From the NCBI RefSeq assembly GCF_009192765.1, contig NZ_VOHQ01000002.1:496001-560000 (forward strand): a stretch of 64,000 bases of DNA. The letters run 5' to 3'. The translations under genes and the position numbers were made by a program. Positions 1 through 64,000 of the stretch are shown here, piece after piece. The notes under the pieces are model-generated. The model worked only from the letters and a program-made list of their open reading frames with translations, was not told the origin of the DNA and ran no database searches. Positions within the stretch are counted from its first letter, which is position 1. Every line of letters starts with the position of its first letter. Source of the stretch: Agriterribacter humi. Lineage in GTDB: Bacteria; Bacteroidota; Bacteroidia; Chitinophagales; Chitinophagaceae.

Positions 1-188
1 TCAATATTCAACGCCAGAACAATATTCATTAATACCGGCAGGGAAGGCACCGTACGGTTATTTTCAATCTGGGAGATCAACCCCTTGCTCACCTGGGCTT
101 TGGTAGCCAGTTCCTGCACTGTTTTTTTTTGTGTTTTCCTGGTTTCCTTAATTTTATTACTGATCTGGATTAGTACATCTTCCTGCAT
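1..188 (-). CDS. XRE/Cro-C1 family transcriptional regulator, 3' part cut off by window edge
   Basis: Reading the minus strand from an ATG at 188 gives about 62 residues of an open frame that runs off the left edge. It starts MQEDVLIQISNKIKE and contains a helix-turn-helix of the Cro/C1 type: the segment QELATKAQVSKGLISQIEN matches helix 2, turn and recognition helix, followed by the usual NRTVPSLPVLMNI stretch. Regulators with this HTH at the very N-terminus often carry a C-terminal cupin sensor domain, but that part would lie outside the window, so the ligand cannot be guessed. A plus-strand open frame over the same bases has no family features and is a shadow. Confidence 0.85.
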   Translation of the reverse strand, partial: MQEDVLIQISNKIKETRKTQKKTVQELATKAQVSKGLISQIENNRTVPSLPVLMNIVLALNI

Positions 189-532
189 TAGACTTGTTTT
201 ACTGCAATTGAATAAATTGACAAAGATAATATTAAGCTTTTTTGGTGATATAATAATTGTATGCCGACTAAAACATGGCAGGGAATGTGGCAAGAACCGG
301 GAATACTGTTACATGAATCAATAAAATATCAAATCCAAAGCGCTAAACCCGAAATCCGGGGGAAAAGCATTAAGAACCAAATCAAGAACCAAATAAAATC
401 TGTCTATCTATGGCAGGACAAGACACACCTGATACCTGAATGCTGATACCTGATAGTTTAATAGTTTTTGTACCTTTCTGCTCCTGCTTCCCGGGAATAA
501 AAATATTCTTCATTCAATTAATTGAATAGCTT
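189..532. other. Intergenic region with repeat copy; divergent promoters expected
   Basis: This 344-base gap separates the divergent XRE regulator and phosphoglycerate mutase genes. About a third of it (345-456) is a copy of the interspersed repeat described separately. An open frame at 261-446 is made mostly of that repeat and has no protein features. I find no clear TTTG-N19-TANNTTTG promoter, although both flanking genes need one here. Confidence 0.5.
345..456 (-). repeat. Degenerate interspersed repeat, copy 1
   Basis: Read on the minus strand, this segment begins with CTATCAGGTATCAGC and TTCAGGTATCAGG, then has ATTTGGTTCTTGATTTGG, TTCTTAATGCTTTT and CCGGATTTCGGGTTT. The same modules in the same order are found at 9697-9960 (plus strand), and the second half at 42378-42455 (plus strand). 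The copies are diverged and lie only between genes. Function unknown. Confidence 0.6.
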
Positions 533-1138
533 ATGCCCTTATTGGTAATTATACGACACGGACAATCGCAATGGAACCTGGAAAACAGATTTACGGGTAA
601 TAAAGATGTGCCGCTTACAGAACTGGGCAGGGAAGAAGCGCATGTGGCCGGAAAAAAGCTTAAAAACATTGTGTTCGATCAGGCGTTCACATCATTACTG
701 GAGCGGGCAGATGAAACGCTTGCTATTGTACTTGAGGAAATTGACCAGGCGGAATTACCTGTAATAAAGAACAGTGCCTTAAATGAAAGGAATTATGGCG
801 ACTTGCAGGGGCTGAATAAAACCGAAATGGCAAAAAAGTATGGTTCGCAACAGGTGGATCTTTGGCGGCGTGGTTATGATGTACAACCTCCGGGCGGTGA
901 AAGCTTAAAGGATACCGCCACAAGAGTTATTCCTTTTTACCAGCAGGAAATAGAACCTTTGTTAATAGCCGATAAAAATATACTGGTAGTAGCGCACGGC
1001 AATAGTTTAAGGGCACTGATGATGTATCTTGAAAAGATAAGCCCTGAAAATATTATCACGGTCAATATTCCAACAGGGGTGCCACGCGTGTATACTTTCA
1101 GCAGTCACCTGAAACTGGTTGATGCTTTGTATATATAA
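533..1138 (+). CDS. gpmA: 2,3-bisphosphoglycerate-dependent phosphoglycerate mutase
   Basis: Interconverts 3-phosphoglycerate and 2-phosphoglycerate in glycolysis and gluconeogenesis, in the cytoplasm. The 201-residue protein has the histidine-phosphatase signature RHG at residues 8-10 (H9 is the expected phosphohistidine), the following QSQWNLENRFTG block typical of true mutases, the NERNYGDLQGLNK block with acid E85, and the second catalytic histidine in VVAHGNSLR (H155). It is shorter than the roughly 250-residue E. coli enzyme but complete at both ends. It is a single-gene unit facing away from the two-component cluster. A broad-specificity histidine phosphatase is the alternative, but the NERxYGxLQG block argues for GpmA. 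Confidence 0.93.
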   Translation: MPLLVIIRHGQSQWNLENRFTGNKDVPLTELGREEAHVAGKKLKNIVFDQAFTSLLERADETLAIVLEEIDQAELPVIKNSALNERNYGDLQGLNKTEMAKKYGSQQVDLWRRGYDVQPPGGESLKDTATRVIPFYQQEIEPLLIADKNILVVAHGNSLRALMMYLEKISPENIITVNIPTGVPRVYTFSSHLKLVDALYI

Positions 1139-1247
1139 TAGGAAGTTAACAGTAAGTAGTAAGCGAATGGGAGCGTTTGCCCGTCTAAAGTTTCTTATCT
1201 TAATTTATTATGTGATTTTTATGTTTATCAATATCACCCCCGTTATT

Positions 1248-1886
1248 TCATACAAGGTCATAATTACCCTTTAACTCCTTTAGCTCGAAAAAATTACTGA
1301 TGTTTAATTTCTTAAACATTTTTGATTTTTGAGTAGCCGCTGTTGATTTTTTTATCTCAAGCTGAATACATATTTCAGGCATTGTTTTGCCTGCCAGTAA
1401 TAAGTCAGCAATTTCTCTTTCCCGGGGGGAAAGCGTTTTGAAAGGATTATCAGTTTTTAAAAGAGAAGATTGGTCTATTAAAGTATATGATAAAGAATCG
1501 CTTATGTAATTTCTTTTATTTAGTACCTGGTCTATGGCTATTTTCAGTATATCAAGTGGGGCATCTTTTGAAAGAAAGCCCTGAGCTCCTGCTTTTAACA
1601 TTATGGGCGCATAAATACTTTCCGCACTCATTGAAAAAACCAATATTGACAGTTCGGGATAATGTATCCGGATATATTTAACCAGGGCAGTTGTATCTGT
1701 GCCGGGCATCTGTATATCCAGCATGAGCAGATCATACGAAGCCGACTGAAGTTTAATTAGTACACTGTCTCCATCGAATGCTTCCTGAATTTCAGCTCCG
1801 GGATAGATGCTTTCCAGCAATATTTTTACACCTTTCCTGACAATTTTATGATCATCTGCCAACAGAAATATTTTTGCCATGCTCAC
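1248..1886 (-). CDS. LuxR/NarL-family response regulator
   Basis: Two-component response regulator of 212 residues. Residues 4-125 form a receiver domain with the acidic pair D11/D12, phosphoacceptor D57 in LMLDIQMPG, and the switch lysine in FLSKDAP. Residues about 145-205 form a LuxR-type helix-turn-helix starting LSPREREIADLLLAGK. It is the last gene of a minus-strand series: cupin, PAS histidine kinase, soluble histidine kinase, this regulator, with gaps of 60, 91 and 61 bases. The large kinase upstream has a HisKA_3-type phosphoacceptor region, the usual partner of NarL-type regulators, so pairing with it is likely. Target genes are not evident. Confidence 0.92.
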   Translation of the reverse strand: MSMAKIFLLADDHKIVRKGVKILLESIYPGAEIQEAFDGDSVLIKLQSASYDLLMLDIQMPGTDTTALVKYIRIHYPELSILVFSMSAESIYAPIMLKAGAQGFLSKDAPLDILKIAIDQVLNKRNYISDSLSYTLIDQSSLLKTDNPFKTLSPREREIADLLLAGKTMPEICIQLEIKKSTAATQKSKMFKKLNISNFFELKELKGNYDLV

Positions 1887-1947
1887 TTAAAATTTAATTA
1901 AGACATCCATCCACAATATTTCCTTCAAAGAAGTGATGTATTGTGTT

Positions 1948-2718
1948 TCACTCTTGTGCCAAAGCAATCCTTATTCCATCTTCAGAGAATGGCACATCAT
2001 TTATGCAACCATTTGTTCCCTTATGGGAGCTCTCAAATAAAAGTATGAAACGTGTTCCCTTGCCCTCCTCGGATTCTACATTAATTTTAATATTATTCGA
2101 CTTAAGAATATCATAGGTTGTTGCCAGCCCAAGGCCCATACCGCCTGGTTTCATGGTGAAATAAGGTTTAAATATTCGCTTCAGATTTTCTTTACTGATC
2201 CCGCAACCATTATCTTCAATAAGAATAAGATAATTACCATTGGCTGATTTTGTACTCAGCCTGAGCTCTCCGTTTACCGGCGGTGCCGCCTCAATGGCAT
2301 TAATCAAAATATTAGTTAGGGCAATTTTTATTTTTGGCCTGTCAAATATGGTCCGCCAGTCCTGCGGGCCAAAAGATTTCCTGAACACAATTTTTTTAAG
2401 GTTTATCCGGTCTGCAGACATGTTTATTACTTCATCAAGCAGTTCATGAATGGAATGACGCCCCGGGTTTGCTTTATCAGGTTTTTGATAATTGACCGCC
2501 TCATTTACCAGGTCATTAATCCGGTTAGAACTTCGGATGATAATATCCACGTATCGTTTCAGATATTCATCCTTAATGAGTGCTTTCAGCATATTAGCTG
2601 ACAAATTGATACTGGCAAGGGGATTACGCATTTCGTGGGCAAGGATTAGAGCAAATTGCGGAGGAGTATAAATCGAAGCCTTGGATCTGGTACTGGGCGA
2701 TATAATGACGGGGTTCAT
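1948..2718 (-). CDS. Soluble histidine kinase without a sensor domain
   Basis: A 256-residue kinase core. The H-box LAHEMRNPLASINL (H28) lies almost at the N-terminus, then come a dimerisation helix, an N-box (ILINAIEAAP), a G1 box (EDNGCGIS) and a G2 box (GGMGLGLAT) of a HATPase_c domain. There is no PAS, membrane or periplasmic segment, so it must take its signal from a partner. It is a HisKA-type kinase, while its upstream neighbour is HisKA_3-type; both are followed by only one response regulator. It may regulate the other kinase, or act on the same regulator or on one elsewhere. The C-terminal 30 residues after the ATPase domain are unassigned. Confidence 0.88.
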   Translation of the reverse strand: MNPVIISPSTRSKASIYTPPQFALILAHEMRNPLASINLSANMLKALIKDEYLKRYVDIIIRSSNRINDLVNEAVNYQKPDKANPGRHSIHELLDEVINMSADRINLKKIVFRKSFGPQDWRTIFDRPKIKIALTNILINAIEAAPPVNGELRLSTKSANGNYLILIEDNGCGISKENLKRIFKPYFTMKPGGMGLGLATTYDILKSNNIKINVESEEGKGTRFILLFESSHKGTNGCINDVPFSEDGIRIALAQE

Positions 2719-2809
2719 CTGGCGAAATTTAGGTTAAGAATGTTTAATTGAAGGTTGCAGGATATTATATCGGGCAACAGCTATATCTTTTGCGTAGAGT
2801 ATTCATTGG

Positions 2810-4666
2810 TCAAATATTTTTACTAGCTGTGAGAGCCACCGGTTCGGGGTTAGGCAATGGAATTACCAGGCTTAGTTCAAACCCCTTACCGGCTGCTGAA
2901 GCGATATGCACTTTTCCATTAAATAACTCAGTTCTGGTCATAATATTTCTGATACCAATTCCCAGGCTGTGTTCAGCCATATCGAATCCTTTCCCATTAT
3001 CTGAAATGACCATTTTTAATTCCATTTCATTCAGTCTGATACCAATTTTAGCACGGGTAGCCTTCGAATGTTTGAGAATATTGGTTATTTGTTCCTGTAC
3101 GATTCTGAAAATATTCAGTTGTAGTTTTTCAGACAGCATCTCTGCTTCAACGCCATGCACATCGAATTCGATTTTTATGGGATGAATCCTGACCATGTCA
3201 TTTATTAAGTTTCTGATATTGGCAAATAACATATGCTGGTCCGGGATGATTAACGTTTTTGCAAGTTGCCTGAGTTCCTCTATTGCAGACCCCAATAGAC
3301 GGCAGGACTCTTCCAGGTATAGCTTACTGTTGTTTTCATCTTTTTGTGCCATTTGTGTATACAGTTTGGCCATAGCCAGTACCTGATTTACATTATCATG
3401 TAATTCTCTTCCAATCTCAGCCCGTTGCTTCTCCTGGGCAATAAGAACTGCCTCTGTGATCTCCCGATGCTTTGTAAGTTTTTCTTCCAAAAGGCTGTTT
3501 TCTAAAAGGATCCTTTCTGTGATATCTGTTTCAATAGAAAAATATCTTTCGCTATTCCCCCATTCATCCAATAAGGGTTGACCCTGCACATGCATCCAAA
3601 ACTTGCGGCCCGATTTACTGTAATTGACGATGTCGCAATTAAAAGATTGCTTGTTTTTCATCTTCTGTTTAACATATTCAGCGGTTGTTGCGGATGTGTC
3701 CCTGCCCTGAAGGAAAGCCGCAGGTTTCTTGCCCAGGGCTTCCTCCGGCTCGTATTCGGTAATCCGGGTAAAAGCCTTGTTGACCCAGGTAATTTTATTT
3801 TCAGCATCGGTAATGATGATGGCATTGTTCGTTTGCCGGGCGATCATGGTTAATCTTCTTTCACTTTCCAATACTTGCATTTCAGCCAATTTCCTTGCGG
3901 TAACATCCTGGGTGGAACCGATCATCCGGCAAGCTTTGTTTTCCTCATAAATGATATGAGCCCGGTCATGAACATAAGCATATTCTCCGTTAGCCCTTTC
4001 AAACCGGTAATCCTCTTCCCATAAGCTGCCCGATTTGGCGATGATAATTTTATGCAGACCAGCCAGAACACGTTCTTTATCATCCGGGTGCAGCCGGCTC
4101 TCCCAGAAAGATTGGGGAACGAGCGTATTTTCGATCGGAAAACCAAAAACTCTTTTATGACCTCCATCAATCCAGAACAACTCCTTATCTTGCAAATCCC
4201 ATTCCCATAAGCAATCGTTGGTAACCTCTGTCACAAATTTGTACAGTTCGTGGAGTGCCCTGAGCTGTTCCTCCATACGTACGGACACCGACTGGTTACA
4301 ATTTTTGATGGAAACAGAAAGCACATCGCTGGCAGGATAGACGATGATGTCGAACCAACCACCCATTTCTGCCCAATATTCACGGAAATGAATAGGGATA
4401 TTTTGGAGAAACGCCTTATCGTAGATCCTGTAAAAATCCATTGGAATAATTCCGGCAAATTTTTCCCATAGGTTTTTCCCAACAATATCTTTCGAAAGTA
4501 CACCCAGTAATTTCTCGGCCGCCTTATTCCAGCTAATCACAGTCCATTTCTTATCCACTGTTAAAAAGCCATTCAGAATTGTTTCAGAAATTGGTATGCA
4601 GGAATAGTCACTGTTGCTTTTCTGACGTGTAAAAGAAATGTGGTTTAAAGGAACCTGAACAACCAT
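2810..4666 (-). CDS. PAS-domain sensor histidine kinase (HisKA_3 type)
   Basis: A 618-residue cytoplasmic sensor kinase with no membrane segment. It has three PAS-like domains at about residues 22-120, 143-262 (with a PAC end at GSTQDVTARK) and 272-386 (PAC end at IETDITER). After a short coiled linker comes a HisKA_3 region with RAEIGRELHDNVNQ (H423), then a HATPase_c domain with SDNGKGFD and LGIGIRNIMTRTE. The third PAS resembles LOV-like PAS in AFLQGRDT but has no photoactive cysteine, so it is not a blue-light sensor by this test. It is preceded by a cupin gene and followed by a second kinase and a LuxR-type regulator, its probable output. Ligand unknown. Confidence 0.9.
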   Translation of the reverse strand: MVVQVPLNHISFTRQKSNSDYSCIPISETILNGFLTVDKKWTVISWNKAAEKLLGVLSKDIVGKNLWEKFAGIIPMDFYRIYDKAFLQNIPIHFREYWAEMGGWFDIIVYPASDVLSVSIKNCNQSVSVRMEEQLRALHELYKFVTEVTNDCLWEWDLQDKELFWIDGGHKRVFGFPIENTLVPQSFWESRLHPDDKERVLAGLHKIIIAKSGSLWEEDYRFERANGEYAYVHDRAHIIYEENKACRMIGSTQDVTARKLAEMQVLESERRLTMIARQTNNAIIITDAENKITWVNKAFTRITEYEPEEALGKKPAAFLQGRDTSATTAEYVKQKMKNKQSFNCDIVNYSKSGRKFWMHVQGQPLLDEWGNSERYFSIETDITERILLENSLLEEKLTKHREITEAVLIAQEKQRAEIGRELHDNVNQVLAMAKLYTQMAQKDENNSKLYLEESCRLLGSAIEELRQLAKTLIIPDQHMLFANIRNLINDMVRIHPIKIEFDVHGVEAEMLSEKLQLNIFRIVQEQITNILKHSKATRAKIGIRLNEMELKMVISDNGKGFDMAEHSLGIGIRNIMTRTELFNGKVHIASAAGKGFELSLVIPLPNPEPVALTASKNI

Positions 4667-4726
4667 AAATCGCTATAATTTGATGAAACAGAATTGGATT
4701 TTCCCCTTATTTTACTAAAAAAGCAT

Positions 4727-5086
4727 TTACTCGTACCCGCTTTTGATAATTGTCAGAATCATTTTGAACCGTCCATTAGGTGTAATGAAATTCGGCGCAT
4801 GTGCCGGTATGATTATTCCTTGTCCCGATTGAAGTAAATGTGATATCTTATCAATTACGATCTCTGCCTTGCCTTCAATGATCTGTGCAAAGGAGTCGAA
4901 CGGGGATATCTTTTCCGTTAATCCCTCTCCACTGTCAAAAGACATCACACTGATACTTCCTGTCGATTTTTTTATGATCGTTTTAATCACTACTGAATTA
5001 GCCATATACTCAATGATTTCAACAATGATATGTGATTTAGCTTTTTCCAATTCAATGTTGTCCATTTCTTTCGTTTTGTTATTCAT
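4727..5086 (-). CDS. Cupin-domain protein
   Basis: A 119-residue single-domain protein. The central segment (PFDSFAQIIEGKAEIVID followed by LLQSGQGIIIPAHAPNFI) is a cupin beta-barrel with the second cupin motif region; the first motif lacks the usual HxH histidines, so metal binding is uncertain. It lies 60 bases upstream of the PAS histidine kinase on the same strand and may be the first gene of that signalling operon, for example as a small-molecule binder or a target. No signal peptide. Function beyond the fold cannot be stated. Confidence 0.75.
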   Translation of the reverse strand: MNNKTKEMDNIELEKAKSHIIVEIIEYMANSVVIKTIIKKSTGSISVMSFDSGEGLTEKISPFDSFAQIIEGKAEIVIDKISHLLQSGQGIIIPAHAPNFITPNGRFKMILTIIKSGYE

Positions 5087-5594
5087 AATCCGGGAATTTA
5101 AAAGCTTAATTATTTTCAGCCTGTCATCTTTGTTGAATTGGCAGGCAGGAATTTAGAAAGTGCAAGTGTTCTGTGAATTGAACAAAACCTGTTTTTTTAA
5201 CTACAGATAAAGGAGTAACTACCGGATGCCCGATACGGTAAATTTCTTATTCTTCCTGTTCATTCAGTTTGTGGTTGGTTCTATGATTTTGGCTTTGCGC
5301 CTGGTCATATCGGGAAGGATTAATTTCTTCCGATGAAGGTAGATTGATTGGCAATAAGTATTGTTACACAGTTTCTGAAAAAGCTTACATAATTCACACA
5401 TTTAGCTAATGGTACGCCCTCTGTATAAAAGATCCATGGGGATTAAGCGTTATTCCCGGGTAGGATGAGCTATTCCGGGACGTTGAAACCCTCTGGTAAT
5501 ACTATGTTACTAACTTAGATATGTTTGACTGCGGATATTTGTAAATGAAATGTTTTTGCCTTTAGCGTTTTTGCCATGGGATAACAACCGGGGG
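5087..5594. other. Intergenic region between cupin gene and AraC-type gene
   Basis: A 508-base gap between two minus-strand genes. It should hold the promoter of the cupin/kinase operon near 5090-5200, but no good consensus match was found. On the plus strand it holds one small hydrophobic open frame (5226-5336, listed separately) and a TATGTTTG box near 5520 without a matching -33 element. Nothing else is recognisable. Confidence 0.4.
5226..5336 (+). CDS. Possible small membrane protein of 36 residues
   Basis: An ATG at 5226 is preceded by AAAGGAG with about 10 bases of spacing and opens a 36-codon frame ending in TGA at 5336. The peptide begins MPDTVNFLFFLFIQFVVG, is strongly hydrophobic through about residue 28 and has basic residues at the end (SGRINFFR), which fits a single membrane-spanning segment with the C-terminus inside. 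It is antisense to the surrounding transcription units. I recognise no family. A chance frame is a real alternative, because Shine-Dalgarno sites carry little weight in Bacteroidota. Confidence 0.25.
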   Translation: MPDTVNFLFFLFIQFVVGSMILALRLVISGRINFFR

Positions 5595-6155
5595 TTACAT
5601 ATTTTCCAGCATATTGCGCCTTTTATCCTTGAGCTGTTTGAAGTAGGAAGGCGTTAAGCCTGTTACTTGCTTAAACTGTTTGGAAAGATGCGCTACGCTG
5701 CTGTAATGCAACAGGTAGGCAATTTTTGTAAGGTTAAGTTCATCATATATGAGCAATTCCTTTACCCTTTCAATTCTGTGGGTAATAAGGAATTTTTCAA
5801 TCGTAATACCCTGAGCTTCTGAAAACAGGTTGGCCAAATACGTGTAATCGTGGTTTAACTTTTGACTCAGGAATTCGGAAAAATTAATATTCAATGGTTC
5901 CTCTGAATAATGGACAAGTTCAATGATCACATTTTTTATCTTCTCTATAAGAACGCTTTTTTTGTCATCCATTAATTCAAGACCTGATTTAAGCAAAGCG
6001 GTTTTAATTGCATTATGCTGCGCCGTTGTGATATTCCCTGAAATATCTGCTTCGCCCAATTCTACCGATGTGAACGGCAATCCCAATTTATGAAGTTCCT
6101 CTTTCACCACCATCTTACAGCGGATACAAACCATATTTTTTATATGTAATTTCAA
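5595..6155 (-). CDS. AraC-family transcriptional regulator with N-terminal CxxC segment
   Basis: A 186-residue protein in two parts. Residues 1-70 resemble a small ferredoxin-like heavy-metal-associated fold, with a CxxC at C10/C13 in MVCIRCKMVV and a later hydrophobic strand. Residues about 85-180 form the AraC/XylS double helix-turn-helix, with LTKIAYLLHYSSVAHLSKQFKQ and the closing GLTPSYFKQ. The N-terminal cysteine pair could sense a metal or thiol, but the segment departs from a true HMA consensus (GMxCxxC), so this is inference. It is a single gene between long spacers. No target is evident. Confidence 0.85.
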   Translation of the reverse strand: MKLHIKNMVCIRCKMVVKEELHKLGLPFTSVELGEADISGNITTAQHNAIKTALLKSGLELMDDKKSVLIEKIKNVIIELVHYSEEPLNINFSEFLSQKLNHDYTYLANLFSEAQGITIEKFLITHRIERVKELLIYDELNLTKIAYLLHYSSVAHLSKQFKQVTGLTPSYFKQLKDKRRNMLENM

Positions 6156-6353
6156 ATGATTTTTTTAGTAAGGTTTTTGCGTATGCAAAAAAGGTACTTC
6201 GCAGATTAAAACGGGTCGGCGGAACACACAAATATAAGAATTCTGACCACTAAGCACTCAAAAGGCGCGACCAGGGAAAAACATAAGGTTACCTCGTTTT
6301 GCAGTTGCAGAAGCCAGCAAAATAAAACCCCATTGAAATGCTGCTCACTTTAA

Positions 6354-6380
6354 AGCAGGATTTGCAGGAGGATGCCTGCT
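6354..6380 (-). terminator. Weak hairpin at the end of glnS
   Basis: AGCAGG (6354-6359) and CCTGCT (6375-6380) form an inverted repeat overlapping the glnS stop codon. On the minus strand the stem is followed by TTAAAG rather than a run of T, so it is a poor intrinsic terminator at best. Confidence 0.25.
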
Positions 6381-8043
6381 ATTTTTTACTTTCTTTGGCC
6401 CAGGTATCTTTTAAAGTAACGGTTCTGTTAAATACCAGCTTTCCGGGCGATGAATGTTTGTCAATAGTAAAGTAGCCCTTGCGTATAAACTGAAATTTTT
6501 CTCCTTCAACGGCGGCTTTCAGCGAGGCTTCAATGTATGCTTTTTTAATAATCTGCAGAGAGCTGCGATGAATGTACGAAGTAAAATCTCCTTCCTCAAC
6601 AGCAGGGTTTTCTACTGTAAAGAGCCTGTCGTATAACCTTACCTCTGCTTCTGCTGCATGCGCTACGCTTACCCAGTGAATGGTTCCTTTTGCACGTATG
6701 CCGGAGACATCATTGCCGCTTTTGCTTTCCGGAATATAGCTGCAATGGATGGCTGTAATATTGCCGGCATCATCTTTAATGCAATCTTCGCATTTTACGA
6801 TATAAGCGCTTTTAAGGCGCACCATAGCGCCGGGCGCCAGCCTGAACCATTTTTTTGCAGGCGTTTCCATAAAATCTTCCCGCTCTATCCACAGTTCTCC
6901 CGAAAAAATAACCGGCCTTGTTCCTCCGTTATTTTCTGCCTCAGGGTTATTTTCACTGAATACTTCTTCCGTTTGATCTGCAGGATAATTGGTTATTATT
7001 AATTTTACCGGGTCCAGCACTGCCATGCGGCGAAGGGCAATTTTATTGAGATGTTCTCTTACACAATATTCCAGCAGGCTCATATCCACCAGGTTCTCTC
7101 TTTTAGCTACACCTATCCGGGTGCAAAAATCGCGAATGCTTTCAGGAGTAAATCCCCTGCGGCGCATACCGCTGATGGTTGTCATGCGGGGATCATCCCA
7201 TCCGTCTACATGGTTTTCATTCACCAGTTGAAGCAATTTTCGTTTGCTTGTAATGGTATAGGTAAGGTTGCGGCGGGCGAATTCATATTGTTTGGAAGGA
7301 AAGATCTCTAATTTTTCAATCAGCCAGTCGTACAATTCCCGGTGGGGTACAAATTCAAGCGTACAGATAGAATGGGTAACTTCTTCAATGCTGTCGCTTT
7401 GACCATGGGCAAAATCATACATCGGGTAAATGCACCATTTGTCTCCTGTGCGATGGTGATGTGCATGTTTAATGCGGTATAATACCGGGTCGCGCATGAG
7501 CATATTGATATGCGCCATGTCAATTTTAGCCCTCAGCGTTTTACTGCCATCCGTAAATTCTCCCTTTTTCATGCGTTCAAACAGGTCCAGGTTTTCCTGA
7601 ACAGTGCGGTCGCGGTAGGGGCTGTTTCTTCCAGGTTCAGTAGGTGTTCCTTTTAAAGCGGCGATTTGTTCGGAACTGCTGTCATCAACATATGCCAGTT
7701 CTTTTTTTATAAGGTCAATGGCAAACTGGTAAAGTACATCAAAGTAGTCGGAGGCATACAATTCATGCTTCCATTCAAAACCCAGCCATTTTACATCTTC
7801 CTTAATGCTATCTACATATTCTGTTTCTTCAGTTACCGGGTTGGTATCATCAAAACGAAGATTGGTATATCCCCCGTATTTCTTTGTTAATCCAAAATTC
7901 AGACAAATACTGGAAGCGTGCCCTATATGAAGGTACCCATTGGGTTCCGGGGGAAAGCGGGTAACGATCTGCTTGTATTTACCATTCTTAAGGCCTTCCT
8001 CTACGATTTCCTCGATAAAATTAAGTCCCTTTTCTTCAGTCAT
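6379..8043 (-). CDS. glnS: Glutamine--tRNA ligase
   Basis: Class I aminoacyl-tRNA synthetase that charges tRNA-Gln with glutamine in the cytoplasm. The 554-residue protein has the HIGH motif exactly (HIGH at residues 39-42, in [15 protein letters not shown]), the GlnRS-specific RFDDTNP block, the catalytic-domain [11 protein letters not shown] block, and a KMSKS equivalent SKRKL near residue 267. The C-terminal anticodon-binding beta-barrel region ([13 protein letters not shown]) is present and the length is normal for bacterial GlnRS. A GluRS is excluded by the GlnRS-type blocks. The gene stands alone, transcribed away from the ribosomal protein cluster, with a good -7 box upstream. Confidence 0.97.
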
Positions 8044-8066
8044 TGCTGCTGTGTTCGTTTAGGGCA

Positions 8067-8074
8067 CAAATGTA
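8067..8074 (-). promoter_or_regulatory. Probable glnS promoter -7 box
   Basis: On the minus strand this octamer reads TACATTTG, a perfect match to the Bacteroidota -7 consensus TANNTTTG, 24 bases upstream of the glnS start codon. The -33 element at the expected distance is weak (no clear TTTG). Confidence 0.5.
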
Positions 8075-8344
8075 AGCCTTAGTGAAGGAAACTAAGCAGG
8101 TTAGACGGCTTAAAACAATAGTTTTTATGCAGCCTTCATCATTACTCCCTACTCCTGGCATACCCCCGGTTCCCTGATCAGTGTTTATTTGTTCTTTTTA
8201 TCATTCCTACTCTTTTTCCCCCTTAAAATTCCAGTCTCCCGGGCTATTAATCGGATTCATAGATACTGGTTTAAGCGGTGATTATTGTCCTAAACACCCT
8301 AAAAGCACTGCTTTCGGCGGAATAACACCAAAACAGGTAAAATC

Positions 8345-8378
8345 TTTTTTGATAGTAATGATATTTTACGGAACTTTG
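8345..8378 (+). promoter_or_regulatory. Probable promoter of the rpmB-rpmG cluster
   Basis: A TTTTTTG run ending at 8351 is separated by exactly 19 bases from GAACTTTG (8371-8378), which matches TANNTTTG except at its first base. This is the Bacteroidota TTTG-N19-TANNTTTG layout. Transcription would start near 8384, leaving a leader of about 16 bases before the rpmB start at 8400. Such a short leader argues against a ribosomal-protein leader element here. Confidence 0.6.
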
Positions 8379-8399
8379 CCGTCCCAAAAAAATAGGATT

Positions 8400-8636
8400 A
8401 TGGCCAGAGTATGTCAGGTTACAGGTAAAGTTCCCATAACAGGAAATCGTGTATCGCACTCGAATATCAAAACAAAGCGCAGGTTTTTACCTAATCTGCA
8501 AACCAAACGTTTTTTCCTGGCAGAAGAAGATAAGTGGATAACCCTTAAAACTTCTACTGAAGGGTTAAGAACCATCAATAAAAAAGGGTTGTATACTATA
8601 GTAAAGGAGCTGCGGGCCCAGGGAGAAAAAATCTGA
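8400..8636 (+). CDS. rpmB: 50S ribosomal protein L28
   Basis: The 78-residue protein begins [16 protein letters not shown] and contains the L28 pattern [21 protein letters not shown] near residues 19-39, with a C-terminus rich in K and R. The start at 8400 is chosen over an in-frame upstream ATG at 8181 because L28 always begins at this MA(R/K)xCxxTGK motif and because a promoter lies at 8345-8378, inside the longer frame. It is the first gene of rpmB-rpmG-DUF4295, a gene order typical of Bacteroidota. The single cysteine at position 5 gives no full zinc site. Confidence 0.97.
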
Positions 8637-8659
8637 TAACAATTTAAAATTTATAAGCA

Positions 8660-8842
8660 ATGGCTAAGAAAGGTAACAGGGTACAGGTGATTCTGGAGTG
8701 TACTGAACACAAAAACAGTGGTCAGGCAGGAACCAGCCGTTACATCACTACCAAAAATAAAAAAAACACCCCTGAACGCTTAGAGTTAAAAAAACTTAAC
8801 CCTATTTTAAAGAAGGTTACCGTTCACAAAGAGATCAAGTAA
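8660..8842 (+). CDS. rpmG: 50S ribosomal protein L33
   Basis: A 60-residue protein beginning [18 protein letters not shown], with the L33 body [19 protein letters not shown] and [10 protein letters not shown] at the end. Only one cysteine of the four in zinc-binding L33 forms is present, so this is the zinc-independent type. It sits 23 bases after rpmB and is surely co-transcribed with it. Confidence 0.97.
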
Positions 8843-8917
8843 TACCACTGTGTTGCATGTGATGTTTGAAAACTTTTACAGGTTCACAGGTAATTTAAAA
8901 ATGTTCAAAACAGAATT

Positions 8918-9091
8918 ATGGCAAAAGCAGCTAAAACCGCTATAAAAGCAAAAGACCAAAAGTCTGCCGCTGACTCAAAGAACTGGACAAAAGTGGTACG
9001 TGCGGTACGTAGCCCCAAATCCGGAGCATACACTTTTAAAGAATCTATCGTGCATAAGGATAAAATTAAAGAGTTCCTGGCTCAGAAATAA
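8918..9091 (+). CDS. DUF4295 family small basic protein
   Basis: An ATG at 8918 opens a 57-codon frame, MAKAAKTAIKAKDQK at the start and KIKEFLAQK at the end, rich in lysine. It matches the DUF4295 proteins that in Bacteroidota are found directly after rpmG and before ftsY, as here. The conserved-looking core is KVVRAVRSPKSGAYTFKE. The position in a ribosomal protein operon and the strongly basic composition suggest a ribosome-associated role, but that is inference. Confidence 0.88.
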   Translation: MAKAAKTAIKAKDQKSAADSKNWTKVVRAVRSPKSGAYTFKESIVHKDKIKEFLAQK

Positions 9092-9165
9092 ACGGGTCCT
9101 GGTAAGAGCGAATAAAGAGCTGTCACGATACTGTCGCGATGGCTTTTGTTATTTTAAGTAATTGC

Positions 9166-9696
9166 ATGGATAATATTATTCATATACGGAAAGCCACAAA
9201 AGAAGATTGCCCGGTTATTGTAGAACTGGGAAAAAAAACTTTCACCGAAACCTATTCTGAAATAAGCAGTAATGCTGCGGTACAGGAATATGTAGAAAAA
9301 AAGATTTCACCCGGAAATATCAGGGAGGAGTTGGATAACCCGCTTTCCTGCTTTTATATTGGCTTTATTGATGATGAGGCGGTGGCATTTACCAAACTGC
9401 GTTACGACAGGATGGCGAAAGGATTAACCGGCAAAAAGGGGATTGAAATAGAACGGATATATGTGCTTAAAGAATACCAGGGGGTTAAAGTGGGTAAAGA
9501 AATGATGGAAAAATGCAAGCAGGTCGCCCTCCGTGAAGAGTTTGATATGATATGGCTGCAGGTATGGCAGCATAATCATAAAGCCGTTCAGTTTTATCAA
9601 AAGGCAGGGTTTGTTGTATATGATACCGCAATATTCAGTTATGGAAAGGATATGGAACAGGATGACTTTTTAATGCGTTTGGATTTATATTATTAG
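9166..9696 (+). CDS. GNAT-family N-acetyltransferase
   Basis: A 176-residue GNAT protein if started at the ATG at 9166 (MDNIIHIRKATKEDC); an upstream in-frame ATG at 9139 adds nine residues that do not fit the fold. The IHIRKATKEDCPVIVEL opening is the GNAT beta1-alpha1. Motif A is ERIYVLKEYQGVKVGKEMM, where QGVKVG is the acetyl-CoA loop (Q/RxxGxG/A with V for the middle G), and motif B is LQVWQHNHKAVQFYQKAGF. It resembles the PaiA/RimI-type acetyltransferases, but the substrate cannot be told. It separates the DUF4295 gene from ftsY, an insertion into the usual order. Confidence 0.88.
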   Translation: MDNIIHIRKATKEDCPVIVELGKKTFTETYSEISSNAAVQEYVEKKISPGNIREELDNPLSCFYIGFIDDEAVAFTKLRYDRMAKGLTGKKGIEIERIYVLKEYQGVKVGKEMMEKCKQVALREEFDMIWLQVWQHNHKAVQFYQKAGFVVYDTAIFSYGKDMEQDDFLMRLDLYY

Positions 9697-9960
9697 CTAT
9701 CAGCCGTCAGCCTTCAGGTATCAGATATGTTGGTGGGGTCGGCACGCGATGCAGACAGTACATCGGGAGATTTAAGACCTGACTGCCGGCAGGCAGGTTT
9801 AAGATTTGAGATTTGTTTGGAGCTTGTGATCCGCCACGGCGGACAGGTTCGTTTTTTGGTGCTTTCTCTTCGGATTTCAGGCTTAAGGCTTCGGATTTGA
9901 ATCCGCCCCGGCGAAGGATTTATCTGGTTCTTGTGATTTGGTTCCTGGTGCTTTTTTTCA
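9697..9960 (+). repeat. Degenerate interspersed repeat, copy 2, with nested GC palindromes
   Basis: Fills nearly the whole gap between the acetyltransferase gene and ftsY. It opens with CTATCAGCCGTCAGCC and TTCAGGTATCAG, and later has CGGATTTCAGGCTT, GGCTTCGGATTT, TCTGGTTCTTGTGATTTGG and TTCCTGGTGCTTTTTTT. Inside are short GC-rich palindromes: CTGCCGGCAG near 9782 and CCGCCACGGCGG near 9831. Module order agrees with copy 1 (345-456, minus). No open frame of interest. Confidence 0.6.
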
Positions 9961-9993
9961 GCATCTTATTGTTGATGGCATTAAATTGATATT

Positions 9994-10968
9994 ATGGGAT
10001 TTTTTGGAAAACTATTTGGGAAAAAAGAAAAGGAAAGCTTGGATGAAGGCCTGCAAAAAACGAAGGAAAGCTTTCTGTCCAAAATAACAAAAGCTATTGC
10101 GGGCAAGAGCACCGTTGACGAAGAAGTGCTGGATGAACTGGAAGAAGCATTGATAACGGCTGATGTAGGGTTAGATACTACCGTTAAGATCATTGAACGT
10201 ATTGAGAACCGTGTTGCAAAAGACAAATACCTTAATACTTCGGAACTGAATACCATTTTACAGCAGGAAATTGAAGCCATACTGGTTGCCGTGCCCGAAA
10301 AGAATGCGTATGGTTTTAATACTGAACTGCCCGCAAAGCCTTATGTAATACTGGTAGTAGGTGTAAATGGCGTTGGCAAAACCACCACTATTGGTAAGCT
10401 GGCGCATAACTTTAAAAAAGGCGGAAAATCGGTTTTACTGGGCGCCGCCGATACTTTCAGGGCTGCTGCAGTTGACCAGCTAACCATATGGAGTGAAAGG
10501 GCAGGAGTGCCCATTGTAAAAAAGGAAATGGGCAGCGATCCGGCATCTGTGGCTTTTGATGCGGTAACCAGCGGTGTTTCGAGAGGTAGTGATGTAATTT
10601 TAATTGATACGGCAGGACGTTTGCATAATAAGGTGCATTTAATGGAAGAATTGAGCAAAATAAAAAGGGTGATACAAAAAGTGATTCCCGAAGCGCCCCA
10701 TGAAGTGATGCTGGTATTGGATGGGTCAACAGGACAAAATGCTTTGGAACAGGCAAAACATTTTACAGCGGCAACCGATGTTTCGGCGCTTACCATAACC
10801 AAGTTGGATGGCACAGCTAAAGGTGGAGTGGTTTTGTCAATTGCCCATCAGTTTCAGATACCGGTAAAATTTATAGGCGTAGGAGAAAAAATGGAAGACC
10901 TGCTGGTGTTTGATAAGCATGAATTTGTGGATAGTCTTTTCAGTCTTAACCATTCAAAAAACGATTGA
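9994..10968 (+). CDS. ftsY: Signal recognition particle receptor FtsY
   Basis: GTPase that receives SRP-ribosome complexes at the inner membrane for co-translational insertion. The 324-residue protein is an NG-domain-only form: a short basic N-terminus (MGFFGKLFGKKEKE) in place of the long acidic A domain of E. coli, then the N domain, then G-domain motifs GVNGVGKTTT at about residues 123-132, DTFRAAAVDQL, DTAGR and TKLDGTAKGG. The basic, amphipathic N-terminus likely binds the membrane. It follows the rpmB-rpmG-DUF4295 block as usual in Bacteroidota. Its stop overlaps the start of the next gene by four bases. Confidence 0.97.
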   Translation: MGFFGKLFGKKEKESLDEGLQKTKESFLSKITKAIAGKSTVDEEVLDELEEALITADVGLDTTVKIIERIENRVAKDKYLNTSELNTILQQEIEAILVAVPEKNAYGFNTELPAKPYVILVVGVNGVGKTTTIGKLAHNFKKGGKSVLLGAADTFRAAAVDQLTIWSERAGVPIVKKEMGSDPASVAFDAVTSGVSRGSDVILIDTAGRLHNKVHLMEELSKIKRVIQKVIPEAPHEVMLVLDGSTGQNALEQAKHFTAATDVSALTITKLDGTAKGGVVLSIAHQFQIPVKFIGVGEKMEDLLVFDKHEFVDSLFSLNHSKND

Positions 10969-12278
10969 TAAAACCGATGGCAGTTTTACAGCAATCACCA
11001 TATGTTTTATATTCCAATGGCAATGGAGATATTTTTGAAGATACCTCACTATATGCCGTAGGCAGAACCGGCTGGGATGCAGTGGCTGTGCCGGTGGAAG
11101 ATTGGATAGCATTGCCCGATGGCGGTTCCTTATACGAACTGCCCGGCCGGAGGGGGATAGGTATTGATGTGCAATCGGGCGAAATGCGATTGTGCGAAAA
11201 AGGATGGGCTGTTGCCGCTTTTATTCCGCCTGCGCATACCGGTTTATACCTGGCCGCATACGAAACGCAGCCCGATGCACCGGTGTTGCCTTTATTTTGT
11301 TATACCGCCGCGGCATGGCTTAACGACCAGTTTTATGTTCCTGCTGTGCGTATTGAACAGGACATAAGGCAGGAGTGCAGCGGCTATGATGATACACTTA
11401 TTCATAAAGGCGTTGATACTTTGCTGCAGGCTTACCCGCATAACCGTTTGGTAAAACATTTGGCCGAAAACTGTTGTCTCACCTATCATTGCCCTGCCGC
11501 CAGGAATTATTTTATTGGAAGATGGGAATGTCCGGTCCCCTCATCACCGGCATGTAACGCTAATTGTATTGGCTGTATCTCCTTTCAACCACAGGAAGAG
11601 AGCATACCCTCTACACAGGATCGCCTTACTTTTAAACCTACACCCGAAGAAATTGTGGAGTTTACCGTGCCGCATTTGCAAGCAGCGCCTTACCCTTTGG
11701 TGAGTTTTGGTCAGGGCTGCGAAGGCGAACCGTTGCTGATGTGGGAAACCATAAGCAAAGCCATTGCTGAAATGCGCAGGCATACACCCAATGGAAGCAT
11801 CAATATCAATACCAATGGTTCCAAACCCGCTGCCGTAAAAGCATTATGTGAGGCGGGGCTGAACAGTATAAGAGTAAGTACCAATTCGGCCCGGAAGCAT
11901 ATTTATGAACCCTACTATCGGCCGAATAATTATGTTTTTGAAGACATTGTGGAAAGCCTGAAAGTAGTGCGCAGCTATGGTGGGTGGACGTCTATAAACT
12001 ATTTTGTTTTTCCGGGTATGACCGACAGTGTGGAAGAATATGAAGCATTAAGGAAGCTGATAAAAGATACGGGTTTGAACATGATCCAGTGGCGTAATTT
12101 TAATATAGATCCCGATTGGTATATGGGCAAAATTGGCGCCTATGAAACGGGTGAATGCATAGGTGTAAAACAACTGATGTCGCTCATCCGTGAAGAGTTT
12201 CCCGATTTGAAATTCGGATATTTCAATCCTCCTATAGAAAGAATTAAGGGAAATTATGAGATGGATTTTGCGCATTGA
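10965..12278 (+). CDS. Radical SAM protein of unknown substrate
   Basis: A 437-residue protein whose ATG overlaps the ftsY stop (ATGA). The radical SAM cluster motif is C197-x3-C201-x2-C204 in SPACNANCIGC, unusually deep in the chain; the first 190 residues form a separate domain with no clear match. Later come a GxGE-like SAM-binding element (SFGQGCEGEPLL), the INTNGS strand and a barrel with SINYFVFPGMTDS. There is no C-terminal SPASM-type cysteine cluster, so it is not a sulfatase-maturating enzyme. In many Bacteroidota the gene after ftsY is rimO, but the TRAM and UPF0004 domains of RimO are absent here. Translational coupling to ftsY suggests steady low expression. Confidence 0.85.
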   Translation: MIKPMAVLQQSPYVLYSNGNGDIFEDTSLYAVGRTGWDAVAVPVEDWIALPDGGSLYELPGRRGIGIDVQSGEMRLCEKGWAVAAFIPPAHTGLYLAAYETQPDAPVLPLFCYTAAAWLNDQFYVPAVRIEQDIRQECSGYDDTLIHKGVDTLLQAYPHNRLVKHLAENCCLTYHCPAARNYFIGRWECPVPSSPACNANCIGCISFQPQEESIPSTQDRLTFKPTPEEIVEFTVPHLQAAPYPLVSFGQGCEGEPLLMWETISKAIAEMRRHTPNGSININTNGSKPAAVKALCEAGLNSIRVSTNSARKHIYEPYYRPNNYVFEDIVESLKVVRSYGGWTSINYFVFPGMTDSVEEYEALRKLIKDTGLNMIQWRNFNIDPDWYMGKIGAYETGECIGVKQLMSLIREEFPDLKFGYFNPPIERIKGNYEMDFAH

Positions 12279-12288
12279 TGTCTTAGAA

Positions 12289-13590
12289 CTAAGTTACTTT
12301 TTCTTTTAAAAGCGTTTCAGGGGGATTGGCTGCTGACAATGCGAGCAACGGTAAAAAAGTAAACAACACTATTCCAAATTGCCTGGATAGGTAAGATTCC
12401 GTAAAGCCAAAGACCAGCATGCATAGAAAGAAGATAAGTGTGGTTTTTCTTTTACTTTTGATTAGCTTGAAAAGAAAGCTGGCTATAATGAAAAGCAGGG
12501 AAATCAGTCCAATGATTCCGGACTCTAAAGTGGTTTGCAAATAAATATTGTGGCAATTATACAGCAGGTATCCTCCGCTGTTACTTCCGTCACCGGTGTA
12601 CATATTTGTTTCTATATATTTTTTTCGGAGGAATGCTTGTCCATCGCCGGCACTTACACCTAGCAACCATGCCTCTTGTTCGTTTAAAATTTCGGAGGTA
12701 AAGCGCCATGTGAGCAACCTGAACTGCAGCCCGTTAAAATATACTCCGGCATTGAACTTCTGCTGTTGAAACAATGTTGTGGTCCCATTTGTAATATCGG
12801 AAAATCTTTTTTTAACCGGGTTATTCGTTGCCACAAGAATGGCCACAATTATACCTAAGCCTGCAACAACGGGCAAAAGTATTTTTTTGTTTTGTTTATG
12901 GATAAGGCGGGAAAGAATAAAGTAGAGTATATATACCGACAAGATTCCCAATACGATCTTCGATGACAGCAGGATGATAACCAGGAAAAAATAAACTAAA
13001 ACGGATACGACAAATATTTTCTTTTGCAACCGTTTAAATGTTGCCATGCCTTCCTCCATCCAATATATAATACAAAACAACAGGTAAAATGAATAATATA
13101 CCGCATGTTCATTAAAAGGGCTTAGAAGCGTATGATAAAAAAAAACTGAACTATCGCCATGCTGCCGGTATATTGTAAAAGCATGAAAGATGCAGTAAAG
13201 GGTAGTTGCAAGCAAACACAGTGTAAATGCTATCATTAAATGCCGCAGATTTGCTCCTATTCTGCAAGAATTGGCGCAAAAGAAAAAGGGAATGGCTACT
13301 ATACCGGCTTTTATGGAAAATTCCTTCAGGTTTTGGTTACTGTCATTCGTGTACAGCAAACCGGCCATATTAATCAGTAAAAAGCAAAGGCAAGAAATGA
13401 AATACCTGTCTTTAAAAGCCTGTTTAAATAAAGACATTCTTTCGGCGTGCAAGAAAATAATAACCGCAAGCGTAATGGTAGAAATGCTGTTGACGATACG
13501 ATTAGAGAAAGCCAGGCTTGCTAACGAGGCCATTAAAAGAATAAAAATACCCGTATTGTAGTAATCAAAGCGCTCTTTTACCGGCATCAT
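12289..13590 (-). CDS. O-antigen ligase/polymerase-like membrane protein
   Basis: A 433-residue integral membrane protein with about ten to twelve hydrophobic segments. A large soluble loop lies between about residues 270 and 350 (after NPVKKRFSDI, through LLTWRFTSEILNEQEAWLLG to GGYLLYNCHNIYLQTTLESG), the Wzy_C/WaaL pattern with a loop ending in HNxYLxxxxxxG. Such proteins join or polymerise undecaprenyl-linked glycans on the periplasmic side. A second protein of this class is at 16810-18066, so one may be the ligase and the other the polymerase. It is transcribed toward the radical SAM gene, ending 10 bases from it. Confidence 0.8.
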   Translation of the reverse strand: MMPVKERFDYYNTGIFILLMASLASLAFSNRIVNSISTITLAVIIFLHAERMSLFKQAFKDRYFISCLCFLLINMAGLLYTNDSNQNLKEFSIKAGIVAIPFFFCANSCRIGANLRHLMIAFTLCLLATTLYCIFHAFTIYRQHGDSSVFFYHTLLSPFNEHAVYYSFYLLFCIIYWMEEGMATFKRLQKKIFVVSVLVYFFLVIILLSSKIVLGILSVYILYFILSRLIHKQNKKILLPVVAGLGIIVAILVATNNPVKKRFSDITNGTTTLFQQQKFNAGVYFNGLQFRLLTWRFTSEILNEQEAWLLGVSAGDGQAFLRKKYIETNMYTGDGSNSGGYLLYNCHNIYLQTTLESGIIGLISLLFIIASFLFKLIKSKRKTTLIFFLCMLVFGFTESYLSRQFGIVLFTFLPLLALSAANPPETLLKEKVT

Positions 13591-13757
13591 TCTGGATTAT
13601 AAGTTACAATTCAATATTCATTTTTGTCAAACCTACAGGAAAAAACTGATTTTTATATTTACTTCATTTTGCAATTTTATATTTTTTTATCCCTGCAATC
13701 GCTCCTGATTATCGCAATCTGATTTGTTTACGCGATGCAGGTATTGTTTAATATGCT

Positions 13758-13765
13758 TAGATTTG
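13758..13765 (+). promoter_or_regulatory. Candidate -7 box for the GT2 gene
   Basis: TAGATTTG is a perfect TANNTTTG match 25 bases upstream of the ATG at 13791. No TTTG is found at the expected 19-base distance upstream, so the assignment is tentative. Confidence 0.35.
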
Positions 13766-13790
13766 GAAAGGTTTTGAAAGTTAATAATTT

Positions 13791-14591
13791 ATGCAGCAAT
13801 TACCCCTCATTTCGATCATTACTATTGTATATAATGGAGATAAATTTATCGAAAAATGCATTCATAGTGTATTGCATCAGTCCTATTCCAACATCGAATA
13901 TATTATTATTGATGGCGGTTCAACTGATCATACGGTGGATATCATAAAAAAATATGCAAATTCGGTTACCACCTGGATAAGCGAAAAGGATAAAGGGATC
14001 AGTGATGCTTTCAACAAAGGATTAAAACTTGCAAAAGGCGAGGTTATAGGTATTATTAATGCTGATGACTGGTATGAACCGTACACAGTTGAGAAGGTTG
14101 CCCAGATGATTGGAGATTTCGATATTGTATATGGCGACCTCAAACTCTGGAAAAATGATAAAGTGGATTTTGTGCTGAAGGGCAGCCATGAGTATTTAGC
14201 AAAAGAAATGACAGTTAACCATCCTACGGTTTTTGTGAAGCGGGAATGCTATGAAAAATATGGCTTGTTTAGTACGCAATATAAATGTGCTATGGATTAT
14301 GATTTAATGCTGCGCTTTAAAGTCAATCATCGCCGGTTTTACTATATCCCGGCCGTGCTCGCTAATATGCGGTGGGAAGGATTGAGTGATACACAATGGT
14401 TGTTGGGTTGTAAGGAAACCCTTTTAATCAAGGATAAGTACCTGCCATCTCAAAAATTGAGGAATCGCCTGTATTTCTACAAACATATCCTGGCGAATGC
14501 TGTTCCCCGGGTGCTTGTAAAATTTAAAATGGGATTTATTATAAAAAAATACCGCAGTATGTTTTCCAGGGTGAAGAAGGTTTACGAATAA
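13791..14591 (+). CDS. Family 2 glycosyltransferase
   Basis: A 266-residue GT-A enzyme, WcaA-like. It has the opening strand LISIITIVYNGDKFIEKCI, the nucleotide-binding IIDGGSTDHT and the metal-binding DxD equivalent in GIINADDWYEP. The pattern (GDLKLW, then HPTVFVKRECYEKYGLF, then CAMDYDLMLRF) is common for enzymes adding sugars to surface polysaccharide repeats. It is the only plus-strand gene between the O-antigen ligase-like gene and the long minus-strand polysaccharide operon, which ends 20 bases away, tail to tail. The sugar donor cannot be determined. Confidence 0.9.
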   Translation: MQQLPLISIITIVYNGDKFIEKCIHSVLHQSYSNIEYIIIDGGSTDHTVDIIKKYANSVTTWISEKDKGISDAFNKGLKLAKGEVIGIINADDWYEPYTVEKVAQMIGDFDIVYGDLKLWKNDKVDFVLKGSHEYLAKEMTVNHPTVFVKRECYEKYGLFSTQYKCAMDYDLMLRFKVNHRRFYYIPAVLANMRWEGLSDTQWLLGCKETLLIKDKYLPSQKLRNRLYFYKHILANAVPRVLVKFKMGFIIKKYRSMFSRVKKVYE

Positions 14592-14611
14592 CTCAGTGCA
14601 TAACAGTTCGA

Positions 14612-15712
14612 TTATCCTTGCCGTTTGTTTATTGCTTCAAGCAACATGTTTTCCAATAAGTTGGTGATATGCTGCCATGAATAATGCGTCTTAATTTTAC
14701 TATCATTATTGCTGAGGAAGCTGTGAAAATCATTCTTCCGAATTTCTACGTTGAGCAAACTTATGATATCAGAAGGGGACGAGAAATAAAATGCATCTTC
14801 TCCCAACACGCTTTTGTTGAAAATATTTTCATGTGCAATTATTAAAGCCTGCGATGCCATAGCTTCCAAAAGTGAAGGGTTTGTGCCGCCAACGGAATGG
14901 CCGTGAAAATAAAAATGGGAAAAATAGCGCAGATTATTCAGCAGGTTTAAATCGTACAATGGACCCAAAAATAGTGTGTTTTCATTTTCATACTTATTTT
15001 TTAAGTAAGAGCCGAATGCATTGTTGCAGCTTCCGATTAAAATCAGCTTTCTTTTCGAATGGGATGCCTGGTGCCCTTTAAGTATGATTTCAATGTTATT
15101 TTCAGGTTCCATTCGGGCCAGTACCAAATTGTAGTCATATTTTGCAAGTTGGAAAGATGACAACATATTTTCATCAGGATTGTTAAACAGGCTTGCCCCG
15201 TAGGCGATAAAAGTAGCTTCCTTTTGGTAGGTCTGCATCAAATATTCTTGTATGCCCTTAGAATCTGCAATAAGATAATCGCTATGAACAGCGGCCCATT
15301 TTTCAGCTCTTTTCAGGAATTTTTTTACGGGGTTTGAATATTTGCTTCTTTTCCATTCCAGCCCGTCCATGTTGGTTACTATAATAGCTTTTTTGGGAAA
15401 AAGAAAAGACCATATGCTGCTGCTGGTATAGCCCAGTTGAAGAATAATATCATAATCTCTTTTGCGGCTGTCAAGTATACAGTTCAGGTCGTAAATAAAT
15501 TGTCCAAATGCGCCTGTTCTATTTTCCGGATCCAATTTTTTAATAAGCTTTACACCTTTCCAGGAAGATTCTCCATAGGGATGCAATGAAGAGTTATATA
15601 CAAATACATCATGTCCTCTGTCTGCAAGAGCCGGGCCCACATATTCTGCAAATTGCTCAAATCCCCCGTAATTATTGGGGATTCCTCTTGTGCCTATAAT
15701 GCCTATTTTCAT
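14612..15712 (-). CDS. Glycosyltransferase with DUF1972 N-domain (rhamnosyltransferase-like)
   Basis: A 366-residue GT-B enzyme. The N-terminus MKIGIIGTRGIPNNYGGFE is the DUF1972 signature, found at the start of family 4 rhamnosyl- and related transferases. The C-terminal half has a donor-binding region (YNLVLARMEPENNIE, then HGHSVGGTNPSLLEAMASQ) where the E of SLLEAMA is the conserved nucleotide-sugar contact. It is the last gene of the minus-strand polysaccharide operon, one base after the preceding gene. Rhamnose is likely from family habit only. Confidence 0.88.
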   Translation of the reverse strand: MKIGIIGTRGIPNNYGGFEQFAEYVGPALADRGHDVFVYNSSLHPYGESSWKGVKLIKKLDPENRTGAFGQFIYDLNCILDSRKRDYDIILQLGYTSSSIWSFLFPKKAIIVTNMDGLEWKRSKYSNPVKKFLKRAEKWAAVHSDYLIADSKGIQEYLMQTYQKEATFIAYGASLFNNPDENMLSSFQLAKYDYNLVLARMEPENNIEIILKGHQASHSKRKLILIGSCNNAFGSYLKNKYENENTLFLGPLYDLNLLNNLRYFSHFYFHGHSVGGTNPSLLEAMASQALIIAHENIFNKSVLGEDAFYFSSPSDIISLLNVEIRKNDFHSFLSNNDSKIKTHYSWQHITNLLENMLLEAINKRQG

Positions 15713-15713
15713 A

Positions 15714-16799
15714 TCAGTTGGTATAACCTGTTACTTCCCCGTAAGCTTCCAGCGTTTTGCCTGCGGCCTGCTCCCAGGTATATTGTTTTAAAATCTTTGT
15801 ACGTAGCTGCTCATTAAATCCGGAAGCGCCTGCTTCTTCTACGGCTGAAAGGATGGATACCGTTGAACTGGGATCGCAATACCAGGCATACGCTTCGAAA
15901 TATTCTTTGGTATCGCCTTTGTCCGTTATTACAATGTTACAACCGAGTGCTGCTGCTTCTAATGTGCTTAATCCTGTTGTTTCAAACCAGCTTGCCAATA
16001 TATGCACTTTAGCTTTTTTGTAATACTCCAGTAATTCGCTTTGAGGAATATTATTGATAAAGGAAATATTTGATGCCGCTTCCTTTTTGCAATCATCATA
16101 ATATTCCAGTTGGTTTGCCGACGGGGATCCTATGAAAACAACACGATATTTTGTTCCGTTTAAAGCGCGGATAACATTCAATTGATTTTTTCTTCCTTCA
16201 ATCCTTCCAACGCAAATAACAAGCAATGGATCCTTGTCTGGAATATCAGGTGCTTCAAATAATTCCGGGTCAATTCCGTTTGGGATAACCCTGTAGTTGT
16301 TGCCTGTTTTATAATGAGCCTCCAGCCTGGTATATTCACTATGCGAGTTGGGTAAAAGCATTGAAGCATTGCGAATGATTTGCTGAACAGATTTTCTATG
16401 GCCCATCAGTACATAAGACGGGCTCATTATCTTTTCGCTATTAATCAAGCTCCTTGCAATCGCTTTTATATATTCAATGGTATCGGCGGGGATTATTCTG
16501 AAAACAATTCCTGCCAGCCCCTTCCGCATTTTTCTTTCATACTCATTATAGTCTACATAAATGGTGGAAACCACATAGGGTAGTGCTGATCTTTTGATGT
16601 GAATCAAAATATCCGCCGGACGTATGATATTGAAGAAATGGATTAAGCGGTAACCGGTATAATCTATTTTTTCATCGCATAGCCTGATATCCACATGCAC
16701 TCCTTTTTCCCTTAATTGCTCTGCTGTATTAACAATTTGAATGGTGTCTCCGCCTTTGTCTCTGAATAAAGTTGCTCTTGAGATAAAAAGAATTTTCAC
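15714..16799 (-). CDS. Family 4 glycosyltransferase
   Basis: A 361-residue GT-B enzyme. The N-terminal Rossmann domain starts MKILFISRATLFRDKGGDT. The C-terminal domain has VICVGRIEGRKNQLNVIRAL and the donor site WFETTGLSTLEAAALGCN, with the E-x7-E style pair reduced to E in TLEAAALG. Soluble or peripheral at the inner membrane. It lies 10 bases after the polymerase gene and one base before the DUF1972 enzyme, so it is translated in the same operon. Donor and acceptor unknown. Confidence 0.9.
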   Translation of the reverse strand: MKILFISRATLFRDKGGDTIQIVNTAEQLREKGVHVDIRLCDEKIDYTGYRLIHFFNIIRPADILIHIKRSALPYVVSTIYVDYNEYERKMRKGLAGIVFRIIPADTIEYIKAIARSLINSEKIMSPSYVLMGHRKSVQQIIRNASMLLPNSHSEYTRLEAHYKTGNNYRVIPNGIDPELFEAPDIPDKDPLLVICVGRIEGRKNQLNVIRALNGTKYRVVFIGSPSANQLEYYDDCKKEAASNISFINNIPQSELLEYYKKAKVHILASWFETTGLSTLEAAALGCNIVITDKGDTKEYFEAYAWYCDPSSTVSILSAVEEAGASGFNEQLRTKILKQYTWEQAAGKTLEAYGEVTGYTN

Positions 16800-16809
16800 C
16801 CGAATAAAT

Positions 16810-18066
16810 TTATTGAATTAATCCTTTAGTGTCTTTCCGGAGCTTATGGTTACGGATATTCACTTTATCAAATTCTTCAAAAATATCTTTATGAAAGGCT
16901 ATTATCCAGATGCTGTACTCGGCAATATTCGTTATGAAGCTCCCCGTAAACTGGTAAATAAAAATAAAAACGAACAGGCTCAGCCGGTAATAATTGGAAT
17001 AGACCTTTGTTTTAAAAAAAAAATATACTTCCAGGATAAGCCGCAAAAAAACGCCTACCATGCCCAATGTTGCCAGTGTATCACCTATAGCATTGGGAAT
17101 ACCAACATTATCTGCCGTATAAAAACTGGTATTGTAAAATGTATTAAATACATCAGTTCCAACTTCCTTTACCTGTCCGAAACCACAACCGAACCAAATG
17201 CTTTTTTGAGCTGCAATCTGCCATCCAAGGTAAAACGAATCGAAGGTTCTTCCTCTGAAAGAAATGTCTTTGCCGGAAAATACATTGACTATGCGAACAA
17301 CAAAAACAGAATCTCCAAAAAAGAGCAGCATTATGAGTATAGCCAGAAAAATAAAAACGAATGCAATAAAAAAATATGCCGGAACATTTTTTCCGTTAAA
17401 AAAAATACCCGCACCCCACAGGAGCGTAATTCCAAGTGAAAGTATGATGCCTAATATTACCCCAAAAGAAAGAGACAGTAATAGTGGTATTGTTAATAGC
17501 AGAAATACAGTTGTGGGATTAGGTAACTTCAGTATGAGCAATTTAAGGTAGTAATACAATGCAATAGGAACAAGTAAAAGCGAATAATAGGAAGGCTCGT
17601 AGGTAAACATCTGGAGTCTTACGCTTTCGATACCTGGAGTAATTTCATTGGTATACCAAAATTCACTTTTCAGTGATGGTATAAAGAGCATGATAAGCGC
17701 AAAGCATACAAGCGGGACGTTGATGAGGAGTATATTCTTATATATAAGCCGCAATGTTTTGCATTCTGTTAAAAACTGATATAAACAAAGCGAAAATACA
17801 AACGCTGAAAAGAGCACGAGAAAGGATCGCAGGTAATAAAACAAATTTACTCCGTTTACAACATGCACAATAACAAAAGGAATAAATATGATAAAGAAGT
17901 GCTTTATGAATTTGAAAATCGGAAATTTATGCAGCCATAACAGAAGTAATGGTGTAAGTATTATGGTATACAATAATCCATGGGGCAGCAAAAGGCCGTT
18001 AAAAAAAAAGTACAATAATGCGATAGGCAGATATTTATTTATGCTGCTATTGGTTACCATGTTCAT
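16810..18066 (-). CDS. O-antigen polymerase-like membrane protein (Wzy candidate)
   Basis: A 418-residue, strongly hydrophobic protein with about ten to twelve membrane segments, low sequence complexity and many aromatic residues, as usual for Wzy. A periplasmic stretch around residues 130-150 holds FIPSLKSEFWYTNEITPG, and another after 270 has GKDISFRGRTFDSFYLGW followed by FGCGFGQVKE. The R-G-R and G-x-G-x-G pieces are typical of O-antigen polymerases. Its start overlaps the acyltransferase stop by four bases, tying it to the operon. I assign it as polymerase by context, because the flippase and Wzz are in the same operon. Confidence 0.78.
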   Translation of the reverse strand: MNMVTNSSINKYLPIALLYFFFNGLLLPHGLLYTIILTPLLLLWLHKFPIFKFIKHFFIIFIPFVIVHVVNGVNLFYYLRSFLVLFSAFVFSLCLYQFLTECKTLRLIYKNILLINVPLVCFALIMLFIPSLKSEFWYTNEITPGIESVRLQMFTYEPSYYSLLLVPIALYYYLKLLILKLPNPTTVFLLLTIPLLLSLSFGVILGIILSLGITLLWGAGIFFNGKNVPAYFFIAFVFIFLAILIMLLFFGDSVFVVRIVNVFSGKDISFRGRTFDSFYLGWQIAAQKSIWFGCGFGQVKEVGTDVFNTFYNTSFYTADNVGIPNAIGDTLATLGMVGVFLRLILEVYFFFKTKVYSNYYRLSLFVFIFIYQFTGSFITNIAEYSIWIIAFHKDIFEEFDKVNIRNHKLRKDTKGLIQ

Positions 18067-18767
18067 GTGAGGGGCTCATCTCTGTATTTGATTAATTTTG
18101 CCGGAACGCCGCCAAAAATACCATTTTGTTTATAGGTACCAGCAAGTACTACTGCTCCTGCTGCTATAATGCAGCCATCTTCTATTACTGCTCCATCCAG
18201 GATGGTGACTTTAGCTCCGATCCAGCAGTTTTTTCCTACTCTGATGCCCTGGTGCGAAACACCCTGCAATCTTATGGGTTTTTCTATTTTAGTAAAAATG
18301 TGGTTCTCCGAATGAAAACTTACAAAGTTTCCTATTATCGTATCGTCATCAATACTGATGCCTCCGGCACAACCATAAAAGTTGTCGGATCCCAATCCCA
18401 CATTATTGCCTGCACGGAATCCCTTTCCTAAATGCTGGATGTTTCCGGTGCATTCAATTTTTGTATTATTCCCGATGGATACGTTAGAACCCAGTGTTAT
18501 TCCTTCTACCGACAAAGCGTCTATATAGCAACGGTTGCCGATAGAAAGCGCTTTCCCTGCTTTTATCTTCGATCTGGCTTTTAAAGTAACTGATCTTCCT
18601 ACAAAAGGTATATCGGGGCTTTGTATAAAGCTGAATATTCCTCTTATTTTCATCATTATCCTGCTTGCAATTAGACCCAATAAATAGGAATCAGGAATCC
18701 GATGGTCAATCAAATAAGATTGCCCTTTAAGTTTTGAAATATATTTTGATATGATCTTAGAGAACAT
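18063..18767 (-). CDS. Hexapeptide-repeat (left-handed beta-helix) acyltransferase
   Basis: A 234-residue protein. From about residue 65 it shows imperfect hexapeptide repeats (GNRCYIDALSVEGITLGSNVS and onward), with the catalytic-type histidine in SFHSENHIF and the typical end GKNCWIGAKVTILDGAVI, DGCIIAAGAVVLAG, FGGVPAKLIKY. This is the NeuD/CatB/maltose-acetyltransferase class. It follows the FdtB-like aminotransferase by four bases. The simplest reading is that it N-acylates the 3-amino sugar made by its two upstream neighbours, as FdtC-type enzymes do, though O-acetylation of the glycan is also possible. Confidence 0.85.
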   Translation of the reverse strand: MFSKIISKYISKLKGQSYLIDHRIPDSYLLGLIASRIMMKIRGIFSFIQSPDIPFVGRSVTLKARSKIKAGKALSIGNRCYIDALSVEGITLGSNVSIGNNTKIECTGNIQHLGKGFRAGNNVGLGSDNFYGCAGGISIDDDTIIGNFVSFHSENHIFTKIEKPIRLQGVSHQGIRVGKNCWIGAKVTILDGAVIEDGCIIAAGAVVLAGTYKQNGIFGGVPAKLIKYRDEPLT

Positions 18768-18771
18768 AAGG

Positions 18772-19860
18772 TCAAAATTTATTCATTACTTCAATTACAT
18801 TCATTATTTCCTCTTCGGTATGATAATAAGATATCGGCAGGCTTAAAGTTGTTTGGTGTATTTCGTCTGCTATTGGCGTTGCATACATATCAAGCACTCC
18901 CTGCATCGCTTTTTGTTTATTGGGTGGTATCGGGTAATGGATGTCAGTCTTAATATGCTGGGTATCCAGATAAGATTTTAGTTTATCCCGTTCAGGATGC
19001 CGGACATTGTAAATGTGGTACACATCATGATAATCAATATCCCTGACTGGTTTAATGAAGTCGCTTTTTAATCCTTCATGATATAAATGAGCTAATTTTC
19101 TTTTGTGGTTATTGATGTCGTCCAGTTTTTTTAGTTTTACAGATAGGAGTGCTGCCTGCAATTCATCCAGCCTGGAGTTGAAACCGACCAATTCGTTTTG
19201 ATATTTTATTTTTGAGCCATAATTACGCAGCGTGTTTATTGTATCTTTCAATTGTTCATCATTGGTAGTAATTGCTCCTGCATCGCCTATTGCCCCGAGG
19301 TTTTTTGTAGGATAAAAGCTAAAAGCGCCGAAATCTCCAAGGTCACCTGCTTTTGTTCCTTTAAAAGAAGCGCCGTGTGCCTGCGCACAATCTTCAATAA
19401 CTTTGAGATTGTATTTTTCAGCAATATTCAGGACCGTATCCATTTTACATACTTTTCCATATAAATGAACTACCAGTATAGCCCTGGTTCTTGTAGTTAT
19501 TTTTTCTTCAATTTTATGTACATCTATATTATACGTTTGAATATCCGGTTCAACCAATACAGGCGTTAACTGGTTATGAACAATAGATAATATAGTGGCT
19601 ATATATGTATTTGAAGGAACAATAACTTCATCGCCTTTATTAAAATTGAAAGCACGTAATGAAAGAATAAGGGCATCCAGCCCGTTCGCTAATCCACAAC
19701 AGTGTGCTGTGCCGCAATAGTCTGCAAATTCTTTTTCAAATGCTTTAACCGAATTTCCTAGTATATACCATCCACTTTCTAATACTTTGTCGAAAGCCCT
19801 TTTGTAATCTTCAAAAAAGCCGGCGTTTGCTTTTCCCAGATTTTCGTATTCAATCATCAT
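18772..19860 (-). CDS. fdtB: DegT/DnrJ/EryC1 sugar aminotransferase, FdtB-like
   Basis: PLP-dependent enzyme of 362 residues. Family blocks are [59 protein letters not shown], and [18 protein letters not shown], whose lysine forms the Schiff base. The blocks [18 protein letters not shown] and [13 protein letters not shown] complete the fold. The upstream gene, overlapping by four bases, is an FdtA-like 3,4-ketoisomerase. Together they convert dTDP-4-keto-6-deoxyglucose to dTDP-3-amino-3,6-dideoxyhexose. The precursor genes rmlA and rmlB are not in the window. The configuration (Fuc3N or Qui3N) cannot be read from sequence alone. Confidence 0.88.
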
Positions 19861-20225
19861 TTGTTATAGGGTTCAAAAATGTAATCATTCTGATCAAAAA
19901 ATGCTGAAGCCAGTACCATTAGTATAGCGTCAGATGTAAAATTGTACATCGTATGCCAGTCCTTAGGTTCCAGTATCAGGCATTTATTGGGTTGATCAAG
20001 TATATAATTGTTTTCTGTTATTCCGTCCGAATTGTATATATGACATGATCCTTTTAAACAGATGGCGGCCTGAATGGTCTTTTTATGCCTGTGCCCGCCT
20101 CTTTTAGATTCATCCACTCCATAGATATAAAAAATTCTTTTTATTTCAAAAGGAATAATCTTTTCAATTACGGTTAAATTTCCTCTTTTATCCGTAAACG
20201 TTTTTAAATCCATCAAATGGGCCAT
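19857..20225 (-). CDS. fdtA: FdtA/WxcM-like dTDP-4-keto-6-deoxyhexose 3,4-ketoisomerase
   Basis: A 122-residue single cupin domain. It has the family markers [10 protein letters not shown] near residue 12, [12 protein letters not shown], the histidine-rich active-site piece [19 protein letters not shown], and the C-terminal WHTMYNF. These match FdtA, QdtA and the WxcM C-terminal domain. It shifts the keto group from C4 to C3 so that the adjacent aminotransferase can act. It lies four bases after the glycosyltransferase gene 20229-21275. FdtA versus QdtA depends on subtle positions I cannot settle. Confidence 0.87.
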
Positions 20226-20228
20226 AGA

Positions 20229-21275
20229 TTATTCTTTAAATCGGTTTAAATTATAAAAGTGATAATGCTGTTTAAAGTTAAAGGATTTTACATCCAGCGA
20301 AGCGGCTTTACCGGATTTGATCAATAATAAAAGGCTTTTTACATACTGCAGGAAGGTTGCCGGTTTGGATGGCGCTTTGCTTCGCGCTCCATTTACATTC
20401 CATGTTACACCCTCTTTTTTAAGTTTTTTTTCTATTTGTACCAATTGCTTTATGTATGGAATATATATCTGCTCCTTAATATCTTCGGTAAATTCGTACA
20501 AAACGCCGCTGCAGGTAACCCAATCGTTGCTGTAAAATTTTAATCCATGAAAATGATAGAATATCAGCGGAAAAAGATTTTGGTTTCTTTTATTTAGTAT
20601 ATGAAGTTCATCTTCTTTATTGATTAAGGTATATTGTTGTATGTTCCAGGGTGCCACTCCACCTCCTTCATGCCGCAGAACATGCACACCCTCAAAGCGG
20701 GTTGTCCAGTCATCAAGGTATTTCTGATCTCCAAATTTTCCATCTTCAAGCCTGTCGTAACACCACTCAAGACAACGTTCCCGCCACCATTTTAGCGCGA
20801 TCATCCCTTTCCCGTTATTTTTAAAGCACATAAATTGCACGCAATACATCCCGTGTGTTGCTGATACATCATATAGTTTGGTATAGTTGTGCTCAGTGAT
20901 TAGCACAGATGCCTCACCCATTTCATCTAAAAGTATTTTTGGATCCTGATAAAACACAAGGTCGGCGTCAATATAAGTGCATGCCTGCAGATTAAATTGT
21001 TCTATACAATAGAGTAGGATGGATGGTGTGCAGGTCCAGCAGTATTCCGCGGCATTGCGTGTAGGTTTTATTGCAAGCAACTTTTCATCCTCAAATGCTG
21101 CAAGCGATATTACTGTAATATTTGGTATGCCGGCATTATGCAAGTACTCATAGCAAGCATCGTCAAACGCTATTATATACAGATGATAAGAAGCACAAGC
21201 ACGTTGAAGCGATTCGTTTAACGCCATTCCCCTGGTTAAATAATTGGAATTAAAAAGAGTGCAAAAGTTAATCAT
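20229..21275 (-). CDS. GT-A fold glycosyltransferase
   Basis: A 348-residue protein. The N-terminal strand MINFCTLFNSNYLTRGMAL, followed by SYHLYIIAFDDACYEYL and the DxD motif in CTYIDADLVFYQDP, indicate a GT8-like GT-A enzyme. Later blocks WWRERCLEWCYDRLEDGKFGDQK and GGGVAPWNI are shared by a Bacteroidota group of putative glycosyltransferases often found in polysaccharide loci. No membrane segment. It overlaps the FkbM gene by eight bases. Donor unknown. Confidence 0.75.
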   Translation of the reverse strand: MINFCTLFNSNYLTRGMALNESLQRACASYHLYIIAFDDACYEYLHNAGIPNITVISLAAFEDEKLLAIKPTRNAAEYCWTCTPSILLYCIEQFNLQACTYIDADLVFYQDPKILLDEMGEASVLITEHNYTKLYDVSATHGMYCVQFMCFKNNGKGMIALKWWRERCLEWCYDRLEDGKFGDQKYLDDWTTRFEGVHVLRHEGGGVAPWNIQQYTLINKEDELHILNKRNQNLFPLIFYHFHGLKFYSNDWVTCSGVLYEFTEDIKEQIYIPYIKQLVQIEKKLKKEGVTWNVNGARSKAPSKPATFLQYVKSLLLLIKSGKAASLDVKSFNFKQHYHFYNLNRFKE

Positions 21276-22227
21276 GGATTTTGGATAGAAGTTTATTTAT
21301 TTGTCTCTTTAGAATTACAAAGGGAATATTCATTCTGGATGACATCATCTTTTTTAAGACCGCCACTCTGCATTCTGCAAATAACGGAATGGAGTGCTGC
21401 TGTATAGCAAGATCAATGATCTCGAGGGCAAAGCCATATTGTTTTTCGATTAGCGCAAAAATGAACAACAGCAATATTTCGCGTGGCGGTAAAGATGAGG
21501 CGTTATTACGCAAATAGGTAACTTCAGCCCATCCCGGCGTTGTTCTGATAAGCCGTTTACTTATAAATGCTCCAAAATTTCCCGCATAATCACTGCTTAA
21601 CCTTTGCGTTCCTTTTACGGTCATAGAGGATAACCAAAGCCCGGCTTGTTGCATTTCCTGCATAACAGAAAAAAGTTTATCTTCTTCCTTATACGCATCC
21701 AAAATGCCAGGTTCAAGTTCTGCAGCCATTATGCCGGCTTTAAGCTGATTTGGAAGACTCCTGAACAATCTTAAATCGGTGCCTTGCGTGTCTGTTTTAA
21801 ACCAGTCAATATAAGTAATGTTAGCCTGTTGTAATGCTGATTCGATAGTGATAGCCGGTAACTTGGATGTTTTTTCAATTTTAAACAATTCGCTAAAAAT
21901 CCAGGGCTTCAATTTTTCAGTATCCGGTTCCAGCAGGCTGGAGCAGAAAGGAGAATGCGTCAGGTAAAAATTTGCCTGATCTTCAGGGGTTGCTGTTACA
22001 ATCCTGTTGAAAGTGATCAGTTTTTTATACGATTTATTGGTTTGTTCAGTTATATGAAACTCCCTGTCATCCGCATCAAATGCGATGCAAATAGAATAGG
22101 GCGCAATTTCTTTCCACCTGGCATTAATTTCGCCTGATGCTCCGATATCAATGAGCACAGGAGGTTGCTCTTTAAGAAAATCAGATTTTAATATCTTTTG
22201 TATAATTTTCATTGCAATGACATTCAA
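21268..22227 (-). CDS. FkbM-family methyltransferase
   Basis: A 319-residue protein. The SAM-binding motif I is PVLIDIGASGEINARW, motif II is ICIAFDADDREF, and the FkbM block ITYIDWFKTDTQGTDLRLFRS contains the usual K-T-D-x-Q-G. The C-terminal 90 residues are helical and outside the domain. FkbM enzymes O-methylate sugars or polyketides; here a sugar hydroxyl in the polysaccharide is most likely. An in-frame second ATG at 22212 is equally possible as the start. The second methyltransferase-like gene is at 23179-23904. Confidence 0.82.
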   Translation of the reverse strand: MNVIAMKIIQKILKSDFLKEQPPVLIDIGASGEINARWKEIAPYSICIAFDADDREFHITEQTNKSYKKLITFNRIVTATPEDQANFYLTHSPFCSSLLEPDTEKLKPWIFSELFKIEKTSKLPAITIESALQQANITYIDWFKTDTQGTDLRLFRSLPNQLKAGIMAAELEPGILDAYKEEDKLFSVMQEMQQAGLWLSSMTVKGTQRLSSDYAGNFGAFISKRLIRTTPGWAEVTYLRNNASSLPPREILLLFIFALIEKQYGFALEIIDLAIQQHSIPLFAECRVAVLKKMMSSRMNIPFVILKRQINKLLSKIHD

Positions 22228-22255
22228 TACTACTGAATAAATTTTTATTGTTGCA

Positions 22256-23182
22256 TTAGCTGCGGTCTATTGATCGGTGCCGGTTATGGATATATTGTTT
22301 AAATTTTCGTTTTACCTTATACAGAAAAGGCGGATTTGCTAGTTTTTTATAGAACTCTGCAAAAGCATTATATGCGTCAGCATTTTGAGCAATATTTATT
22401 TTTTTTAATTGTACAGGTGTTTCAGCTAACCGAACATCGAGCAAACTATCCAAACCTGTATTGGTTCCGCTTCCATCGCCTCCTGTATGGTATATCAATG
22501 ACTTTCCGGGATATAACGTATATTTTTCTTTTAAAAATGCGGAAGCGTACCACCTTACAGCCCAAGAGGTGTTTTTCCCATTAATCTGATCTTTTAGCAT
22601 TTGAGTAAATGGATAATTACCCTTAAAGTCAAATTCGTATGTTAGATTAGATTCGTTTAGTTTTTTCAAGAGAATTGCACCATCTGGTTCAAAGTCTTTC
22701 CAACCCCTTTTCCATGTTGCCCAACCCAGGCAATCCGCACCCTTAATAAAAAATGTTTCCGGTAATTTTTGCTTAACAGGATAAGTATATCCGTGAATGC
22801 TGATCACTTGTTCATCATCCTGATAGGTATGCAGCCCATCGTTCATGAAATCTAAAAAATAGGGTGAGCTAATAAGGTCATCTTCAACCACTATTACGCG
22901 CCCTCTTGAATTAACTATTTCAGAAACCCCCTCAATTATATTATTTCCAAGTCCATAATTTTTTGTACGTTCTTTAATATATATATTTTTAAATCCTTTG
23001 ATCGTTTTCAGATAATTTCTTACATGCTTTACGCTGTCGATCATAGCTGCATGGGCGGGGCCATCAGAAAAAATATAGATGTCGCTTTGAGCGGCGGCTT
23101 TGTTTTGCAGCAATGCATTTATGGTATTCCTGGTATGCGGCAACCTGTTATAAGTGAATAATAGGATAGGTGCGGGAATCAT
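22256..23182 (-). CDS. Glycosyltransferase of GT2/GNT-I-like type
   Basis: A 308-residue GT-A protein. It opens with PAPILLFTYNRLPHTRNTI, then has DIYIFSDGPA and the extended metal site VIVVEDDLISSPYFLDFMN; the E-D-D form is that of GNT-I-like and related transferases. ADCLGWATWKRGWKDFEPDG is a further block common in bacterial members. Its start overlaps the stop of the methyltransferase gene by four bases. Substrates unknown. Confidence 0.85.
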   Translation of the reverse strand: MIPAPILLFTYNRLPHTRNTINALLQNKAAAQSDIYIFSDGPAHAAMIDSVKHVRNYLKTIKGFKNIYIKERTKNYGLGNNIIEGVSEIVNSRGRVIVVEDDLISSPYFLDFMNDGLHTYQDDEQVISIHGYTYPVKQKLPETFFIKGADCLGWATWKRGWKDFEPDGAILLKKLNESNLTYEFDFKGNYPFTQMLKDQINGKNTSWAVRWYASAFLKEKYTLYPGKSLIYHTGGDGSGTNTGLDSLLDVRLAETPVQLKKINIAQNADAYNAFAEFYKKLANPPFLYKVKRKFKQYIHNRHRSIDRS

Positions 23183-23904
23183 TCGCTGATTTTTTGAAGG
23201 ATTGTTGTTTGTGAAAAAGAGTAGCTAGAGGGTACAGGTCCTGGGAAATCCCATTTTTTCCACCTGCTGTTATCAAATTTAAAAGAGGCTAAATAGTAGC
23301 TTCTTTCAGAATTATCAATGATTAAATACCCGTTTATTTTAATTTTATTTAACGAATGCTTAATGCAGGAAGGGCGGGCCCTTCCATCAACAATAACCAT
23401 ATCAAAATAATTGGGTGGAAACGCATCAATTTTTTTTACATAATTTTCGAAACTTTTATTGATATAAGCATCGTCATCAGATGCATAATCATCCGGATTA
23501 TACGGGTCTTTCTTATCAAGCGGGTTGCCTGGTTCGGGTTCAATTAAAAAATATTGAACATTGCTAATGCTGCGTGTTTCAAGTATGCTCTTCATTCTGG
23601 CATACCATTCTTTGTCATGCTCAACCGAAATAACCTGTTTTATATTTTCTGACCAAAAAAGAGTTGAGCCTCCAGATCCGTATTCAAAAGCAATCATTTG
23701 ACTATTGATCTTTTGTTTTAGAAAATGGAGCGAGGGAAAGGTAAGCCAGGGTATCCTTTCCGACATAAGGCTCTTCTCTTCAAGATGGGCTCTCCAGGCA
23801 GGAAAGGAGCCTATAGTTGTTTTTAATGTATAAAAACCGGGTTTTTTAATAAATAGCTTTACCGAGAATTTTATATAAATCCATATTTGCCGGTATATAT
23901 TCAT
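23179..23904 (-). CDS. Class I SAM-dependent methyltransferase-like protein
   Basis: A 241-residue protein with motif I AFEYGSGGSTLFWS and motif II VISVEHDKEWYARM, then DMVIVDGRARPSC as the strand-4 acidic piece. This is the pattern of Rossmann methyltransferases without a recognised substrate. An N-terminal stretch of about 40 residues (WIYIKFSVKLFIKKPGFY) is hydrophobic and basic and may attach it to the membrane. It overlaps both neighbours by four bases (flippase upstream, glycosyltransferase downstream). A sugar O-methyltransferase role is inferred from context. Confidence 0.72.
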   Translation of the reverse strand: MNIYRQIWIYIKFSVKLFIKKPGFYTLKTTIGSFPAWRAHLEEKSLMSERIPWLTFPSLHFLKQKINSQMIAFEYGSGGSTLFWSENIKQVISVEHDKEWYARMKSILETRSISNVQYFLIEPEPGNPLDKKDPYNPDDYASDDDAYINKSFENYVKKIDAFPPNYFDMVIVDGRARPSCIKHSLNKIKINGYLIIDNSERSYYLASFKFDNSRWKKWDFPGPVPSSYSFSQTTILQKISE

Positions 23905-25235
23905 GCAACTGTTATTTTACTGTCTGGGTTGTGTATCAGGTATTTTTTCGCTAATGATTTTACAATAATATAATAAATTAACAAATAAGTAATATTAGCA
24001 ACCAGAGATGCTACCGCTGCTCCGTAAATATTCCATCTCCTGATAAAAAAATAGCTGCTTAGCATACTAATAATACAAACAAATAAACCTGTTAGGGAAA
24101 CGATATAGGTTTTTTGAAAATAGATCATATAATTACTCAAAATGGGTGTTAAAGCAGCAAAAATATTGGTAACAAGAAGTATAGGTAATATATATACCAC
24201 CTCGGCGTATTTGGATGGGATTATCCCTGTTCGTAATAAAGTAAAAAACAGCAGCCATATAACAATGCCTATACCTGTAAATACTATAAATAATTTTTTG
24301 AACAGTTGATTGGTTTTAGAAAGATTTGTTTTTAAGTTTTTTTCTTTCATGAATAACGGAAGCCATGCGTTCTGAATAGAAGTAAAAATTACCGGTATTA
24401 TTCCCGCAAAGGAAATGGCAAGATAATATTGCGACAGCGTCTTGAAGTCGCCATACCTTTCCAGGAAAAATTTATCACTAAAATTTATGACAATACCCAT
24501 TATGGCGGAAAGCATAATAGGAAAGCCCATCTTTAATGATTTTACGGCAATGTCTCTATCAAAACGGGGAACAAATTTTTTTACCAGGAAGCGTAGAAAG
24601 AAGCAAAATAAAATAAACTCTATGGCATAGGTAAAAATCAGCCTGGTATTCGCTTTATCTCCGGGGATGAAATATAAAGCACCCACAACAAATATATTAA
24701 TGGCAATGATCCTTGCGATATTATATTTCTTTATCAACCCGATCCTTTCTGCTGAATAAAAATAATTCGTCAGCATAAATGAAAAAATAGTGGCCAACAA
24801 AGAGAAAAAAATGACAAAACGATAGCTTTGATAGTCAATAGGGTTTTGAAAAAGAAGTTTAACGAACCAGTAATCAATCTTTAAAAGATATAAAGGAATA
24901 AGCGTAACGCACATGGTAATAACCAAGGTTACCGATAGCGTATACAGGAGTTTCCCCCTTTCCTGCGGGTTTTTCGAATCGTGATAAAACTTTGTTAGTG
25001 GAATATACAGCCCAAAATTCAGGACCAATGAAAAAGTATTTAATATAGATAATATATAGTTATACAAGCCAAATTCATCCTGGGTCATCAGCCGCAAGAA
25101 AACAGGTAAAAGAACGAAACCCGAAAGTTTTACAAAAATATCAATGAGGAGGACTGTTGAAAGTCTTTTTAAAAAAATATTTTCCTGATACCGTTTTATA
25201 AAACCCTTTACCTGTTGCTGAATTTTATTTATCAT
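23901..25235 (-). CDS. Polysaccharide flippase (Wzx/MATE-MVF superfamily)
   Basis: A 444-residue protein with about twelve to fourteen predicted membrane segments. The N-terminal region LSTVLLIDIFVKLSGFVLLP and the block FLRLMTQDEFGLYNYILSIL are characteristic of the polysaccharide biosynthesis/flippase family. It would move the undecaprenyl-linked repeat unit across the inner membrane before polymerisation. It is the second gene of the minus-strand operon, 46 bases after the Wzz-like gene. No truncation seen. Confidence 0.88.
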   Translation of the reverse strand: MINKIQQQVKGFIKRYQENIFLKRLSTVLLIDIFVKLSGFVLLPVFLRLMTQDEFGLYNYILSILNTFSLVLNFGLYIPLTKFYHDSKNPQERGKLLYTLSVTLVITMCVTLIPLYLLKIDYWFVKLLFQNPIDYQSYRFVIFFSLLATIFSFMLTNYFYSAERIGLIKKYNIARIIAINIFVVGALYFIPGDKANTRLIFTYAIEFILFCFFLRFLVKKFVPRFDRDIAVKSLKMGFPIMLSAIMGIVINFSDKFFLERYGDFKTLSQYYLAISFAGIIPVIFTSIQNAWLPLFMKEKNLKTNLSKTNQLFKKLFIVFTGIGIVIWLLFFTLLRTGIIPSKYAEVVYILPILLVTNIFAALTPILSNYMIYFQKTYIVSLTGLFVCIISMLSSYFFIRRWNIYGAAVASLVANITYLLIYYIIVKSLAKKYLIHNPDSKITVA

Positions 25236-25281
25236 CCGTGTTAACGAGTTAAGTCATTATGCAGGATAGCTGATTTATATG

Positions 25282-26175
25282 TCATTTAGTTAGTTTTTTC
25301 AGGGATAAAATAAGTGCAACAAAAAAACCTGTTAAAAATCCACTGAGCAAGCCGATCAGCAGAATATCTCTAAGTTTTTCAGATTGGGGGGAGGAAGGGG
25401 TTTTGAAACCATCAATAACCGAAATGGCCTCACTTTCATGATTGAACCACTCCAAAATGGCTTCTTTTTGGTTTGAAAGTTTTATGGATTGTTTGTAAAT
25501 GCCGGCCGGGTCGAAGTCATTATTGTAAAAAGTTGCCGAAATCTTTGATGTTAATAAATACCGGTTATATTTTTCTTTTAAGGTATCCAGCCTTTCCAGT
25601 TCCTTTTCAATATATGAAAGCTGCTCACTGTATATTTTTTTTTGACCTTCTTTGAGATTATGGAGGAACGGAGTGCTATTGATATATTTTACAAGAGCTA
25701 ATTGAAGTGTATCAATAATTGTATTGTCGGAAAGCAGCACATTTATTTTAAAGGATTGAATTTTTTTGGTAGAGGTATCTTTTGCCAGCGGTTCATTATT
25801 TATACTTACTGCTTCAACTAAACCTATTTTTCGGGCAGAGTTTTCCGTTATTTTTAATTCTGTTGCCAGCTTTGAATAAGATTCTGAAGCAATGAGATTA
25901 TTAAGACCTTCGATTATTCCGTGGTAGGTTTTTCGTGTTAATTCATTGTGCTGAACAATCATTTCCGTTTTATAGTATGAAGGAGAAAACGAGTAATATG
26001 CATATGCTGAGAGTAAGCCTGCTATCACAAATAAAATAATCAGCAGAAAATAGTGTTTGATTGATGAAAAAAGAAAGGAAATAAATGTGGCGAAAAGACT
26101 AAAAATGTTTAAAAATACTCCCTTTATTGTCTCAGGCGATATATAATCGCTTGAGGAATTATTAGATTCTGCCAT
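25282..26175 (-). CDS. Wzz-type chain-length determinant protein
   Basis: A 297-residue protein with two membrane segments, at about residues 40-63 (HYFLLIILFVIAGLLSAYAY) and 270-290 (LLIGLLSGFLTGFFVALIL), enclosing a periplasmic domain with a coiled-coil stretch (KKIYSEQLSYIEKELERLDT). That is the Wzz/PCP-1 layout. It lacks the C-terminal tyrosine kinase of Wzc-like capsule proteins, and no Wza-like export channel lies in the window, so the pathway looks more O-antigen-like than capsule-like. It is the first gene of the operon that runs to 14612. Confidence 0.8.
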   Translation of the reverse strand: MAESNNSSSDYISPETIKGVFLNIFSLFATFISFLFSSIKHYFLLIILFVIAGLLSAYAYYSFSPSYYKTEMIVQHNELTRKTYHGIIEGLNNLIASESYSKLATELKITENSARKIGLVEAVSINNEPLAKDTSTKKIQSFKINVLLSDNTIIDTLQLALVKYINSTPFLHNLKEGQKKIYSEQLSYIEKELERLDTLKEKYNRYLLTSKISATFYNNDFDPAGIYKQSIKLSNQKEAILEWFNHESEAISVIDGFKTPSSPQSEKLRDILLIGLLSGFLTGFFVALILSLKKLTK

Positions 26176-26613
26176 GGGTAAAAAATTCAGCGAGTTAATG
26201 ATATAAGTAAAAACTGTAAAGTTATAGATTTAGTAATTGTTAAAGATGACTTGCCGGGAGAATATCCTGCGATTCTTCTAAAATGACTTAAACGCAGATG
26301 CTAAAGTCTTATTTTCCTTATTAGGTTTAAGTATAAATACTTATGCCAATATTTTTTTTATAATTTATTTCTTCCCGTAAAATTTTTCTTAGCAAGCAAC
26401 GTTATCCAAATGCAAAGTGTCAAAAAAATGAACTGCTAAAACATTGTGTTAGTTAGTTCAATATATTAAATGAAAATTTTTTGTGAAAGATATCAAAAAG
26501 GAAAAGATTGGCTTAATTTTTTTATATGCATAGGCGTTCCTATGTAAATAATTAGAAAACCAGGTAGCACCCGAAGAGTGGAGTTTTACAGGAATCTATA
26601 AAAGAAGACCATA
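26176..26613. other. Divergent control region of the polysaccharide locus
   Basis: A 438-base AT-rich spacer between the minus-strand polysaccharide operon and the plus-strand priming transferase. On the minus strand TAACTTTA (a 7/8 match to TANNTTTG) lies about 45 bases before the Wzz start, without a good -33 element. On the plus strand a perfect small hairpin lies at 26529-26544. I see no inverted repeats of the kind that flank invertible promoters and no ops/JUMPstart element. Confidence 0.45.
26529..26544. promoter_or_regulatory. Short perfect hairpin upstream of priming transferase
   Basis: CATAGG, a CGTT loop and CCTATG form a 6-bp perfect inverted repeat, extended by a G-T and a T-A pair. 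It sits 70 bases before the start codon of the priming transferase gene. It could be an operator or an RNA leader hairpin; there is no T-run behind it, so it is not a terminator. Confidence 0.35.
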
Positions 26614-27396
26614 ATGTTTGTATCAAGTGTTAAACCATTATCCTACGACCGAACTTTAGAATTAAAGAATCGCGAATCATTCCGTACATATATACGGCAA
26701 AGAAAAAAATATCTTGTCGCTAAAAGGTCTTTTGATATTGTATTATCCGTAGCGGTTATCGTATTTATACTGAGTTGGTTATTGCCTGTTGTCGCCCTAA
26801 TAATTAAGTTGAGTTCAAAAGGAAGCGTTTTCTTTGTGCAGAAGCGGGTAGGTTTCCTTGGCCGGTCTTTTAATTGCTATAAGTTCAGAACAATGGTAGT
26901 GAATAAAGAGGCTGATTCCAAACAGGCTGTTCAGAATGATCCGCGTATTACCCGATTGGGAAAATTTTTACGCAACTCTAATCTTGATGAATTACCACAG
27001 TTCTTTAACGTTTTGATAGGGGATATGACTATCGTGGGACCTCGTCCACACATGCACAGTGACTGTGAGAATTTTGCAGAGGTTGTTGACAATTATAGAT
27101 TTCGCAGTATCGTAAAGCCTGGCATCACCGGTTTGGCCCAGGTTAAAGGTTTCCGTGGTCCGGCTAAAACCTACGAAAGCATTTTCAAACGTTACCAGTG
27201 GGATGCCTTTTACGTGAGAAATGCTAATTTTTGGATGGATTTACGTATTGTTAGAAAAACGGCATGGCAAACCGTCTATTTTATTTATAAGCTTATTATT
27301 CCAGGGGCTACCGTTGAAAATCCGAAGGAGAGCGGTCAGAAAGTGTATCGCAAACTTTTGCTGGATATGCGGCAGCGCATGAATAGTATTATATAA
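26614..27396 (+). CDS. Undecaprenyl-phosphate sugar phosphotransferase (priming transferase)
   Basis: A 260-residue bacterial sugar transferase that starts the lipid-linked repeat by moving a sugar-phosphate to undecaprenyl phosphate. One membrane segment at about residues 40-65 (IVLSVAVIVFILSWLLPVVA) precedes the catalytic domain with FVQKRVGFLGRSFNCYKFRT, DPRITRLGKFLRNSNLDELP, NVLIGDMTIVGPRPH and KPGITGLAQVKG. It lacks the N-terminal four-helix and CoA-like domains of full WbaP/WcaJ, so it is a short monotopic PGT of the PglC-containing group plus tail. It is divergent from the operon it serves and ends one base before the convergent comM gene. Confidence 0.92.
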   Translation: MFVSSVKPLSYDRTLELKNRESFRTYIRQRKKYLVAKRSFDIVLSVAVIVFILSWLLPVVALIIKLSSKGSVFFVQKRVGFLGRSFNCYKFRTMVVNKEADSKQAVQNDPRITRLGKFLRNSNLDELPQFFNVLIGDMTIVGPRPHMHSDCENFAEVVDNYRFRSIVKPGITGLAQVKGFRGPAKTYESIFKRYQWDAFYVRNANFWMDLRIVRKTAWQTVYFIYKLIIPGATVENPKESGQKVYRKLLLDMRQRMNSII

Positions 27397-27397
27397 G

Positions 27398-28939
27398 TTA
27401 ACCTGCCCAGCCTTCCCTGTCGAGGCTCCTGTATTGTATAGCTTCAGCAAGATGTTCTGTTTTAATACTGCTGTTACCTGCAAGGTCTGCAATAGTTCGT
27501 GAAACTTTAAGGATCCGGTCGTAAGCCCTTGCCGAAAGATTAAGCTTATCCATGGCAGTTTTTAACAGGGTTTGTCCTCCGGCATCTATAGCACATATTT
27601 CTTTTAGCATTTTGCTGCTGATCTGTGCATTGCAATAAATACCTTCATGACCAGTATATCTTGCAGCCTGTATTTCTCTTGCCTCAATAACTCTTTCTCT
27701 TATTGAGGCAGAATCTTCACCTCCTTTTTGGGCAGCCAGGGCTGAAAATGGAACTGGCGTAACTTCCACATGCAGATCAATTCTGTCTAAAAGTGGACCA
27801 GAAATTTTATTCAGGTATTTCTGAACCGTTCCCGACGGGCATGAACATTCTTTTTCGGGATGATTATAAAAGCCGCATGGGCATGGATTCATAGAAGCAA
27901 TAAGCATGAAGCTGGCCGGGAAATCTACTGCCACTTTCGCCCTGGAAATGGTTACTTTTCTTTCTTCCATGGGTTGCCGCATTACTTCAAGTACTGTTCT
28001 TTTAAATTCAGGCAATTCGTCTAAAAACAATACCCCATTATGCGACAGGGATATTTCGCCGGGTTGAGGCATTCCACCTCCGCCTACCAGTGCCGCATCG
28101 CTGATGGTATGGTGTGGAGAACGAAAAGGCCGGCGGGAAATGAGCGTAGTATTGGCGGGAAGTTTGCCTGCCACACTATGAATTTTTGTGGTTTCCAAAG
28201 CCTCCTGTAAAGTAAGCGGGGGTAAAATAGAAGGCAGGCGTTTGGCTAACATGGTTTTTCCGGCGCCGGGTGGTCCTATTAATATGGCATTATGCCCGCC
28301 GGCAGCAGTAATTTCCAATGCGCGTTTGATGTTTTCCTGCCCTTTTACATCGCTAAAGTCAAACTCAAAATTACATTGCGACTGGTAAAATTCTTCTTTC
28401 GTATTAACTACCACAGGCTGAAGCGAAGTTTCATCTTTAAAAAAATCAATCACTTCTTTGATGTGGCTCACTCCATATACGTTCAGGTTATTTACCATGC
28501 CCGCTTCCCTGCAATTCTGTATGGGTAGTATCAACCCTTTAAACTTTTCTTTTCTTGCTGTAATGGCGATCGGTAACGCTCCTTTAATAGGTTGAATATT
28601 CCCATCCAGGCTTAATTCGCCCATAATTACATATTCTGCAAGTCGCTCAGCATTGGGTAATTGTTCGCTGGCGCCCATGATGGCCAGCGCGATGGGTAAG
28701 TCAAAAGCAGTTCCGGTTTTCTTAATGTCGGCAGGGGCAAGGTTTACAATCACTTTAATACGGGGCATATAATACCCGCTATTTTTTAAAGTGCTTTCAA
28801 TGCGCCGTTCACTTTCCTTTACGGCATTGTCGGGTAGTCCAACCATGTAGAAAAATTTTCCGCCGGTAATGTTTACCTCCACCGTAATGGTAAGGGCCTC
28901 CACCCCATAAACAGCGCTTCCAAAGGTTTTGATCATCAT
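27398..28939 (-). CDS. comM: YifB/ComM family magnesium chelatase-like AAA ATPase
   Basis: A 513-residue protein with the full YifB layout: an N-terminal Lon-protease-like ChlI domain (FGSAVYGVEALTITVEV, VGLPDNAVKESERRI, VNLAPADIKKTGTAFDLP), a central AAA domain with Walker A LIGPPGAGKTMLAKRLP and Walker B LFLDELPEF, the cysteine-rich CPCGFYNHPEKECSC loop, and the C-terminal Mg_chelatase_C (LNLSARAYDRILKVSRTIADL). ComM is a hexameric helicase that aids branch migration during natural transformation. Whether this organism is competent cannot be told from the window. It is a single gene with its own spacer. Confidence 0.93.
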   Translation of the reverse strand: MMIKTFGSAVYGVEALTITVEVNITGGKFFYMVGLPDNAVKESERRIESTLKNSGYYMPRIKVIVNLAPADIKKTGTAFDLPIALAIMGASEQLPNAERLAEYVIMGELSLDGNIQPIKGALPIAITARKEKFKGLILPIQNCREAGMVNNLNVYGVSHIKEVIDFFKDETSLQPVVVNTKEEFYQSQCNFEFDFSDVKGQENIKRALEITAAGGHNAILIGPPGAGKTMLAKRLPSILPPLTLQEALETTKIHSVAGKLPANTTLISRRPFRSPHHTISDAALVGGGGMPQPGEISLSHNGVLFLDELPEFKRTVLEVMRQPMEERKVTISRAKVAVDFPASFMLIASMNPCPCGFYNHPEKECSCPSGTVQKYLNKISGPLLDRIDLHVEVTPVPFSALAAQKGGEDSASIRERVIEAREIQAARYTGHEGIYCNAQISSKMLKEICAIDAGGQTLLKTAMDKLNLSARAYDRILKVSRTIADLAGNSSIKTEHLAEAIQYRSLDREGWAG

Positions 28940-29090
28940 AAAAAAGGTTAGCGTGATGAATAGAATGAAATTACTGAAATAGTTTGAGAAAGAAGGGTCA
29001 GGTTTCAGGGTACAGGTCGCAGGGCACCACTGTTGAAGGTACAGGAGAAGTATGTCGGCTAATCAACCAATCAACTAACCAACCACTCAC
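28940..29090. repeat. Spacer with short degenerate repeats
   Basis: The gap between comM and mntH contains TCAGGTTTCAGGG, GGTACAGG twice, and a run of 4-base near-repeats (AATCAACCAATCAACTAACC, then AACCACTCACTCAC). It looks like degenerate simple repeats. No terminator or open frame of interest was found. Confidence 0.4.
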
Positions 29091-30980
29091 TCACACATTC
29101 ACCACCAGCACCGGTATCTTCAATTCATGCCTTACCGTGTTTATCGTTTGCCCATGTATAAAATCCTGTAAGCCACTATGCCCGTGAGCGCCTATTACCA
29201 GCATATCGGCATGCTGTTCGTTAGTAATGCGTACAATTTCACCGGCTCTTTTATCAAACCCAAGCCCGATGTCGGCTTTATATCCTTTTTCCTGCAATGT
29301 TTTTTTATATGCCAGCAATCTTCTCTCATCTTCTTTTGTTTCGTAGTCATCGCTTTCTCTTCCCAGCAATCTTGCAGAAACGCTTTCTACTACATGAATG
29401 AGCAGGTAGGTGGCATGAGTATTGCCCTGTGCAATGGCATACGATATCAGTTTGCTGTCGCTTTTACTGAAGTCCAGCGCTATGGCTATTTTGGCAAATT
29501 TCGGTATGTTCAAATCAAAGCTGTCTTTCATATCCGGATGTACTGTAAGGGAAGCGGGTTTGGCAATTTTGTAAAATAAAGGACGGAAGCTAATATATAG
29601 CAAAAGGCTGAAGAAGAAAACGCCGGCGGTGATAATAACAAATTTCCAGAATACATTGCCTGGGTTTTCAAAAATGGCGGTAAACTCGCCGCCTACCATT
29701 CTAATGTTAAGGTATACTAAGATGAGGGCGATGGACCATGCAAAGAATTTGGTAACGGGTTTTATAGCAAATTGGCCCATCGTTTTTTTATCGCTTACAA
29801 AATGAATAAGCGGTATAACGGCAAAGCCTAACTGTAAGCTCAGGATCACCTGGCTCAGGATCAGCAAAGCGTCTAATTCTTTATCACCATAAATACCAAT
29901 GACGATCAATGCAGGCACAATGGCTATAAGGCGGGTGATCAGTCGTCTTAGTAATGGGTTAATACGTATCCGGAGATAGCCTTCCATTACAATTTGTCCG
30001 GCAAGGGTGCCGGTAACGGTTGAACTTTGCCCGGCGGCAATTAATGCTATGGCAAAAAGTGCGGAAGCTATACTGCTGCCCAGCAATGGCGATAAAAGCT
30101 GGTGTGCTTCTTCCAATTGGGCAACTTCAGTGCGGCCGGTTTTGAAAAAGGTGGCTGCAGCCAGCACCAATATAGCCGCATTTACAAGGAATGCAAGATT
30201 CAAAGCAATGGTGCTGTCTACTACACTCATCTTTAATGCGTAGCGGATGCTTTTTTCATCTCTTTTAATTTTGCGGGTTTGTACCAGGGAAGAATGGAGG
30301 TACAAATTGTGCGGCATTACGGTGGCACCGATAATACCGATAGCAATATACAATGCCTCATTATTGGGCAGGCTGGGTATTAATCCTGTAGCAACTTCGG
30401 CAATATCCGGTTTGGCAAGCAATATCTCAATTAAAAAAGATACGCCTATCACTGCCACCAGCCCTATTATAAATGCTTCCATTATACGCATTCCCATACG
30501 TTGGAGGAACAACAATAAAAAGGTATCTAATACAGTAATGCTCACCCCCCACAGCAGGGGAATGCCGGTGAGCAGGTGCAGCCCTATTGCCATACCCAGA
30601 ACTTCCGCAAGATCGGTTGCCGCAATGGCTATTTCAGCTAATATGTACAGGACAAAGTTGATATACATCGGGTAGCTTTCCCTGTTAGCTTGTGCAAGAT
30701 CCCGTCCGCGTACTATACCTAACCTGGCAGAAAGGCTTTGCAGCAATAAGGCCATCAGGTTGCTCATCAGCAGTACCCATATGAGCGTATAGCCAAACTT
30801 GCTGCCTCCGGCCAAATCCGTAGCCCAGTTGCCAGGGTCCATATACCCTACACTCACTAAGTAAGCGGGTCCCAGAAAAGCCATGGCGCGCTTCCACTTT
30901 GGTTTATTGTGCGATTGTGTAGTGTCTATGCTTTCATGCACTTCGCTTAGCGATACATCTGAATTCCTTCTCCAGTTCAT
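29091..30980 (-). CDS. mntH: Nramp-type manganese/divalent metal transporter fused to a universal stress protein domain
   Basis: A 629-residue proton-coupled metal importer if started at the ATG at 30980 (MNWRRNSDVSLSEVHE); a longer frame from 31070 lies deep inside mntR and is unlikely. The Nramp core has the metal site GYMDPGNWATD in segment 1 and MPHNLYLHSSL in segment 6, about eleven segments in all. From about residue 490 a soluble UspA domain follows (KIAIALDFSKSDS), ending with the ATP-loop pattern GAHGHSGLQDFIHGQT (G-x2-G-x9-G). It overlaps the end of mntR by 47 bases, so the two are translated from one mRNA. Confidence 0.92.
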   Translation of the reverse strand: MNWRRNSDVSLSEVHESIDTTQSHNKPKWKRAMAFLGPAYLVSVGYMDPGNWATDLAGGSKFGYTLIWVLLMSNLMALLLQSLSARLGIVRGRDLAQANRESYPMYINFVLYILAEIAIAATDLAEVLGMAIGLHLLTGIPLLWGVSITVLDTFLLLFLQRMGMRIMEAFIIGLVAVIGVSFLIEILLAKPDIAEVATGLIPSLPNNEALYIAIGIIGATVMPHNLYLHSSLVQTRKIKRDEKSIRYALKMSVVDSTIALNLAFLVNAAILVLAAATFFKTGRTEVAQLEEAHQLLSPLLGSSIASALFAIALIAAGQSSTVTGTLAGQIVMEGYLRIRINPLLRRLITRLIAIVPALIVIGIYGDKELDALLILSQVILSLQLGFAVIPLIHFVSDKKTMGQFAIKPVTKFFAWSIALILVYLNIRMVGGEFTAIFENPGNVFWKFVIITAGVFFFSLLLYISFRPLFYKIAKPASLTVHPDMKDSFDLNIPKFAKIAIALDFSKSDSKLISYAIAQGNTHATYLLIHVVESVSARLLGRESDDYETKEDERRLLAYKKTLQEKGYKADIGLGFDKRAGEIVRITNEQHADMLVIGAHGHSGLQDFIHGQTINTVRHELKIPVLVVNV

Positions 30981-31632
30981 AATGTACAAATATGTTTTGA
31001 GCGGCCTGTTTACTGATGCTAAAGAAGATTCCGGGACCTGTTTTAATTTCCAGCGACTGGTCAAAGTCAAATTTCTTTATTACTTCTATGTTTGTTCCGA
31101 TAGCAATATGGCGGTGTTTGAGCAGTTCAAGCATGTCTGCAGACTGATCCGCCACACCGCTTACTCTTGCCGTAATGTTCAAAGGGAGTTCGGTTAGCTT
31201 TACCTGGTTTTTAACGTGCATCTTACCCGCATTATCCGGGATAGGATCACCGTGCGGATCAAAACGGGGAAAGCCTAAATATTCATCCAGCCGGTCAATC
31301 AGTTTCCTGCTGCCCACATGTTCCAGTTCTTCGGCTACATCGTGTACTTCGTTCCATCCAAATTTTAGCTTTTCGGCTAAAAAATATTCCCATAGCCTGT
31401 GCCGGCGTACAATGCCCAATGCTACTTTGCGCCCTTCGGGGTTGAGCTTAAAGCCCTGGTAAGGCCGGTAATGCAGCAGTTTTTTTGTTTTCAGCTTTTT
31501 CAGCATATCGGTTACAGAAGCCGGCCTTGTTTTTAGTTCGGCTGCCAGTGCGTTGGTACTCACCGTTTGCTGATCGCGCTGTAAATGGTAGATTGCCTTA
31601 ATGTAGTCTTCTTCACTAACAGAATAATTCAC
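30934..31632 (-). CDS. mntR: DtxR/MntR-family metal-dependent transcriptional repressor
   Basis: A 232-residue regulator with an N-terminal winged helix (SEEDYIKAIYHLQRD, then LAAELKTRPASVTDMLKKL), a dimerisation and metal-binding domain (GIVRRHRLWEYFL, HDVAEELEHVGSRKLIDRLD, PHGDPIP), and a C-terminal FeoA/SH3-like domain. The start is GTG at 31632. It sits directly upstream of mntH, and a near-perfect DtxR-type palindrome lies 16-33 bases before its start codon, so autorepression of mntR-mntH by Mn(II) or Fe(II) is likely. The pairing with an Nramp importer favours manganese. Confidence 0.93.
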   Translation of the reverse strand: MNYSVSEEDYIKAIYHLQRDQQTVSTNALAAELKTRPASVTDMLKKLKTKKLLHYRPYQGFKLNPEGRKVALGIVRRHRLWEYFLAEKLKFGWNEVHDVAEELEHVGSRKLIDRLDEYLGFPRFDPHGDPIPDNAGKMHVKNQVKLTELPLNITARVSGVADQSADMLELLKHRHIAIGTNIEVIKKFDFDQSLEIKTGPGIFFSISKQAAQNIFVHYELEKEFRCIAKRSA

Positions 31633-31647
31633 TATGACTAAGTTAAA

Positions 31648-31665
31648 TTTTAGGCTAATCTAAAA
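31648..31665. promoter_or_regulatory. MntR/DtxR-type operator
   Basis: The 18-base sequence is TTTTAG, GCTAAT, CTAAAA: perfect 6-bp arms around a centre that itself contains TA. The inner part TTAGGCTAATCTAA differs from the classical DtxR/IdeR core TTAGGCTAACCTAA at one base. It lies just upstream of the mntR GTG start (31632), where it would block transcription of mntR-mntH. Confidence 0.8.
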
Positions 31666-31849
31666 ATAATTTTTCAGTTTTTTAAATCTTCTTGCCGATT
31701 TATTTTGTACCGGGCGGGAATCATCCATACAGGATGCCTTTAAAACTCCGTCAGATTTGAAACAGCATACAGCATCGGGCAATTGAATCCTGTTTTTTAT
31801 GTGGTGGAAAATGCAAAAAGCCATATTTTACATGTTGAAATCCGGTATT

Positions 31850-32815
31850 ATGCAGAAGTTTTTAACCATTTGTGTTGCTACGCTTATTTTGCTGGCCTGT
31901 AAAAGCAGGAAGAAAGATCTTTCGGGTGAGGAACCGGTAGATATCAATGACTTTATTGAGTTCTTCCAGGAGCTTCCCCTGCCTTATGCCATTGCCGACA
32001 CACAAATCAACAGGAAGCTCCCTGATTCTTTACTGATCAGCACCAAAATATTGAGCCAGTTTGTGCCAGACAGTGTATATAGCAATGACTATGGAAAAAA
32101 TACCCAGCCTAAATTTTATGCTTTAGGCAAAATTGAAGAGAAAGACAAGGAAACCTACCTCCTGATAAAGGCAGCAACGCTTGCCAGGCAAATGGCCTAT
32201 ATATTATGCTTTGATAAAGAAAAGAATTTTAAAGCAGCCATGCCTTTGGTGAGAAATAATCCTGACCACCGGAAATCAATAACAGGCAGCATTGATAAAC
32301 GTTTAATCATTACTACAAGTCAAACGCAAAAAGCTTCAGACGGGCAGAATTATTATAAGCTGAATGCCTATGTATATAATAGTGCAGGCGTATTTACCCT
32401 TATTAAAATTGAATCAAATGAGCCTGTAGTTCCCAAAGAAGTATATAATCCGATTGATACTTTTTCAAAGAATAATAAGCTTTCCGGCGATTATGTGCAG
32501 AACAAAAAGAATTTTGTTTCCATACGGGATGGAAAAGATGCAAAAAGAATTTTATTCTTCGTACATTTTGAAAGACAAGATGATTGCTCCGGCGAACTGA
32601 AAGGCGAAGCTGCGCTGGTAAAACCCAATGTGGCCCAGTACCGGCAAACAGGTGACGCCTGTGTACTTCAACTGGCATTTTCTGCAAATAAGGTAACGGT
32701 CAGTGAGGTGCAGGGTTGTGGCAATTACCGGGGTATTAAATGTTTTTTTGAAGGAACTTATGCAAAAAAGAAAGAACCGGTCAAAGACAAAAAGAAAACC
32801 CAGGCTAAAAAGTGA
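31850..32815 (+). CDS. Putative lipoprotein of unknown function
   Basis: A 321-residue protein if started at the ATG at 31850, which places a proper lipoprotein signal at the N-terminus: MQKFLTICVATLILLACKSR, with lipobox L-L-A-C at residue 17. An upstream in-frame ATG at 31799 would bury it. The mature protein has no recognised domain; it is acidic near the start, has several lysine-rich stretches, and ends in a very basic tail (KKKEPVKDKKKTQAKK). Two C-terminal cysteine pairs (DDCSGE, GDACVL, GCGNYRGIKC) may form disulfides. It is followed by the kinase-fold gene after 103 bases. Confidence 0.7.
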   Translation: MQKFLTICVATLILLACKSRKKDLSGEEPVDINDFIEFFQELPLPYAIADTQINRKLPDSLLISTKILSQFVPDSVYSNDYGKNTQPKFYALGKIEEKDKETYLLIKAATLARQMAYILCFDKEKNFKAAMPLVRNNPDHRKSITGSIDKRLIITTSQTQKASDGQNYYKLNAYVYNSAGVFTLIKIESNEPVVPKEVYNPIDTFSKNNKLSGDYVQNKKNFVSIRDGKDAKRILFFVHFERQDDCSGELKGEAALVKPNVAQYRQTGDACVLQLAFSANKVTVSEVQGCGNYRGIKCFFEGTYAKKKEPVKDKKKTQAKK

Positions 32816-32918
32816 ATACAAAACAGTAATTTATGATTCCTGCCACGCCTGTGGTGCGATCCTGTAAGATGTAAAAGACGGAATATGTACATGGTTTTGA
32901 TAATAAATTTGTAATGGA

Positions 32919-33971
32919 ATGAGCGAGGAAAATCATAATCATATTTCCCGCAAGAAAAATGTATATGCTGTAAGCAAATCTTTTAAAAAGTATTTAAAAC
33001 GCTATGGCAGGGAGATACAGTTGCCTATTTCTTACGAATCATTAAGGCATTTCCAGGGCGCTATGCCATGTTATAATAAAAATGGCGAAGATACTTTATG
33101 GGAAACGGTATTTTACCATCAATCACTTACCCGCGAAATTCATCATGCGCTCATTAGAATATATTCTTTTATCAAAGCAGCGGGAGCCAACCAGGCCGAA
33201 GATCATTTACATGTAGAAAGAATTGACTTTTGCGTATTCGGCAATTCACAGCCCTTTCGGGTTAAAGTAGTCAATAACTATAATGACGTATACAGCTACC
33301 TCTACATAAAAAAAGCAGATGCCTCGCGTATACTGGGACTTGAATTAGAGCACCTGCTGTCGCCATATTATATGAATTACCTGGTAGATAATGATACTTT
33401 AATTGAGGAACACATTGCCGGGGTGCCTGGCGATATGTTTATTAACGAGTTTCTCCACCGCCCGGATTTTAATCCTATACGTATTGCCAAGGAATTTGTG
33501 AAATTCAATGAACGTTGTTTTGCACGATTACTGGGCGACATGAGAAGCTATAATTTTGTATTTGATATTACCCAGGATTTTGATGATGTGCAATTTTGTA
33601 TACGTGCCATTGATTTTGACCAGCAGTCTTATGAAGGGCGGAAAAACTTTTACTTACCACAATTTTTCAAGGAAAACAGGGTTTTTGTACAATTGGTACA
33701 GCAGCATCTTAATGCTGAGGTAATAGAGCAATACCGGCAGGAGGAGCGTGCCCAGCTTTTTAAACGAATCAAATCACAAAGGCATCGCCTCGGTGATCTG
33801 AAAGCATCGGTTGATACGGACGAACTGGCGCCTCCTGAAAAAATAAAGCAACTGTCGCAGGAACTGGCGCAATATTTCGGCAACGAAAAATTTCTTGAAT
33901 GCCACAGCATGGCTGAGATTCTTCGTATCCACCTGAGAGAACTTGTGGTAACACATTTGTATAAAACATGA
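32919..33971 (+). CDS. Unknown protein with kinase-like (APH/HipA-type) active-site pattern
   Basis: A 350-residue soluble protein I do not recognise as a named family. A mid-region segment looks like the catalytic loop of aminoglycoside-phosphotransferase-like kinases: GDMRSYNF (G206, D207, N212) matches H-G-D-x4-N with L for the first H, and 20 residues on AIDFD (D232, D234) matches the metal-binding I-D-F/W-D/E. Upstream IEEHIAGVPGDMF resembles the hinge. The C-terminus is helical and charged. It lies 44 bases before an MlaE-type permease gene on the same strand, which hints at a role in envelope lipid transport or its control. Confidence 0.6.
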   Translation: MSEENHNHISRKKNVYAVSKSFKKYLKRYGREIQLPISYESLRHFQGAMPCYNKNGEDTLWETVFYHQSLTREIHHALIRIYSFIKAAGANQAEDHLHVERIDFCVFGNSQPFRVKVVNNYNDVYSYLYIKKADASRILGLELEHLLSPYYMNYLVDNDTLIEEHIAGVPGDMFINEFLHRPDFNPIRIAKEFVKFNERCFARLLGDMRSYNFVFDITQDFDDVQFCIRAIDFDQQSYEGRKNFYLPQFFKENRVFVQLVQQHLNAEVIEQYRQEERAQLFKRIKSQRHRLGDLKASVDTDELAPPEKIKQLSQELAQYFGNEKFLECHSMAEILRIHLRELVVTHLYKT

Positions 33972-34015
33972 TTGAGCTTTTTCAGGTATTTTTGTTGCAA
34001 TTATAAATTAACCGC

Positions 34016-34753
34016 ATGAATTTTTTTAATCATTTTGGCCGGTATTTATTGATGATAAAAGGAATGTTTACCAGGCCGGAAAACTGGAAAATGTATTGGA
34101 AAGAATTGATGCACCAATGTTCGGATATTGGCATCGGATCATTGGGAATTGTAGTGGTGGTAGCTTTATTTATTGGTGCGGTATCCACTTTGCAAACGGC
34201 CTACCAGTTGGTGAGTAATCTTATTCCCAAATCAACCATCGCGCAAATAGTACGTGATACGGTGATTCTTGAGTTTGCCCCCACCATTTCGTGCATTGTG
34301 CTGGCAGGTGTTGTGGGCAGCAAAATTGCCAGTGAACTGGGTAATATGCGGGTGAGTGAACAAATTGATGCATTGGAAATTATGGGCATTAACACCAAAG
34401 CCTACCTGATCATGCCCAAGATACTGGCATCTTTTATTATGATCCCTTTGCTGGTAATTGTTGCCGGCGTATTGGGTATTTGGGGTGGGCGCCTCGCCGG
34501 AACTATGGCTGTCATTCTTTCCCGCGAAGAATTCGACCAGGGATTGTTAAGCGGGTTTCAGCCGTTTAATGTAAGGTTTGCGTTGTATAAAGCGTATACA
34601 TTTGCTTTTATTATTTCAAGTATACCCGCGTATTTTGGGTATTTTGTAAAAGGTGGTGCACTGGAAATCGGAAAGGCAAGTACTACCGCAGTGGTAACCA
34701 GTTGTATTATGATATTATTCGCCGATTATATACTGGCGGCCCTGCTCTTATAA
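34016..34753 (+). CDS. mlaE: MlaE-family lipid ABC transporter permease
   Basis: A 245-residue inner-membrane permease with five to six membrane segments. Family blocks are FIGAVSTLQTAYQL near residue 50, RDTVILEFAPTISCIVLAG, VGSKIASELGNMRVSEQIDALE (the coupling helix region with E-Q-I-D-A-L), and a C-terminal GASTTAVV-like GKASTTAVVTS. In Mla systems it works with an ATPase and an MCE protein to move phospholipids between membranes. The ATPase gene follows after 15 bases, but an MCE (MlaD) gene is not in the immediate neighbourhood. Confidence 0.92.
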   Translation: MNFFNHFGRYLLMIKGMFTRPENWKMYWKELMHQCSDIGIGSLGIVVVVALFIGAVSTLQTAYQLVSNLIPKSTIAQIVRDTVILEFAPTISCIVLAGVVGSKIASELGNMRVSEQIDALEIMGINTKAYLIMPKILASFIMIPLLVIVAGVLGIWGGRLAGTMAVILSREEFDQGLLSGFQPFNVRFALYKAYTFAFIISSIPAYFGYFVKGGALEIGKASTTAVVTSCIMILFADYILAALLL

Positions 34754-34768
34754 AATCAATATATCCTT

Positions 34769-35569
34769 ATGATCGAAATAAAAGATTTACATAAAAGTTT
34801 TGGAGATAAAGTAGTGATCAATGATGTAAGTGCAGTAATGGAAGCAGGCAAAGCCAACCTTATTATTGGGGCCAGCGGAAGCGGCAAAACCGTTTTTATG
34901 AAATGTTTGGTAGGGCTGTTTGAGCCTGATGGAGGGGAAATATTATATAGTGGTCAAAGTTTTACCGTTATGGAGGAAGAGCAAAGAAAAGAGCTTCGCC
35001 AGCAAATTGGTATGTTATTCCAGGGATCGGCCCTGTTCGACAGCCAGACTGTTGAGCAGAATGTAATGTTCCCGTTGGATATGTTTACCCGGTTAACGTA
35101 TACAGAGAAATTAAAGAAGGTAAATGAAGTGTTAGACAGGGTTAATCTTAACGATGCTAATAAAAAATTCCCCGCAGAAATAAGCGGGGGCATGAAAAAG
35201 CGTGTGGGCATTGCGCGTGCCATCGTATTAAATCCGAAATATCTTTTTTGCGATGAGCCCAATTCGGGTCTCGACCCGCAAACCTCTCTGGTAATTGATA
35301 AATTAATTTACGAGGTAACCAAAGAATTTAATATGACTACGGTTATTAATACACACGACATGAACAGCGTGATGGAGATCGGGGATCATATCATTTATAT
35401 GTATGAAGGTGAAAAGGAGTGGGAGGGAAGCAATAAACAGATCATATACAGCAAAAGTAAAAAGCTCAATGATTTTATTTTTGCTTCGGAGTTTTTGCAG
35501 GATGTAAAAGCCATGCGTATGTTAGATGCTGAAGGTAAAGTGCCCAATGGCAAAAATGACAATAATTAA
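34769..35569 (+). CDS. mlaF: MlaF-family ABC transporter ATP-binding protein
   Basis: A 266-residue ATPase with Walker A GASGSGKT near residue 36, Q-loop MLFQGSALFDSQTV, signature ISGGMKKRVGIARA, Walker B YLFCDEPNSGLDPQT, and H-loop NTHDMNS. The M-K-K-R signature is typical of the Mla/Ttg2 group. It pairs with the MlaE permease encoded just upstream. The residues after 235 extend beyond the ATPase core, as in other family members where this tail contacts the partner subunit. Confidence 0.93.
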   Translation: MIEIKDLHKSFGDKVVINDVSAVMEAGKANLIIGASGSGKTVFMKCLVGLFEPDGGEILYSGQSFTVMEEEQRKELRQQIGMLFQGSALFDSQTVEQNVMFPLDMFTRLTYTEKLKKVNEVLDRVNLNDANKKFPAEISGGMKKRVGIARAIVLNPKYLFCDEPNSGLDPQTSLVIDKLIYEVTKEFNMTTVINTHDMNSVMEIGDHIIYMYEGEKEWEGSNKQIIYSKSKKLNDFIFASEFLQDVKAMRMLDAEGKVPNGKNDNN

Positions 35570-35671
35570 GTGTATGGATACCCGTTATTGTGACCTTTAC
35601 CAAATAAGATGTTGCTGAAATCGTTATCATTTTAAAATGCATTATCTGCTTAAACAACCTAAACTTTTGCT

Positions 35672-36676
35672 TTGATCCGCCACTTGATTTATATCCCGTA
35701 CTATCTCCTGCACACGTCTCCGGCAGAAATGTCGAAACTGATGCGATATGTAAAAAATGAAAAAAATGTTTCTACCGTTTTTTTGCTGAAAGATATTTTG
35801 TTTTCATCCATAAAGTATAAAATTTCTTTTATGGACTATTTCTCTTTCAAGTTTTATAATCTTGGTATAAATGAACGGAACGAGTATATCGGATCAGGAG
35901 CGATGTATGAGTACCAGTTAAAAATGAATCCTAAAAAACACAGAACTGTACTTTCTGATAAAATAGCATTTTTAAAAAGGTTTGATGATTTTGCCGGCAG
36001 GAACTGGGCTACACTCAGCATGATTAAAGCGGACGCCGAACTTGCGAATGTTTTTTTGAATTGCGCTCCGGCTAAAATTGTTTTAAAGCATTCACGCGGG
36101 CAGGCCGGCAAAGCGGTCGAAGTTTGTGAAACAGCCTCCCTGAACAGGAACTGCTTAATTGAAAAAATGGAAAGGAATAATTTTAACCTCCTGGAAACAT
36201 ATGTTTTGCAGAACAATGTACTAATGAATTTATCACCGTCAGCGCTTAATACAGTACGCCTGGTTACTCAATTGTATAAAGGGGAAGTTATAATTATAGC
36301 AGCAAGATTGCGGATCAGCATTAATTCAAAAGTGGATAATGTGTCTGCGGGTAATATTATTGTGCCGGTGGATAAAGACTCAGGTAAGGTTGTGGGGCCG
36401 GGAATATATGCTGATATTACCAAACCTGATGAATATATACACCCGGTTACAGGAGTTCACTTTATCGGATTCGAAATTCCTTTCTGGAGTGAATGCCTTC
36501 GGTTGGTTACACAGGCAGCATTACGTATCCCGGAAAACCGTTCTGTAGGATGGGATGTTGCCATCACCAACACGGGACCGCTTCTAATTGAAGGAAACCA
36601 TAACTGGCATTATCTTAGTTTGCAAATGCCTGACAAAAAAGGATATAAAAAAGAAATGCTGAAATATATGGATTAA
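35672..36676 (+). CDS. ATP-grasp protein, sugar-transfer-associated type
   Basis: A 334-residue protein. The pattern FLKRFDDFAGRNWATL, then IVLKHSRGQAGKAVEVCE (ATP-binding lysine region), ETYVLQNNVLMNLSPSALNTVRLVT and the closing LIEGNHNWH match the sugar-transfer-associated ATP-grasp family, found in exopolysaccharide loci. The N-terminal part before residue 60 is less conserved. The frame opens at a TTG (35672); the first ATG is 57 bases later at 35729, and a stop lies four codons before the TTG. The conserved-looking IYIPYYLLHTSP segment favours the TTG. It is 102 bases after mlaF, distant from the main polysaccharide locus. Confidence 0.75.
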   Translation: MIRHLIYIPYYLLHTSPAEMSKLMRYVKNEKNVSTVFLLKDILFSSIKYKISFMDYFSFKFYNLGINERNEYIGSGAMYEYQLKMNPKKHRTVLSDKIAFLKRFDDFAGRNWATLSMIKADAELANVFLNCAPAKIVLKHSRGQAGKAVEVCETASLNRNCLIEKMERNNFNLLETYVLQNNVLMNLSPSALNTVRLVTQLYKGEVIIIAARLRISINSKVDNVSAGNIIVPVDKDSGKVVGPGIYADITKPDEYIHPVTGVHFIGFEIPFWSECLRLVTQAALRIPENRSVGWDVAITNTGPLLIEGNHNWHYLSLQMPDKKGYKKEMLKYMD

Positions 36677-36702
36677 GTGGTTTCTAATTGCTTCAGCAGC
36701 GC

Positions 36703-37602
36703 TTATATCTTTGCCGGGTTCTTTGCCGCCTTCATAGCTATTATTTCAGCCATTGTTTTACCAATATCCGCCGGGCTGTCGGCAACCGAAATGCCGCACT
36801 CCCTCAAAATCTTCATTTTGGCCGCTGCCGTATCATCTGCACCGCCAACAATAGCGCCTGCATGACCCATACGCCTTCCCGGAGGAGCCGTTTGACCTGC
36901 TATGAAACCAACTACCGGTTTGGTGCCATTTTCTTTCACCCACCTTGCTGCTTCCGCTTCCATGCTGCCGCCAATTTCGCCAATCATTACAATAGCATCT
37001 GTATCATCATCATTCATAAATAGTTCCACAGCTTCCTTGGTAGTAGTACCAATAATAGGATCACCACCTATTCCAATGGCAGTGGAAATGCCTAAGCCGG
37101 CTTTAGCCACCTGGTCTGCCGCTTCATAGGTAAGTGTTCCCGATTTGGAAACAATACCAATCCTTCCTTTTTTGAAGATGAATCCCGGCATGATACCTAC
37201 TTTACATTCGTCTGCCGTAATAACACCAGGGCAATTGGGGCCAATAAGCCTTGATGAAGTGCCGGTAAGATAGTGTTTGACTTTGATCATATCCTGAACG
37301 GGTATGCCTTCTGTTATACAAATAATAAGGCCGATCCCCGCTTCAGCGGCTTCTATAATGGCATCGGAAGCAAATGCAGGAGGCACAAAAATAATGGACA
37401 CATCAGCACCGGTTTGTTTTACAGCATCCGCAACGGTATTGAATACCGGGCGGTCAAGGTGCTGCTGTCCGCCTTTACCCGGCGTAACACCACCCACTAC
37501 CTGCGTTCCGTATTCTATCATTTGAGTGGCATGAAAAGTACCTTCCGTTCCGGTAAAACCCTGAACAATTATTTTGGACTGCTTATTAACTAAGACCGAC
37601 AT
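36703..37602 (-). CDS. sucD: Succinate--CoA ligase subunit alpha
   Basis: TCA-cycle enzyme subunit making succinate and ATP or GTP from succinyl-CoA. The 299-residue protein has the CoA-binding Rossmann motif [28 protein letters not shown], the [10 protein letters not shown] block, the [10 protein letters not shown] block and the phosphohistidine loop [13 protein letters not shown]. Length is normal. The beta subunit gene sucC is not adjacent, as is common in Bacteroidota. The gene ends 26 bases from the convergent ATP-grasp gene. Confidence 0.96.
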
Positions 37603-37673
37603 GATGTTATATATTATTGCTGTTAAAATAGCTGCGCAAAAATAGGGGAATTTCAGGGAATATGAAACGGGAC

Positions 37674-37721
37674 GTTTCAGGTTTCAGATCTGAGACCTCC
37701 CTGAAACCTCAAACCTGAAAC
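37674..37721. repeat. 11-bp inverted repeat in a TTTCAGG-rich spacer
   Basis: GTTTCAGGTTT (37674-37684) and AAACCTGAAAC (37711-37721) are perfect complements around a 26-base loop that holds a second copy CCTGAAACC. The spacer lies between the sucD start and the fucosidase stop, so it could end the fucosidase operon, but there is no T-run. The TTTCAGG/CCTGAAA units resemble those in the spacer at 28940-29090. Confidence 0.45.
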
Positions 37722-37734
37722 CTTATACTGTCCT

Positions 37735-39243
37735 TCAGGGTTGAACCTGCTTATACAATCCAAATTCTGCGAGGGTGGGATTTAGTCTTGATGACAGGAT
37801 ACGAAGCCGTACTTTGCTTGCCGTTACGGGGTCAAAACGGATCAATCGTTTATACCCTACCGTTGTGCCTTCCGTAATTTTCTTCCATTTTTTTCCATCC
37901 TGGTATTCCAGAACAAACTGCTCAATACGCTGCCCGATAGTAATGTTTTCCTGTAACAGCAGCACGTCAAATGTTTTACTGCCATTCAGCTTCAGCTCAA
38001 TAACAGCAGTAGTATCTTTTTTCCTGGTGGTCCAGTACGTATCGTAGTCGTGATCAAGAATGGACTTCCCCCTGTTCCCAATGTTCAGTCTTGCTCCACT
38101 GGCAACATTCACGGTAAAAGTTTCAGTAATTATTTTCTTCCATGCCATCAGGTTAGCCACATCATTTTCATGGATCACCCCCCTTTTATCGGGTGGAATA
38201 TTCAGCAGTAGAACACCATTCCTTCCTACCGAGCTGTAGTAAATGTCAAGCAGCTTTTCAGGTGTCTTTACCCTGTCATCTTCTTTGGCATGATAAAACC
38301 ATCCCGGACGTATAGATACATCCGTTTCTGCAGGATACCACACCAATCCTTTTGCATTCACAATTTTTTCCCGGCTGCCCAGATCATTCCCGGTCATATC
38401 GCCCTGTGGCTTAAAAGCAAGGTCATGCTGGGAACCCGAAGCAATTTCAGACGGATCTAAATTATTAGCCGGCACTACGCTCCATTCTGTTTCCCGCCCA
38501 TAACCACTTTCTGTTCCTACCCATCTTACATCCGGTCCCATAATGGCGATGGTAGCAGCGGGCTGCAGCTCACGTATAAGCTTATACCATCTTTCAAAAT
38601 CATATACCTGTTTTTTCCCGTTGGGCCCCTCACCATTGGCGCCGTCAAACCACACTTCGTCCACACGTCCATAGCGGGTGAGCAATTCCGTGAGTTGCTC
38701 AACAAAAAAATCATTGTATGCATCTGTTCCGTATACGGAAGCATTCCTGTCCCACGGCGATAAATAAATACCAAACCCGATGCCATATGCGCGGCAGGCA
38801 TCGGCTACTTCTTTTACTACATCTCCTTTGCCCTCTTTCCAGGGGCTGCCTGCCACAGAATGGCTGGTGGTTTTTGTAGGCCATAAACAAAAACCGTCAT
38901 GGTGTTTAGCTGTAATGATCACTTGTTTAATGCCGGCGTTCTTTGCAGTGATCACCCATTGCTTTGCATCCAATGCAGTGGGATTGAAAATTTGAGGGTC
39001 TTCCGTTCCATCCCCCCATTCCTTATTGGTAAAAGTATTGATGCCAAAATGAAAAAAGGCTGTCAGCTCCAGTTGTTGCCAGCGCAACTGTCGCGGAGAG
39101 GGCGTAACATTGGCCGCTTTGGCAATGATGTCTTTTTCCGTATCGCTTGGATGTATCAAAACATAGTTTTCTTTTGCCTCCTGGCCGAAAGCGATATTGC
39201 ACAGTAATGTAAATGCTAAGGTTATCAGGTTGTTCTTATTCAT
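37735..39243 (-). CDS. GH29 alpha-L-fucosidase with C-terminal discoidin-like domain
   Basis: A 502-residue secreted enzyme that releases alpha-L-fucose. A signal peptide (MNKNNLITLAFTLLCNIAFG) is followed by the GH29 catalytic domain: FHFGINTFTNKEWGDG, ITAKHHDGFCLWPT, and the nucleophile D200 in VDEVWFDGANGEG. The block IMGPDVRWVGTESGYG resembles the GH29-B (alpha-1,3/4) group more than GH29-A, as a guess. Residues about 385-500 look like an F5/8 (discoidin) carbohydrate-binding domain (ILDHDYDTYWTT to the end). It is last in a minus-strand operon after two sulfatases, 55 bases away. Fucose is therefore an expected component of the target glycan. Confidence 0.92.
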   Translation of the reverse strand: MNKNNLITLAFTLLCNIAFGQEAKENYVLIHPSDTEKDIIAKAANVTPSPRQLRWQQLELTAFFHFGINTFTNKEWGDGTEDPQIFNPTALDAKQWVITAKNAGIKQVIITAKHHDGFCLWPTKTTSHSVAGSPWKEGKGDVVKEVADACRAYGIGFGIYLSPWDRNASVYGTDAYNDFFVEQLTELLTRYGRVDEVWFDGANGEGPNGKKQVYDFERWYKLIRELQPAATIAIMGPDVRWVGTESGYGRETEWSVVPANNLDPSEIASGSQHDLAFKPQGDMTGNDLGSREKIVNAKGLVWYPAETDVSIRPGWFYHAKEDDRVKTPEKLLDIYYSSVGRNGVLLLNIPPDKRGVIHENDVANLMAWKKIITETFTVNVASGARLNIGNRGKSILDHDYDTYWTTRKKDTTAVIELKLNGSKTFDVLLLQENITIGQRIEQFVLEYQDGKKWKKITEGTTVGYKRLIRFDPVTASKVRLRILSSRLNPTLAEFGLYKQVQP

Positions 39244-39298
39244 TTTGCTGTGTATAAAAGGTTATTTTTTGTGATTACATATGGTATTATCGTGCAGG

Positions 39299-40837
39299 CT
39301 ATTCACTGTTCAGTATTTGTTTCGCATATTCATCTTCATACTGTGCTATCAATGCATTGAGCTGTGATTTTAACTGTCTTGTAATTTTTTCGTATCCTTT
39401 TTTGCCATACAGATTATGCATGTCGTGCGGATCTTTTTGCAGATCATAGAGTTCCCAGCTATCCACTCTTTTGTAAAAACGGATCAGCTTATACTTTTTT
39501 GTTTGCACACCAAAATGAGGTGATACGGAATGTTCGCCATTTTCGTAATAGTGATAATACATTGCTTCACGGCCTTTTACTTTTTTACCGGTCAGCAAAG
39601 GCAACATGGATTTACCCTGCATGTATTCCGGTATAGTCACACCGGCGGCATCTAAGCAGGTGGGCGCTATATCAAGGTTCATTACATATTCGTTCAGCTT
39701 TGTGCCCGGCTTAATTACGCCCGGGTAACGCATCATCATGGGTGTTCTGAATGATTCTTCATACATGAAACGCTTATCAAACCAACCATGTTCACCCATA
39801 TAAAATCCCTGGTCCGATAAATACATTACTATGGTATTATTGGCTAATTGATGCTGGTCCAAATAATCTAATGTGCGTCCTATATTCCTGTCTAATGAAG
39901 CTGCTGTGCTCAGGTAGTCTTTCATATAGCGTTGATATTTCCATTCTGTTAGTGCTTTGCCCGACAGGTTACGGGCTTTGAAATCTGCATAAATGGGTTG
40001 ATAGTAGGCATCAAATTTGGCACGCTGCGCAGCATTCATCCGCGTAATCGCGGGTTCTTTGTTATCGGCAGGCAACATTTTCAGATCATAACCCAATATC
40101 ATGGTTTTGGCAATGGTCATATCCTGCACTTTTGCCGCCGCCCTGTTATCGTAATCATCATAAAAATTTTCAGGTAGGGGAAAAGTTACATCATCAAACA
40201 TACCCATGTCTGTTGTGTCGGGTAGCCATGTACGGTGGGTTGATTTGTGCCCGATCACCAGGCAAAAAGGTTTGCTGGTATCCCGCTGGTCTAACCAGTT
40301 TTCGGTTACATCCTCAACAATATTGGTGGCATATCCTTCTATTCTTTTCCTGCTGCCGTCCATCATCAGCATATCGGGGTTGTAATAACTGCCCTGCCCG
40401 GGGAATATTTGCCAGAAGTCGAAGCCCTGTGGTTGTGTTCCCAAATGATACTTGCCTATCCACGCGGTTTGATAACCATTGGCCTGCAATTGCTTTACAA
40501 AGAGGGCCTGCCCGGCATTGAAATTGGAGGTTTCATTATCTTTAAATCCGTTTTTGTGGCTATACTTACCCGTGAGCAAAACAGCCCTGCTTGGCCCGCA
40601 AATAGAGTTGGTAACATAGGCCTTGCTGAACAGCACACCTTCTTTTGCAATACGGTCTATATTGGGGGTTTGCATGAACTTACTGCCATACGCACTGATG
40701 GTTTGGTAAGCGTGATCATCTGAAAGAATGATGACGATATTGGGACGTTTTGCTTTTGGCTGGGCCGTGAGTGCAGTACAGGCGGCGAAGAGCATCAGTG
40801 CTGTTAGTGTAATTCTTTTCATCCGTATATTTTTCAT
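39299..40837 (-). CDS. Secreted S1-family sulfatase (Cys type) 1
   Basis: A 512-residue arylsulfatase-type enzyme that removes sulfate from a sugar. After a signal peptide ending near TALTAQ comes the metal site RPNIVIILSDDHAY, and the formylglycine site C80-G-P-S-R in NSICGPSRAVLLTGK. Later blocks are IGKYHLGTQPQGFD, YLSDQGFYMGEHGW and YKLIRFYKR near the C-terminus. It resembles N-acetylglucosamine-6-sulfatase and choline-sulfatase-like groups, but substrate position cannot be fixed. Its start overlaps the preceding sulfatase stop by four bases (ATGA). Maturation needs an anSME enzyme not present in the window. Confidence 0.92.
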   Translation of the reverse strand: MKNIRMKRITLTALMLFAACTALTAQPKAKRPNIVIILSDDHAYQTISAYGSKFMQTPNIDRIAKEGVLFSKAYVTNSICGPSRAVLLTGKYSHKNGFKDNETSNFNAGQALFVKQLQANGYQTAWIGKYHLGTQPQGFDFWQIFPGQGSYYNPDMLMMDGSRKRIEGYATNIVEDVTENWLDQRDTSKPFCLVIGHKSTHRTWLPDTTDMGMFDDVTFPLPENFYDDYDNRAAAKVQDMTIAKTMILGYDLKMLPADNKEPAITRMNAAQRAKFDAYYQPIYADFKARNLSGKALTEWKYQRYMKDYLSTAASLDRNIGRTLDYLDQHQLANNTIVMYLSDQGFYMGEHGWFDKRFMYEESFRTPMMMRYPGVIKPGTKLNEYVMNLDIAPTCLDAAGVTIPEYMQGKSMLPLLTGKKVKGREAMYYHYYENGEHSVSPHFGVQTKKYKLIRFYKRVDSWELYDLQKDPHDMHNLYGKKGYEKITRQLKSQLNALIAQYEDEYAKQILNSE

Positions 40838-42234
40838 TTTTTAATGAAAGGAAAATTTATATTCTCCGCATGCTCATTTTGCATGATGTTTTTTATGCGC
40901 TCTATTATGGCAGGATTTTCAGCAGCCGCATTTTTTGTTTCACCCGGATCAGCATCAAGGTTATACAATTGGATGGGGCTATCGGGGTCTTTCATAATGT
41001 TTAAGCGTACTCCTTTCCATTTGCCCGCACGAACAGCCTGGCGGCCACCATCTTCATGAAACTCCCAGTATAAAAATTCGTGTTCCTTTTGTTTGCCTTT
41101 CGACGAAATTTCGGGGAGTAGTGAAATGCCATCTGTATGTGGCGGTGCAGGCGCACCGGCTATTGCGGCAAAGGTTGGCATAAAATCCCAAAAGGCCCCG
41201 GCGAAACCGGATACCTTACTTTTCCTGATAACAGCAGGCCAATAAGCAATCATGGGAGTGCGTATGCCGCCTTCATACAGGTCTCTTTTTATCCCCCTGA
41301 AACCGCCGCTGCTGTTAAAGAATGCGGGATCGTTACCGCCTTCGCGGTGAGGGCCGTTATCGCTTGTGAAAATAATAAGGGTGTTTTTTTCAATCCCCAG
41401 TGTTTTTAATTTTTCCACTACCTGTCCTACATAATTATCCAGCTTAGTTACCATTGCCGCATAGGCTGCATGAGGGTAAGCCTGCGGCTGATAGCCGTTA
41501 CCATCCCATGACGCGTTTACTTTTTTTGGCGCTTCATTAAATTTTCTTTTATAATACGCAAATACGCTGTCGTCTTTTGGCAATTGCAAAGCCGCATGGG
41601 GCAAAGTATAAGAAAGATATAGAAAAAAAGGTACTGATTTGTATTCATCAATAAATGCAAGGGCTTCCTTTTGGATGAGATCGGGTGCATAATGCTGCTG
41701 GTTAACGGAAGTGTTGGCGTAGTCTATCCTTCTATCATTGTTCCAAAGGTGATCGGGAAAATAGTTGTGCGACTGGCGCTGGCAGTTGTAGCCAAAAAAG
41801 CGGTCGAAGCCCTGTTGATTGGGAGCGCCTGCTGATCCCGGGTATCCTAATCCCCATTTGCCAAAATCACCTGTGGCATATCCTGCTTTCTTAAGCATTT
41901 CAGCCATGGTATAGGCAGTATCGGGTAATGGCAATTGTCCTTCAGGTTGAATTTCATAATTGCCACGAACAGGAGTATGTCCGGTATGCTGCCCCGTGAG
42001 TAAGGCGGAACGCGAAGGGGCACAAACCGACGTGCCGGCATAAAACTGTGTGAAGCGTATTCCCCCGGCAGCCAGTTGATCTATATGGGGTGTTTCAATA
42101 TGTTTTTGACCGTAGCAGCCCAGGTCGCCATAGCCCATATCATCCGCCAGTATGAAAACGATATTGGGTTTGGTTTGCGCAAAAGCGGTAAAAGATAATA
42201 AGCAGCAAAAAAAAAGGAACGGAATTTTAATCAT
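40834..42234 (-). CDS. Secreted S1-family sulfatase (Cys type) 2
   Basis: A 466-residue sulfatase started at the ATG at 42234, because MIKIPFLFFCCLLSFTAFAQ is a good signal peptide; a longer frame to 42273 puts residues in front of it. Metal site PNIVFILADDMGYGDLG; formylglycine site C71-A-P-S-R in TSVCAPSRSALLTGQ. Further blocks are GKWGLGYPGS, FFGYNCQRQSHNYFP and IFTSDNGPHREGG. The GYNCQRQSHNYFP region is characteristic of arylsulfatase A-like enzymes from Planctomycetes and Bacteroidota. It is the first gene of the sulfatase-sulfatase-GH29 operon; the upstream spacer carries repeat copy 3. Confidence 0.92.
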   Translation of the reverse strand: MIKIPFLFFCCLLSFTAFAQTKPNIVFILADDMGYGDLGCYGQKHIETPHIDQLAAGGIRFTQFYAGTSVCAPSRSALLTGQHTGHTPVRGNYEIQPEGQLPLPDTAYTMAEMLKKAGYATGDFGKWGLGYPGSAGAPNQQGFDRFFGYNCQRQSHNYFPDHLWNNDRRIDYANTSVNQQHYAPDLIQKEALAFIDEYKSVPFFLYLSYTLPHAALQLPKDDSVFAYYKRKFNEAPKKVNASWDGNGYQPQAYPHAAYAAMVTKLDNYVGQVVEKLKTLGIEKNTLIIFTSDNGPHREGGNDPAFFNSSGGFRGIKRDLYEGGIRTPMIAYWPAVIRKSKVSGFAGAFWDFMPTFAAIAGAPAPPHTDGISLLPEISSKGKQKEHEFLYWEFHEDGGRQAVRAGKWKGVRLNIMKDPDSPIQLYNLDADPGETKNAAAENPAIIERIKNIMQNEHAENINFPFIKK

Positions 42235-42377
42235 TTCTCCTTCATTTTGATCACAGATAAGTGCAAGATACAAAACATGCGATCAGAAATAATTGGATTG
42301 ATATGCTGAAGTAGTCCGTGCTATGGTTATATTTAAGAGTTGAGTTTGCGTTTAGGTTTAAATTTTATATTTAAATA

Positions 42378-42455
42378 TTATTTGGTTCTTATTTTTTGTT
42401 TTCTTGGTGCTTTTTTTGCATTACTCCGGATTTCGAATTCCCGGCTTCGGATTTA
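42378..42455 (+). repeat. Degenerate interspersed repeat, copy 3
   Basis: Contains TTTGGTTCTTATTTTTTG, TTTCTTGGTGCTTTTTTTGC, CCGGATTTCGAA and GGCTTCGGATTT. The last 12-mer is identical in copy 2 (near 9888). It represents the second half of the element in copies 1 and 2. It lies between the beta-propeller gene and the sulfatase operon and may contain part of the sulfatase promoter region. Confidence 0.6.
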
Positions 42456-42507
42456 ATTTTAATCTGTCATTGGCAGGTATCAGCGGATATTAATGAATGA
42501 GATGAGC

Positions 42508-43413
42508 TTACAGCAACCACCTCGCTTTATATATTTTTAATCCCTGCTGTTTGAAAATGCTGTTGCCCTCAATATCTAATACTTCGTCTGTCCACCACTT
42601 TTCTTTGGGCCGAATAATGATCGTGGGATATCCTTGAGGTCCGGATGATACGCTTTTTATATTTTCTCCGAACCGTGTGTTTACCTTCTCGGCTTTTTTG
42701 CTTTGCACATCAACTTTAAATATGGCCGAATGGGCGCTGAGCCACAATGCATCTTTATTATACGCCCTGTACAGATCATGAGCGCCGTTGTCGGGCATGG
42801 CTACAGAGTCAATCAGTATAAATGCGGGATTATTTTTGTTTGCATTATAATTATATGTTTTTAACTGGTCCCGGGACACGGTATACAATCGTTTTTTCTT
42901 TTTGTCCCATACCAGGTTATGTCCGTCGTGCAGGTAAAAATCTTTACGTACTGTTTGTTCGGGATCATCCTTACCGGTAGTAACAAAAATGCTCATGAAA
43001 TTGCCCGTACTGGAAGCGCTCACAATATTTCCATCGGGCAGTTGTTCAACAGAATGTGTGTTGCCGCCGGCATAAGCATAGAGCATTGTTTTCTTGTCGG
43101 CTACGCGAATCAGCGCCACACCTCCGCCGGAAGCACAGGCGAGTATATATTTCCCATTTTCAAGCGGCTTTGCATCACTCATCGCTTCAAACCATTTGGC
43201 ATGCTCCGGTTTAATATCGGGACGAACGGAAGGCCTCCATTCCCATACTATTCTCCGAGCTGCTATATCGGCAATGGCTACACGACTTTTTGATTGTTCG
43301 GAAAGTATGATATACTTTTTTCCTTTTTCAGGATGCCAGTTTGTTTGGGCATTTGAAGTATGCCAAAATGTTGTGATTAAAAGGCAGGTGAGCAGGCTGA
43401 TTGAGTATTTCAT
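42508..43413 (-). CDS. Secreted beta-propeller-like protein (possibly DUF6528)
   Basis: A 301-residue protein from the ATG at 43413 (MKYSISLLTCLLITTFWHTSNAQ is the signal peptide; an in-frame ATG at 43455 would add 14 residues). The mature part has repeating short-strand units: YIILSEQSKSRVAIAD, GGVALIRVADKKTMLYAY, HSVEQLPDGNIVSASS, HNLVWDKKKKRLYTVS, GAHDLYRAYNKDALWLSA. This is a five- to seven-bladed propeller pattern, and it resembles proteins annotated DUF6528 in Bacteroidota. No catalytic residues can be named. It lies upstream of the sulfatase-fucosidase operon on the same strand, and may be a glycan-binding or lyase-like component. Confidence 0.6.
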   Translation of the reverse strand: MKYSISLLTCLLITTFWHTSNAQTNWHPEKGKKYIILSEQSKSRVAIADIAARRIVWEWRPSVRPDIKPEHAKWFEAMSDAKPLENGKYILACASGGGVALIRVADKKTMLYAYAGGNTHSVEQLPDGNIVSASSTGNFMSIFVTTGKDDPEQTVRKDFYLHDGHNLVWDKKKKRLYTVSRDQLKTYNYNANKNNPAFILIDSVAMPDNGAHDLYRAYNKDALWLSAHSAIFKVDVQSKKAEKVNTRFGENIKSVSSGPQGYPTIIIRPKEKWWTDEVLDIEGNSIFKQQGLKIYKARWLL

Positions 43414-43533
43414 ATTTGCTGCTATGGATATACAAATGCAAAATATTTTGTTCATGCATTTGAAAGTTTTTCAATTTTTGTTCCTGGTTCTATCCACTTA
43501 AATAACCCTATGTTGGAGGGAAGCACGATCCGT

Positions 43534-44310
43534 TTACTCGTCAGCCAATTCGATCCACACAGGGGCGTGATCGCTTGTTTTTTCCCAACCCCTTACATGG
43601 CGGTCAACGTTGGCGCCGGTGAGGCGGCTGCTGAGGTTTGGACTAAGCAGGAAATGATCAATGCGCAAACCTGCATCACGGCCGTATGCATTACGGAAAT
43701 AATCCCAAAACGTATAGATCTTCTCCTCCGGGTAAAGTTTTCGTATGGCATCAGTCCATCCTTGTGCTGCAAGGGTTTTAAAAGCGGCACGAACTTCGGG
43801 GCGGAACAGTGCGTCATCTACCCAGCGTTCCGGCTTATACACGTCAATCTCTGCTGGCATTACATTATAATCTCCTGTCAGTACCGTTGGCTTTCCGGAT
43901 GCAAGGAGTTCGGCAGCATGAAGCGTTAAGCGTTCAAACCAACGCAACTTATAATCGAATTTTGGCCCGGGAGCGGGATTGCCATTAGGCAGGTAAAGAC
44001 AACCAACAACAATGCCGTTGATGACTGCTTCAATATAGCGGCTATGCAAATCTTCGGGGTCACCCGGCAATACACGGCATACTTCGCTGATCCCGTGGTT
44101 ACGCGCAAGGATGGCAACACCATTCCAGCTTTTTTGTCCATGCCAGATCGCAGCATAACCTGCATCTTGTATGGCTTGCTCCGGAAATTTTTCTTCCGGC
44201 GCTTTCAGCTCCTGCAGGCAAACAACATCAGGCTTTGTTTCACCCAGCCAGCGAAGCAGGACCGGCAGGCGCCCGTTTACGCCATTAACATTATAGGTGG
44301 CAATTTTCAT
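43534..44310 (-). CDS. xth: Exodeoxyribonuclease III (AP endonuclease)
   Basis: A 258-residue endonuclease/exonuclease/phosphatase-fold enzyme for base-excision repair at abasic sites. Blocks: MKIATYNVNGVNGRLP, CLQELKAPEEKFPEQ (metal E), WNGVAILARNHG, YLPNGNP, GDYNVMPAEIDVY, and the C-terminal RIDHFLLSP and SDHAPVWIEL with catalytic D-H. Length is as in the ExoA/XthA family. It is a housekeeping gene inserted between the two arms of the polysaccharide utilisation locus, transcribed away from susC. Confidence 0.95.
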   Translation of the reverse strand: MKIATYNVNGVNGRLPVLLRWLGETKPDVVCLQELKAPEEKFPEQAIQDAGYAAIWHGQKSWNGVAILARNHGISEVCRVLPGDPEDLHSRYIEAVINGIVVGCLYLPNGNPAPGPKFDYKLRWFERLTLHAAELLASGKPTVLTGDYNVMPAEIDVYKPERWVDDALFRPEVRAAFKTLAAQGWTDAIRKLYPEEKIYTFWDYFRNAYGRDAGLRIDHFLLSPNLSSRLTGANVDRHVRGWEKTSDHAPVWIELADE

Positions 44311-44536
44311 TGTAAATTATTCGTGTGGGATAAAGATAATTGAAAAATAGTCTGATTGTATGCGCATTACTTAAAATGGATGCACTTCAAAATGACAGTA
44401 GATACATACGCCGGGGCGGGCAACGTGTTACGGCCCAGTTGAAAATACATACCAGCAATATGTGCATGTAAAAAGTTTTTTTTTAAAAAAGTTGTTATTG
44501 CCGGATAGTCGCTATAATAAAATATATCCTTACTCA

Positions 44537-44550
44537 CGAAAACGTTGTAG
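44537..44550. promoter_or_regulatory. Candidate LacI-type operator 1 upstream of susC
   Basis: CGAAAACGTTGTAG has the AACGTT core with central CG favoured by LacI-family hinge helices. Its outer bases are less symmetric. The central CG (44543-44544) is 31 bp from that of the second site, close to three helical turns. Confidence 0.4.
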
Positions 44551-44566
44551 TAATTATAGTTATTTA

Positions 44567-44580
44567 GATTAAACGTTTTA
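44567..44580. promoter_or_regulatory. Candidate LacI-type operator 2 upstream of susC
   Basis: GATTAAACGTTTTA contains the 12-mer TTAAACGTTTTA, symmetric at 10 of 12 positions about a central CG (44574-44575). It lies where the -33 element of the assumed susC promoter should be. A LacI-family gene lies in the same locus (53432-54490). Similar AAACGTTT octamers also occur by chance inside rpmB and fdtA. Confidence 0.5.
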
Positions 44581-44594
44581 GTAAAAGGTTTACC

Positions 44595-44602
44595 TACATT
44601 TA
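44595..44602 (+). promoter_or_regulatory. Candidate susC -7 box
   Basis: TACATTTA matches TANNTTTG at 7 of 8 positions and lies 70 bases before the susC start. The -33 region at 19 bases upstream is AACG/TTTT, overlapping operator candidate 2 rather than showing a clear TTTG, as might fit a promoter tightly controlled by a regulator. Confidence 0.4.
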
Positions 44603-44672
44603 TTACGGATAGCGATGCCTCTTTTTAATGCTCGTTATTACTCCTAACGATTTCAAACCAAAATAACCCATT

Positions 44673-47660
44673 ATGAAAAAGTTTCTTCTTCTATCCTCCC
44701 TGTGCTGCATTTTAGCAGGCACAGCCTGGGCGCAAACCCGTGAGCTTACAGGCCGGGTGCTAAACAATGAGAACAGTACCGCAATTTCAGGAGCCAGTAT
44801 TACAGTTAAAGGCACAGGCAAAGGAGTCATTGCAGGTGATGATGGACAGTTTGCTATTGCGATCCCCGCAAATGGTACCGCCATCCTCGTTGTTACTGCT
44901 CTTGGGTATGTAAGCCAGGATATTACTGTTACCGGTCAAACCAATCTTGTTATTCGTATGATCACCGGATCCACGGCTTTGGACGAGGTAGTAGTGGTTG
45001 GATACGGAGAACAAAAAAAGCGTGATTTAACGGGAGCCATTTCGCTGGTGCAATCGAAAGACATTGTGCGGGCCAATCCTGTACTGGCGGCCAAGGCAAT
45101 ACAGGGGCAGGTTGCAGGAGCTACTGTAACCAAGGCCAGTAACCGGCCGGGAGCGCCTTACAGTATTACGATCAGGGGAGAAAACACCATCAATAATTCT
45201 ACACAACCACTGATCGTAATTGATGGTTTAATGGGTGGCGATATTAATACCCTTAATCCTAATGATATACAATCAATGGATGTGCTCAAAGACGCTTCCT
45301 CTACTTCCATTTACGGCGCCCGCGGAGCAAATGGTGTTGTAATTATTACTACAAAAAAAGGCGTTGCAGGAAAACCGAAAGTGAGCTATGATGGCTATGT
45401 GGGCGTGAAGCAACTGGCCCATGTGCCTAAATTGCGCACCAGCACAGAGTTCTATAAATTAAATTATACCGACAGGATTGCTGCGGGACTTCCGGGTGTT
45501 GTATTTACCATTGCTGAACAGGAAAATATTGATGCCGGTAAAACCACTGATTGGGCCGATTTAATTACGGACCCCGGTATTCAAACCAGCCATAACATCA
45601 GTGTTTCCGGTGGAAATGACAAGACTGTTTATCGTTTTTCTACAGGATATCTGAATGAAGAAGGCAACGTGCGTTACACAGGGTACAAGCGTTATAACCT
45701 TAATGCGGGTTTAGACAGTAAACTGGGTGAGCGTATTAAAGTTGGGTTTACTTCTTACCTTACTTACAGCGACCAGAACTGGGGTTCCCTGGAATCATTA
45801 AGAGGCGCCTTCAGAGCAAGGCCGACAGGCACTGCTTATTTTTCAGATCTTACCAATCCAAGTCAAAATTCTGATTTTAGTATAAACGGATATGCGTACT
45901 GGATGGGTATAAATGACAAGCAGGTACCCAATCCGTTGAACGATATTGATAAAACAACCTCTAAGTTTCAAACGACCACTGCATCAATTATGGCCAATAC
46001 CTACGTTGAAATAGCATTGTTTGAAGGATTGACTTTTCGCTCTTCGCTTTCGGGATCTTACAATACGCAAAGAATAGGTGACTGGAGAGGGCAATGGGGA
46101 AAATCACAGATCGGAAAACTTCCACGAACTCAACTCGATAACAGGATAACCGGCAATTATACCATTGATAATATCCTTAACTATAAAAAAGAATTTGGCA
46201 AACACAACATCGCGTTTACCGGACTGCAAAGCGCCTTTTATCAAAGAAATGAAACATCAACCATCGCTGTAAAGGACCTGCCTTATACATCTTACTGGTA
46301 CGCTTTAAATACAGGAACAATTACCAACCAGGGAAGTTCTCTTACCGAGCGTTCGCTGCTTTCTTTTATGGGAAGAATTAATTATACATTCAACGATAAA
46401 TATTTATTGACCGTAACAGGCCGTTCAGATGGCGCTTCACAACTTGCTGAAGGAAATAAATGGGCGTTTTTTCCTTCAGTAGCTGTAGCATGGAGATTAG
46501 ATGAAGAAAAGTTTATTGAAAACCTCAATGCATTTTCTAACCTTAAATTACGGGTGAGCTATGGCGAAGTAGGCAATTCAGTTGTAGAACCTTACAGTAC
46601 ACAGGCCAACTTATTAAATACCGGGTATGATTTTGACGGCACTGCAGCCAATGGGTTTGCCCCGGAAAATTTGGCTAATAAGGACCTGAGATGGGAAAGA
46701 AGTAAGGAACTTAACCTTGGTTTAGACTTTGGAATACTAAATAACCGCATTTCAGCTTCTGTTGAATTGTACAAAAGAAAAACGGTTGATTTGATTCTCA
46801 ATCAAAAAATACCTACGGTATCCGGCTTTAGCCAGGTAGTTGCCAACATAGGCGAAATTGAGAATAAAGGTGTTGAGATAACTTTAAATACAGTTAATAT
46901 TGTAAAGAATGATTTTAGCTGGAATACCACTTTCGCCTTTACCAAAAACAATAACAAGCTGCTTGAACTGTATGGCGACGGACAGAGAGAAGATAAAGGA
47001 AACAAACTTTTTGCAGGTCATCCTATCAGGGCAAATTTCGATTACCAGTTCGATGGCATATGGCAGCTTCCTGATTCTAACGCCGCTAAAAGTTTTGGAC
47101 AGGTTCCCGGCTCCGTAAAGGTGGTAGATCAAAACAAGGATGGCAAGATATCTTCATCCGATGAAATTGATGACAGGGTTGTGCTCGGCACAGAATTACC
47201 CAATTGGATTCTGGGTGTTACCAACCGGTTCAAATACCAAGATATTGATCTTTCTTTCTTCATTTATTACCGCAATGGCACAACATACAGGAATAGTACC
47301 CTGGCAGGAACTTTTGGCGAAAATGGTTCAAGGTACAATTCATTGGCCGGGTTGGATTACTGGACAAAAGATAATCCATCCAACACCTATTATTCACCTT
47401 TTGTTGCCAACCCGTACAGGAGTGCCATTTTTTACCAGGATGCCAGTTTTTTAAGAATTTCTGATATTACTTTAGGGTATACGTTACCCAAAAGGCAACT
47501 GGATCGTTTGGGGATTTCCCATGCCCGCTTCTATGTCCAGGTTTCTAATCCTTTTATATTTACTGACTATATCGGGTTTGATCCCGAGTTCAATTCGGCT
47601 ATTTACCAGGACGATGTGCCGTCAGTAATTTATACCGCAGGATTAAATATCAGTTTATAA
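44673..47660 (+). CDS. susC: SusC/RagA-type TonB-linked outer membrane glycan transporter
   Basis: A 995-residue TonB-dependent importer. It has a signal peptide (to AWAQ at about 21), a carboxypeptidase-like CNA-B domain (RELTGRVLNNENSTAISG to LVIRMI, residues 23-93), the TonB-box-like segment LDEVVVVGYGEQKKRDLTG, the plug (residues about 115-220, with GVVIITTKKG closing), and a 22-strand barrel ending in AGLNISL. Length is typical. It partners the SusD lipoprotein encoded 21 bases downstream and imports oligosaccharides made by the locus's surface enzymes. No anti-sigma STN domain is present, so it does not itself signal to an ECF sigma factor. Confidence 0.96.
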   Translation: MKKFLLLSSLCCILAGTAWAQTRELTGRVLNNENSTAISGASITVKGTGKGVIAGDDGQFAIAIPANGTAILVVTALGYVSQDITVTGQTNLVIRMITGSTALDEVVVVGYGEQKKRDLTGAISLVQSKDIVRANPVLAAKAIQGQVAGATVTKASNRPGAPYSITIRGENTINNSTQPLIVIDGLMGGDINTLNPNDIQSMDVLKDASSTSIYGARGANGVVIITTKKGVAGKPKVSYDGYVGVKQLAHVPKLRTSTEFYKLNYTDRIAAGLPGVVFTIAEQENIDAGKTTDWADLITDPGIQTSHNISVSGGNDKTVYRFSTGYLNEEGNVRYTGYKRYNLNAGLDSKLGERIKVGFTSYLTYSDQNWGSLESLRGAFRARPTGTAYFSDLTNPSQNSDFSINGYAYWMGINDKQVPNPLNDIDKTTSKFQTTTASIMANTYVEIALFEGLTFRSSLSGSYNTQRIGDWRGQWGKSQIGKLPRTQLDNRITGNYTIDNILNYKKEFGKHNIAFTGLQSAFYQRNETSTIAVKDLPYTSYWYALNTGTITNQGSSLTERSLLSFMGRINYTFNDKYLLTVTGRSDGASQLAEGNKWAFFPSVAVAWRLDEEKFIENLNAFSNLKLRVSYGEVGNSVVEPYSTQANLLNTGYDFDGTAANGFAPENLANKDLRWERSKELNLGLDFGILNNRISASVELYKRKTVDLILNQKIPTVSGFSQVVANIGEIENKGVEITLNTVNIVKNDFSWNTTFAFTKNNNKLLELYGDGQREDKGNKLFAGHPIRANFDYQFDGIWQLPDSNAAKSFGQVPGSVKVVDQNKDGKISSSDEIDDRVVLGTELPNWILGVTNRFKYQDIDLSFFIYYRNGTTYRNSTLAGTFGENGSRYNSLAGLDYWTKDNPSNTYYSPFVANPYRSAIFYQDASFLRISDITLGYTLPKRQLDRLGISHARFYVQVSNPFIFTDYIGFDPEFNSAIYQDDVPSVIYTAGLNISL

Positions 47661-47681
47661 ATTTTATTAAAACGATCCACA

Positions 47682-49556
47682 ATGAAATCAATAATAAATA
47701 TACGGTTCGCAACGCTGTCTATTGCTGTTATCGGCATGTTTGCGATTGGGTGTAAAAAATCTTTTTTGGAGGAAAACCCGGTTTCTAACCTCACTACCGA
47801 TGTGTATTACAAAACAGAAGCAGGATTTGAAGACCTGGTGAAAGCATGTTATCCTTTGCTTAGAAATATCTACCAGTCGCGCCAGCTTGTTTTAAATGGT
47901 ACCGACATTTTTGCTCCCGGTGGTTATGGCGATCCAAAATTTTCAACAGCGCCGGCAAATGCAGGTGCATTGCATCAGTACGATGCCGGAATGAATGCTT
48001 CTTTGGGCGATTTGCAGGCCCTTTGGACCTTGCTGTATGCCGAGCTTGGCAGGGTAAACACAGCCATCAGCCGTTCGGAAGACATTACTACCATGGATGA
48101 AGCCCTGAAAGCTGCAAGGGTTTCGGAAGCCAGGTTTTTAAGGGCTTTGGTTCTTTTTTACCTGGTGCAGCAATGGGGTGATGTTCCCATGCCATTAACA
48201 GAAACCCAAAGTGCAAGCAAGGAGGCCATAAGGGTTCCTTCAGCAGATGTGTATAGCCAAATCATTTCTGACCTGGTGGATGCTGAATCCAAACTTCCGG
48301 ATGTTGCGTCCCACTATGGAAGAGTTACAAAAGGCGCTGCCCGGTTTTTATTGTCGCGTGTATATTTAACCCGTGGCTGGAACTTCAATAATGCTTTGGG
48401 CGGATCCAATGCCGATTTTACTCTGGCACTTCAATATGCTGATAAAATTATTGATGCTTATCCGTTGGCGGCAAATTACAAAGACCTCTTCCCTGTTCGT
48501 TCAGAAAATCCGCTGAACCAGTATACAGGCGCACAAAATGATAAAAACCCTGAAATCGTTTTTGCAGTACAGTATAACCCGGACATCATTACCAATAAAA
48601 CAGATGCCGCGTTTGGCCAGGATGCCGCCGGGGGTAATAATTTACATTCTGTTTTTGGCGGTAACGGTGAAGGATTTCCCGGCACCAAAGGAAGAACCAG
48701 CGATTATAATCGCTCTCAGCCTATTTACCCTTTGGGCCCTGCTATATTCAGGATGTACGACCCGGCAATTGACTCCCGTTACGACCATAACTTCCTGGAA
48801 GTTGGCTATGCCTTACAGGACGTGAAGGATTTTAAACCACTGCCATTGGTAAATCCTAATCTGAAAATTGACATTAACGCAGGTGATACTGTGGTGTATT
48901 TCCGTCCGTGGAATGATCCTGCCACCGCGTTAGATGAAAGGGGCGTTGACATGGGGGGATCAAGGAAATATTCTGTTATTAATGGCGATGAATGGGGAGG
49001 AGGATATAATATTATTGATGGCGTTGGAGCAAGTGGGTTTCCTTCCGGGGAACCCAATATGTGGAAATTCTGGCAACCCAATATTCCCTATGGCGATGCG
49101 GGAGGTACATTTGACGAAGTGATCTTCCGGTCTGCCGAAGCATATTTAATCGCAGCCGAAGCCATTGTAAAAGGCGCTACCGGTGGAAAACTGGGCGGGG
49201 CAGAAGTATATTACAATAAGGTATTGGATCGTGCATTGGGTACTAATGCCGGACTAGATCCGCAATGTGCAGCATTCCCTGAAAATATTCAATCACTTGA
49301 TGCGGTTTCGTACCGGGCAACCGCCGGCAATATTTCCATTGATATGATACTGGATGAAAGAGCAAGGGAACTGCTGGGGGAATATGTAAGATGGTACGAT
49401 TTAAAAAGAACAGGCAAATTAATTGAAAGGGTTTTAAAATATAATCCCTGGGCAGCAAAAAGCAATTCCATTAAGGAGATACATTATTTGAGGCCAATTC
49501 CTCAAAATGAAATAGACCTGTCTTTTCCTGCCATGAGCCAGAACACCGGCTATTAA
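47682..49556 (+). CDS. susD: SusD/RagB-type surface glycan-binding lipoprotein
   Basis: A 624-residue lipoprotein with signal MKSIINIRFATLSIAVIGM and lipobox F-A-I-G-C at about residue 24. It has the SusD N-terminal helical core (LEENPVSNLTTDVYYKTEAG), TPR-like helices (ARFLRALVLFYLVQQWGDVPM, KGAARFLLSRVYLTRG), and the C-terminal ILDERARELLGEYVRWYDLKRTGKL and HYLRPIPQNEIDLS blocks. It lids the SusC barrel and binds the glycan. The insertion at about 330-420, with many aromatic and acidic residues, likely shapes the binding site. Followed by a good terminator. Confidence 0.96.
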   Translation: MKSIINIRFATLSIAVIGMFAIGCKKSFLEENPVSNLTTDVYYKTEAGFEDLVKACYPLLRNIYQSRQLVLNGTDIFAPGGYGDPKFSTAPANAGALHQYDAGMNASLGDLQALWTLLYAELGRVNTAISRSEDITTMDEALKAARVSEARFLRALVLFYLVQQWGDVPMPLTETQSASKEAIRVPSADVYSQIISDLVDAESKLPDVASHYGRVTKGAARFLLSRVYLTRGWNFNNALGGSNADFTLALQYADKIIDAYPLAANYKDLFPVRSENPLNQYTGAQNDKNPEIVFAVQYNPDIITNKTDAAFGQDAAGGNNLHSVFGGNGEGFPGTKGRTSDYNRSQPIYPLGPAIFRMYDPAIDSRYDHNFLEVGYALQDVKDFKPLPLVNPNLKIDINAGDTVVYFRPWNDPATALDERGVDMGGSRKYSVINGDEWGGGYNIIDGVGASGFPSGEPNMWKFWQPNIPYGDAGGTFDEVIFRSAEAYLIAAEAIVKGATGGKLGGAEVYYNKVLDRALGTNAGLDPQCAAFPENIQSLDAVSYRATAGNISIDMILDERARELLGEYVRWYDLKRTGKLIERVLKYNPWAAKSNSIKEIHYLRPIPQNEIDLSFPAMSQNTGY

Positions 49557-49569
49557 AAAATAAATAATG

Positions 49570-49616
49570 AAAAGAGTTTGGTCAGGTGGATCATACTATG
49601 CTGAACAAACTCTTTT
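49570..49616 (+). terminator. Intrinsic terminator after susCD
   Basis: AAAAGAGTTTG (49570-49580) and CAAACTCTTTT (49606-49616) form a perfect 11-bp stem around a 25-base loop, followed by ATTTTTTTG. It lies 14 bases after the susD stop and would end or attenuate the susCD transcript before the enzyme genes, giving higher susCD than enzyme expression if partial. It can work in both directions. Confidence 0.75.
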
Positions 49617-49640
49617 ATTTTTTTGTTTGTATTAAAGTGA

Positions 49641-52028
49641 ATGATGATGTACTTTAATAAATGTATACTTTTTACCTTTTTTTTCCTGTTCACCATTGCT
49701 GAAGCTTTTTCCCAGGTAAATAATAACGTGCAAAAAACAGACCTGGTAGAACCCATGGTAGATGCAGCCCATTCACGTTTTTTTTATTTTAGCTCTGCGT
49801 CACGGCCCTTTGGAATGGTGAACCTGAGCCCTGATATGACGTTGGACGGTACCTGGAATACGGGTTACCGTTATAATGAAGACACGATAAAATGCTTTAG
49901 TCATATTCATTGCTGGGAGATGTCGGGCATTCCGGTGCTGCCCACCACCGGCATTCTTAAAGGACAATCAGGACCATCGGCATATGGTTCTTCCTATTCT
50001 CATGAACAGGAAATTGCCAGGCCCGGTTATCATAAAGTGGTATTGAAAGATTATGGCATTACAGCAGAATTAACATCCACTGCAAGAGTTGGATTTCACC
50101 GGTATACTTTTCCAAAAACCGATTCGGCCAATATTCTCTTCGACTTTACTACAGTACTGGGGTCCTCCGCCACACAAAGCGCCAGTGTAAAGAGAGTGAA
50201 TGATCATGCAATAGAAGGTTCCGTAACAATGGCGGCTACCGTAAGAAGGCCTAAGCCAATAACCATTTATTTTATAGCTGAGCTCGATAAGCCCTTTGCC
50301 ATTTTTGGCGGTTGGCAAAATGGTGAGATCATACCTGTACAGAACAGCGTTGAGGGAGCGCATACCGGCGTGTATCTCGGCTTTACAACAAGTACCAATG
50401 AAACGAGGAAAATGAAAATAGCCATTTCCTATGTGAGTATAGCGGAAGCAAAAAATAATTTGATGACCGAATTACCGCATTGGGATTTTGACCGCATTGT
50501 AAAAGAATCTGCCAATGAATGGAATGAATGGTTAGGCAGGATAGAAGTGGAAGGCGGCACCCTTACTGAACAACGGCGATTTTATACCGATCTGTGGCAT
50601 GCATTACAGGGAAGACGTATTGTGAGCGATGTTAGCGGAACTTATATTGACAATACCGGTGCAAAACCAACAGTACGGAGGGTACCTCTTAATGCAAAGG
50701 GGAAACCTGCTTTTCATATGTACAATTCAGATTCATTCTGGGGTGCGCAATGGTCGCTCAACACACTCTGGCATCTTGTATATCCCGGGGTAACGGAATC
50801 TTTTATCAATTCATTTTTGCAAATGTACAGCGATGGAGGTTTAATTCCACGCGGTCCTTCAGGTGGCAATTATACTTATGTAATGACGGGCGCCGCGGTA
50901 ACGCCTTTTATTGTAAGCGCTTACATGAAAGGCATCCGCGGGTTTAACATCGCCAAAGCATATGAAGGAATGCGCAAAGACCATTTTCCCGGTGGCATGA
51001 TGAGTAAGGCAGGTTATGAACACCATACCTTTAAAGGCGGCGGTATTGAAGCGTATATACGGCAGGGTTATGTGCCCTACCCGCTGGATACAATAAAATA
51101 CGGTTACCACCAGGACGGCGCTGCGCAAACATTGGAATATGCTTACCAGGATTATGCGCTGGCACAAATGGCAAATGCATTGGGAAAGAAGGAAGATTAT
51201 CTTTTATTCAGCAAGCGGGCGAACAATTACAAAAATATCTTTAATAAGGAGATTGGCTGGATGTGGGTTAAAGACCAGACCGGCAAATGGGCAAGTCCTG
51301 TTGATATTCTTCAGTATGAACATGGATGGGTGGAAGGCAACGCCGCACAGTATACCTGGTTTGTGCCACACGATGTAAAAGGATTGATTGACCTGATGGG
51401 CGGCGCTGAACCATTTACAAAAAAGCTGAATGAATCATTTGCAAAAGCAAAGGCGCATGGATTTGTTTCTGGTAAATCAGAAAACCCTGCTGATCAGAAG
51501 ATGCTGAGAAGGGTGTATCTCAATTACGGCAATCAGCCCTGTATGGAAACGCCTTTTTTATTCAATTATGCAGGGAAGCCCTGGCTCACCCAGTACTGGA
51601 CACGGCAATTGATTGACAGTGTGTACAGCGGAATTTCGCCACAAAAAGGATATAGCGGCGATGAAGACCAGGGGCTCATGGGATCGCTTGCTGTTTTAAT
51701 GAAAATAGGTTTGTTTTCAACAAATGGCGGCACATCGCAAAAACCATTTTACGAAATCAGCAGCCCCATTTTCGATAAGATCACCATTCACCTCGATCCG
51801 GCTTATTACCCCGGGAAAAAATTTGTAATAACAGCAAAAAACAATGGCGCTAAAAACTTTTATATACAATCGGCAATGCTGAATGGAAAAGCATTGAACC
51901 AGCCATGGTTTTTCCATGATACGCTGGTAAAAGGCGGGCAACTGATTTTACAAATGGGTGAACAACCCAAAAAATCGTGGGGAAGCAATTTGAATATGGC
52001 GCCGCCTTCCATGTCATCATCAAAATAA
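49641..52028 (+). CDS. GH92 family glycoside hydrolase (alpha-mannosidase type)
   Basis: A 795-residue secreted enzyme. Three ATGs in a row open the frame, then a signal peptide ends at AEAFSQ. The N-terminal lectin-like domain has VEPMVDAAHSRFFYFSSASRP and HIHCWEMSGIPVLPTTG; the (alpha/alpha)6 catalytic domain has NSDSFWGAQWSLNTLWHLVYP, GYHQDGAAQTLEYAYQDYALAQMA, and the closing YSGDEDQGLMGSLAVLMKIG. GH92 enzymes are calcium-dependent inverting exo-alpha-mannosidases, mostly on alpha-1,2/1,3/1,6 linkages. The short spacer from the terminator implies read-through or a nearby promoter. Confidence 0.93.
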   Translation: MMMYFNKCILFTFFFLFTIAEAFSQVNNNVQKTDLVEPMVDAAHSRFFYFSSASRPFGMVNLSPDMTLDGTWNTGYRYNEDTIKCFSHIHCWEMSGIPVLPTTGILKGQSGPSAYGSSYSHEQEIARPGYHKVVLKDYGITAELTSTARVGFHRYTFPKTDSANILFDFTTVLGSSATQSASVKRVNDHAIEGSVTMAATVRRPKPITIYFIAELDKPFAIFGGWQNGEIIPVQNSVEGAHTGVYLGFTTSTNETRKMKIAISYVSIAEAKNNLMTELPHWDFDRIVKESANEWNEWLGRIEVEGGTLTEQRRFYTDLWHALQGRRIVSDVSGTYIDNTGAKPTVRRVPLNAKGKPAFHMYNSDSFWGAQWSLNTLWHLVYPGVTESFINSFLQMYSDGGLIPRGPSGGNYTYVMTGAAVTPFIVSAYMKGIRGFNIAKAYEGMRKDHFPGGMMSKAGYEHHTFKGGGIEAYIRQGYVPYPLDTIKYGYHQDGAAQTLEYAYQDYALAQMANALGKKEDYLLFSKRANNYKNIFNKEIGWMWVKDQTGKWASPVDILQYEHGWVEGNAAQYTWFVPHDVKGLIDLMGGAEPFTKKLNESFAKAKAHGFVSGKSENPADQKMLRRVYLNYGNQPCMETPFLFNYAGKPWLTQYWTRQLIDSVYSGISPQKGYSGDEDQGLMGSLAVLMKIGLFSTNGGTSQKPFYEISSPIFDKITIHLDPAYYPGKKFVITAKNNGAKNFYIQSAMLNGKALNQPWFFHDTLVKGGQLILQMGEQPKKSWGSNLNMAPPSMSSSK

Positions 52029-52047
52029 ATAATAGCAGTAACCAGTA

Positions 52048-53430
52048 ATGAACAGGCGGCGTTTCATATACAACACTTCAGCAGGTATTGCAGCCACATG
52101 CCTGTCGCCAGGGGTATGGGCAACTTCTTTTGATCCCGGTAACTGGAAGCACTATGATTTTAAATCTTTCCGCGAAGGCCAATCTGCCGTTCCGGTTACC
52201 CGGGTTACGCCAGGTGATGGCTTTTACCTGCATACCTTTTATGATGTATGTCCCTGGAGCCCTTCCGGTAATTTTTTAGCCGTTACCAAATTTCCATACC
52301 AGGGTAAAAAGCCGCAGTGGGGCGATATAGCCGAAGTGTGTGTTATTGATTTGAAACAGCAAAGAATTAAAACGGTTTACCAAACAAAAGCATGGGGATT
52401 TCAATTGGGGGCAAACGTTCAATGGGGCAACAGCAACGACCGGTTCCTTTATACAAACGATATAATTGACGGGCAACCTGTTTGCGTAAGAATAGACCTG
52501 GAGCAAAGTGTTGTGAAAGCCTATGCAGGTGCTAAATACGATATATCGCCGGATGAAAGATCCGTCATCAGCCCCAACCTGCTCAACATGAATATCCATC
52601 AGTACGGGTATGCCGTACCTGACGGTCCTGCCGGTGCACCGTTTCCTTTTACAAAAGATGACATGGGGCGGGAAGGCCTGTGGAAAACAGACCTCGTAAA
52701 AAATGAAAAAAAATTGCTTGTGCCTATGCAGCAGTTCTTTGAAGTGGCGCAGGACGAAGAAAAATATGCGGGTAGTACCGGGTATTTATTTCACTCAAAA
52801 TTCAACAAACAAAATACGAGGATACTACAGGTTTTCAGGGCACAGGTAAACAATAAAGGAAGAAACGCTTCTTTGTTCAGCATGAATACGGATGGCAGCA
52901 GATTACGGCAATGCCTGACCGCAGAAAAATGGAACCAGGTGGCGCGATTGGGCGGGTCGGGCAATCATCCCAACTGGCATCCCGATGGCGAACATGTTAT
53001 AATGAATTGTGTACCCTCATGGCTCGGGTTTAAAGATATGTTGTTCTGTAGTTTTCGTTTTGATGGAACCGATTTTAAGATATTGTCTGAAAAACATATG
53101 GGAAGCGGGCATCCCAGCGTGGCAGCAGGCGGAAAATATTTATTGGCAGATGCCTATCCAAAACAAACGTATGTAAAAGCGCCTGACGGTGAAATCGCCA
53201 TTCGCCTGGTTGATCTCCGGAGCGACAGGGAGCTGATATTATGTACCATTCCTACTGATGTTGGCGGAGGTGTCAGACAGGCATTGCCGGGTGATAAACT
53301 TTCTGGCGGAAGCCAGCATAAGCTTGATCCCCACCCGGCCTGGAACAGAAATTACAGCCAGGTATGTTTTAATGGTGCACCCGACGGAAAGCGACAGGTA
53401 TTTATTGCAGACCTTTTTAAAGTATTATAA
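52048..53430 (+). CDS. Tat-exported beta-propeller protein, oligogalacturonate lyase-like
   Basis: A 460-residue protein with a twin-arginine signal (NRRRFIYNTSAGIAATC). The mature protein repeats WD40/TolB-like blades: FYDVCPWSPSGNFLAVT, CVIDLKQQRIKTVY, KYDISPDERSVISPN, NHPNWHPDGEHVIMN, GSGHPSVAAGGKYLLADA, DPHPAWNRNYSQVCFNG. The H-P-x-W and H-P-S-W-like histidines are reminiscent of PL22 oligogalacturonide lyases, which bind Mn via propeller histidines, so a lyase acting on unsaturated or short uronate oligomers is possible. This is inference from blade pattern and locus context. It precedes the LacI gene by one base. Confidence 0.7.
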   Translation: MNRRRFIYNTSAGIAATCLSPGVWATSFDPGNWKHYDFKSFREGQSAVPVTRVTPGDGFYLHTFYDVCPWSPSGNFLAVTKFPYQGKKPQWGDIAEVCVIDLKQQRIKTVYQTKAWGFQLGANVQWGNSNDRFLYTNDIIDGQPVCVRIDLEQSVVKAYAGAKYDISPDERSVISPNLLNMNIHQYGYAVPDGPAGAPFPFTKDDMGREGLWKTDLVKNEKKLLVPMQQFFEVAQDEEKYAGSTGYLFHSKFNKQNTRILQVFRAQVNNKGRNASLFSMNTDGSRLRQCLTAEKWNQVARLGGSGNHPNWHPDGEHVIMNCVPSWLGFKDMLFCSFRFDGTDFKILSEKHMGSGHPSVAAGGKYLLADAYPKQTYVKAPDGEIAIRLVDLRSDRELILCTIPTDVGGGVRQALPGDKLSGGSQHKLDPHPAWNRNYSQVCFNGAPDGKRQVFIADLFKVL

Positions 53431-53431
53431 T

Positions 53432-54490
53432 ATGAAAAACGGTAGTAAAAAAATTTCAATGAAGGATATTGCCAGGGAACTCAATATATCCATTACTACC
53501 GTTTCGTTTGTTGTTAACGGAAAAAGTGAGCAGAAGAACATCAGCGCAGCAACGGTCAAAAAAGTAAAAAACCTGATAGAAAAACGGGGATTTAAACCCA
53601 ATAGTGTGGCCAGGATGCTCAGAACAGGTAAATCAAAAACCATTGGACTCATTGTGGAAGATATCAGTAATTATTTTTTTGGAAGCGTTGCAAAGATCAT
53701 AGAACGGGAAGCCCATAAAAACGGGTACAACATATTCTTTAGCAGCACGGAAAACAATTTTAATACAGCCAGGGACCTGATCGCTAAAATGAAAAACAGC
53801 TCTGTTGATGGTTTTGTAATTACCGCTACGAAGGGATTGAGAAGTGAAATGATAAAATTAAAAAGGGAAAATATTCCATTTGTATTAATAGACAGGCTGG
53901 TGCCAGGAATTAAAGCCAGTTACGTGATACTGGATAATTACCACGGTGCTGTTGAATTAACGAAACATTTGCTGCGAAACGGGTATTCTAAAATTGGATT
54001 TATTTCAATTATCAGCGACATGTCGCAGATGGTGGACCGTAAAAAGGGCGTGGTGGATGCTTTGAAAGATGCTCATATAACTATGACCGAACAGGCAATG
54101 CTGGAAATTCCCTTCGGAGAAACAAATGAACATATCATAAATGCTATTAAGGATTTTATTACCGGTAATCCGGATCTTGACGCCTTGTTTTTTGCTACCA
54201 ATTATCTGGGCGTATTTGGTATAGAAGCGCTGCAACGAAATAACTTAAAAATACCTTCAGATATCGCGGTTGTTTGTTTCGATGATAATGATATTTTCAG
54301 GCTGCTTACGCCTTCTATAACGGTAGCTGCACAACCCATTGATGAAATAGCAACGCATTCTATTGAGATCCTGTTGCATATGATCAATAATGACAGGGAG
54401 CAAAATAAACCCATTGGAACAATCATAAGCCCGACTATTATCGTAAGAGGATCCAGCCCTCCAAAGACAGATGTAAAAATGGTAGGTTAA
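53432..54490 (+). CDS. LacI-family transcriptional regulator
   Basis: A 352-residue regulator. The start is the ATG at 53432; an in-frame ATG at 53258 lies within the previous gene. Residues 9-30 form the HTH (MKDIARELNISITTVSFVVNG), and FKPNSVARMLRTGKSKTIGLIV is the hinge helix with the leucine that fits a central CG. The periplasmic-binding-type ligand domain follows (SNYFFGSVAKIIEREAHKNG, FVLIDRLV, DALFFATNYLGVFGIEAL, VVCFDDNDIFRLLTP). It is cotranscribed with locus enzymes, so it is the likely local regulator of susC and perhaps itself. Its inducer is likely a product of this locus. Confidence 0.93.
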   Translation: MKNGSKKISMKDIARELNISITTVSFVVNGKSEQKNISAATVKKVKNLIEKRGFKPNSVARMLRTGKSKTIGLIVEDISNYFFGSVAKIIEREAHKNGYNIFFSSTENNFNTARDLIAKMKNSSVDGFVITATKGLRSEMIKLKRENIPFVLIDRLVPGIKASYVILDNYHGAVELTKHLLRNGYSKIGFISIISDMSQMVDRKKGVVDALKDAHITMTEQAMLEIPFGETNEHIINAIKDFITGNPDLDALFFATNYLGVFGIEALQRNNLKIPSDIAVVCFDDNDIFRLLTPSITVAAQPIDEIATHSIEILLHMINNDREQNKPIGTIISPTIIVRGSSPPKTDVKMVG

Positions 54491-54555
54491 AACGCGGGAT
54501 AGAATGTTTTTTTGTATAGCGGCTTTGATCGGAATTATAACAAATGTTTTTTAAA

Positions 54556-56073
54556 ATGAAACGAAGAAAATTTATTTATCAAACATCGGCAGGTTTGGGT
54601 GGTTTATTGCCTGTTATTAAACAGTTTAAAGAGATTGAAATCAGTGAAGGCCCATTCTTTTCAACGGGAATTAAAATAGGCGAGGTTACCGCTTCTTCAG
54701 CAATAATATGGCTTCGTTTAACCGGCAGCAGGCAGCCTGTCAGCAGGCAATCTCCCGTTCCGCACGTTACTTATTTTGATGAGACAACAGGCGACTGGCA
54801 TCCCCAGAAATATTTTAAAGAGAAATATAAACAAGACAGGCCGGACAGGGAAGTAAAAGTAGTGTTTCCGGATGGTTACAATATTACAAACATTGGAGGA
54901 GCGGCGCCCGGATCAAATGGTGAAGTAAGATTACTGTATAAAAAAATGGGAGCTTCCAAATGGAATAACACGAATTGGGTTGCAGTAGAGGAACAGGCGG
55001 ATTATTCAATACACATCAGTTTGATTGACCTCGAACCAGGTGCTGAATATGAAATTGAAGCAGAAGCAAAAGCCATTGGCAATAAAACCAAATCCGCATC
55101 CATAAAAGGTAGATTTAAAACATCCTGGAATGCTGAACAGCCGTATGATGTACAGTTTATGGTTACTACCTGCCACGAATACAATCACCAGGATGATCCT
55201 TCCGGCAGGGGTTTTAAGATTTATAAACACATGCAGGCGATGCATCCCGATTTTTTGGTGCATACCGGCGATGTACTTTATTATGATCATGTGGCCAAAA
55301 GCCTGCCATTGGCCAAATGGTCCTGGCAACGGATGTTCGGGTTGGCTAATGCCGTACATTTTTATAGAAACACGCCCTGCTACTTTATGAAAGACGACCA
55401 TGATACCTGGATGAATGATTGCTACCCGGAGTCAAAAAATAAATTCATGGGCCAGTTTACCTTTCAGCAGGGCGTACAGCTTTTCAAACAACAGGTTCCT
55501 ATGAGCGACAAGCCTTACCGCACATTCCGGTGGGGCAAAGCGCTGCAGGTGTGGCTCATGGAGGTTCGTGAGTACAGATCAGCAAATGCTATGCAGGATG
55601 GTCCCCAAAAATCAATATGGGGCAAAGCGCAGATGGAATGGTTTAAGCGAACCTTCAGTGAATCGGATGCTGACTGTAAAATTTTGATCAGTCCAACTCC
55701 CATTGTTGGGCCCGACCGGCCGCAAAAAAAAGATAACCATGCCAATATCGGGTTTGCATACGAAGGAAAGATGATCAGGGAATTTGTGACAACTCACCCC
55801 AACACTTTCATTATTTGTGGCGACAGGCACTGGCAATACGTTTCGCAGGATAAGACCACCGGGCTAATGGAGTTTAGTTGTGGCCCTGCCAGTAATGAGC
55901 ACGCCAGCGGATGGAATAAAGAAGATGTACTGCCTGAACATCATTATTTAAATATTGTTGGCGGATTTCTAGGCGTGGAGGTTAAGCCGAATGAAGCCCG
56001 GCCGGAAATTGTTTTTACGCACTACGGAGTGGACGGAGAAAAATTGTATTCAAAGAGAATTAATATTCAGTAA
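54556..56073 (+). CDS. PhoD-like metallophosphatase/phosphodiesterase, Tat-exported
   Basis: A 505-residue PhoD-type enzyme started at the ATG at 54556, which gives MKRRKFIYQTSAGLGGLLP, a twin-arginine signal (an ATG at 54544 adds four residues). After an N-terminal fibronectin-like domain (TGIKIGEVTASSAIIWLRL) comes the metal-binding phosphatase core: HTGDVLYYDHVA, FMKDDHDTWMND, ISPTPIVGPDR and FIICGDRHWQYVS. PhoD enzymes hydrolyse phosphate mono- or diesters. In a glycan-utilisation locus this may act on a phospho-sugar or phosphodiester substituent, but PhoD-like proteins also hydrolyse other esters. Not the usual PUL component. Confidence 0.85.
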   Translation: MKRRKFIYQTSAGLGGLLPVIKQFKEIEISEGPFFSTGIKIGEVTASSAIIWLRLTGSRQPVSRQSPVPHVTYFDETTGDWHPQKYFKEKYKQDRPDREVKVVFPDGYNITNIGGAAPGSNGEVRLLYKKMGASKWNNTNWVAVEEQADYSIHISLIDLEPGAEYEIEAEAKAIGNKTKSASIKGRFKTSWNAEQPYDVQFMVTTCHEYNHQDDPSGRGFKIYKHMQAMHPDFLVHTGDVLYYDHVAKSLPLAKWSWQRMFGLANAVHFYRNTPCYFMKDDHDTWMNDCYPESKNKFMGQFTFQQGVQLFKQQVPMSDKPYRTFRWGKALQVWLMEVREYRSANAMQDGPQKSIWGKAQMEWFKRTFSESDADCKILISPTPIVGPDRPQKKDNHANIGFAYEGKMIREFVTTHPNTFIICGDRHWQYVSQDKTTGLMEFSCGPASNEHASGWNKEDVLPEHHYLNIVGGFLGVEVKPNEARPEIVFTHYGVDGEKLYSKRINIQ

Positions 56074-56129
56074 CAGATACCAATAATAATTATTACAGAT
56101 GGTGTTAAGTTAAGCATAATTATAAATAC

Positions 56130-56183
56130 TGCCACGAATGCCCGCCTGACCGGACGGGCAGGCACAAATACTCATTCGTGGCA
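56130..56183. repeat. Nested hairpin (outer 11-bp stem, inner REP-like palindrome)
   Basis: TGCCACGAATG (56130-56140) and CATTCGTGGCA (56173-56183) pair perfectly. Inside, GCCCGCC and GGCAGGC flank a CCGG centre as an imperfect palindrome (56140-56163). It lies between the PhoD-like gene and the heparinase-like gene. It could fold as a strong RNA structure, but the bases after it are not a T-run, so it looks like a REP/MITE-type element rather than a plain terminator. Confidence 0.6.
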
Positions 56184-56224
56184 AGAAATATTTCATTTTA
56201 TAATAAACATGACTGGTAATCATT

Positions 56225-58726
56225 ATGCATAGACGAAAACTTTTTTGTAGTTGCCTGTTTTTCCTGGTTACCATGCTATGCAGTGCACAGGAAAAGGCTG
56301 TATACACCAGGTTTCTTGAAATAACGGTACCGGCTAATGGCACAGAGACGGTGTTCAATCCTCCCATCCTGCGGTGGCCGTATCAAAAAGGAAAACAGGT
56401 AAAATACGATATTCAGCTTTCCCGGGATAGTGCTTTCCCGGCAACCTCAACTATTGCTGCATCAGGATTAAACGGTGCTATTTTCAACACTCATAAAGCA
56501 TTGGAGCCGGGTAAATGGTTTTGGAAATACCGCTTGTCAGGTAAAACATGGTCTCCTGTGCAACATTTTACAGTTTCCGCAAATGCCCTGCCAATGGTTT
56601 CTCCGGAAGCCATCGGTTTTCTGGCAAAAATTCCGGAAGCACATCCCAGGATATTGCTTGATGATCCCCATGAAAACATAACTGCATTATCTAAAAAAGC
56701 AGATGCGCTGGTAATAATTGCAGATGCAGAAAAAGCAGTTACAGAGAAAATACTTACTGAAGCGGATGCAAGCCTGGGTGTAAAAGGGACCAATGAAAAG
56801 CAGGATAAAAAAATTAAACAAGACGGGATAGTGGCGTTAGGTCACAGGATGCATAAAATGGTGTTGTCGTTATGCCAGGCCTACCTGCTTACAGGGAACA
56901 GGCGATATGCAGCAAAGTCAATTGATATTGCGATGGAGGTTGCCCGTTGGGATCCAAAGGGAATTTCCGGTTTCAGTGATTTTACAGACGGGATATGCAT
57001 GTACGATATGGCGCTTGTTTTTGATACCTTTTATGATCAGCTCAGTGCAGAACAAAAAAGCATCCTGCTGGCAGCCATCACAAAAAGGGCCGGAGGGTTT
57101 TATAAAAGCTGGGTGAACAATATTGAATCAAAAGTATTGAGCGGTCATGTTTGGCAATTGTTATTAAATGAATTTTTTAAAACATCTGTTGCGCTTTACA
57201 AACACGAACCGGAGGCTGCTGACTGGCTTTCCTATGCATATGAATTATTTCTGGCAAGATCGCCCGTATTAGGTGGATTAGACGGAGGCTGGGCCGAAGG
57301 CGCTTCCTATTTCACTATGAATATGGAAACCCTGATAGAAATTCCATCCAAAATAAAAGCGTATACCGGTTTTGATTTTATTAATGCACACCCCTGGTAT
57401 ACAAACGGGGCCGATAACTTAATTTACCAGTTCCCTGCGGGCTCCTCTGCCGATGGCTATGGCGATAATACTGAAGGATTGTTTGAACCACCTGCATCCT
57501 ATGCAGCGTTCGCAACTGAAATGGCCAGGCTTACGCAAAATCCGAAATTTGAGTGGTATGCCCGTCAATTACAACAATACCATAAAACAGATCTCGCCAG
57601 GGAACCCATATTAAGATGGTTCAGGCTTATTAATGAAGATAAGTTGCCCGTTGCGGTTGAAAAAGCCACACCCGATTTTCCCATGATGCATGTAGCAAAA
57701 GAAACGGGCGTTGCATCTTTACATACAGATCCTGCCAATACTCAAAAAGATGTTATGATTGCCATGCGCTCAAGCCCCTTTGGAGCTTACGGGCATATAC
57801 TCGCCGATCAAAATACTTTTAATATTTTATATGGAGGCAAAAGATTATTCTATCGCACCGGTTATAAAGTAGCGATGGATGATCCGCACCGGCTGGGATG
57901 GAGCAAACATACCAAAAGTCAAAACGGCGTATTGATCAACGGAGAAGGTCAGCCTTACAGTGCGGAAGCGCATGGTAATTTCAGCCGCTTTTTGCAGGGC
58001 AGGCAATTGGCATATATTAAAGGGGATGCTTCGCATGCGTACCAAAGTGCGGAAACAAAAGAAGATCATGGAGTGCAAAAATTCCTGAGGCATATTGTTT
58101 TGCTGAAACCCGGAATAATTATTATTTATGATGAGCTGGAAGCAGCGTCTGCTGCTTCATGGTCGTGGCTGATCCACAGCATAGAAGATATGAAACTCGA
58201 TCCGGTGCAAAATACATTTACATCTGTTATCGAAAACGCGAAAGGTGTAGGTAAGCTATGGAGCTCCCAGCCATATACGTGGCAACTGACCAATAAGTTT
58301 GATGTTCCTGCTGTTAGCTTCAGGGATTATCCCGGCAGGAAACCGAAAAATTTTGCAGATACCCAATGGCATTTGAAAGCCATAAACAAAACCCAAGCCC
58401 GGAAGATCCGTTTTTTATCCGTTATACAGGTTTCCGCAGATGGCAAAATACTTCCGTTTAAAGAAACAGGTAAACTAACGGGAACGATCAAACTAACCAT
58501 TGCGGGCTGGGAAATTGAGGCCGCTTTATCGTACGATTTGCCCCCGCAGTTACAGGTGCGATCGGTAGAAGATAATGTTGCTTTTGCAGCTTATGGCAAT
58601 GCTATTCAATTTCAGGGGCAACAGTATAATGGAAAGCAACCGGGGAACTCAAAGCTGGTGGAGCTGGTGAATGGAAAAATAAGATATGCTGAAATGGGTG
58701 ATGAACCCGTATCTCCAATCAGGTAA
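56225..58726 (+). CDS. Heparinase II/III-family polysaccharide lyase with DUF4962 N-domain
   Basis: An 833-residue secreted protein. The signal peptide (MHRRKLFCSCLFFLVTMLCSAQ) is followed by a DUF4962-type N-region (residues about 30-460) with PPILRWPYQKG, AHPRILLDDPHENI, and the (alpha/alpha) toroid blocks WQLLLNEFFKTSV and LDGGWAEGASYFTMNMETL. The C-terminal heparinase II/III beta-domain starts near residue 480 (FGAYGHILADQNTFNILYGGKRLFY, FLRHIVLLKPGIIIIYDEL). The architecture matches heparinase II-like lyases (PL21 and relatives), which cleave uronate-containing sulfated glycans. With the sulfatases, it points to a glycosaminoglycan-like or uronate-sulfate target. Confidence 0.87.
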   Translation: MHRRKLFCSCLFFLVTMLCSAQEKAVYTRFLEITVPANGTETVFNPPILRWPYQKGKQVKYDIQLSRDSAFPATSTIAASGLNGAIFNTHKALEPGKWFWKYRLSGKTWSPVQHFTVSANALPMVSPEAIGFLAKIPEAHPRILLDDPHENITALSKKADALVIIADAEKAVTEKILTEADASLGVKGTNEKQDKKIKQDGIVALGHRMHKMVLSLCQAYLLTGNRRYAAKSIDIAMEVARWDPKGISGFSDFTDGICMYDMALVFDTFYDQLSAEQKSILLAAITKRAGGFYKSWVNNIESKVLSGHVWQLLLNEFFKTSVALYKHEPEAADWLSYAYELFLARSPVLGGLDGGWAEGASYFTMNMETLIEIPSKIKAYTGFDFINAHPWYTNGADNLIYQFPAGSSADGYGDNTEGLFEPPASYAAFATEMARLTQNPKFEWYARQLQQYHKTDLAREPILRWFRLINEDKLPVAVEKATPDFPMMHVAKETGVASLHTDPANTQKDVMIAMRSSPFGAYGHILADQNTFNILYGGKRLFYRTGYKVAMDDPHRLGWSKHTKSQNGVLINGEGQPYSAEAHGNFSRFLQGRQLAYIKGDASHAYQSAETKEDHGVQKFLRHIVLLKPGIIIIYDELEAASAASWSWLIHSIEDMKLDPVQNTFTSVIENAKGVGKLWSSQPYTWQLTNKFDVPAVSFRDYPGRKPKNFADTQWHLKAINKTQARKIRFLSVIQVSADGKILPFKETGKLTGTIKLTIAGWEIEAALSYDLPPQLQVRSVEDNVAFAAYGNAIQFQGQQYNGKQPGNSKLVELVNGKIRYAEMGDEPVSPIR

Positions 58727-58760
58727 AGGGTTTTGCAGCGTGTTAAATAATTTATCGGAC

Positions 58761-60356
58761 ATGAAAAAAATATGGACGCTTTTTTATTTTTTTGCAACAA
58801 TGCTTATTGTATGCCGGCAGCATACCCTTGTGGCGCAGGGTGGGAAAAAGCCTGTAAAGCCGTTCAATATTTTGTTTGCCATCTCCGATGATCAGTCTTA
58901 CCCGCATGCGTCAGCTTACGGACAAAAAACCTTTCGTACACCCGTGTTTGATAGCATTGCGGCAAGCGGGATATTATTCAATAACGCATTTGTTGCCGCG
59001 CCTCAATGCAGCCCTTCCCGTGCGGCTATTCTTACCGGGAGGCATATATGGCAATTGGAAGAAGCCGGAACACATGCCAGTTTTTTTCCTAAGAAATTCC
59101 CGGTGTTTACTGATGTGCTTGAAAATGAAGGTTATTTTATCGGGTATACCGGCAAGGCATGGGCGCCGGGAAATTTTGCAAATGCAGGCTGGACCCGCAA
59201 CCCCGTTGGACCGGCCTATAATGCAAAACTGCTCAGCAGTTTGCCCACGAAAGGAATCAGCAAAACGGATTATGCAGCCAACTTTAAAATATTTCTCTCT
59301 GAAAAACCATCGGATAAACCTTTCTTCTTTTGGTATGGCGCAAATGAACCGCACAGAAATTATGAAGAAGGTTCAGGCGCAGCGGCAGGACTTACGGATG
59401 AGGGGCTCATCGTGCCCCCATTCCTGCCCAATAATCAATTGGTGAAAAATGATATGCTCGATTATGCGCTTGAAATTGAATGGTTCGATAAGCAATTGGG
59501 CAAAATGTTACAACTGCTGGCAGAAGCAGGAGAACTGGAGCATACTATTATTGTTGTTACTGCCGATAATGGAATGCCTTTTCCTTATGCCAAAGCCAAC
59601 CTGCAGGAATATGGTATTCATGTGCCATTGGCTATATGCGGCCCAATAGTAAAAGGAGAACAACGTACAGCAGATGACCTGGTGAGCCTCATTGACCTGG
59701 CGCCAACATTCTTAGACATCGCGGGTGCGAAGCAATTTGGGGGTATTACCGGAAAAACATTGATGCCCATATTAACGCTTTCAGATACCGGGAAAATTAG
59801 TCCCGCCGATCAATACATATTAGCCGGAAGGGAACGGCATTCACATGCGCGGCCAGATAATGTTGGTTATCCTGCAAGGGCTATCCGCACCCGCAAATAT
59901 CTCTATATCGAAAATTTTAAACCAAACAGGTGGCCAATTGGAGATCCGGCGCCACTGCAACAAGTTTCAATTTCCGATAATGCAAATATGAAGCCCATTC
60001 TTTTGGGATATGAAGACATTGATGACTCGCCCACCAAAGCATTTATGGTAAACAGCCAATCTAAATTACCCGAACTTTTTAGTCTTGGATTTGAAAAAAG
60101 AGGCCACAGCGAATTGTATGATATTGAAACCGATCCTTATTGTTTGCACGATCTTTCTTCATCGGCAGATATGCAGGCTATACGCACCCAATTAAAAAAT
60201 GAACTCGAAAAAAAATTGATAGAGCAGGGTGATCCGCGGATGACAGGTAATGGCGATATTTTTGACAGCTACCCGCGGTTTGGGCTGATGCGACCGTTTG
60301 AAGGATTTAAAGAAAGAGGAAAATACAATCCTGCATTTATGAATAGAAACAATTGA
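58761..60356 (+). CDS. Secreted sulfatase 3 (sulfamidase-like group)
   Basis: A 531-residue sulfatase from the ATG at 58761, placing a signal peptide (MKKIWTLFYFFATMLIVCRQ onward) at the start; longer in-frame ATGs at 58686 lie in the lyase gene's end. Metal site FNILFAISDDQSYPH; formylglycine site C83-S-P-S-R in APQCSPSRAAILTGR. Unlike the typical DDMGYGD form, DDQSYPHASAYG and GKAWAPGNF are shared with heparan N-sulfatase (sulfamidase)-like enzymes. DNGMPFPYAKANLQEYG is a further block of that group. It lies 34 bases after the lyase gene. N-sulfate removal is plausible but unproven. Confidence 0.88.
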   Translation: MKKIWTLFYFFATMLIVCRQHTLVAQGGKKPVKPFNILFAISDDQSYPHASAYGQKTFRTPVFDSIAASGILFNNAFVAAPQCSPSRAAILTGRHIWQLEEAGTHASFFPKKFPVFTDVLENEGYFIGYTGKAWAPGNFANAGWTRNPVGPAYNAKLLSSLPTKGISKTDYAANFKIFLSEKPSDKPFFFWYGANEPHRNYEEGSGAAAGLTDEGLIVPPFLPNNQLVKNDMLDYALEIEWFDKQLGKMLQLLAEAGELEHTIIVVTADNGMPFPYAKANLQEYGIHVPLAICGPIVKGEQRTADDLVSLIDLAPTFLDIAGAKQFGGITGKTLMPILTLSDTGKISPADQYILAGRERHSHARPDNVGYPARAIRTRKYLYIENFKPNRWPIGDPAPLQQVSISDNANMKPILLGYEDIDDSPTKAFMVNSQSKLPELFSLGFEKRGHSELYDIETDPYCLHDLSSSADMQAIRTQLKNELEKKLIEQGDPRMTGNGDIFDSYPRFGLMRPFEGFKERGKYNPAFMNRNN

Positions 60357-60391
60357 TACCACATGCATGTATTGTATACAACAGAAAAAAA

Positions 60392-61795
60392 ATGAAAAGA
60401 AAAAAAATGACAGAATGGATAACTAAGAGCCTGTTTTGCCGGGTTTTTATCGTTGTCGCTTTTATTCAATCATCGTTTGCTCAAAGCACTCAGCATCCCA
60501 ATATTATTTTAATACTGACAGATGACCTGGGCTGGAGTTGTTTCTCTGCAAAAATGGATGATCGCATTTCCGCTTCAAAAAGTGATTATTATGAAACGCC
60601 CAATATTGACAGGCTGATGGCGCAAAGTATGCGTTTTACAAGGGGCTATGCGCCAGACCCCATTTGCTCGCCAAGCAGAAGAAGCATACAGTTTGGACAA
60701 ACCTCCATTCGCCAGGGCGATGAATCGTTTCCCGGACTTGTTCGTGATATTGCTCACCAATCTATTCCCGCCGTATTAAAAGCATTTGACAGCCAATACA
60801 GAGCCGCTCATTTTGGCAAGTGGGATCTGCGTGCGAAAATAACACCGGCCCAACTGGGTTACGATGAAAGCGATGGCGACACGGGTAATAAAACCGGCGA
60901 TCTTGTTAAAGACAAAAATGAAAAATGGACCAAACATTATATTACCGGCAACCCCAAACAAATGGATAGTATAACGGCCCGCTCTGTTCGGTTTATGCAG
61001 GAGCAGGTAAAAACAAAACATCCGTTTTACCTCCAGGTATCGCATTATGCCACGCATGTAAATTTTGAATCAAAACAATCCAGCTATGAAAAATTCAAAT
61101 CAAAAAAACCTGGTTTAAAGCATAACAATCCCGCATGGGCTGCGATGATCTATGACCTGGATGCAAGTGTCGGTGAACTGTTGAACATGGTAGAACATTT
61201 GGGAATTGCCAACAATACCTACATCTTCCTGATGGCGGATAATGGCGCCGTTGAATTTATTCCACCGGTACGTAACCGCCTTGACCCGCCTTCTTCTTTC
61301 CAGTCGCCTATGACAAACTTTCCACTCAGGGGAGGCAAATGGACTTTGTATGAAGGCGGAATCCGTGTGCCTTTCATTGCAAAAGGACCTGGTATAAAAG
61401 CAGGTGTACAATCGGATATTCCGGTAGCAGGATGGGACCTGCTGCCCACATTTAATGAATTGGCCGGTAATACAAAAAAACCGGGGGGTACTATTGATGG
61501 GGCAAGCCTGGTGTCTGTATTAAAGCATGGAGGAAAAGGTACAATAACCCGCCTTTCCAATGATTTTTTCTTTCATCGTGACAACAACAGCTATCCGCAT
61601 TCGGCAATCATTGCCGGCGATTACAAGCTGATAAAATTCTGGAAAACAAATAAAACAGAACTGTATAATATCAGCAAAGACCCCGGTGAAATCAACGATC
61701 TTTCAAGCCGGGAGGTTTCCAGGGTAAAAGAAATGGAACGCAGGCTATTGACTTATATAAACGAAGTAAACCCTGAACTGGCAAAGCGCTATTAA
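60392..61795 (+). CDS. Secreted sulfatase 4 (Cys type)
   Basis: A 467-residue sulfatase. The ATG at 60392 gives a basic N-terminus MKRKKMTEWITK and signal peptide ending FAQ; an ATG at 60407 and an upstream one at 60353 are alternatives. Metal site PNIILILTDDLGWS; formylglycine site C92-S-P-S-R in DPICSPSRRSIQFGQ. Unusual is the insertion FSAKMDDRISASKSDYYETP between the metal strand and the N-x-D-R-L block. Further blocks are FGKWDLRAK, FLMADNGAVEF and YEGGIRVPFIAKGPG. The GKWD instead of GKWH differs from most S1 sulfatases. It is 35 bases after sulfatase 3. Confidence 0.9.
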   Translation: MKRKKMTEWITKSLFCRVFIVVAFIQSSFAQSTQHPNIILILTDDLGWSCFSAKMDDRISASKSDYYETPNIDRLMAQSMRFTRGYAPDPICSPSRRSIQFGQTSIRQGDESFPGLVRDIAHQSIPAVLKAFDSQYRAAHFGKWDLRAKITPAQLGYDESDGDTGNKTGDLVKDKNEKWTKHYITGNPKQMDSITARSVRFMQEQVKTKHPFYLQVSHYATHVNFESKQSSYEKFKSKKPGLKHNNPAWAAMIYDLDASVGELLNMVEHLGIANNTYIFLMADNGAVEFIPPVRNRLDPPSSFQSPMTNFPLRGGKWTLYEGGIRVPFIAKGPGIKAGVQSDIPVAGWDLLPTFNELAGNTKKPGGTIDGASLVSVLKHGGKGTITRLSNDFFFHRDNNSYPHSAIIAGDYKLIKFWKTNKTELYNISKDPGEINDLSSREVSRVKEMERRLLTYINEVNPELAKRY

Positions 61796-61806
61796 TTGTA
61801 TTCTAT

Positions 61807-63339
61807 ATGAAAAAGTATTTCATCTTTCTGCTGAGCATCTGTTGTGCGGCTTTTTCAGTTGCTCAGGAAAAAGAATTAACACCGGTTATCATTATCATGG
61901 CCGATCAGCTTCGCTCAGATGTATTAGGCGAATTAACGCCCAATATAAATGCTTTAAAAAAAGACGGCGTTAATTTTACCCGCGCTTATTGTGCCGTACC
62001 GCTTTGTGCGCCATCGCGTGCTTCCTTCTTTACCGGGTTGTATGCTAACCGCACCGGATCCCTGATCAATCCATGGGAGGAAGAAGATAAAAAGTTTGGC
62101 AACACAAAAGCCGGTATTCCCAATTTGTACAGCATTATGGAAAAGGATTGGGATAGTTACCATGTAGGAAAGCAGCATTTTTTTACCGAAGAAAAAATAG
62201 ATAAGAATCCGAAAAGCAAAACCAAATGGATTACACAACAAACATATAGCGACTGGGTAAAGGCTAATAATAAAACCAAACCCGGCGGCAAACAATTTAA
62301 AGACAATGCACCTGAAATTGTTTCGGGTGCGCATACCCGGTTGCGATCTTATTCTACACCTGTTTTTGATATTTACAAAGATGGGATTGATTATTTTCTT
62401 GATCACTATATCGCTTCAGAAAGTATAGCGGCCATTAAAAACAGGGATAAGAAAAAACCCTTGCTGTTAAATGCCATGTTCCTGGCCCCTCACCCTCCAT
62501 TTAGCATTCCTGAGCCATATTATTCCATGGTAACTGCCAAAGACTTTACATTACCGGAAAATGTTGGCCAATGGTATTTTGGTCAGTCGCCTCTGCAGAT
62601 GTATAACCTTACAGGATTCATAGGCTCAAGATACAGCAGGCAACAATGGGCTGAGATTTGGACAAAGTACCTGGGACTTGTAAAATTATTAGATGATGAG
62701 GTGGGCCGTGTGATCAATGCGTTGAAAGAAGAAGGCCTGTATGATAAAGCCATTATCGTGTTCACTGCCGATCATGGTGAAATGCTGGGCAGTCATTCGC
62801 TCTGGCAAAAAATGTGTATGTATGAAGAATCGGCCAAAGTTCCGCTGGTTGTAAAGCTTCCCAAAAGTTTTAAAACCACCGCTAAGGAATACGGTGCCCT
62901 GGTAAGTCTTGTAGATGTACTGCCCACTTTACTGGAATACAATAACCTGCAGGCGCCGCAAAAATTAGATGGACATTCGCTCATGCCGATTCTTGAAGGA
63001 AAAGCATTTGACAGGAATTCAATTTTCATCCAGTACGATGGTAACGGATCATTGGGCGGTCCACAGCGTTGTGTAATAAGGAACAATTATAAGCTGATCG
63101 TGGATATGTTCAAAGATGAAGCTTTTGTAGAATTATACGATACCGTAAAAGATCCGCAGGAAAAAGTGAACCTGATGTTTGATGAAAATTTTACAGCAAC
63201 AGCGGATGATTTAATTGCCGAATTATCGGGTTATATGCAAAGAACAGGCGACAGGGTGCGCTTACCTAAAGGGTTGCGTGAAAACTTTGTAATGCAGTAT
63301 AAAAAAGGTATTGAGAAAAAAGATAAATCACAGCCATGA
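61807..63339 (+). CDS. Secreted sulfatase 5 (Cys type)
   Basis: A 510-residue sulfatase with signal peptide MKKYFIFLLSICCAAFSVAQ. Metal site VIIIMADQLRSDVLG (DQ instead of DD, as in choline-sulfatase- and iduronate/heparan 2-O-sulfatase-like groups); formylglycine site C67-A-P-S-R in VPLCAPSRASFFTGL. Other blocks are VGKQHFF, FLAPHPPF, FTADHGEMLGSH and YEESAKVPLVVKLP. The ADQLRSD and ADHGEMLGSH forms resemble sulfatases on uronate 2-O-sulfate, a guess by motif only. The next sulfatase overlaps its stop by four bases. Confidence 0.91.
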   Translation: MKKYFIFLLSICCAAFSVAQEKELTPVIIIMADQLRSDVLGELTPNINALKKDGVNFTRAYCAVPLCAPSRASFFTGLYANRTGSLINPWEEEDKKFGNTKAGIPNLYSIMEKDWDSYHVGKQHFFTEEKIDKNPKSKTKWITQQTYSDWVKANNKTKPGGKQFKDNAPEIVSGAHTRLRSYSTPVFDIYKDGIDYFLDHYIASESIAAIKNRDKKKPLLLNAMFLAPHPPFSIPEPYYSMVTAKDFTLPENVGQWYFGQSPLQMYNLTGFIGSRYSRQQWAEIWTKYLGLVKLLDDEVGRVINALKEEGLYDKAIIVFTADHGEMLGSHSLWQKMCMYEESAKVPLVVKLPKSFKTTAKEYGALVSLVDVLPTLLEYNNLQAPQKLDGHSLMPILEGKAFDRNSIFIQYDGNGSLGGPQRCVIRNNYKLIVDMFKDEAFVELYDTVKDPQEKVNLMFDENFTATADDLIAELSGYMQRTGDRVRLPKGLRENFVMQYKKGIEKKDKSQP

Positions 63340-64000
63340 AAAAAGATAAGGTCTTTGGAAGATTTTGTTTCTTCTTTGTATGCATTTGCTTCCTGGCGTT
63401 AATGCAAACAGGCAGATTGTATGCACAGCAAAAAAGTGTTTTACCCAATATCGTTTATATCCTTGCAGATGATATGGGTTATGGTGATGTTTCTATTTAT
63501 AATCCGAAATCAAAAATAGCCACGCCTCATATTGACGGGTTGGCAAAACAGGGCATGCGTTTTACCGATGCCCATACTACCTCTTCTGTATGTACCCCTT
63601 CCCGTTATTCGCTGCTTACAGGAAGGTATCCCTGGCGCAGCCGGCTTCCGGTGGGTGTTTTGCGGGGATATAGCAGAACCCTGATTGAAGCAGATCAACC
63701 TACCGTGGCTACACTCCTGAAAACGAAATCTTATCGTACGGCTGTAGTGGGTAAATGGCACCTGGGACTGGACTGGGTACCCAAAGAGGCATTCAGGGAT
63801 TCGATCAATCCCGCATTCAACAAAAACAATTTATATGGCATAAAAAGTGAAATGAATCCTGATCATATAGATTTTAGCAAAGCTCCGGCGCAGGGCCCTG
63901 CAACCCAGGGATTTGATTATTCCTATATACTTCCTGCATCACTGGATATGCCGCCTTACTGCTACCTGGAAAACGACAGGTTAACAGCATCTCTTACAGG
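63336..64000 (+). CDS. Secreted sulfatase 6 (Cys type), 3' end beyond window
   Basis: The ATG at 63336 overlaps the previous stop (ATGA). About 221 residues are visible: a signal peptide MKKDKVFGRFCFFFVCICFL ending near LYAQ, metal site LPNIVYILADDMGYGDVS, and formylglycine site C86-T-P-S-R in SSVCTPSRYSLLTGR, then WRSRLPVGVL and VVGKWHLGLDWV. This is the arylsulfatase A-like group; GRYPWRSRLP followed by GKWHLGLDW is frequent in Bacteroidota and Planctomycetes sulfatases. The rest lies outside, so the locus continues to the right. Confidence 0.92.
   Translation, partial: MKKDKVFGRFCFFFVCICFLALMQTGRLYAQQKSVLPNIVYILADDMGYGDVSIYNPKSKIATPHIDGLAKQGMRFTDAHTTSSVCTPSRYSLLTGRYPWRSRLPVGVLRGYSRTLIEADQPTVATLLKTKSYRTAVVGKWHLGLDWVPKEAFRDSINPAFNKNNLYGIKSEMNPDHIDFSKAPAQGPATQGFDYSYILPASLDMPPYCYLENDRLTASLT

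Follow-up and report, generated by a model that had tools for sequence, protein, structure and literature searches.

The DNA examined here, a window of 64,000 nucleotides from Agriterribacter humi (GCF_009192765.1, NZ_VOHQ01000002.1, positions 496,001-560,000 of the forward strand), carries between window positions 37735 and 64000 what is quite likely a LacI-repressed polysaccharide-utilization locus for a sulfated, uronate-containing heteropolysaccharide. This proposal draws on gene content, on the recurrence in other genomes of a PL15 lyase gene with sulfatase genes S_c and S_d (and with S_e, S_f and a GH28 gene), on catalytic residues, and on an operator whose exact 18-mer is unique in the genome, all of which were read directly from the sequence. 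The segment comprises two units, the plus-strand locus and a minus-strand sulfatase/GH29 unit. The plus-strand locus begins at the SusC start (position 44673) and, when the contig is followed past position 64000, runs beyond the window to a GH27 gene; the gene order is SusC, SusD, GH92, P0009, LacI1, PhoD-like, PL15, five sulfatases, GH28 and GH27, and then LacI2.

The adjacent genes for a SusC-type TonB-dependent transporter (44673..47660, plus strand; PF13715, PF07715) and a SusD-type glycan-binding protein (47682..49556, plus; PF07980, PF14322), together with co-directional carbohydrate-active enzyme genes, identify this as a SusC/SusD polysaccharide-utilization locus. They are followed by a GH92 α-mannosidase gene (49641..52028, plus; PF07971, E 4e-145). 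The families named in the initial annotation (GH29, GH92, a heparinase II/III-type lyase, a PhoD-like enzyme, one SusC/SusD pair, LacI and six sulfatases) were all matched by Pfam, and its coordinates are correct save for the start of LacI1, which is probably the ATG at 53432 rather than 53258 (53432..54490, plus; PF00356, PF13377). The window edge cuts the locus, with S_f truncated and S_g, GH28, GH27 and LacI2 lying directly after it, so two of the earlier statements are edge effects. The count of six sulfatases is right for the window (six PF00884 matches, Cys-type motif checked), but a seventh lies beyond, and the view that one LacI gene is the only regulator inside the locus falls with LacI2, a second LacI gene after GH27 on the same contig. 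In agreement with the earlier annotation, neither a hybrid two-component regulator nor an ECF sigma/anti-sigma pair is present among the 16 proteins scanned between 37735 and 64000 (a set without overlapping antisense and small ORFs), and an Rfam search of the window gave no matches.

Ten PL15 loci were compared, namely that of A. humi and those of G009, G018, G241, L004, G798, G754, G626, G750 and G781; five Bacteroidetes MAG records (L005-L009), which have a PL15 of ∼40% identity but show no S_d, were left out of this set. Across the ten, S_c and S_d are each present in 10, S_e in 9, S_f and GH28 in 8 each, and S_g in 6, and S_c adjoins the lyase gene in eight. Some of these neighbors are fused: PL15 to GH88 in G009 (by Pfam) and G781 (by BLAST), S_c to S_d in L004, and S_c to S_e in G009 and G781. 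GH92 (four of the ten loci) is accessory and the PhoD-like gene (also four, adjoining GH28 in G626 and G750) is a recurrent accessory; G626 has GH106/GH115-like genes and G241 has GH2, GH3 and GH88. In G646, G055 and G874, however, the stretches read contain S_c but no PL15, and G646 retains SusC/D, GH92, LacI1, GH88, S_g and GH28 although PL15 and S_d to S_f are missing, so the lyase is dispensable.

All seven sulfatase genes, S_a to S_g, encode a sulfatase domain with the C-x-P-S/T-R motif and downstream G of S1 Cys-type enzymes; the subfamily likenesses given for five of the seven are to the nearest solved PDB structures. On the plus strand, S_c (58761..60356, start codon chosen in the analysis) is remotely S1_8-like (9bb9, E 1.7e-27), S_d (60392..61795, start codon likewise chosen in the analysis) is S1_16-like (9fo1, 2e-55), S_e (61807..63339) is nearest an exo-2S-iota-carrageenan sulfatase (6pt4, 4e-41), and S_f (63336..64000, cut by the window) is S1_15-like, its full length matching 6s20 (2e-80) and 9bau, an S1_15B enzyme (8e-72).

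The lyase P0012 (56225..58726, plus) has the DUF4962 and heparinase II/III C-terminal domains and the His/Tyr/His triad of PL15, and its best PDB match is the PL15_2 exolytic heparinase BIexoHep (6lja, E 3.5e-97), with which it shares this architecture. His308, Tyr362 and His524, present in all ten aligned PL15 proteins, correspond to His337, Tyr390 and His555 of BIexoHep, and replacement of these by Ala is described as almost abolishing activity (PMC7904915). On the other hand, P0012 is only 30% identical to BIexoHep, and its counterparts of the substrate-binding residues Arg332, Asn336, Ser554 and Arg579 are Lys, Gly, Gly and Lys, which is not the exolytic heparinase set. Three of these changes (Arg332 to Lys, Ser554 to Gly and Arg579 to Lys) are common to all ten loci and Asn336 is Gly in seven, with Asn retained in G018, G626 and G750, whereas G321, 67% identical to BIexoHep, retains all four substrate residues. 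Further differences from BIexoHep are the GH88 fusions in two of the ten loci and, among the locus proteins scanned, the absence of a second heparinase-type lyase.

Local LacI control, as the initial annotation had proposed, is well supported: the operator at SusC promoters is conserved, its exact 18-mer has no second copy in the genome, and a blind prediction made with it was borne out. Putative LacI-type operators lie at 44537..44580 (plus), the upstream one (CGAAAACGTTGTAG) at 44537-44550 and the downstream one (TTAAACGTTTTA) at 44569-44580, 31 bp apart from center to center; the palindrome with central CG that marks LacI-regulon target promoters is present in the sequence. The operator may overlap the presumed SusC promoter (Bacteroidota -7 promoter consensus). 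The motif TAAACGTTTT precedes the SusC start by ∼80-105 nt in five of five promoters of the four LacI1 loci, where AAACGTTT would be expected by chance 0.004-0.008 times per 250 nt. The exact 18-mer occurs once in the 5.7 Mb genome, and with two mismatches allowed there are 7 matches versus 20 for the reversed control. A pattern built from the LacI1-locus promoters and run on 10 further genomes matched SusC promoters in G241 (whose LacI1 ortholog is 64% identical), G798 and G646, and gave no match in G009, G006, G781, G018, G626 and G750; the G009 and G781 negatives rest on the genome-wide pattern search, since the fixed upstream region fell within a longer SusC. Its single match in G754 was found afterwards to precede a SusC/SusD pair, and of the six operator-bearing promoters this sixth SusC is the only blind prediction; the reversed control also gave one match, in G018. 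There is also a second, weaker putative operator 30, 31 or 40 bp further upstream; it was chosen, without a control, by taking whatever matched best in the upstream sequence, and it is imperfect in A. humi (two mismatches) and weak in G241 (4 of 14).

It is unlikely that LacI2 or another LacI protein acts at the SusC operators in place of LacI1. The LacI2 gene borders the locus, a LacI2 ortholog (55% identical) lies near SusC in G018 with AAAACGTTT sites nearby, and G754 has the operator despite having no LacI1 gene in the stretches read; however, the operator pattern tracks LacI1 in four loci, and G018 has LacI2 without the pattern. A lacI gene within a SusC/SusD locus is also found in the xylan locus of Gramella flava, a LacI-associated Bacteroidota system (PMC5306329), but the SusC-promoter operator described here is conserved across genera and predictive. 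Regulators other than LacI1 are present in some relatives' loci: G009 has genes labeled ECF sigma and FecR from their sequences, and the FecR label in G781 derives from 32% BLAST identity to the G009 FecR protein. The G781 stretch also includes a 218-residue ORF.

The minus-strand unit looks like a separate module behind xth, to judge from its gene neighborhoods. It begins with xth (exonuclease III-type, 43534..44310; PF03372), which lies between the unit and the locus, and continues with a DUF6528 protein gene (42508..43455; PF20138, 6e-55), S_b (40834..42273; PF00884, 5e-61; motif CAPSR), S_a (39299..40837; motif CGPSR), which is nearest to N-acetylglucosamine-6-sulfatase (7p24, 7e-171; 5g2v, 1e-149) and which we take to be S1_11-like, and finally a GH29 α-L-fucosidase gene with an F5/8-type C domain (37735..39243; PF01120, 3.2e-41). 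The order xth-S_b-S_a-GH29 recurs in G006, of the same genus, at 85-93% identity (90% for GH29) and without DUF6528, and the plus-strand locus is not beside it in the 40 kb read; the fucosidase is thus probably separate from the locus. The first interpretation had taken everything from GH29 to the end of the window as one locus, in which the six sulfatases would all share a single fucose-containing substrate. The genes are physically adjacent, but given the stand-alone unit in G006, the fact that none of xth, S_b, S_a and GH29 was seen in what was read of the other nine PL15 loci, and the absence of AAACGTTT before S_b, this is quite improbable, and the G006 unit led us to reject it. Fucose as a component of the target is correspondingly weakened.

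A sulfated, uronate-containing glycan as the target, suggested in the initial annotation, is supported, and its remark that the enzyme combination has no textbook target agrees with our finding no described example in searches of the open-access PubMed Central literature, as far as these went; mannose is less secure, the GH92 being confirmed but accessory. Our guess, falling somewhat short of even chances, is that the locus targets not an animal glycosaminoglycan but a microalgal polysaccharide, extracellular or from the wall, that is acidic, branched and sulfated (sulfated glucuronomannan or charophyte-type mucilage). That the lyase is a PL15_2 exolytic heparinase in a heparin/heparan sulfate locus, with the sulfatases stripping GAG sulfates, is suggested by BIexoHep being its best structural relative, by the remote S1_8/SGSH likeness of S_c and by the resemblance of neighboring S_a to GlcNAc-6-sulfatase. 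Against it stand the low identity and missing second lyase noted above, the assignment of S_a to the minus-strand unit, and above all the changed substrate residues and the GH28, GH92, GH27 and (in G626) GH106/GH115-like genes, which do not suit GAG; for these last two reasons we set aside this very unlikely reading.

The two algal candidates are each possible, though doubtful. With a diatom-type sulfated glucuronomannan, GH92 would trim the α-mannan backbone after desulfation and the lyase and GH88 would remove glucuronate. Marine loci of Polaribacter and Formosa rich in sulfatases and GH92, with GH2, GH3 and GH88, have been proposed for such a glycan (PMC6298971); the A. humi locus shares GH92 and sulfatases with them, and that of G241 also has GH2, GH3 and GH88. 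However, GH92 is missing from six of the ten loci, the marine loci have several GH92 where A. humi has one beside PL15, GH28, GH27, PhoD-like and LacI1 genes, the alginate section of that survey reports no PL15, and GH28 and GH27 are left unexplained. With a charophyte or similar green-algal mucilage of galactose, glucuronic acid, fucose and sulfate, held at the same low probability, GH27, PL15 and the sulfatases would suit the composition described for such EPS, which are highly branched and anionic, with much fucose, galactose and glucuronic acid and a varying sulfate content (PMC10762512), and the neighboring GH29 unit would supply the fucose step; but the match is one of composition alone, and GH28 and GH92 have no evident role.

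The GH28 gene downstream of the window has the family domain (PF00295, 8.5e-22) but lacks, in nine of nine aligned proteins, the GHG histidine and RIK lysine that we take to be the usual GH28 polygalacturonase motifs. The PhoD-like metallophosphoesterase (54544..56073, plus; PF09423, 2e-24), which has a Tat-like leader, retains the motifs HTGD, DDHDxWMND and GDRH in four of four aligned proteins, and its recurrence, beside GH28 in two genomes, keeps in play a target that may be phosphorylated. P0009 (52048..53430, plus), also with a Tat-like leader, had no sequence match in Pfam, NCBIfam or the PDB; it and the DUF6528 protein are the two putative propeller proteins of the initial annotation. 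A resemblance to PL22 oligogalacturonate lyases, which are seven-bladed propellers with central metal histidines, was considered, but assignment to that family by sequence was rejected, there being no Pfam match even at E 10. Homologs were seen in G315 only (two), in a pectin/rhamnogalacturonan-type locus that likewise combines a P0009-type protein with GH28 and sulfatases; unlike the A. humi locus, it carries pectic acid lyase-, RGL11- and pectinesterase-type genes and has no PL15 match in the 35 kb read.

In the working model, LacI1 bound before SusC would block a presumed single transcription unit from SusC to GH27 when substrate is lacking. Low basal expression would let oligosaccharides enter through SusC/SusD, after which, in an order that we infer, S_c to S_g would remove sulfate esters, the PL15 enzyme would cut beside uronic acid by β-elimination, and GH92, GH28 and GH27 would trim other sugars; a freed sugar, the presumed inducer, would then bind LacI1 and release the promoter. 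No GH88 is seen in the loci of A. humi, G018, G626, G750 and L004 (a 10 kb contig), which leaves the removal of unsaturated uronate unexplained there; a search of the A. humi genome gave no convincing GH88, the best match (27 bits) being a GH76-type protein and the second scoring 23 bits. A broader and still more tentative proposal is that the PL15 enzymes across this family of loci constitute a clade with a new specificity, for a sulfated algal glycan other than a GAG, within a conserved pathway in which the lyase is followed by S_c, S_d and finally GH88 or a substitute, that P0009 founds a new metal-dependent lyase/hydrolase family replacing the GH88 step, and that the pathway has passed between genomes with exchange of its switch (LacI1, LacI2 or an ECF/FecR-type pair).

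What had been a list of enzymes can now be tested as a unit, with one lyase and as many as four sulfatases as its recurrent core and with a defined operator by which induction can be monitored, a cheap reporter for finding the target glycan. The otherwise similar loci form a natural series of regulator exchanges, and the PL15 clade may provide a lyase of a specificity yet undescribed; should the target prove algal, the known systems for sulfated acidic polysaccharides would gain a lineage and a pathway. Genes further downstream for a sulfotransferase, APS kinase and CysQ-like protein were considered as locus members and rejected: the sulfotransferase is present in 7 of 12 same-genus genomes, A. 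humi included, five of these seven have no PL15 match at E 1e-100, and it looks independent of the locus.

The polysaccharide-utilisation locus that begins at SusC is real and recurrent and of a known kind. A Pfam scan of the 16 proteins of window 37735-64000 (G000:C12:496001-560000; source genome 5.69 Mb in 34 contigs) identified a GH29 fucosidase, sulfatases S_a and S_b, a DUF6528 protein and the exonuclease III-type xth in a minus-strand unit; beside it lie SusC, SusD, GH92, P0009 (without a Pfam match), LacI1, a PhoD-like protein, a DUF4962/heparinase II/III lyase (P0012), sulfatases S_c, S_d and S_e, and a truncated S_f. Beyond the window the contig completes S_f and adds another sulfatase, the seventh (S_g), then GH28, an NPCBM-GH27 gene and a convergent second LacI gene (LacI2). 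The initial annotation of six Cys-type sulfatases was right as to type, the Cys-type motif being present in 7/7, but its count stopped at the window edge; its statement that a LacI gene is the only regulator does not survive the second LacI gene. The SusC-to-GH27 genes all lie on the plus strand with intergenic gaps of -4 to 151 bases (start codons chosen by us). SusC/SusD genes, and relatives among Saprospiraceae, Haliscomenobacter and further Bacteroidetes MAG records, indicate Bacteroidota as the phylum of the source genome. No description of this gene combination or regulator wiring came up in the literature searches.

The lyase is rare: at E <= 1e-100 it is present in 3/98 relatives, own genome included, and in 3/395 sampled members of the phylum, two of these being the own genome and G321, whose enzyme is heparinase-like; two of 12 same-genus genomes have it. 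S_c matched in 26/394 family members (E <= 1e-100), and neighbourhoods were read in 12 of these 26 (own, G798, G241, G646, G754, G018, G055, G626, G009, G750, G781 and G874), with L004 added from another collection. Leaving out G646, G055 and G874, which have no PL15 gene in the stretch read, ten PL15 loci carry S_c (10), S_d (10), S_e (9), S_f (8), S_g (6), GH28 (8), GH88 (5), GH27 (5), GH92 (4), PhoD-like (4), LacI1 (3) and P0009 (1); absences in L004, whose contig spans 10 kb, carry little meaning. S_c adjoins the PL15 gene in eight of the ten, the exceptions being G009 and G781, where S_d and a DUF1961 gene lie between. Fusions join PL15 to GH88 in G009 and, by BLAST, likewise in G781; the fusion partner of S_c is S_d in L004, whereas in G009 and G781 it is S_e. 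That these genes occur together and are in part fused is the chief argument for a substrate common to lyase and sulfatases. An indispensable lyase is argued against by G646, which has neither PL15 nor S_d-S_f and yet retains SusC/SusD, GH92, LacI1, S_c, GH88, S_g and GH28. Excluded from the ten loci were five MAG records (L005-L009) with PL15 proteins of about 40% identity (43% in L008, which stops within PL15), followed by S_c (56-57%) in L005, L006, L007 (which stops within S_c) and L009; no S_d is in view in any of the five. In L005, a Saprospiraceae record, the PL15-S_c pair lies between ABC-transporter genes (L005:7140-15326), with no SusC/SusD in view.

Several genes accompany individual loci of the family. 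That of G626 has in addition an FGE-type (sulfatase-activating) gene and GH115-like and GH106-like genes. Large proteins of about 720-750 aa and of two kinds, with no Pfam match, recur in related loci (L019:10217-12415, L015:7403-9580 and L057:17160-19328) and may be new enzyme families. The G018 (L016) and G009 (L013) loci have 3-keto-disaccharide hydrolase-type genes and the latter also GFO/IDH/MocA-type and DUF1961 genes; together they may point to a second route of cleavage, an oxidative one.

The minus-strand genes had been placed with the others in one locus uniting the GH29 fucosidase and all sulfatases, but two modules are probable. The order xth-S_b-S_a-GH29 is also found in same-genus G006 (93, 85, 90 and 90% identical, respectively). 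The unit lacks DUF6528 there, and the 40 kb read contain neither SusC/SusD nor the lyase nor any further gene of the locus. Since the unit stands there without the locus, the 10 to 60 kb read at the nine other PL15 loci showed none of its genes, and S_a-type sulfatases occur in 19/58 relatives, own included (E <= 1e-120), the block is probably a separate unit that lies beside the locus by chance.

By sequence P0012 belongs to PL15 and is probably a beta-eliminating lyase. It matches BIexoHep, the PL15_2 exolytic heparinase (PDB 6lja), at E 3.5e-97 and the oligoalginate lyase 3a0o at 4e-42. Its His308, Tyr362 and His524 align with BIexoHep His337, Tyr390 and His555, whose roles are described in excerpts of PMC7904915, and their equivalents are invariant across the ten loci, L005 and G321. 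P0012 thus shares the catalytic His/Tyr/His with BIexoHep, but the heparin-chain-binding Arg332, Asn336, Ser554 and Arg579 are replaced by Lys, Gly, Gly and Lys; the changes at 332, 554 and 579 are found in 10/10 loci and Gly at 336 in 7/10. On these residues P0012 fails as a PL15_2 heparinase. The G321 enzyme, 67% identical to BIexoHep, retains all four, and in a tree the locus enzymes and that of L005 stand apart from BIexoHep, G321 and 3a0o (support 0.918).

A PDB comparison of five sulfatases gave as closest solved relatives a GlcNAc-6-sulfatase type for S_a, S1_8 (remote) for S_c, S1_16 for S_d, an exo-2S-iota-carrageenan sulfatase for S_e and S1_15 for S_f. The GH28 proteins of the family retain their Asp residues and lack the usual His and Lys motifs in 9/9 rows. 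HTGD, DDHDxWMND and GDRH motifs are present in 4/4 rows of the PhoD-like protein, whose gene adjoins GH28 in G626 and G750 and lies near it in G781. Beyond the own genome, P0009 homologues were found in one of 395 sampled genomes (G315, two tandem copies), and a search of 116 relatives of G315 gave none outside G315; the neighbours in G315 are GH28, pectic acid lyase-, RGL11- and pectinesterase-type genes and sulfatases. HP motifs common to P0009 and its homologues hint at a possible likeness to PL22 lyases.

LacI1 (probable start at 53432) has orthologues in the corresponding place in G241 (64%), G798 (66%) and G646 (61%). Two LacI-type palindromes, putative operators with centres 31 bp apart, precede SusC at 44537-44550 and 44569-44580. 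The four loci with LacI1 (own, G241, G798 and G646) have five SusC promoters, two of them in G646, and in all five the sequence TAAACGTTTT lies ~80-105 nt upstream of the SusC start; the number of AAACGTTT expected in 250 nt is 0.004-0.008. In the own genome the exact 18-mer is found a single time, and only this site counts, since allowing two mismatches gives 7 matches where the reversed control gives 20. An operator pattern built from these promoters and searched in 10 further genomes matched only at SusC in G241, G798 and G646, and nowhere in G009, G006, G781, G018, G626 or G750. A single further match fell in G754, on a contig not read beforehand; the reversed control matched once (G018). 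Downstream of the G754 match are paired SusC and SusD genes (53 and 44% identity), and 31 bp upstream of it lies a second operator without mismatch. The upstream operators lie 30, 31 or 40 bp away, near whole helical turns, a spacing that would suit cooperative repressor binding, and are weaker (0 to 4 mismatches of 14, G241 being worst). As far as promoter comparison goes, the own locus is a good example of control by a LacI repressor. Within the family the regulator appears to have been swapped, since a LacI2 orthologue in G018 and FecR-type genes (by sequence) in G009 and G781 replace LacI1.

The enzymes of the locus family imply uronate (PL15/GH88, and GH115-like in G626), alpha-galactose (GH27), alpha-mannose (GH92), rhamnose (GH106-like in G626) and sulfate. 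From these enzyme families we infer that acidic microalgal polysaccharides suit better than GAGs, for example charophyte EPS (excerpts of PMC10762512) or sulfated glucuronomannan (excerpts of PMC6298971). In the own genome, a search gave no convincing GH88 that would remove the unsaturated uronate.

Directly after the window on contig C12, a minus-strand row (L002:12653-16501) encodes a CysQ-like protein (inositol-phosphatase family), a sulfotransferase found in 7/12 same-genus genomes (own included), a chromate-transporter-type permease and APS kinase; it may be a sulfation module adjoining the desulfation locus. L003:259-8114 is a second locus of the SusC/SusD type, which includes FecR and a gene for an arylsulfotransferase (ASST). 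A small protein is encoded twice within ~18 kb, in nearly identical form (L002:11439-12014 and L003:9326-9895), the latter copy matching the 23S rRNA-intervening-sequence family below that family's cut-off. A polysaccharide biosynthesis cluster at window 12289-26175 (O-antigen-ligase-type, polysaccharide-export-type and glycosyltransferase genes) has a GC content of about 0.34-0.39, below the 0.40-0.46 of the locus.
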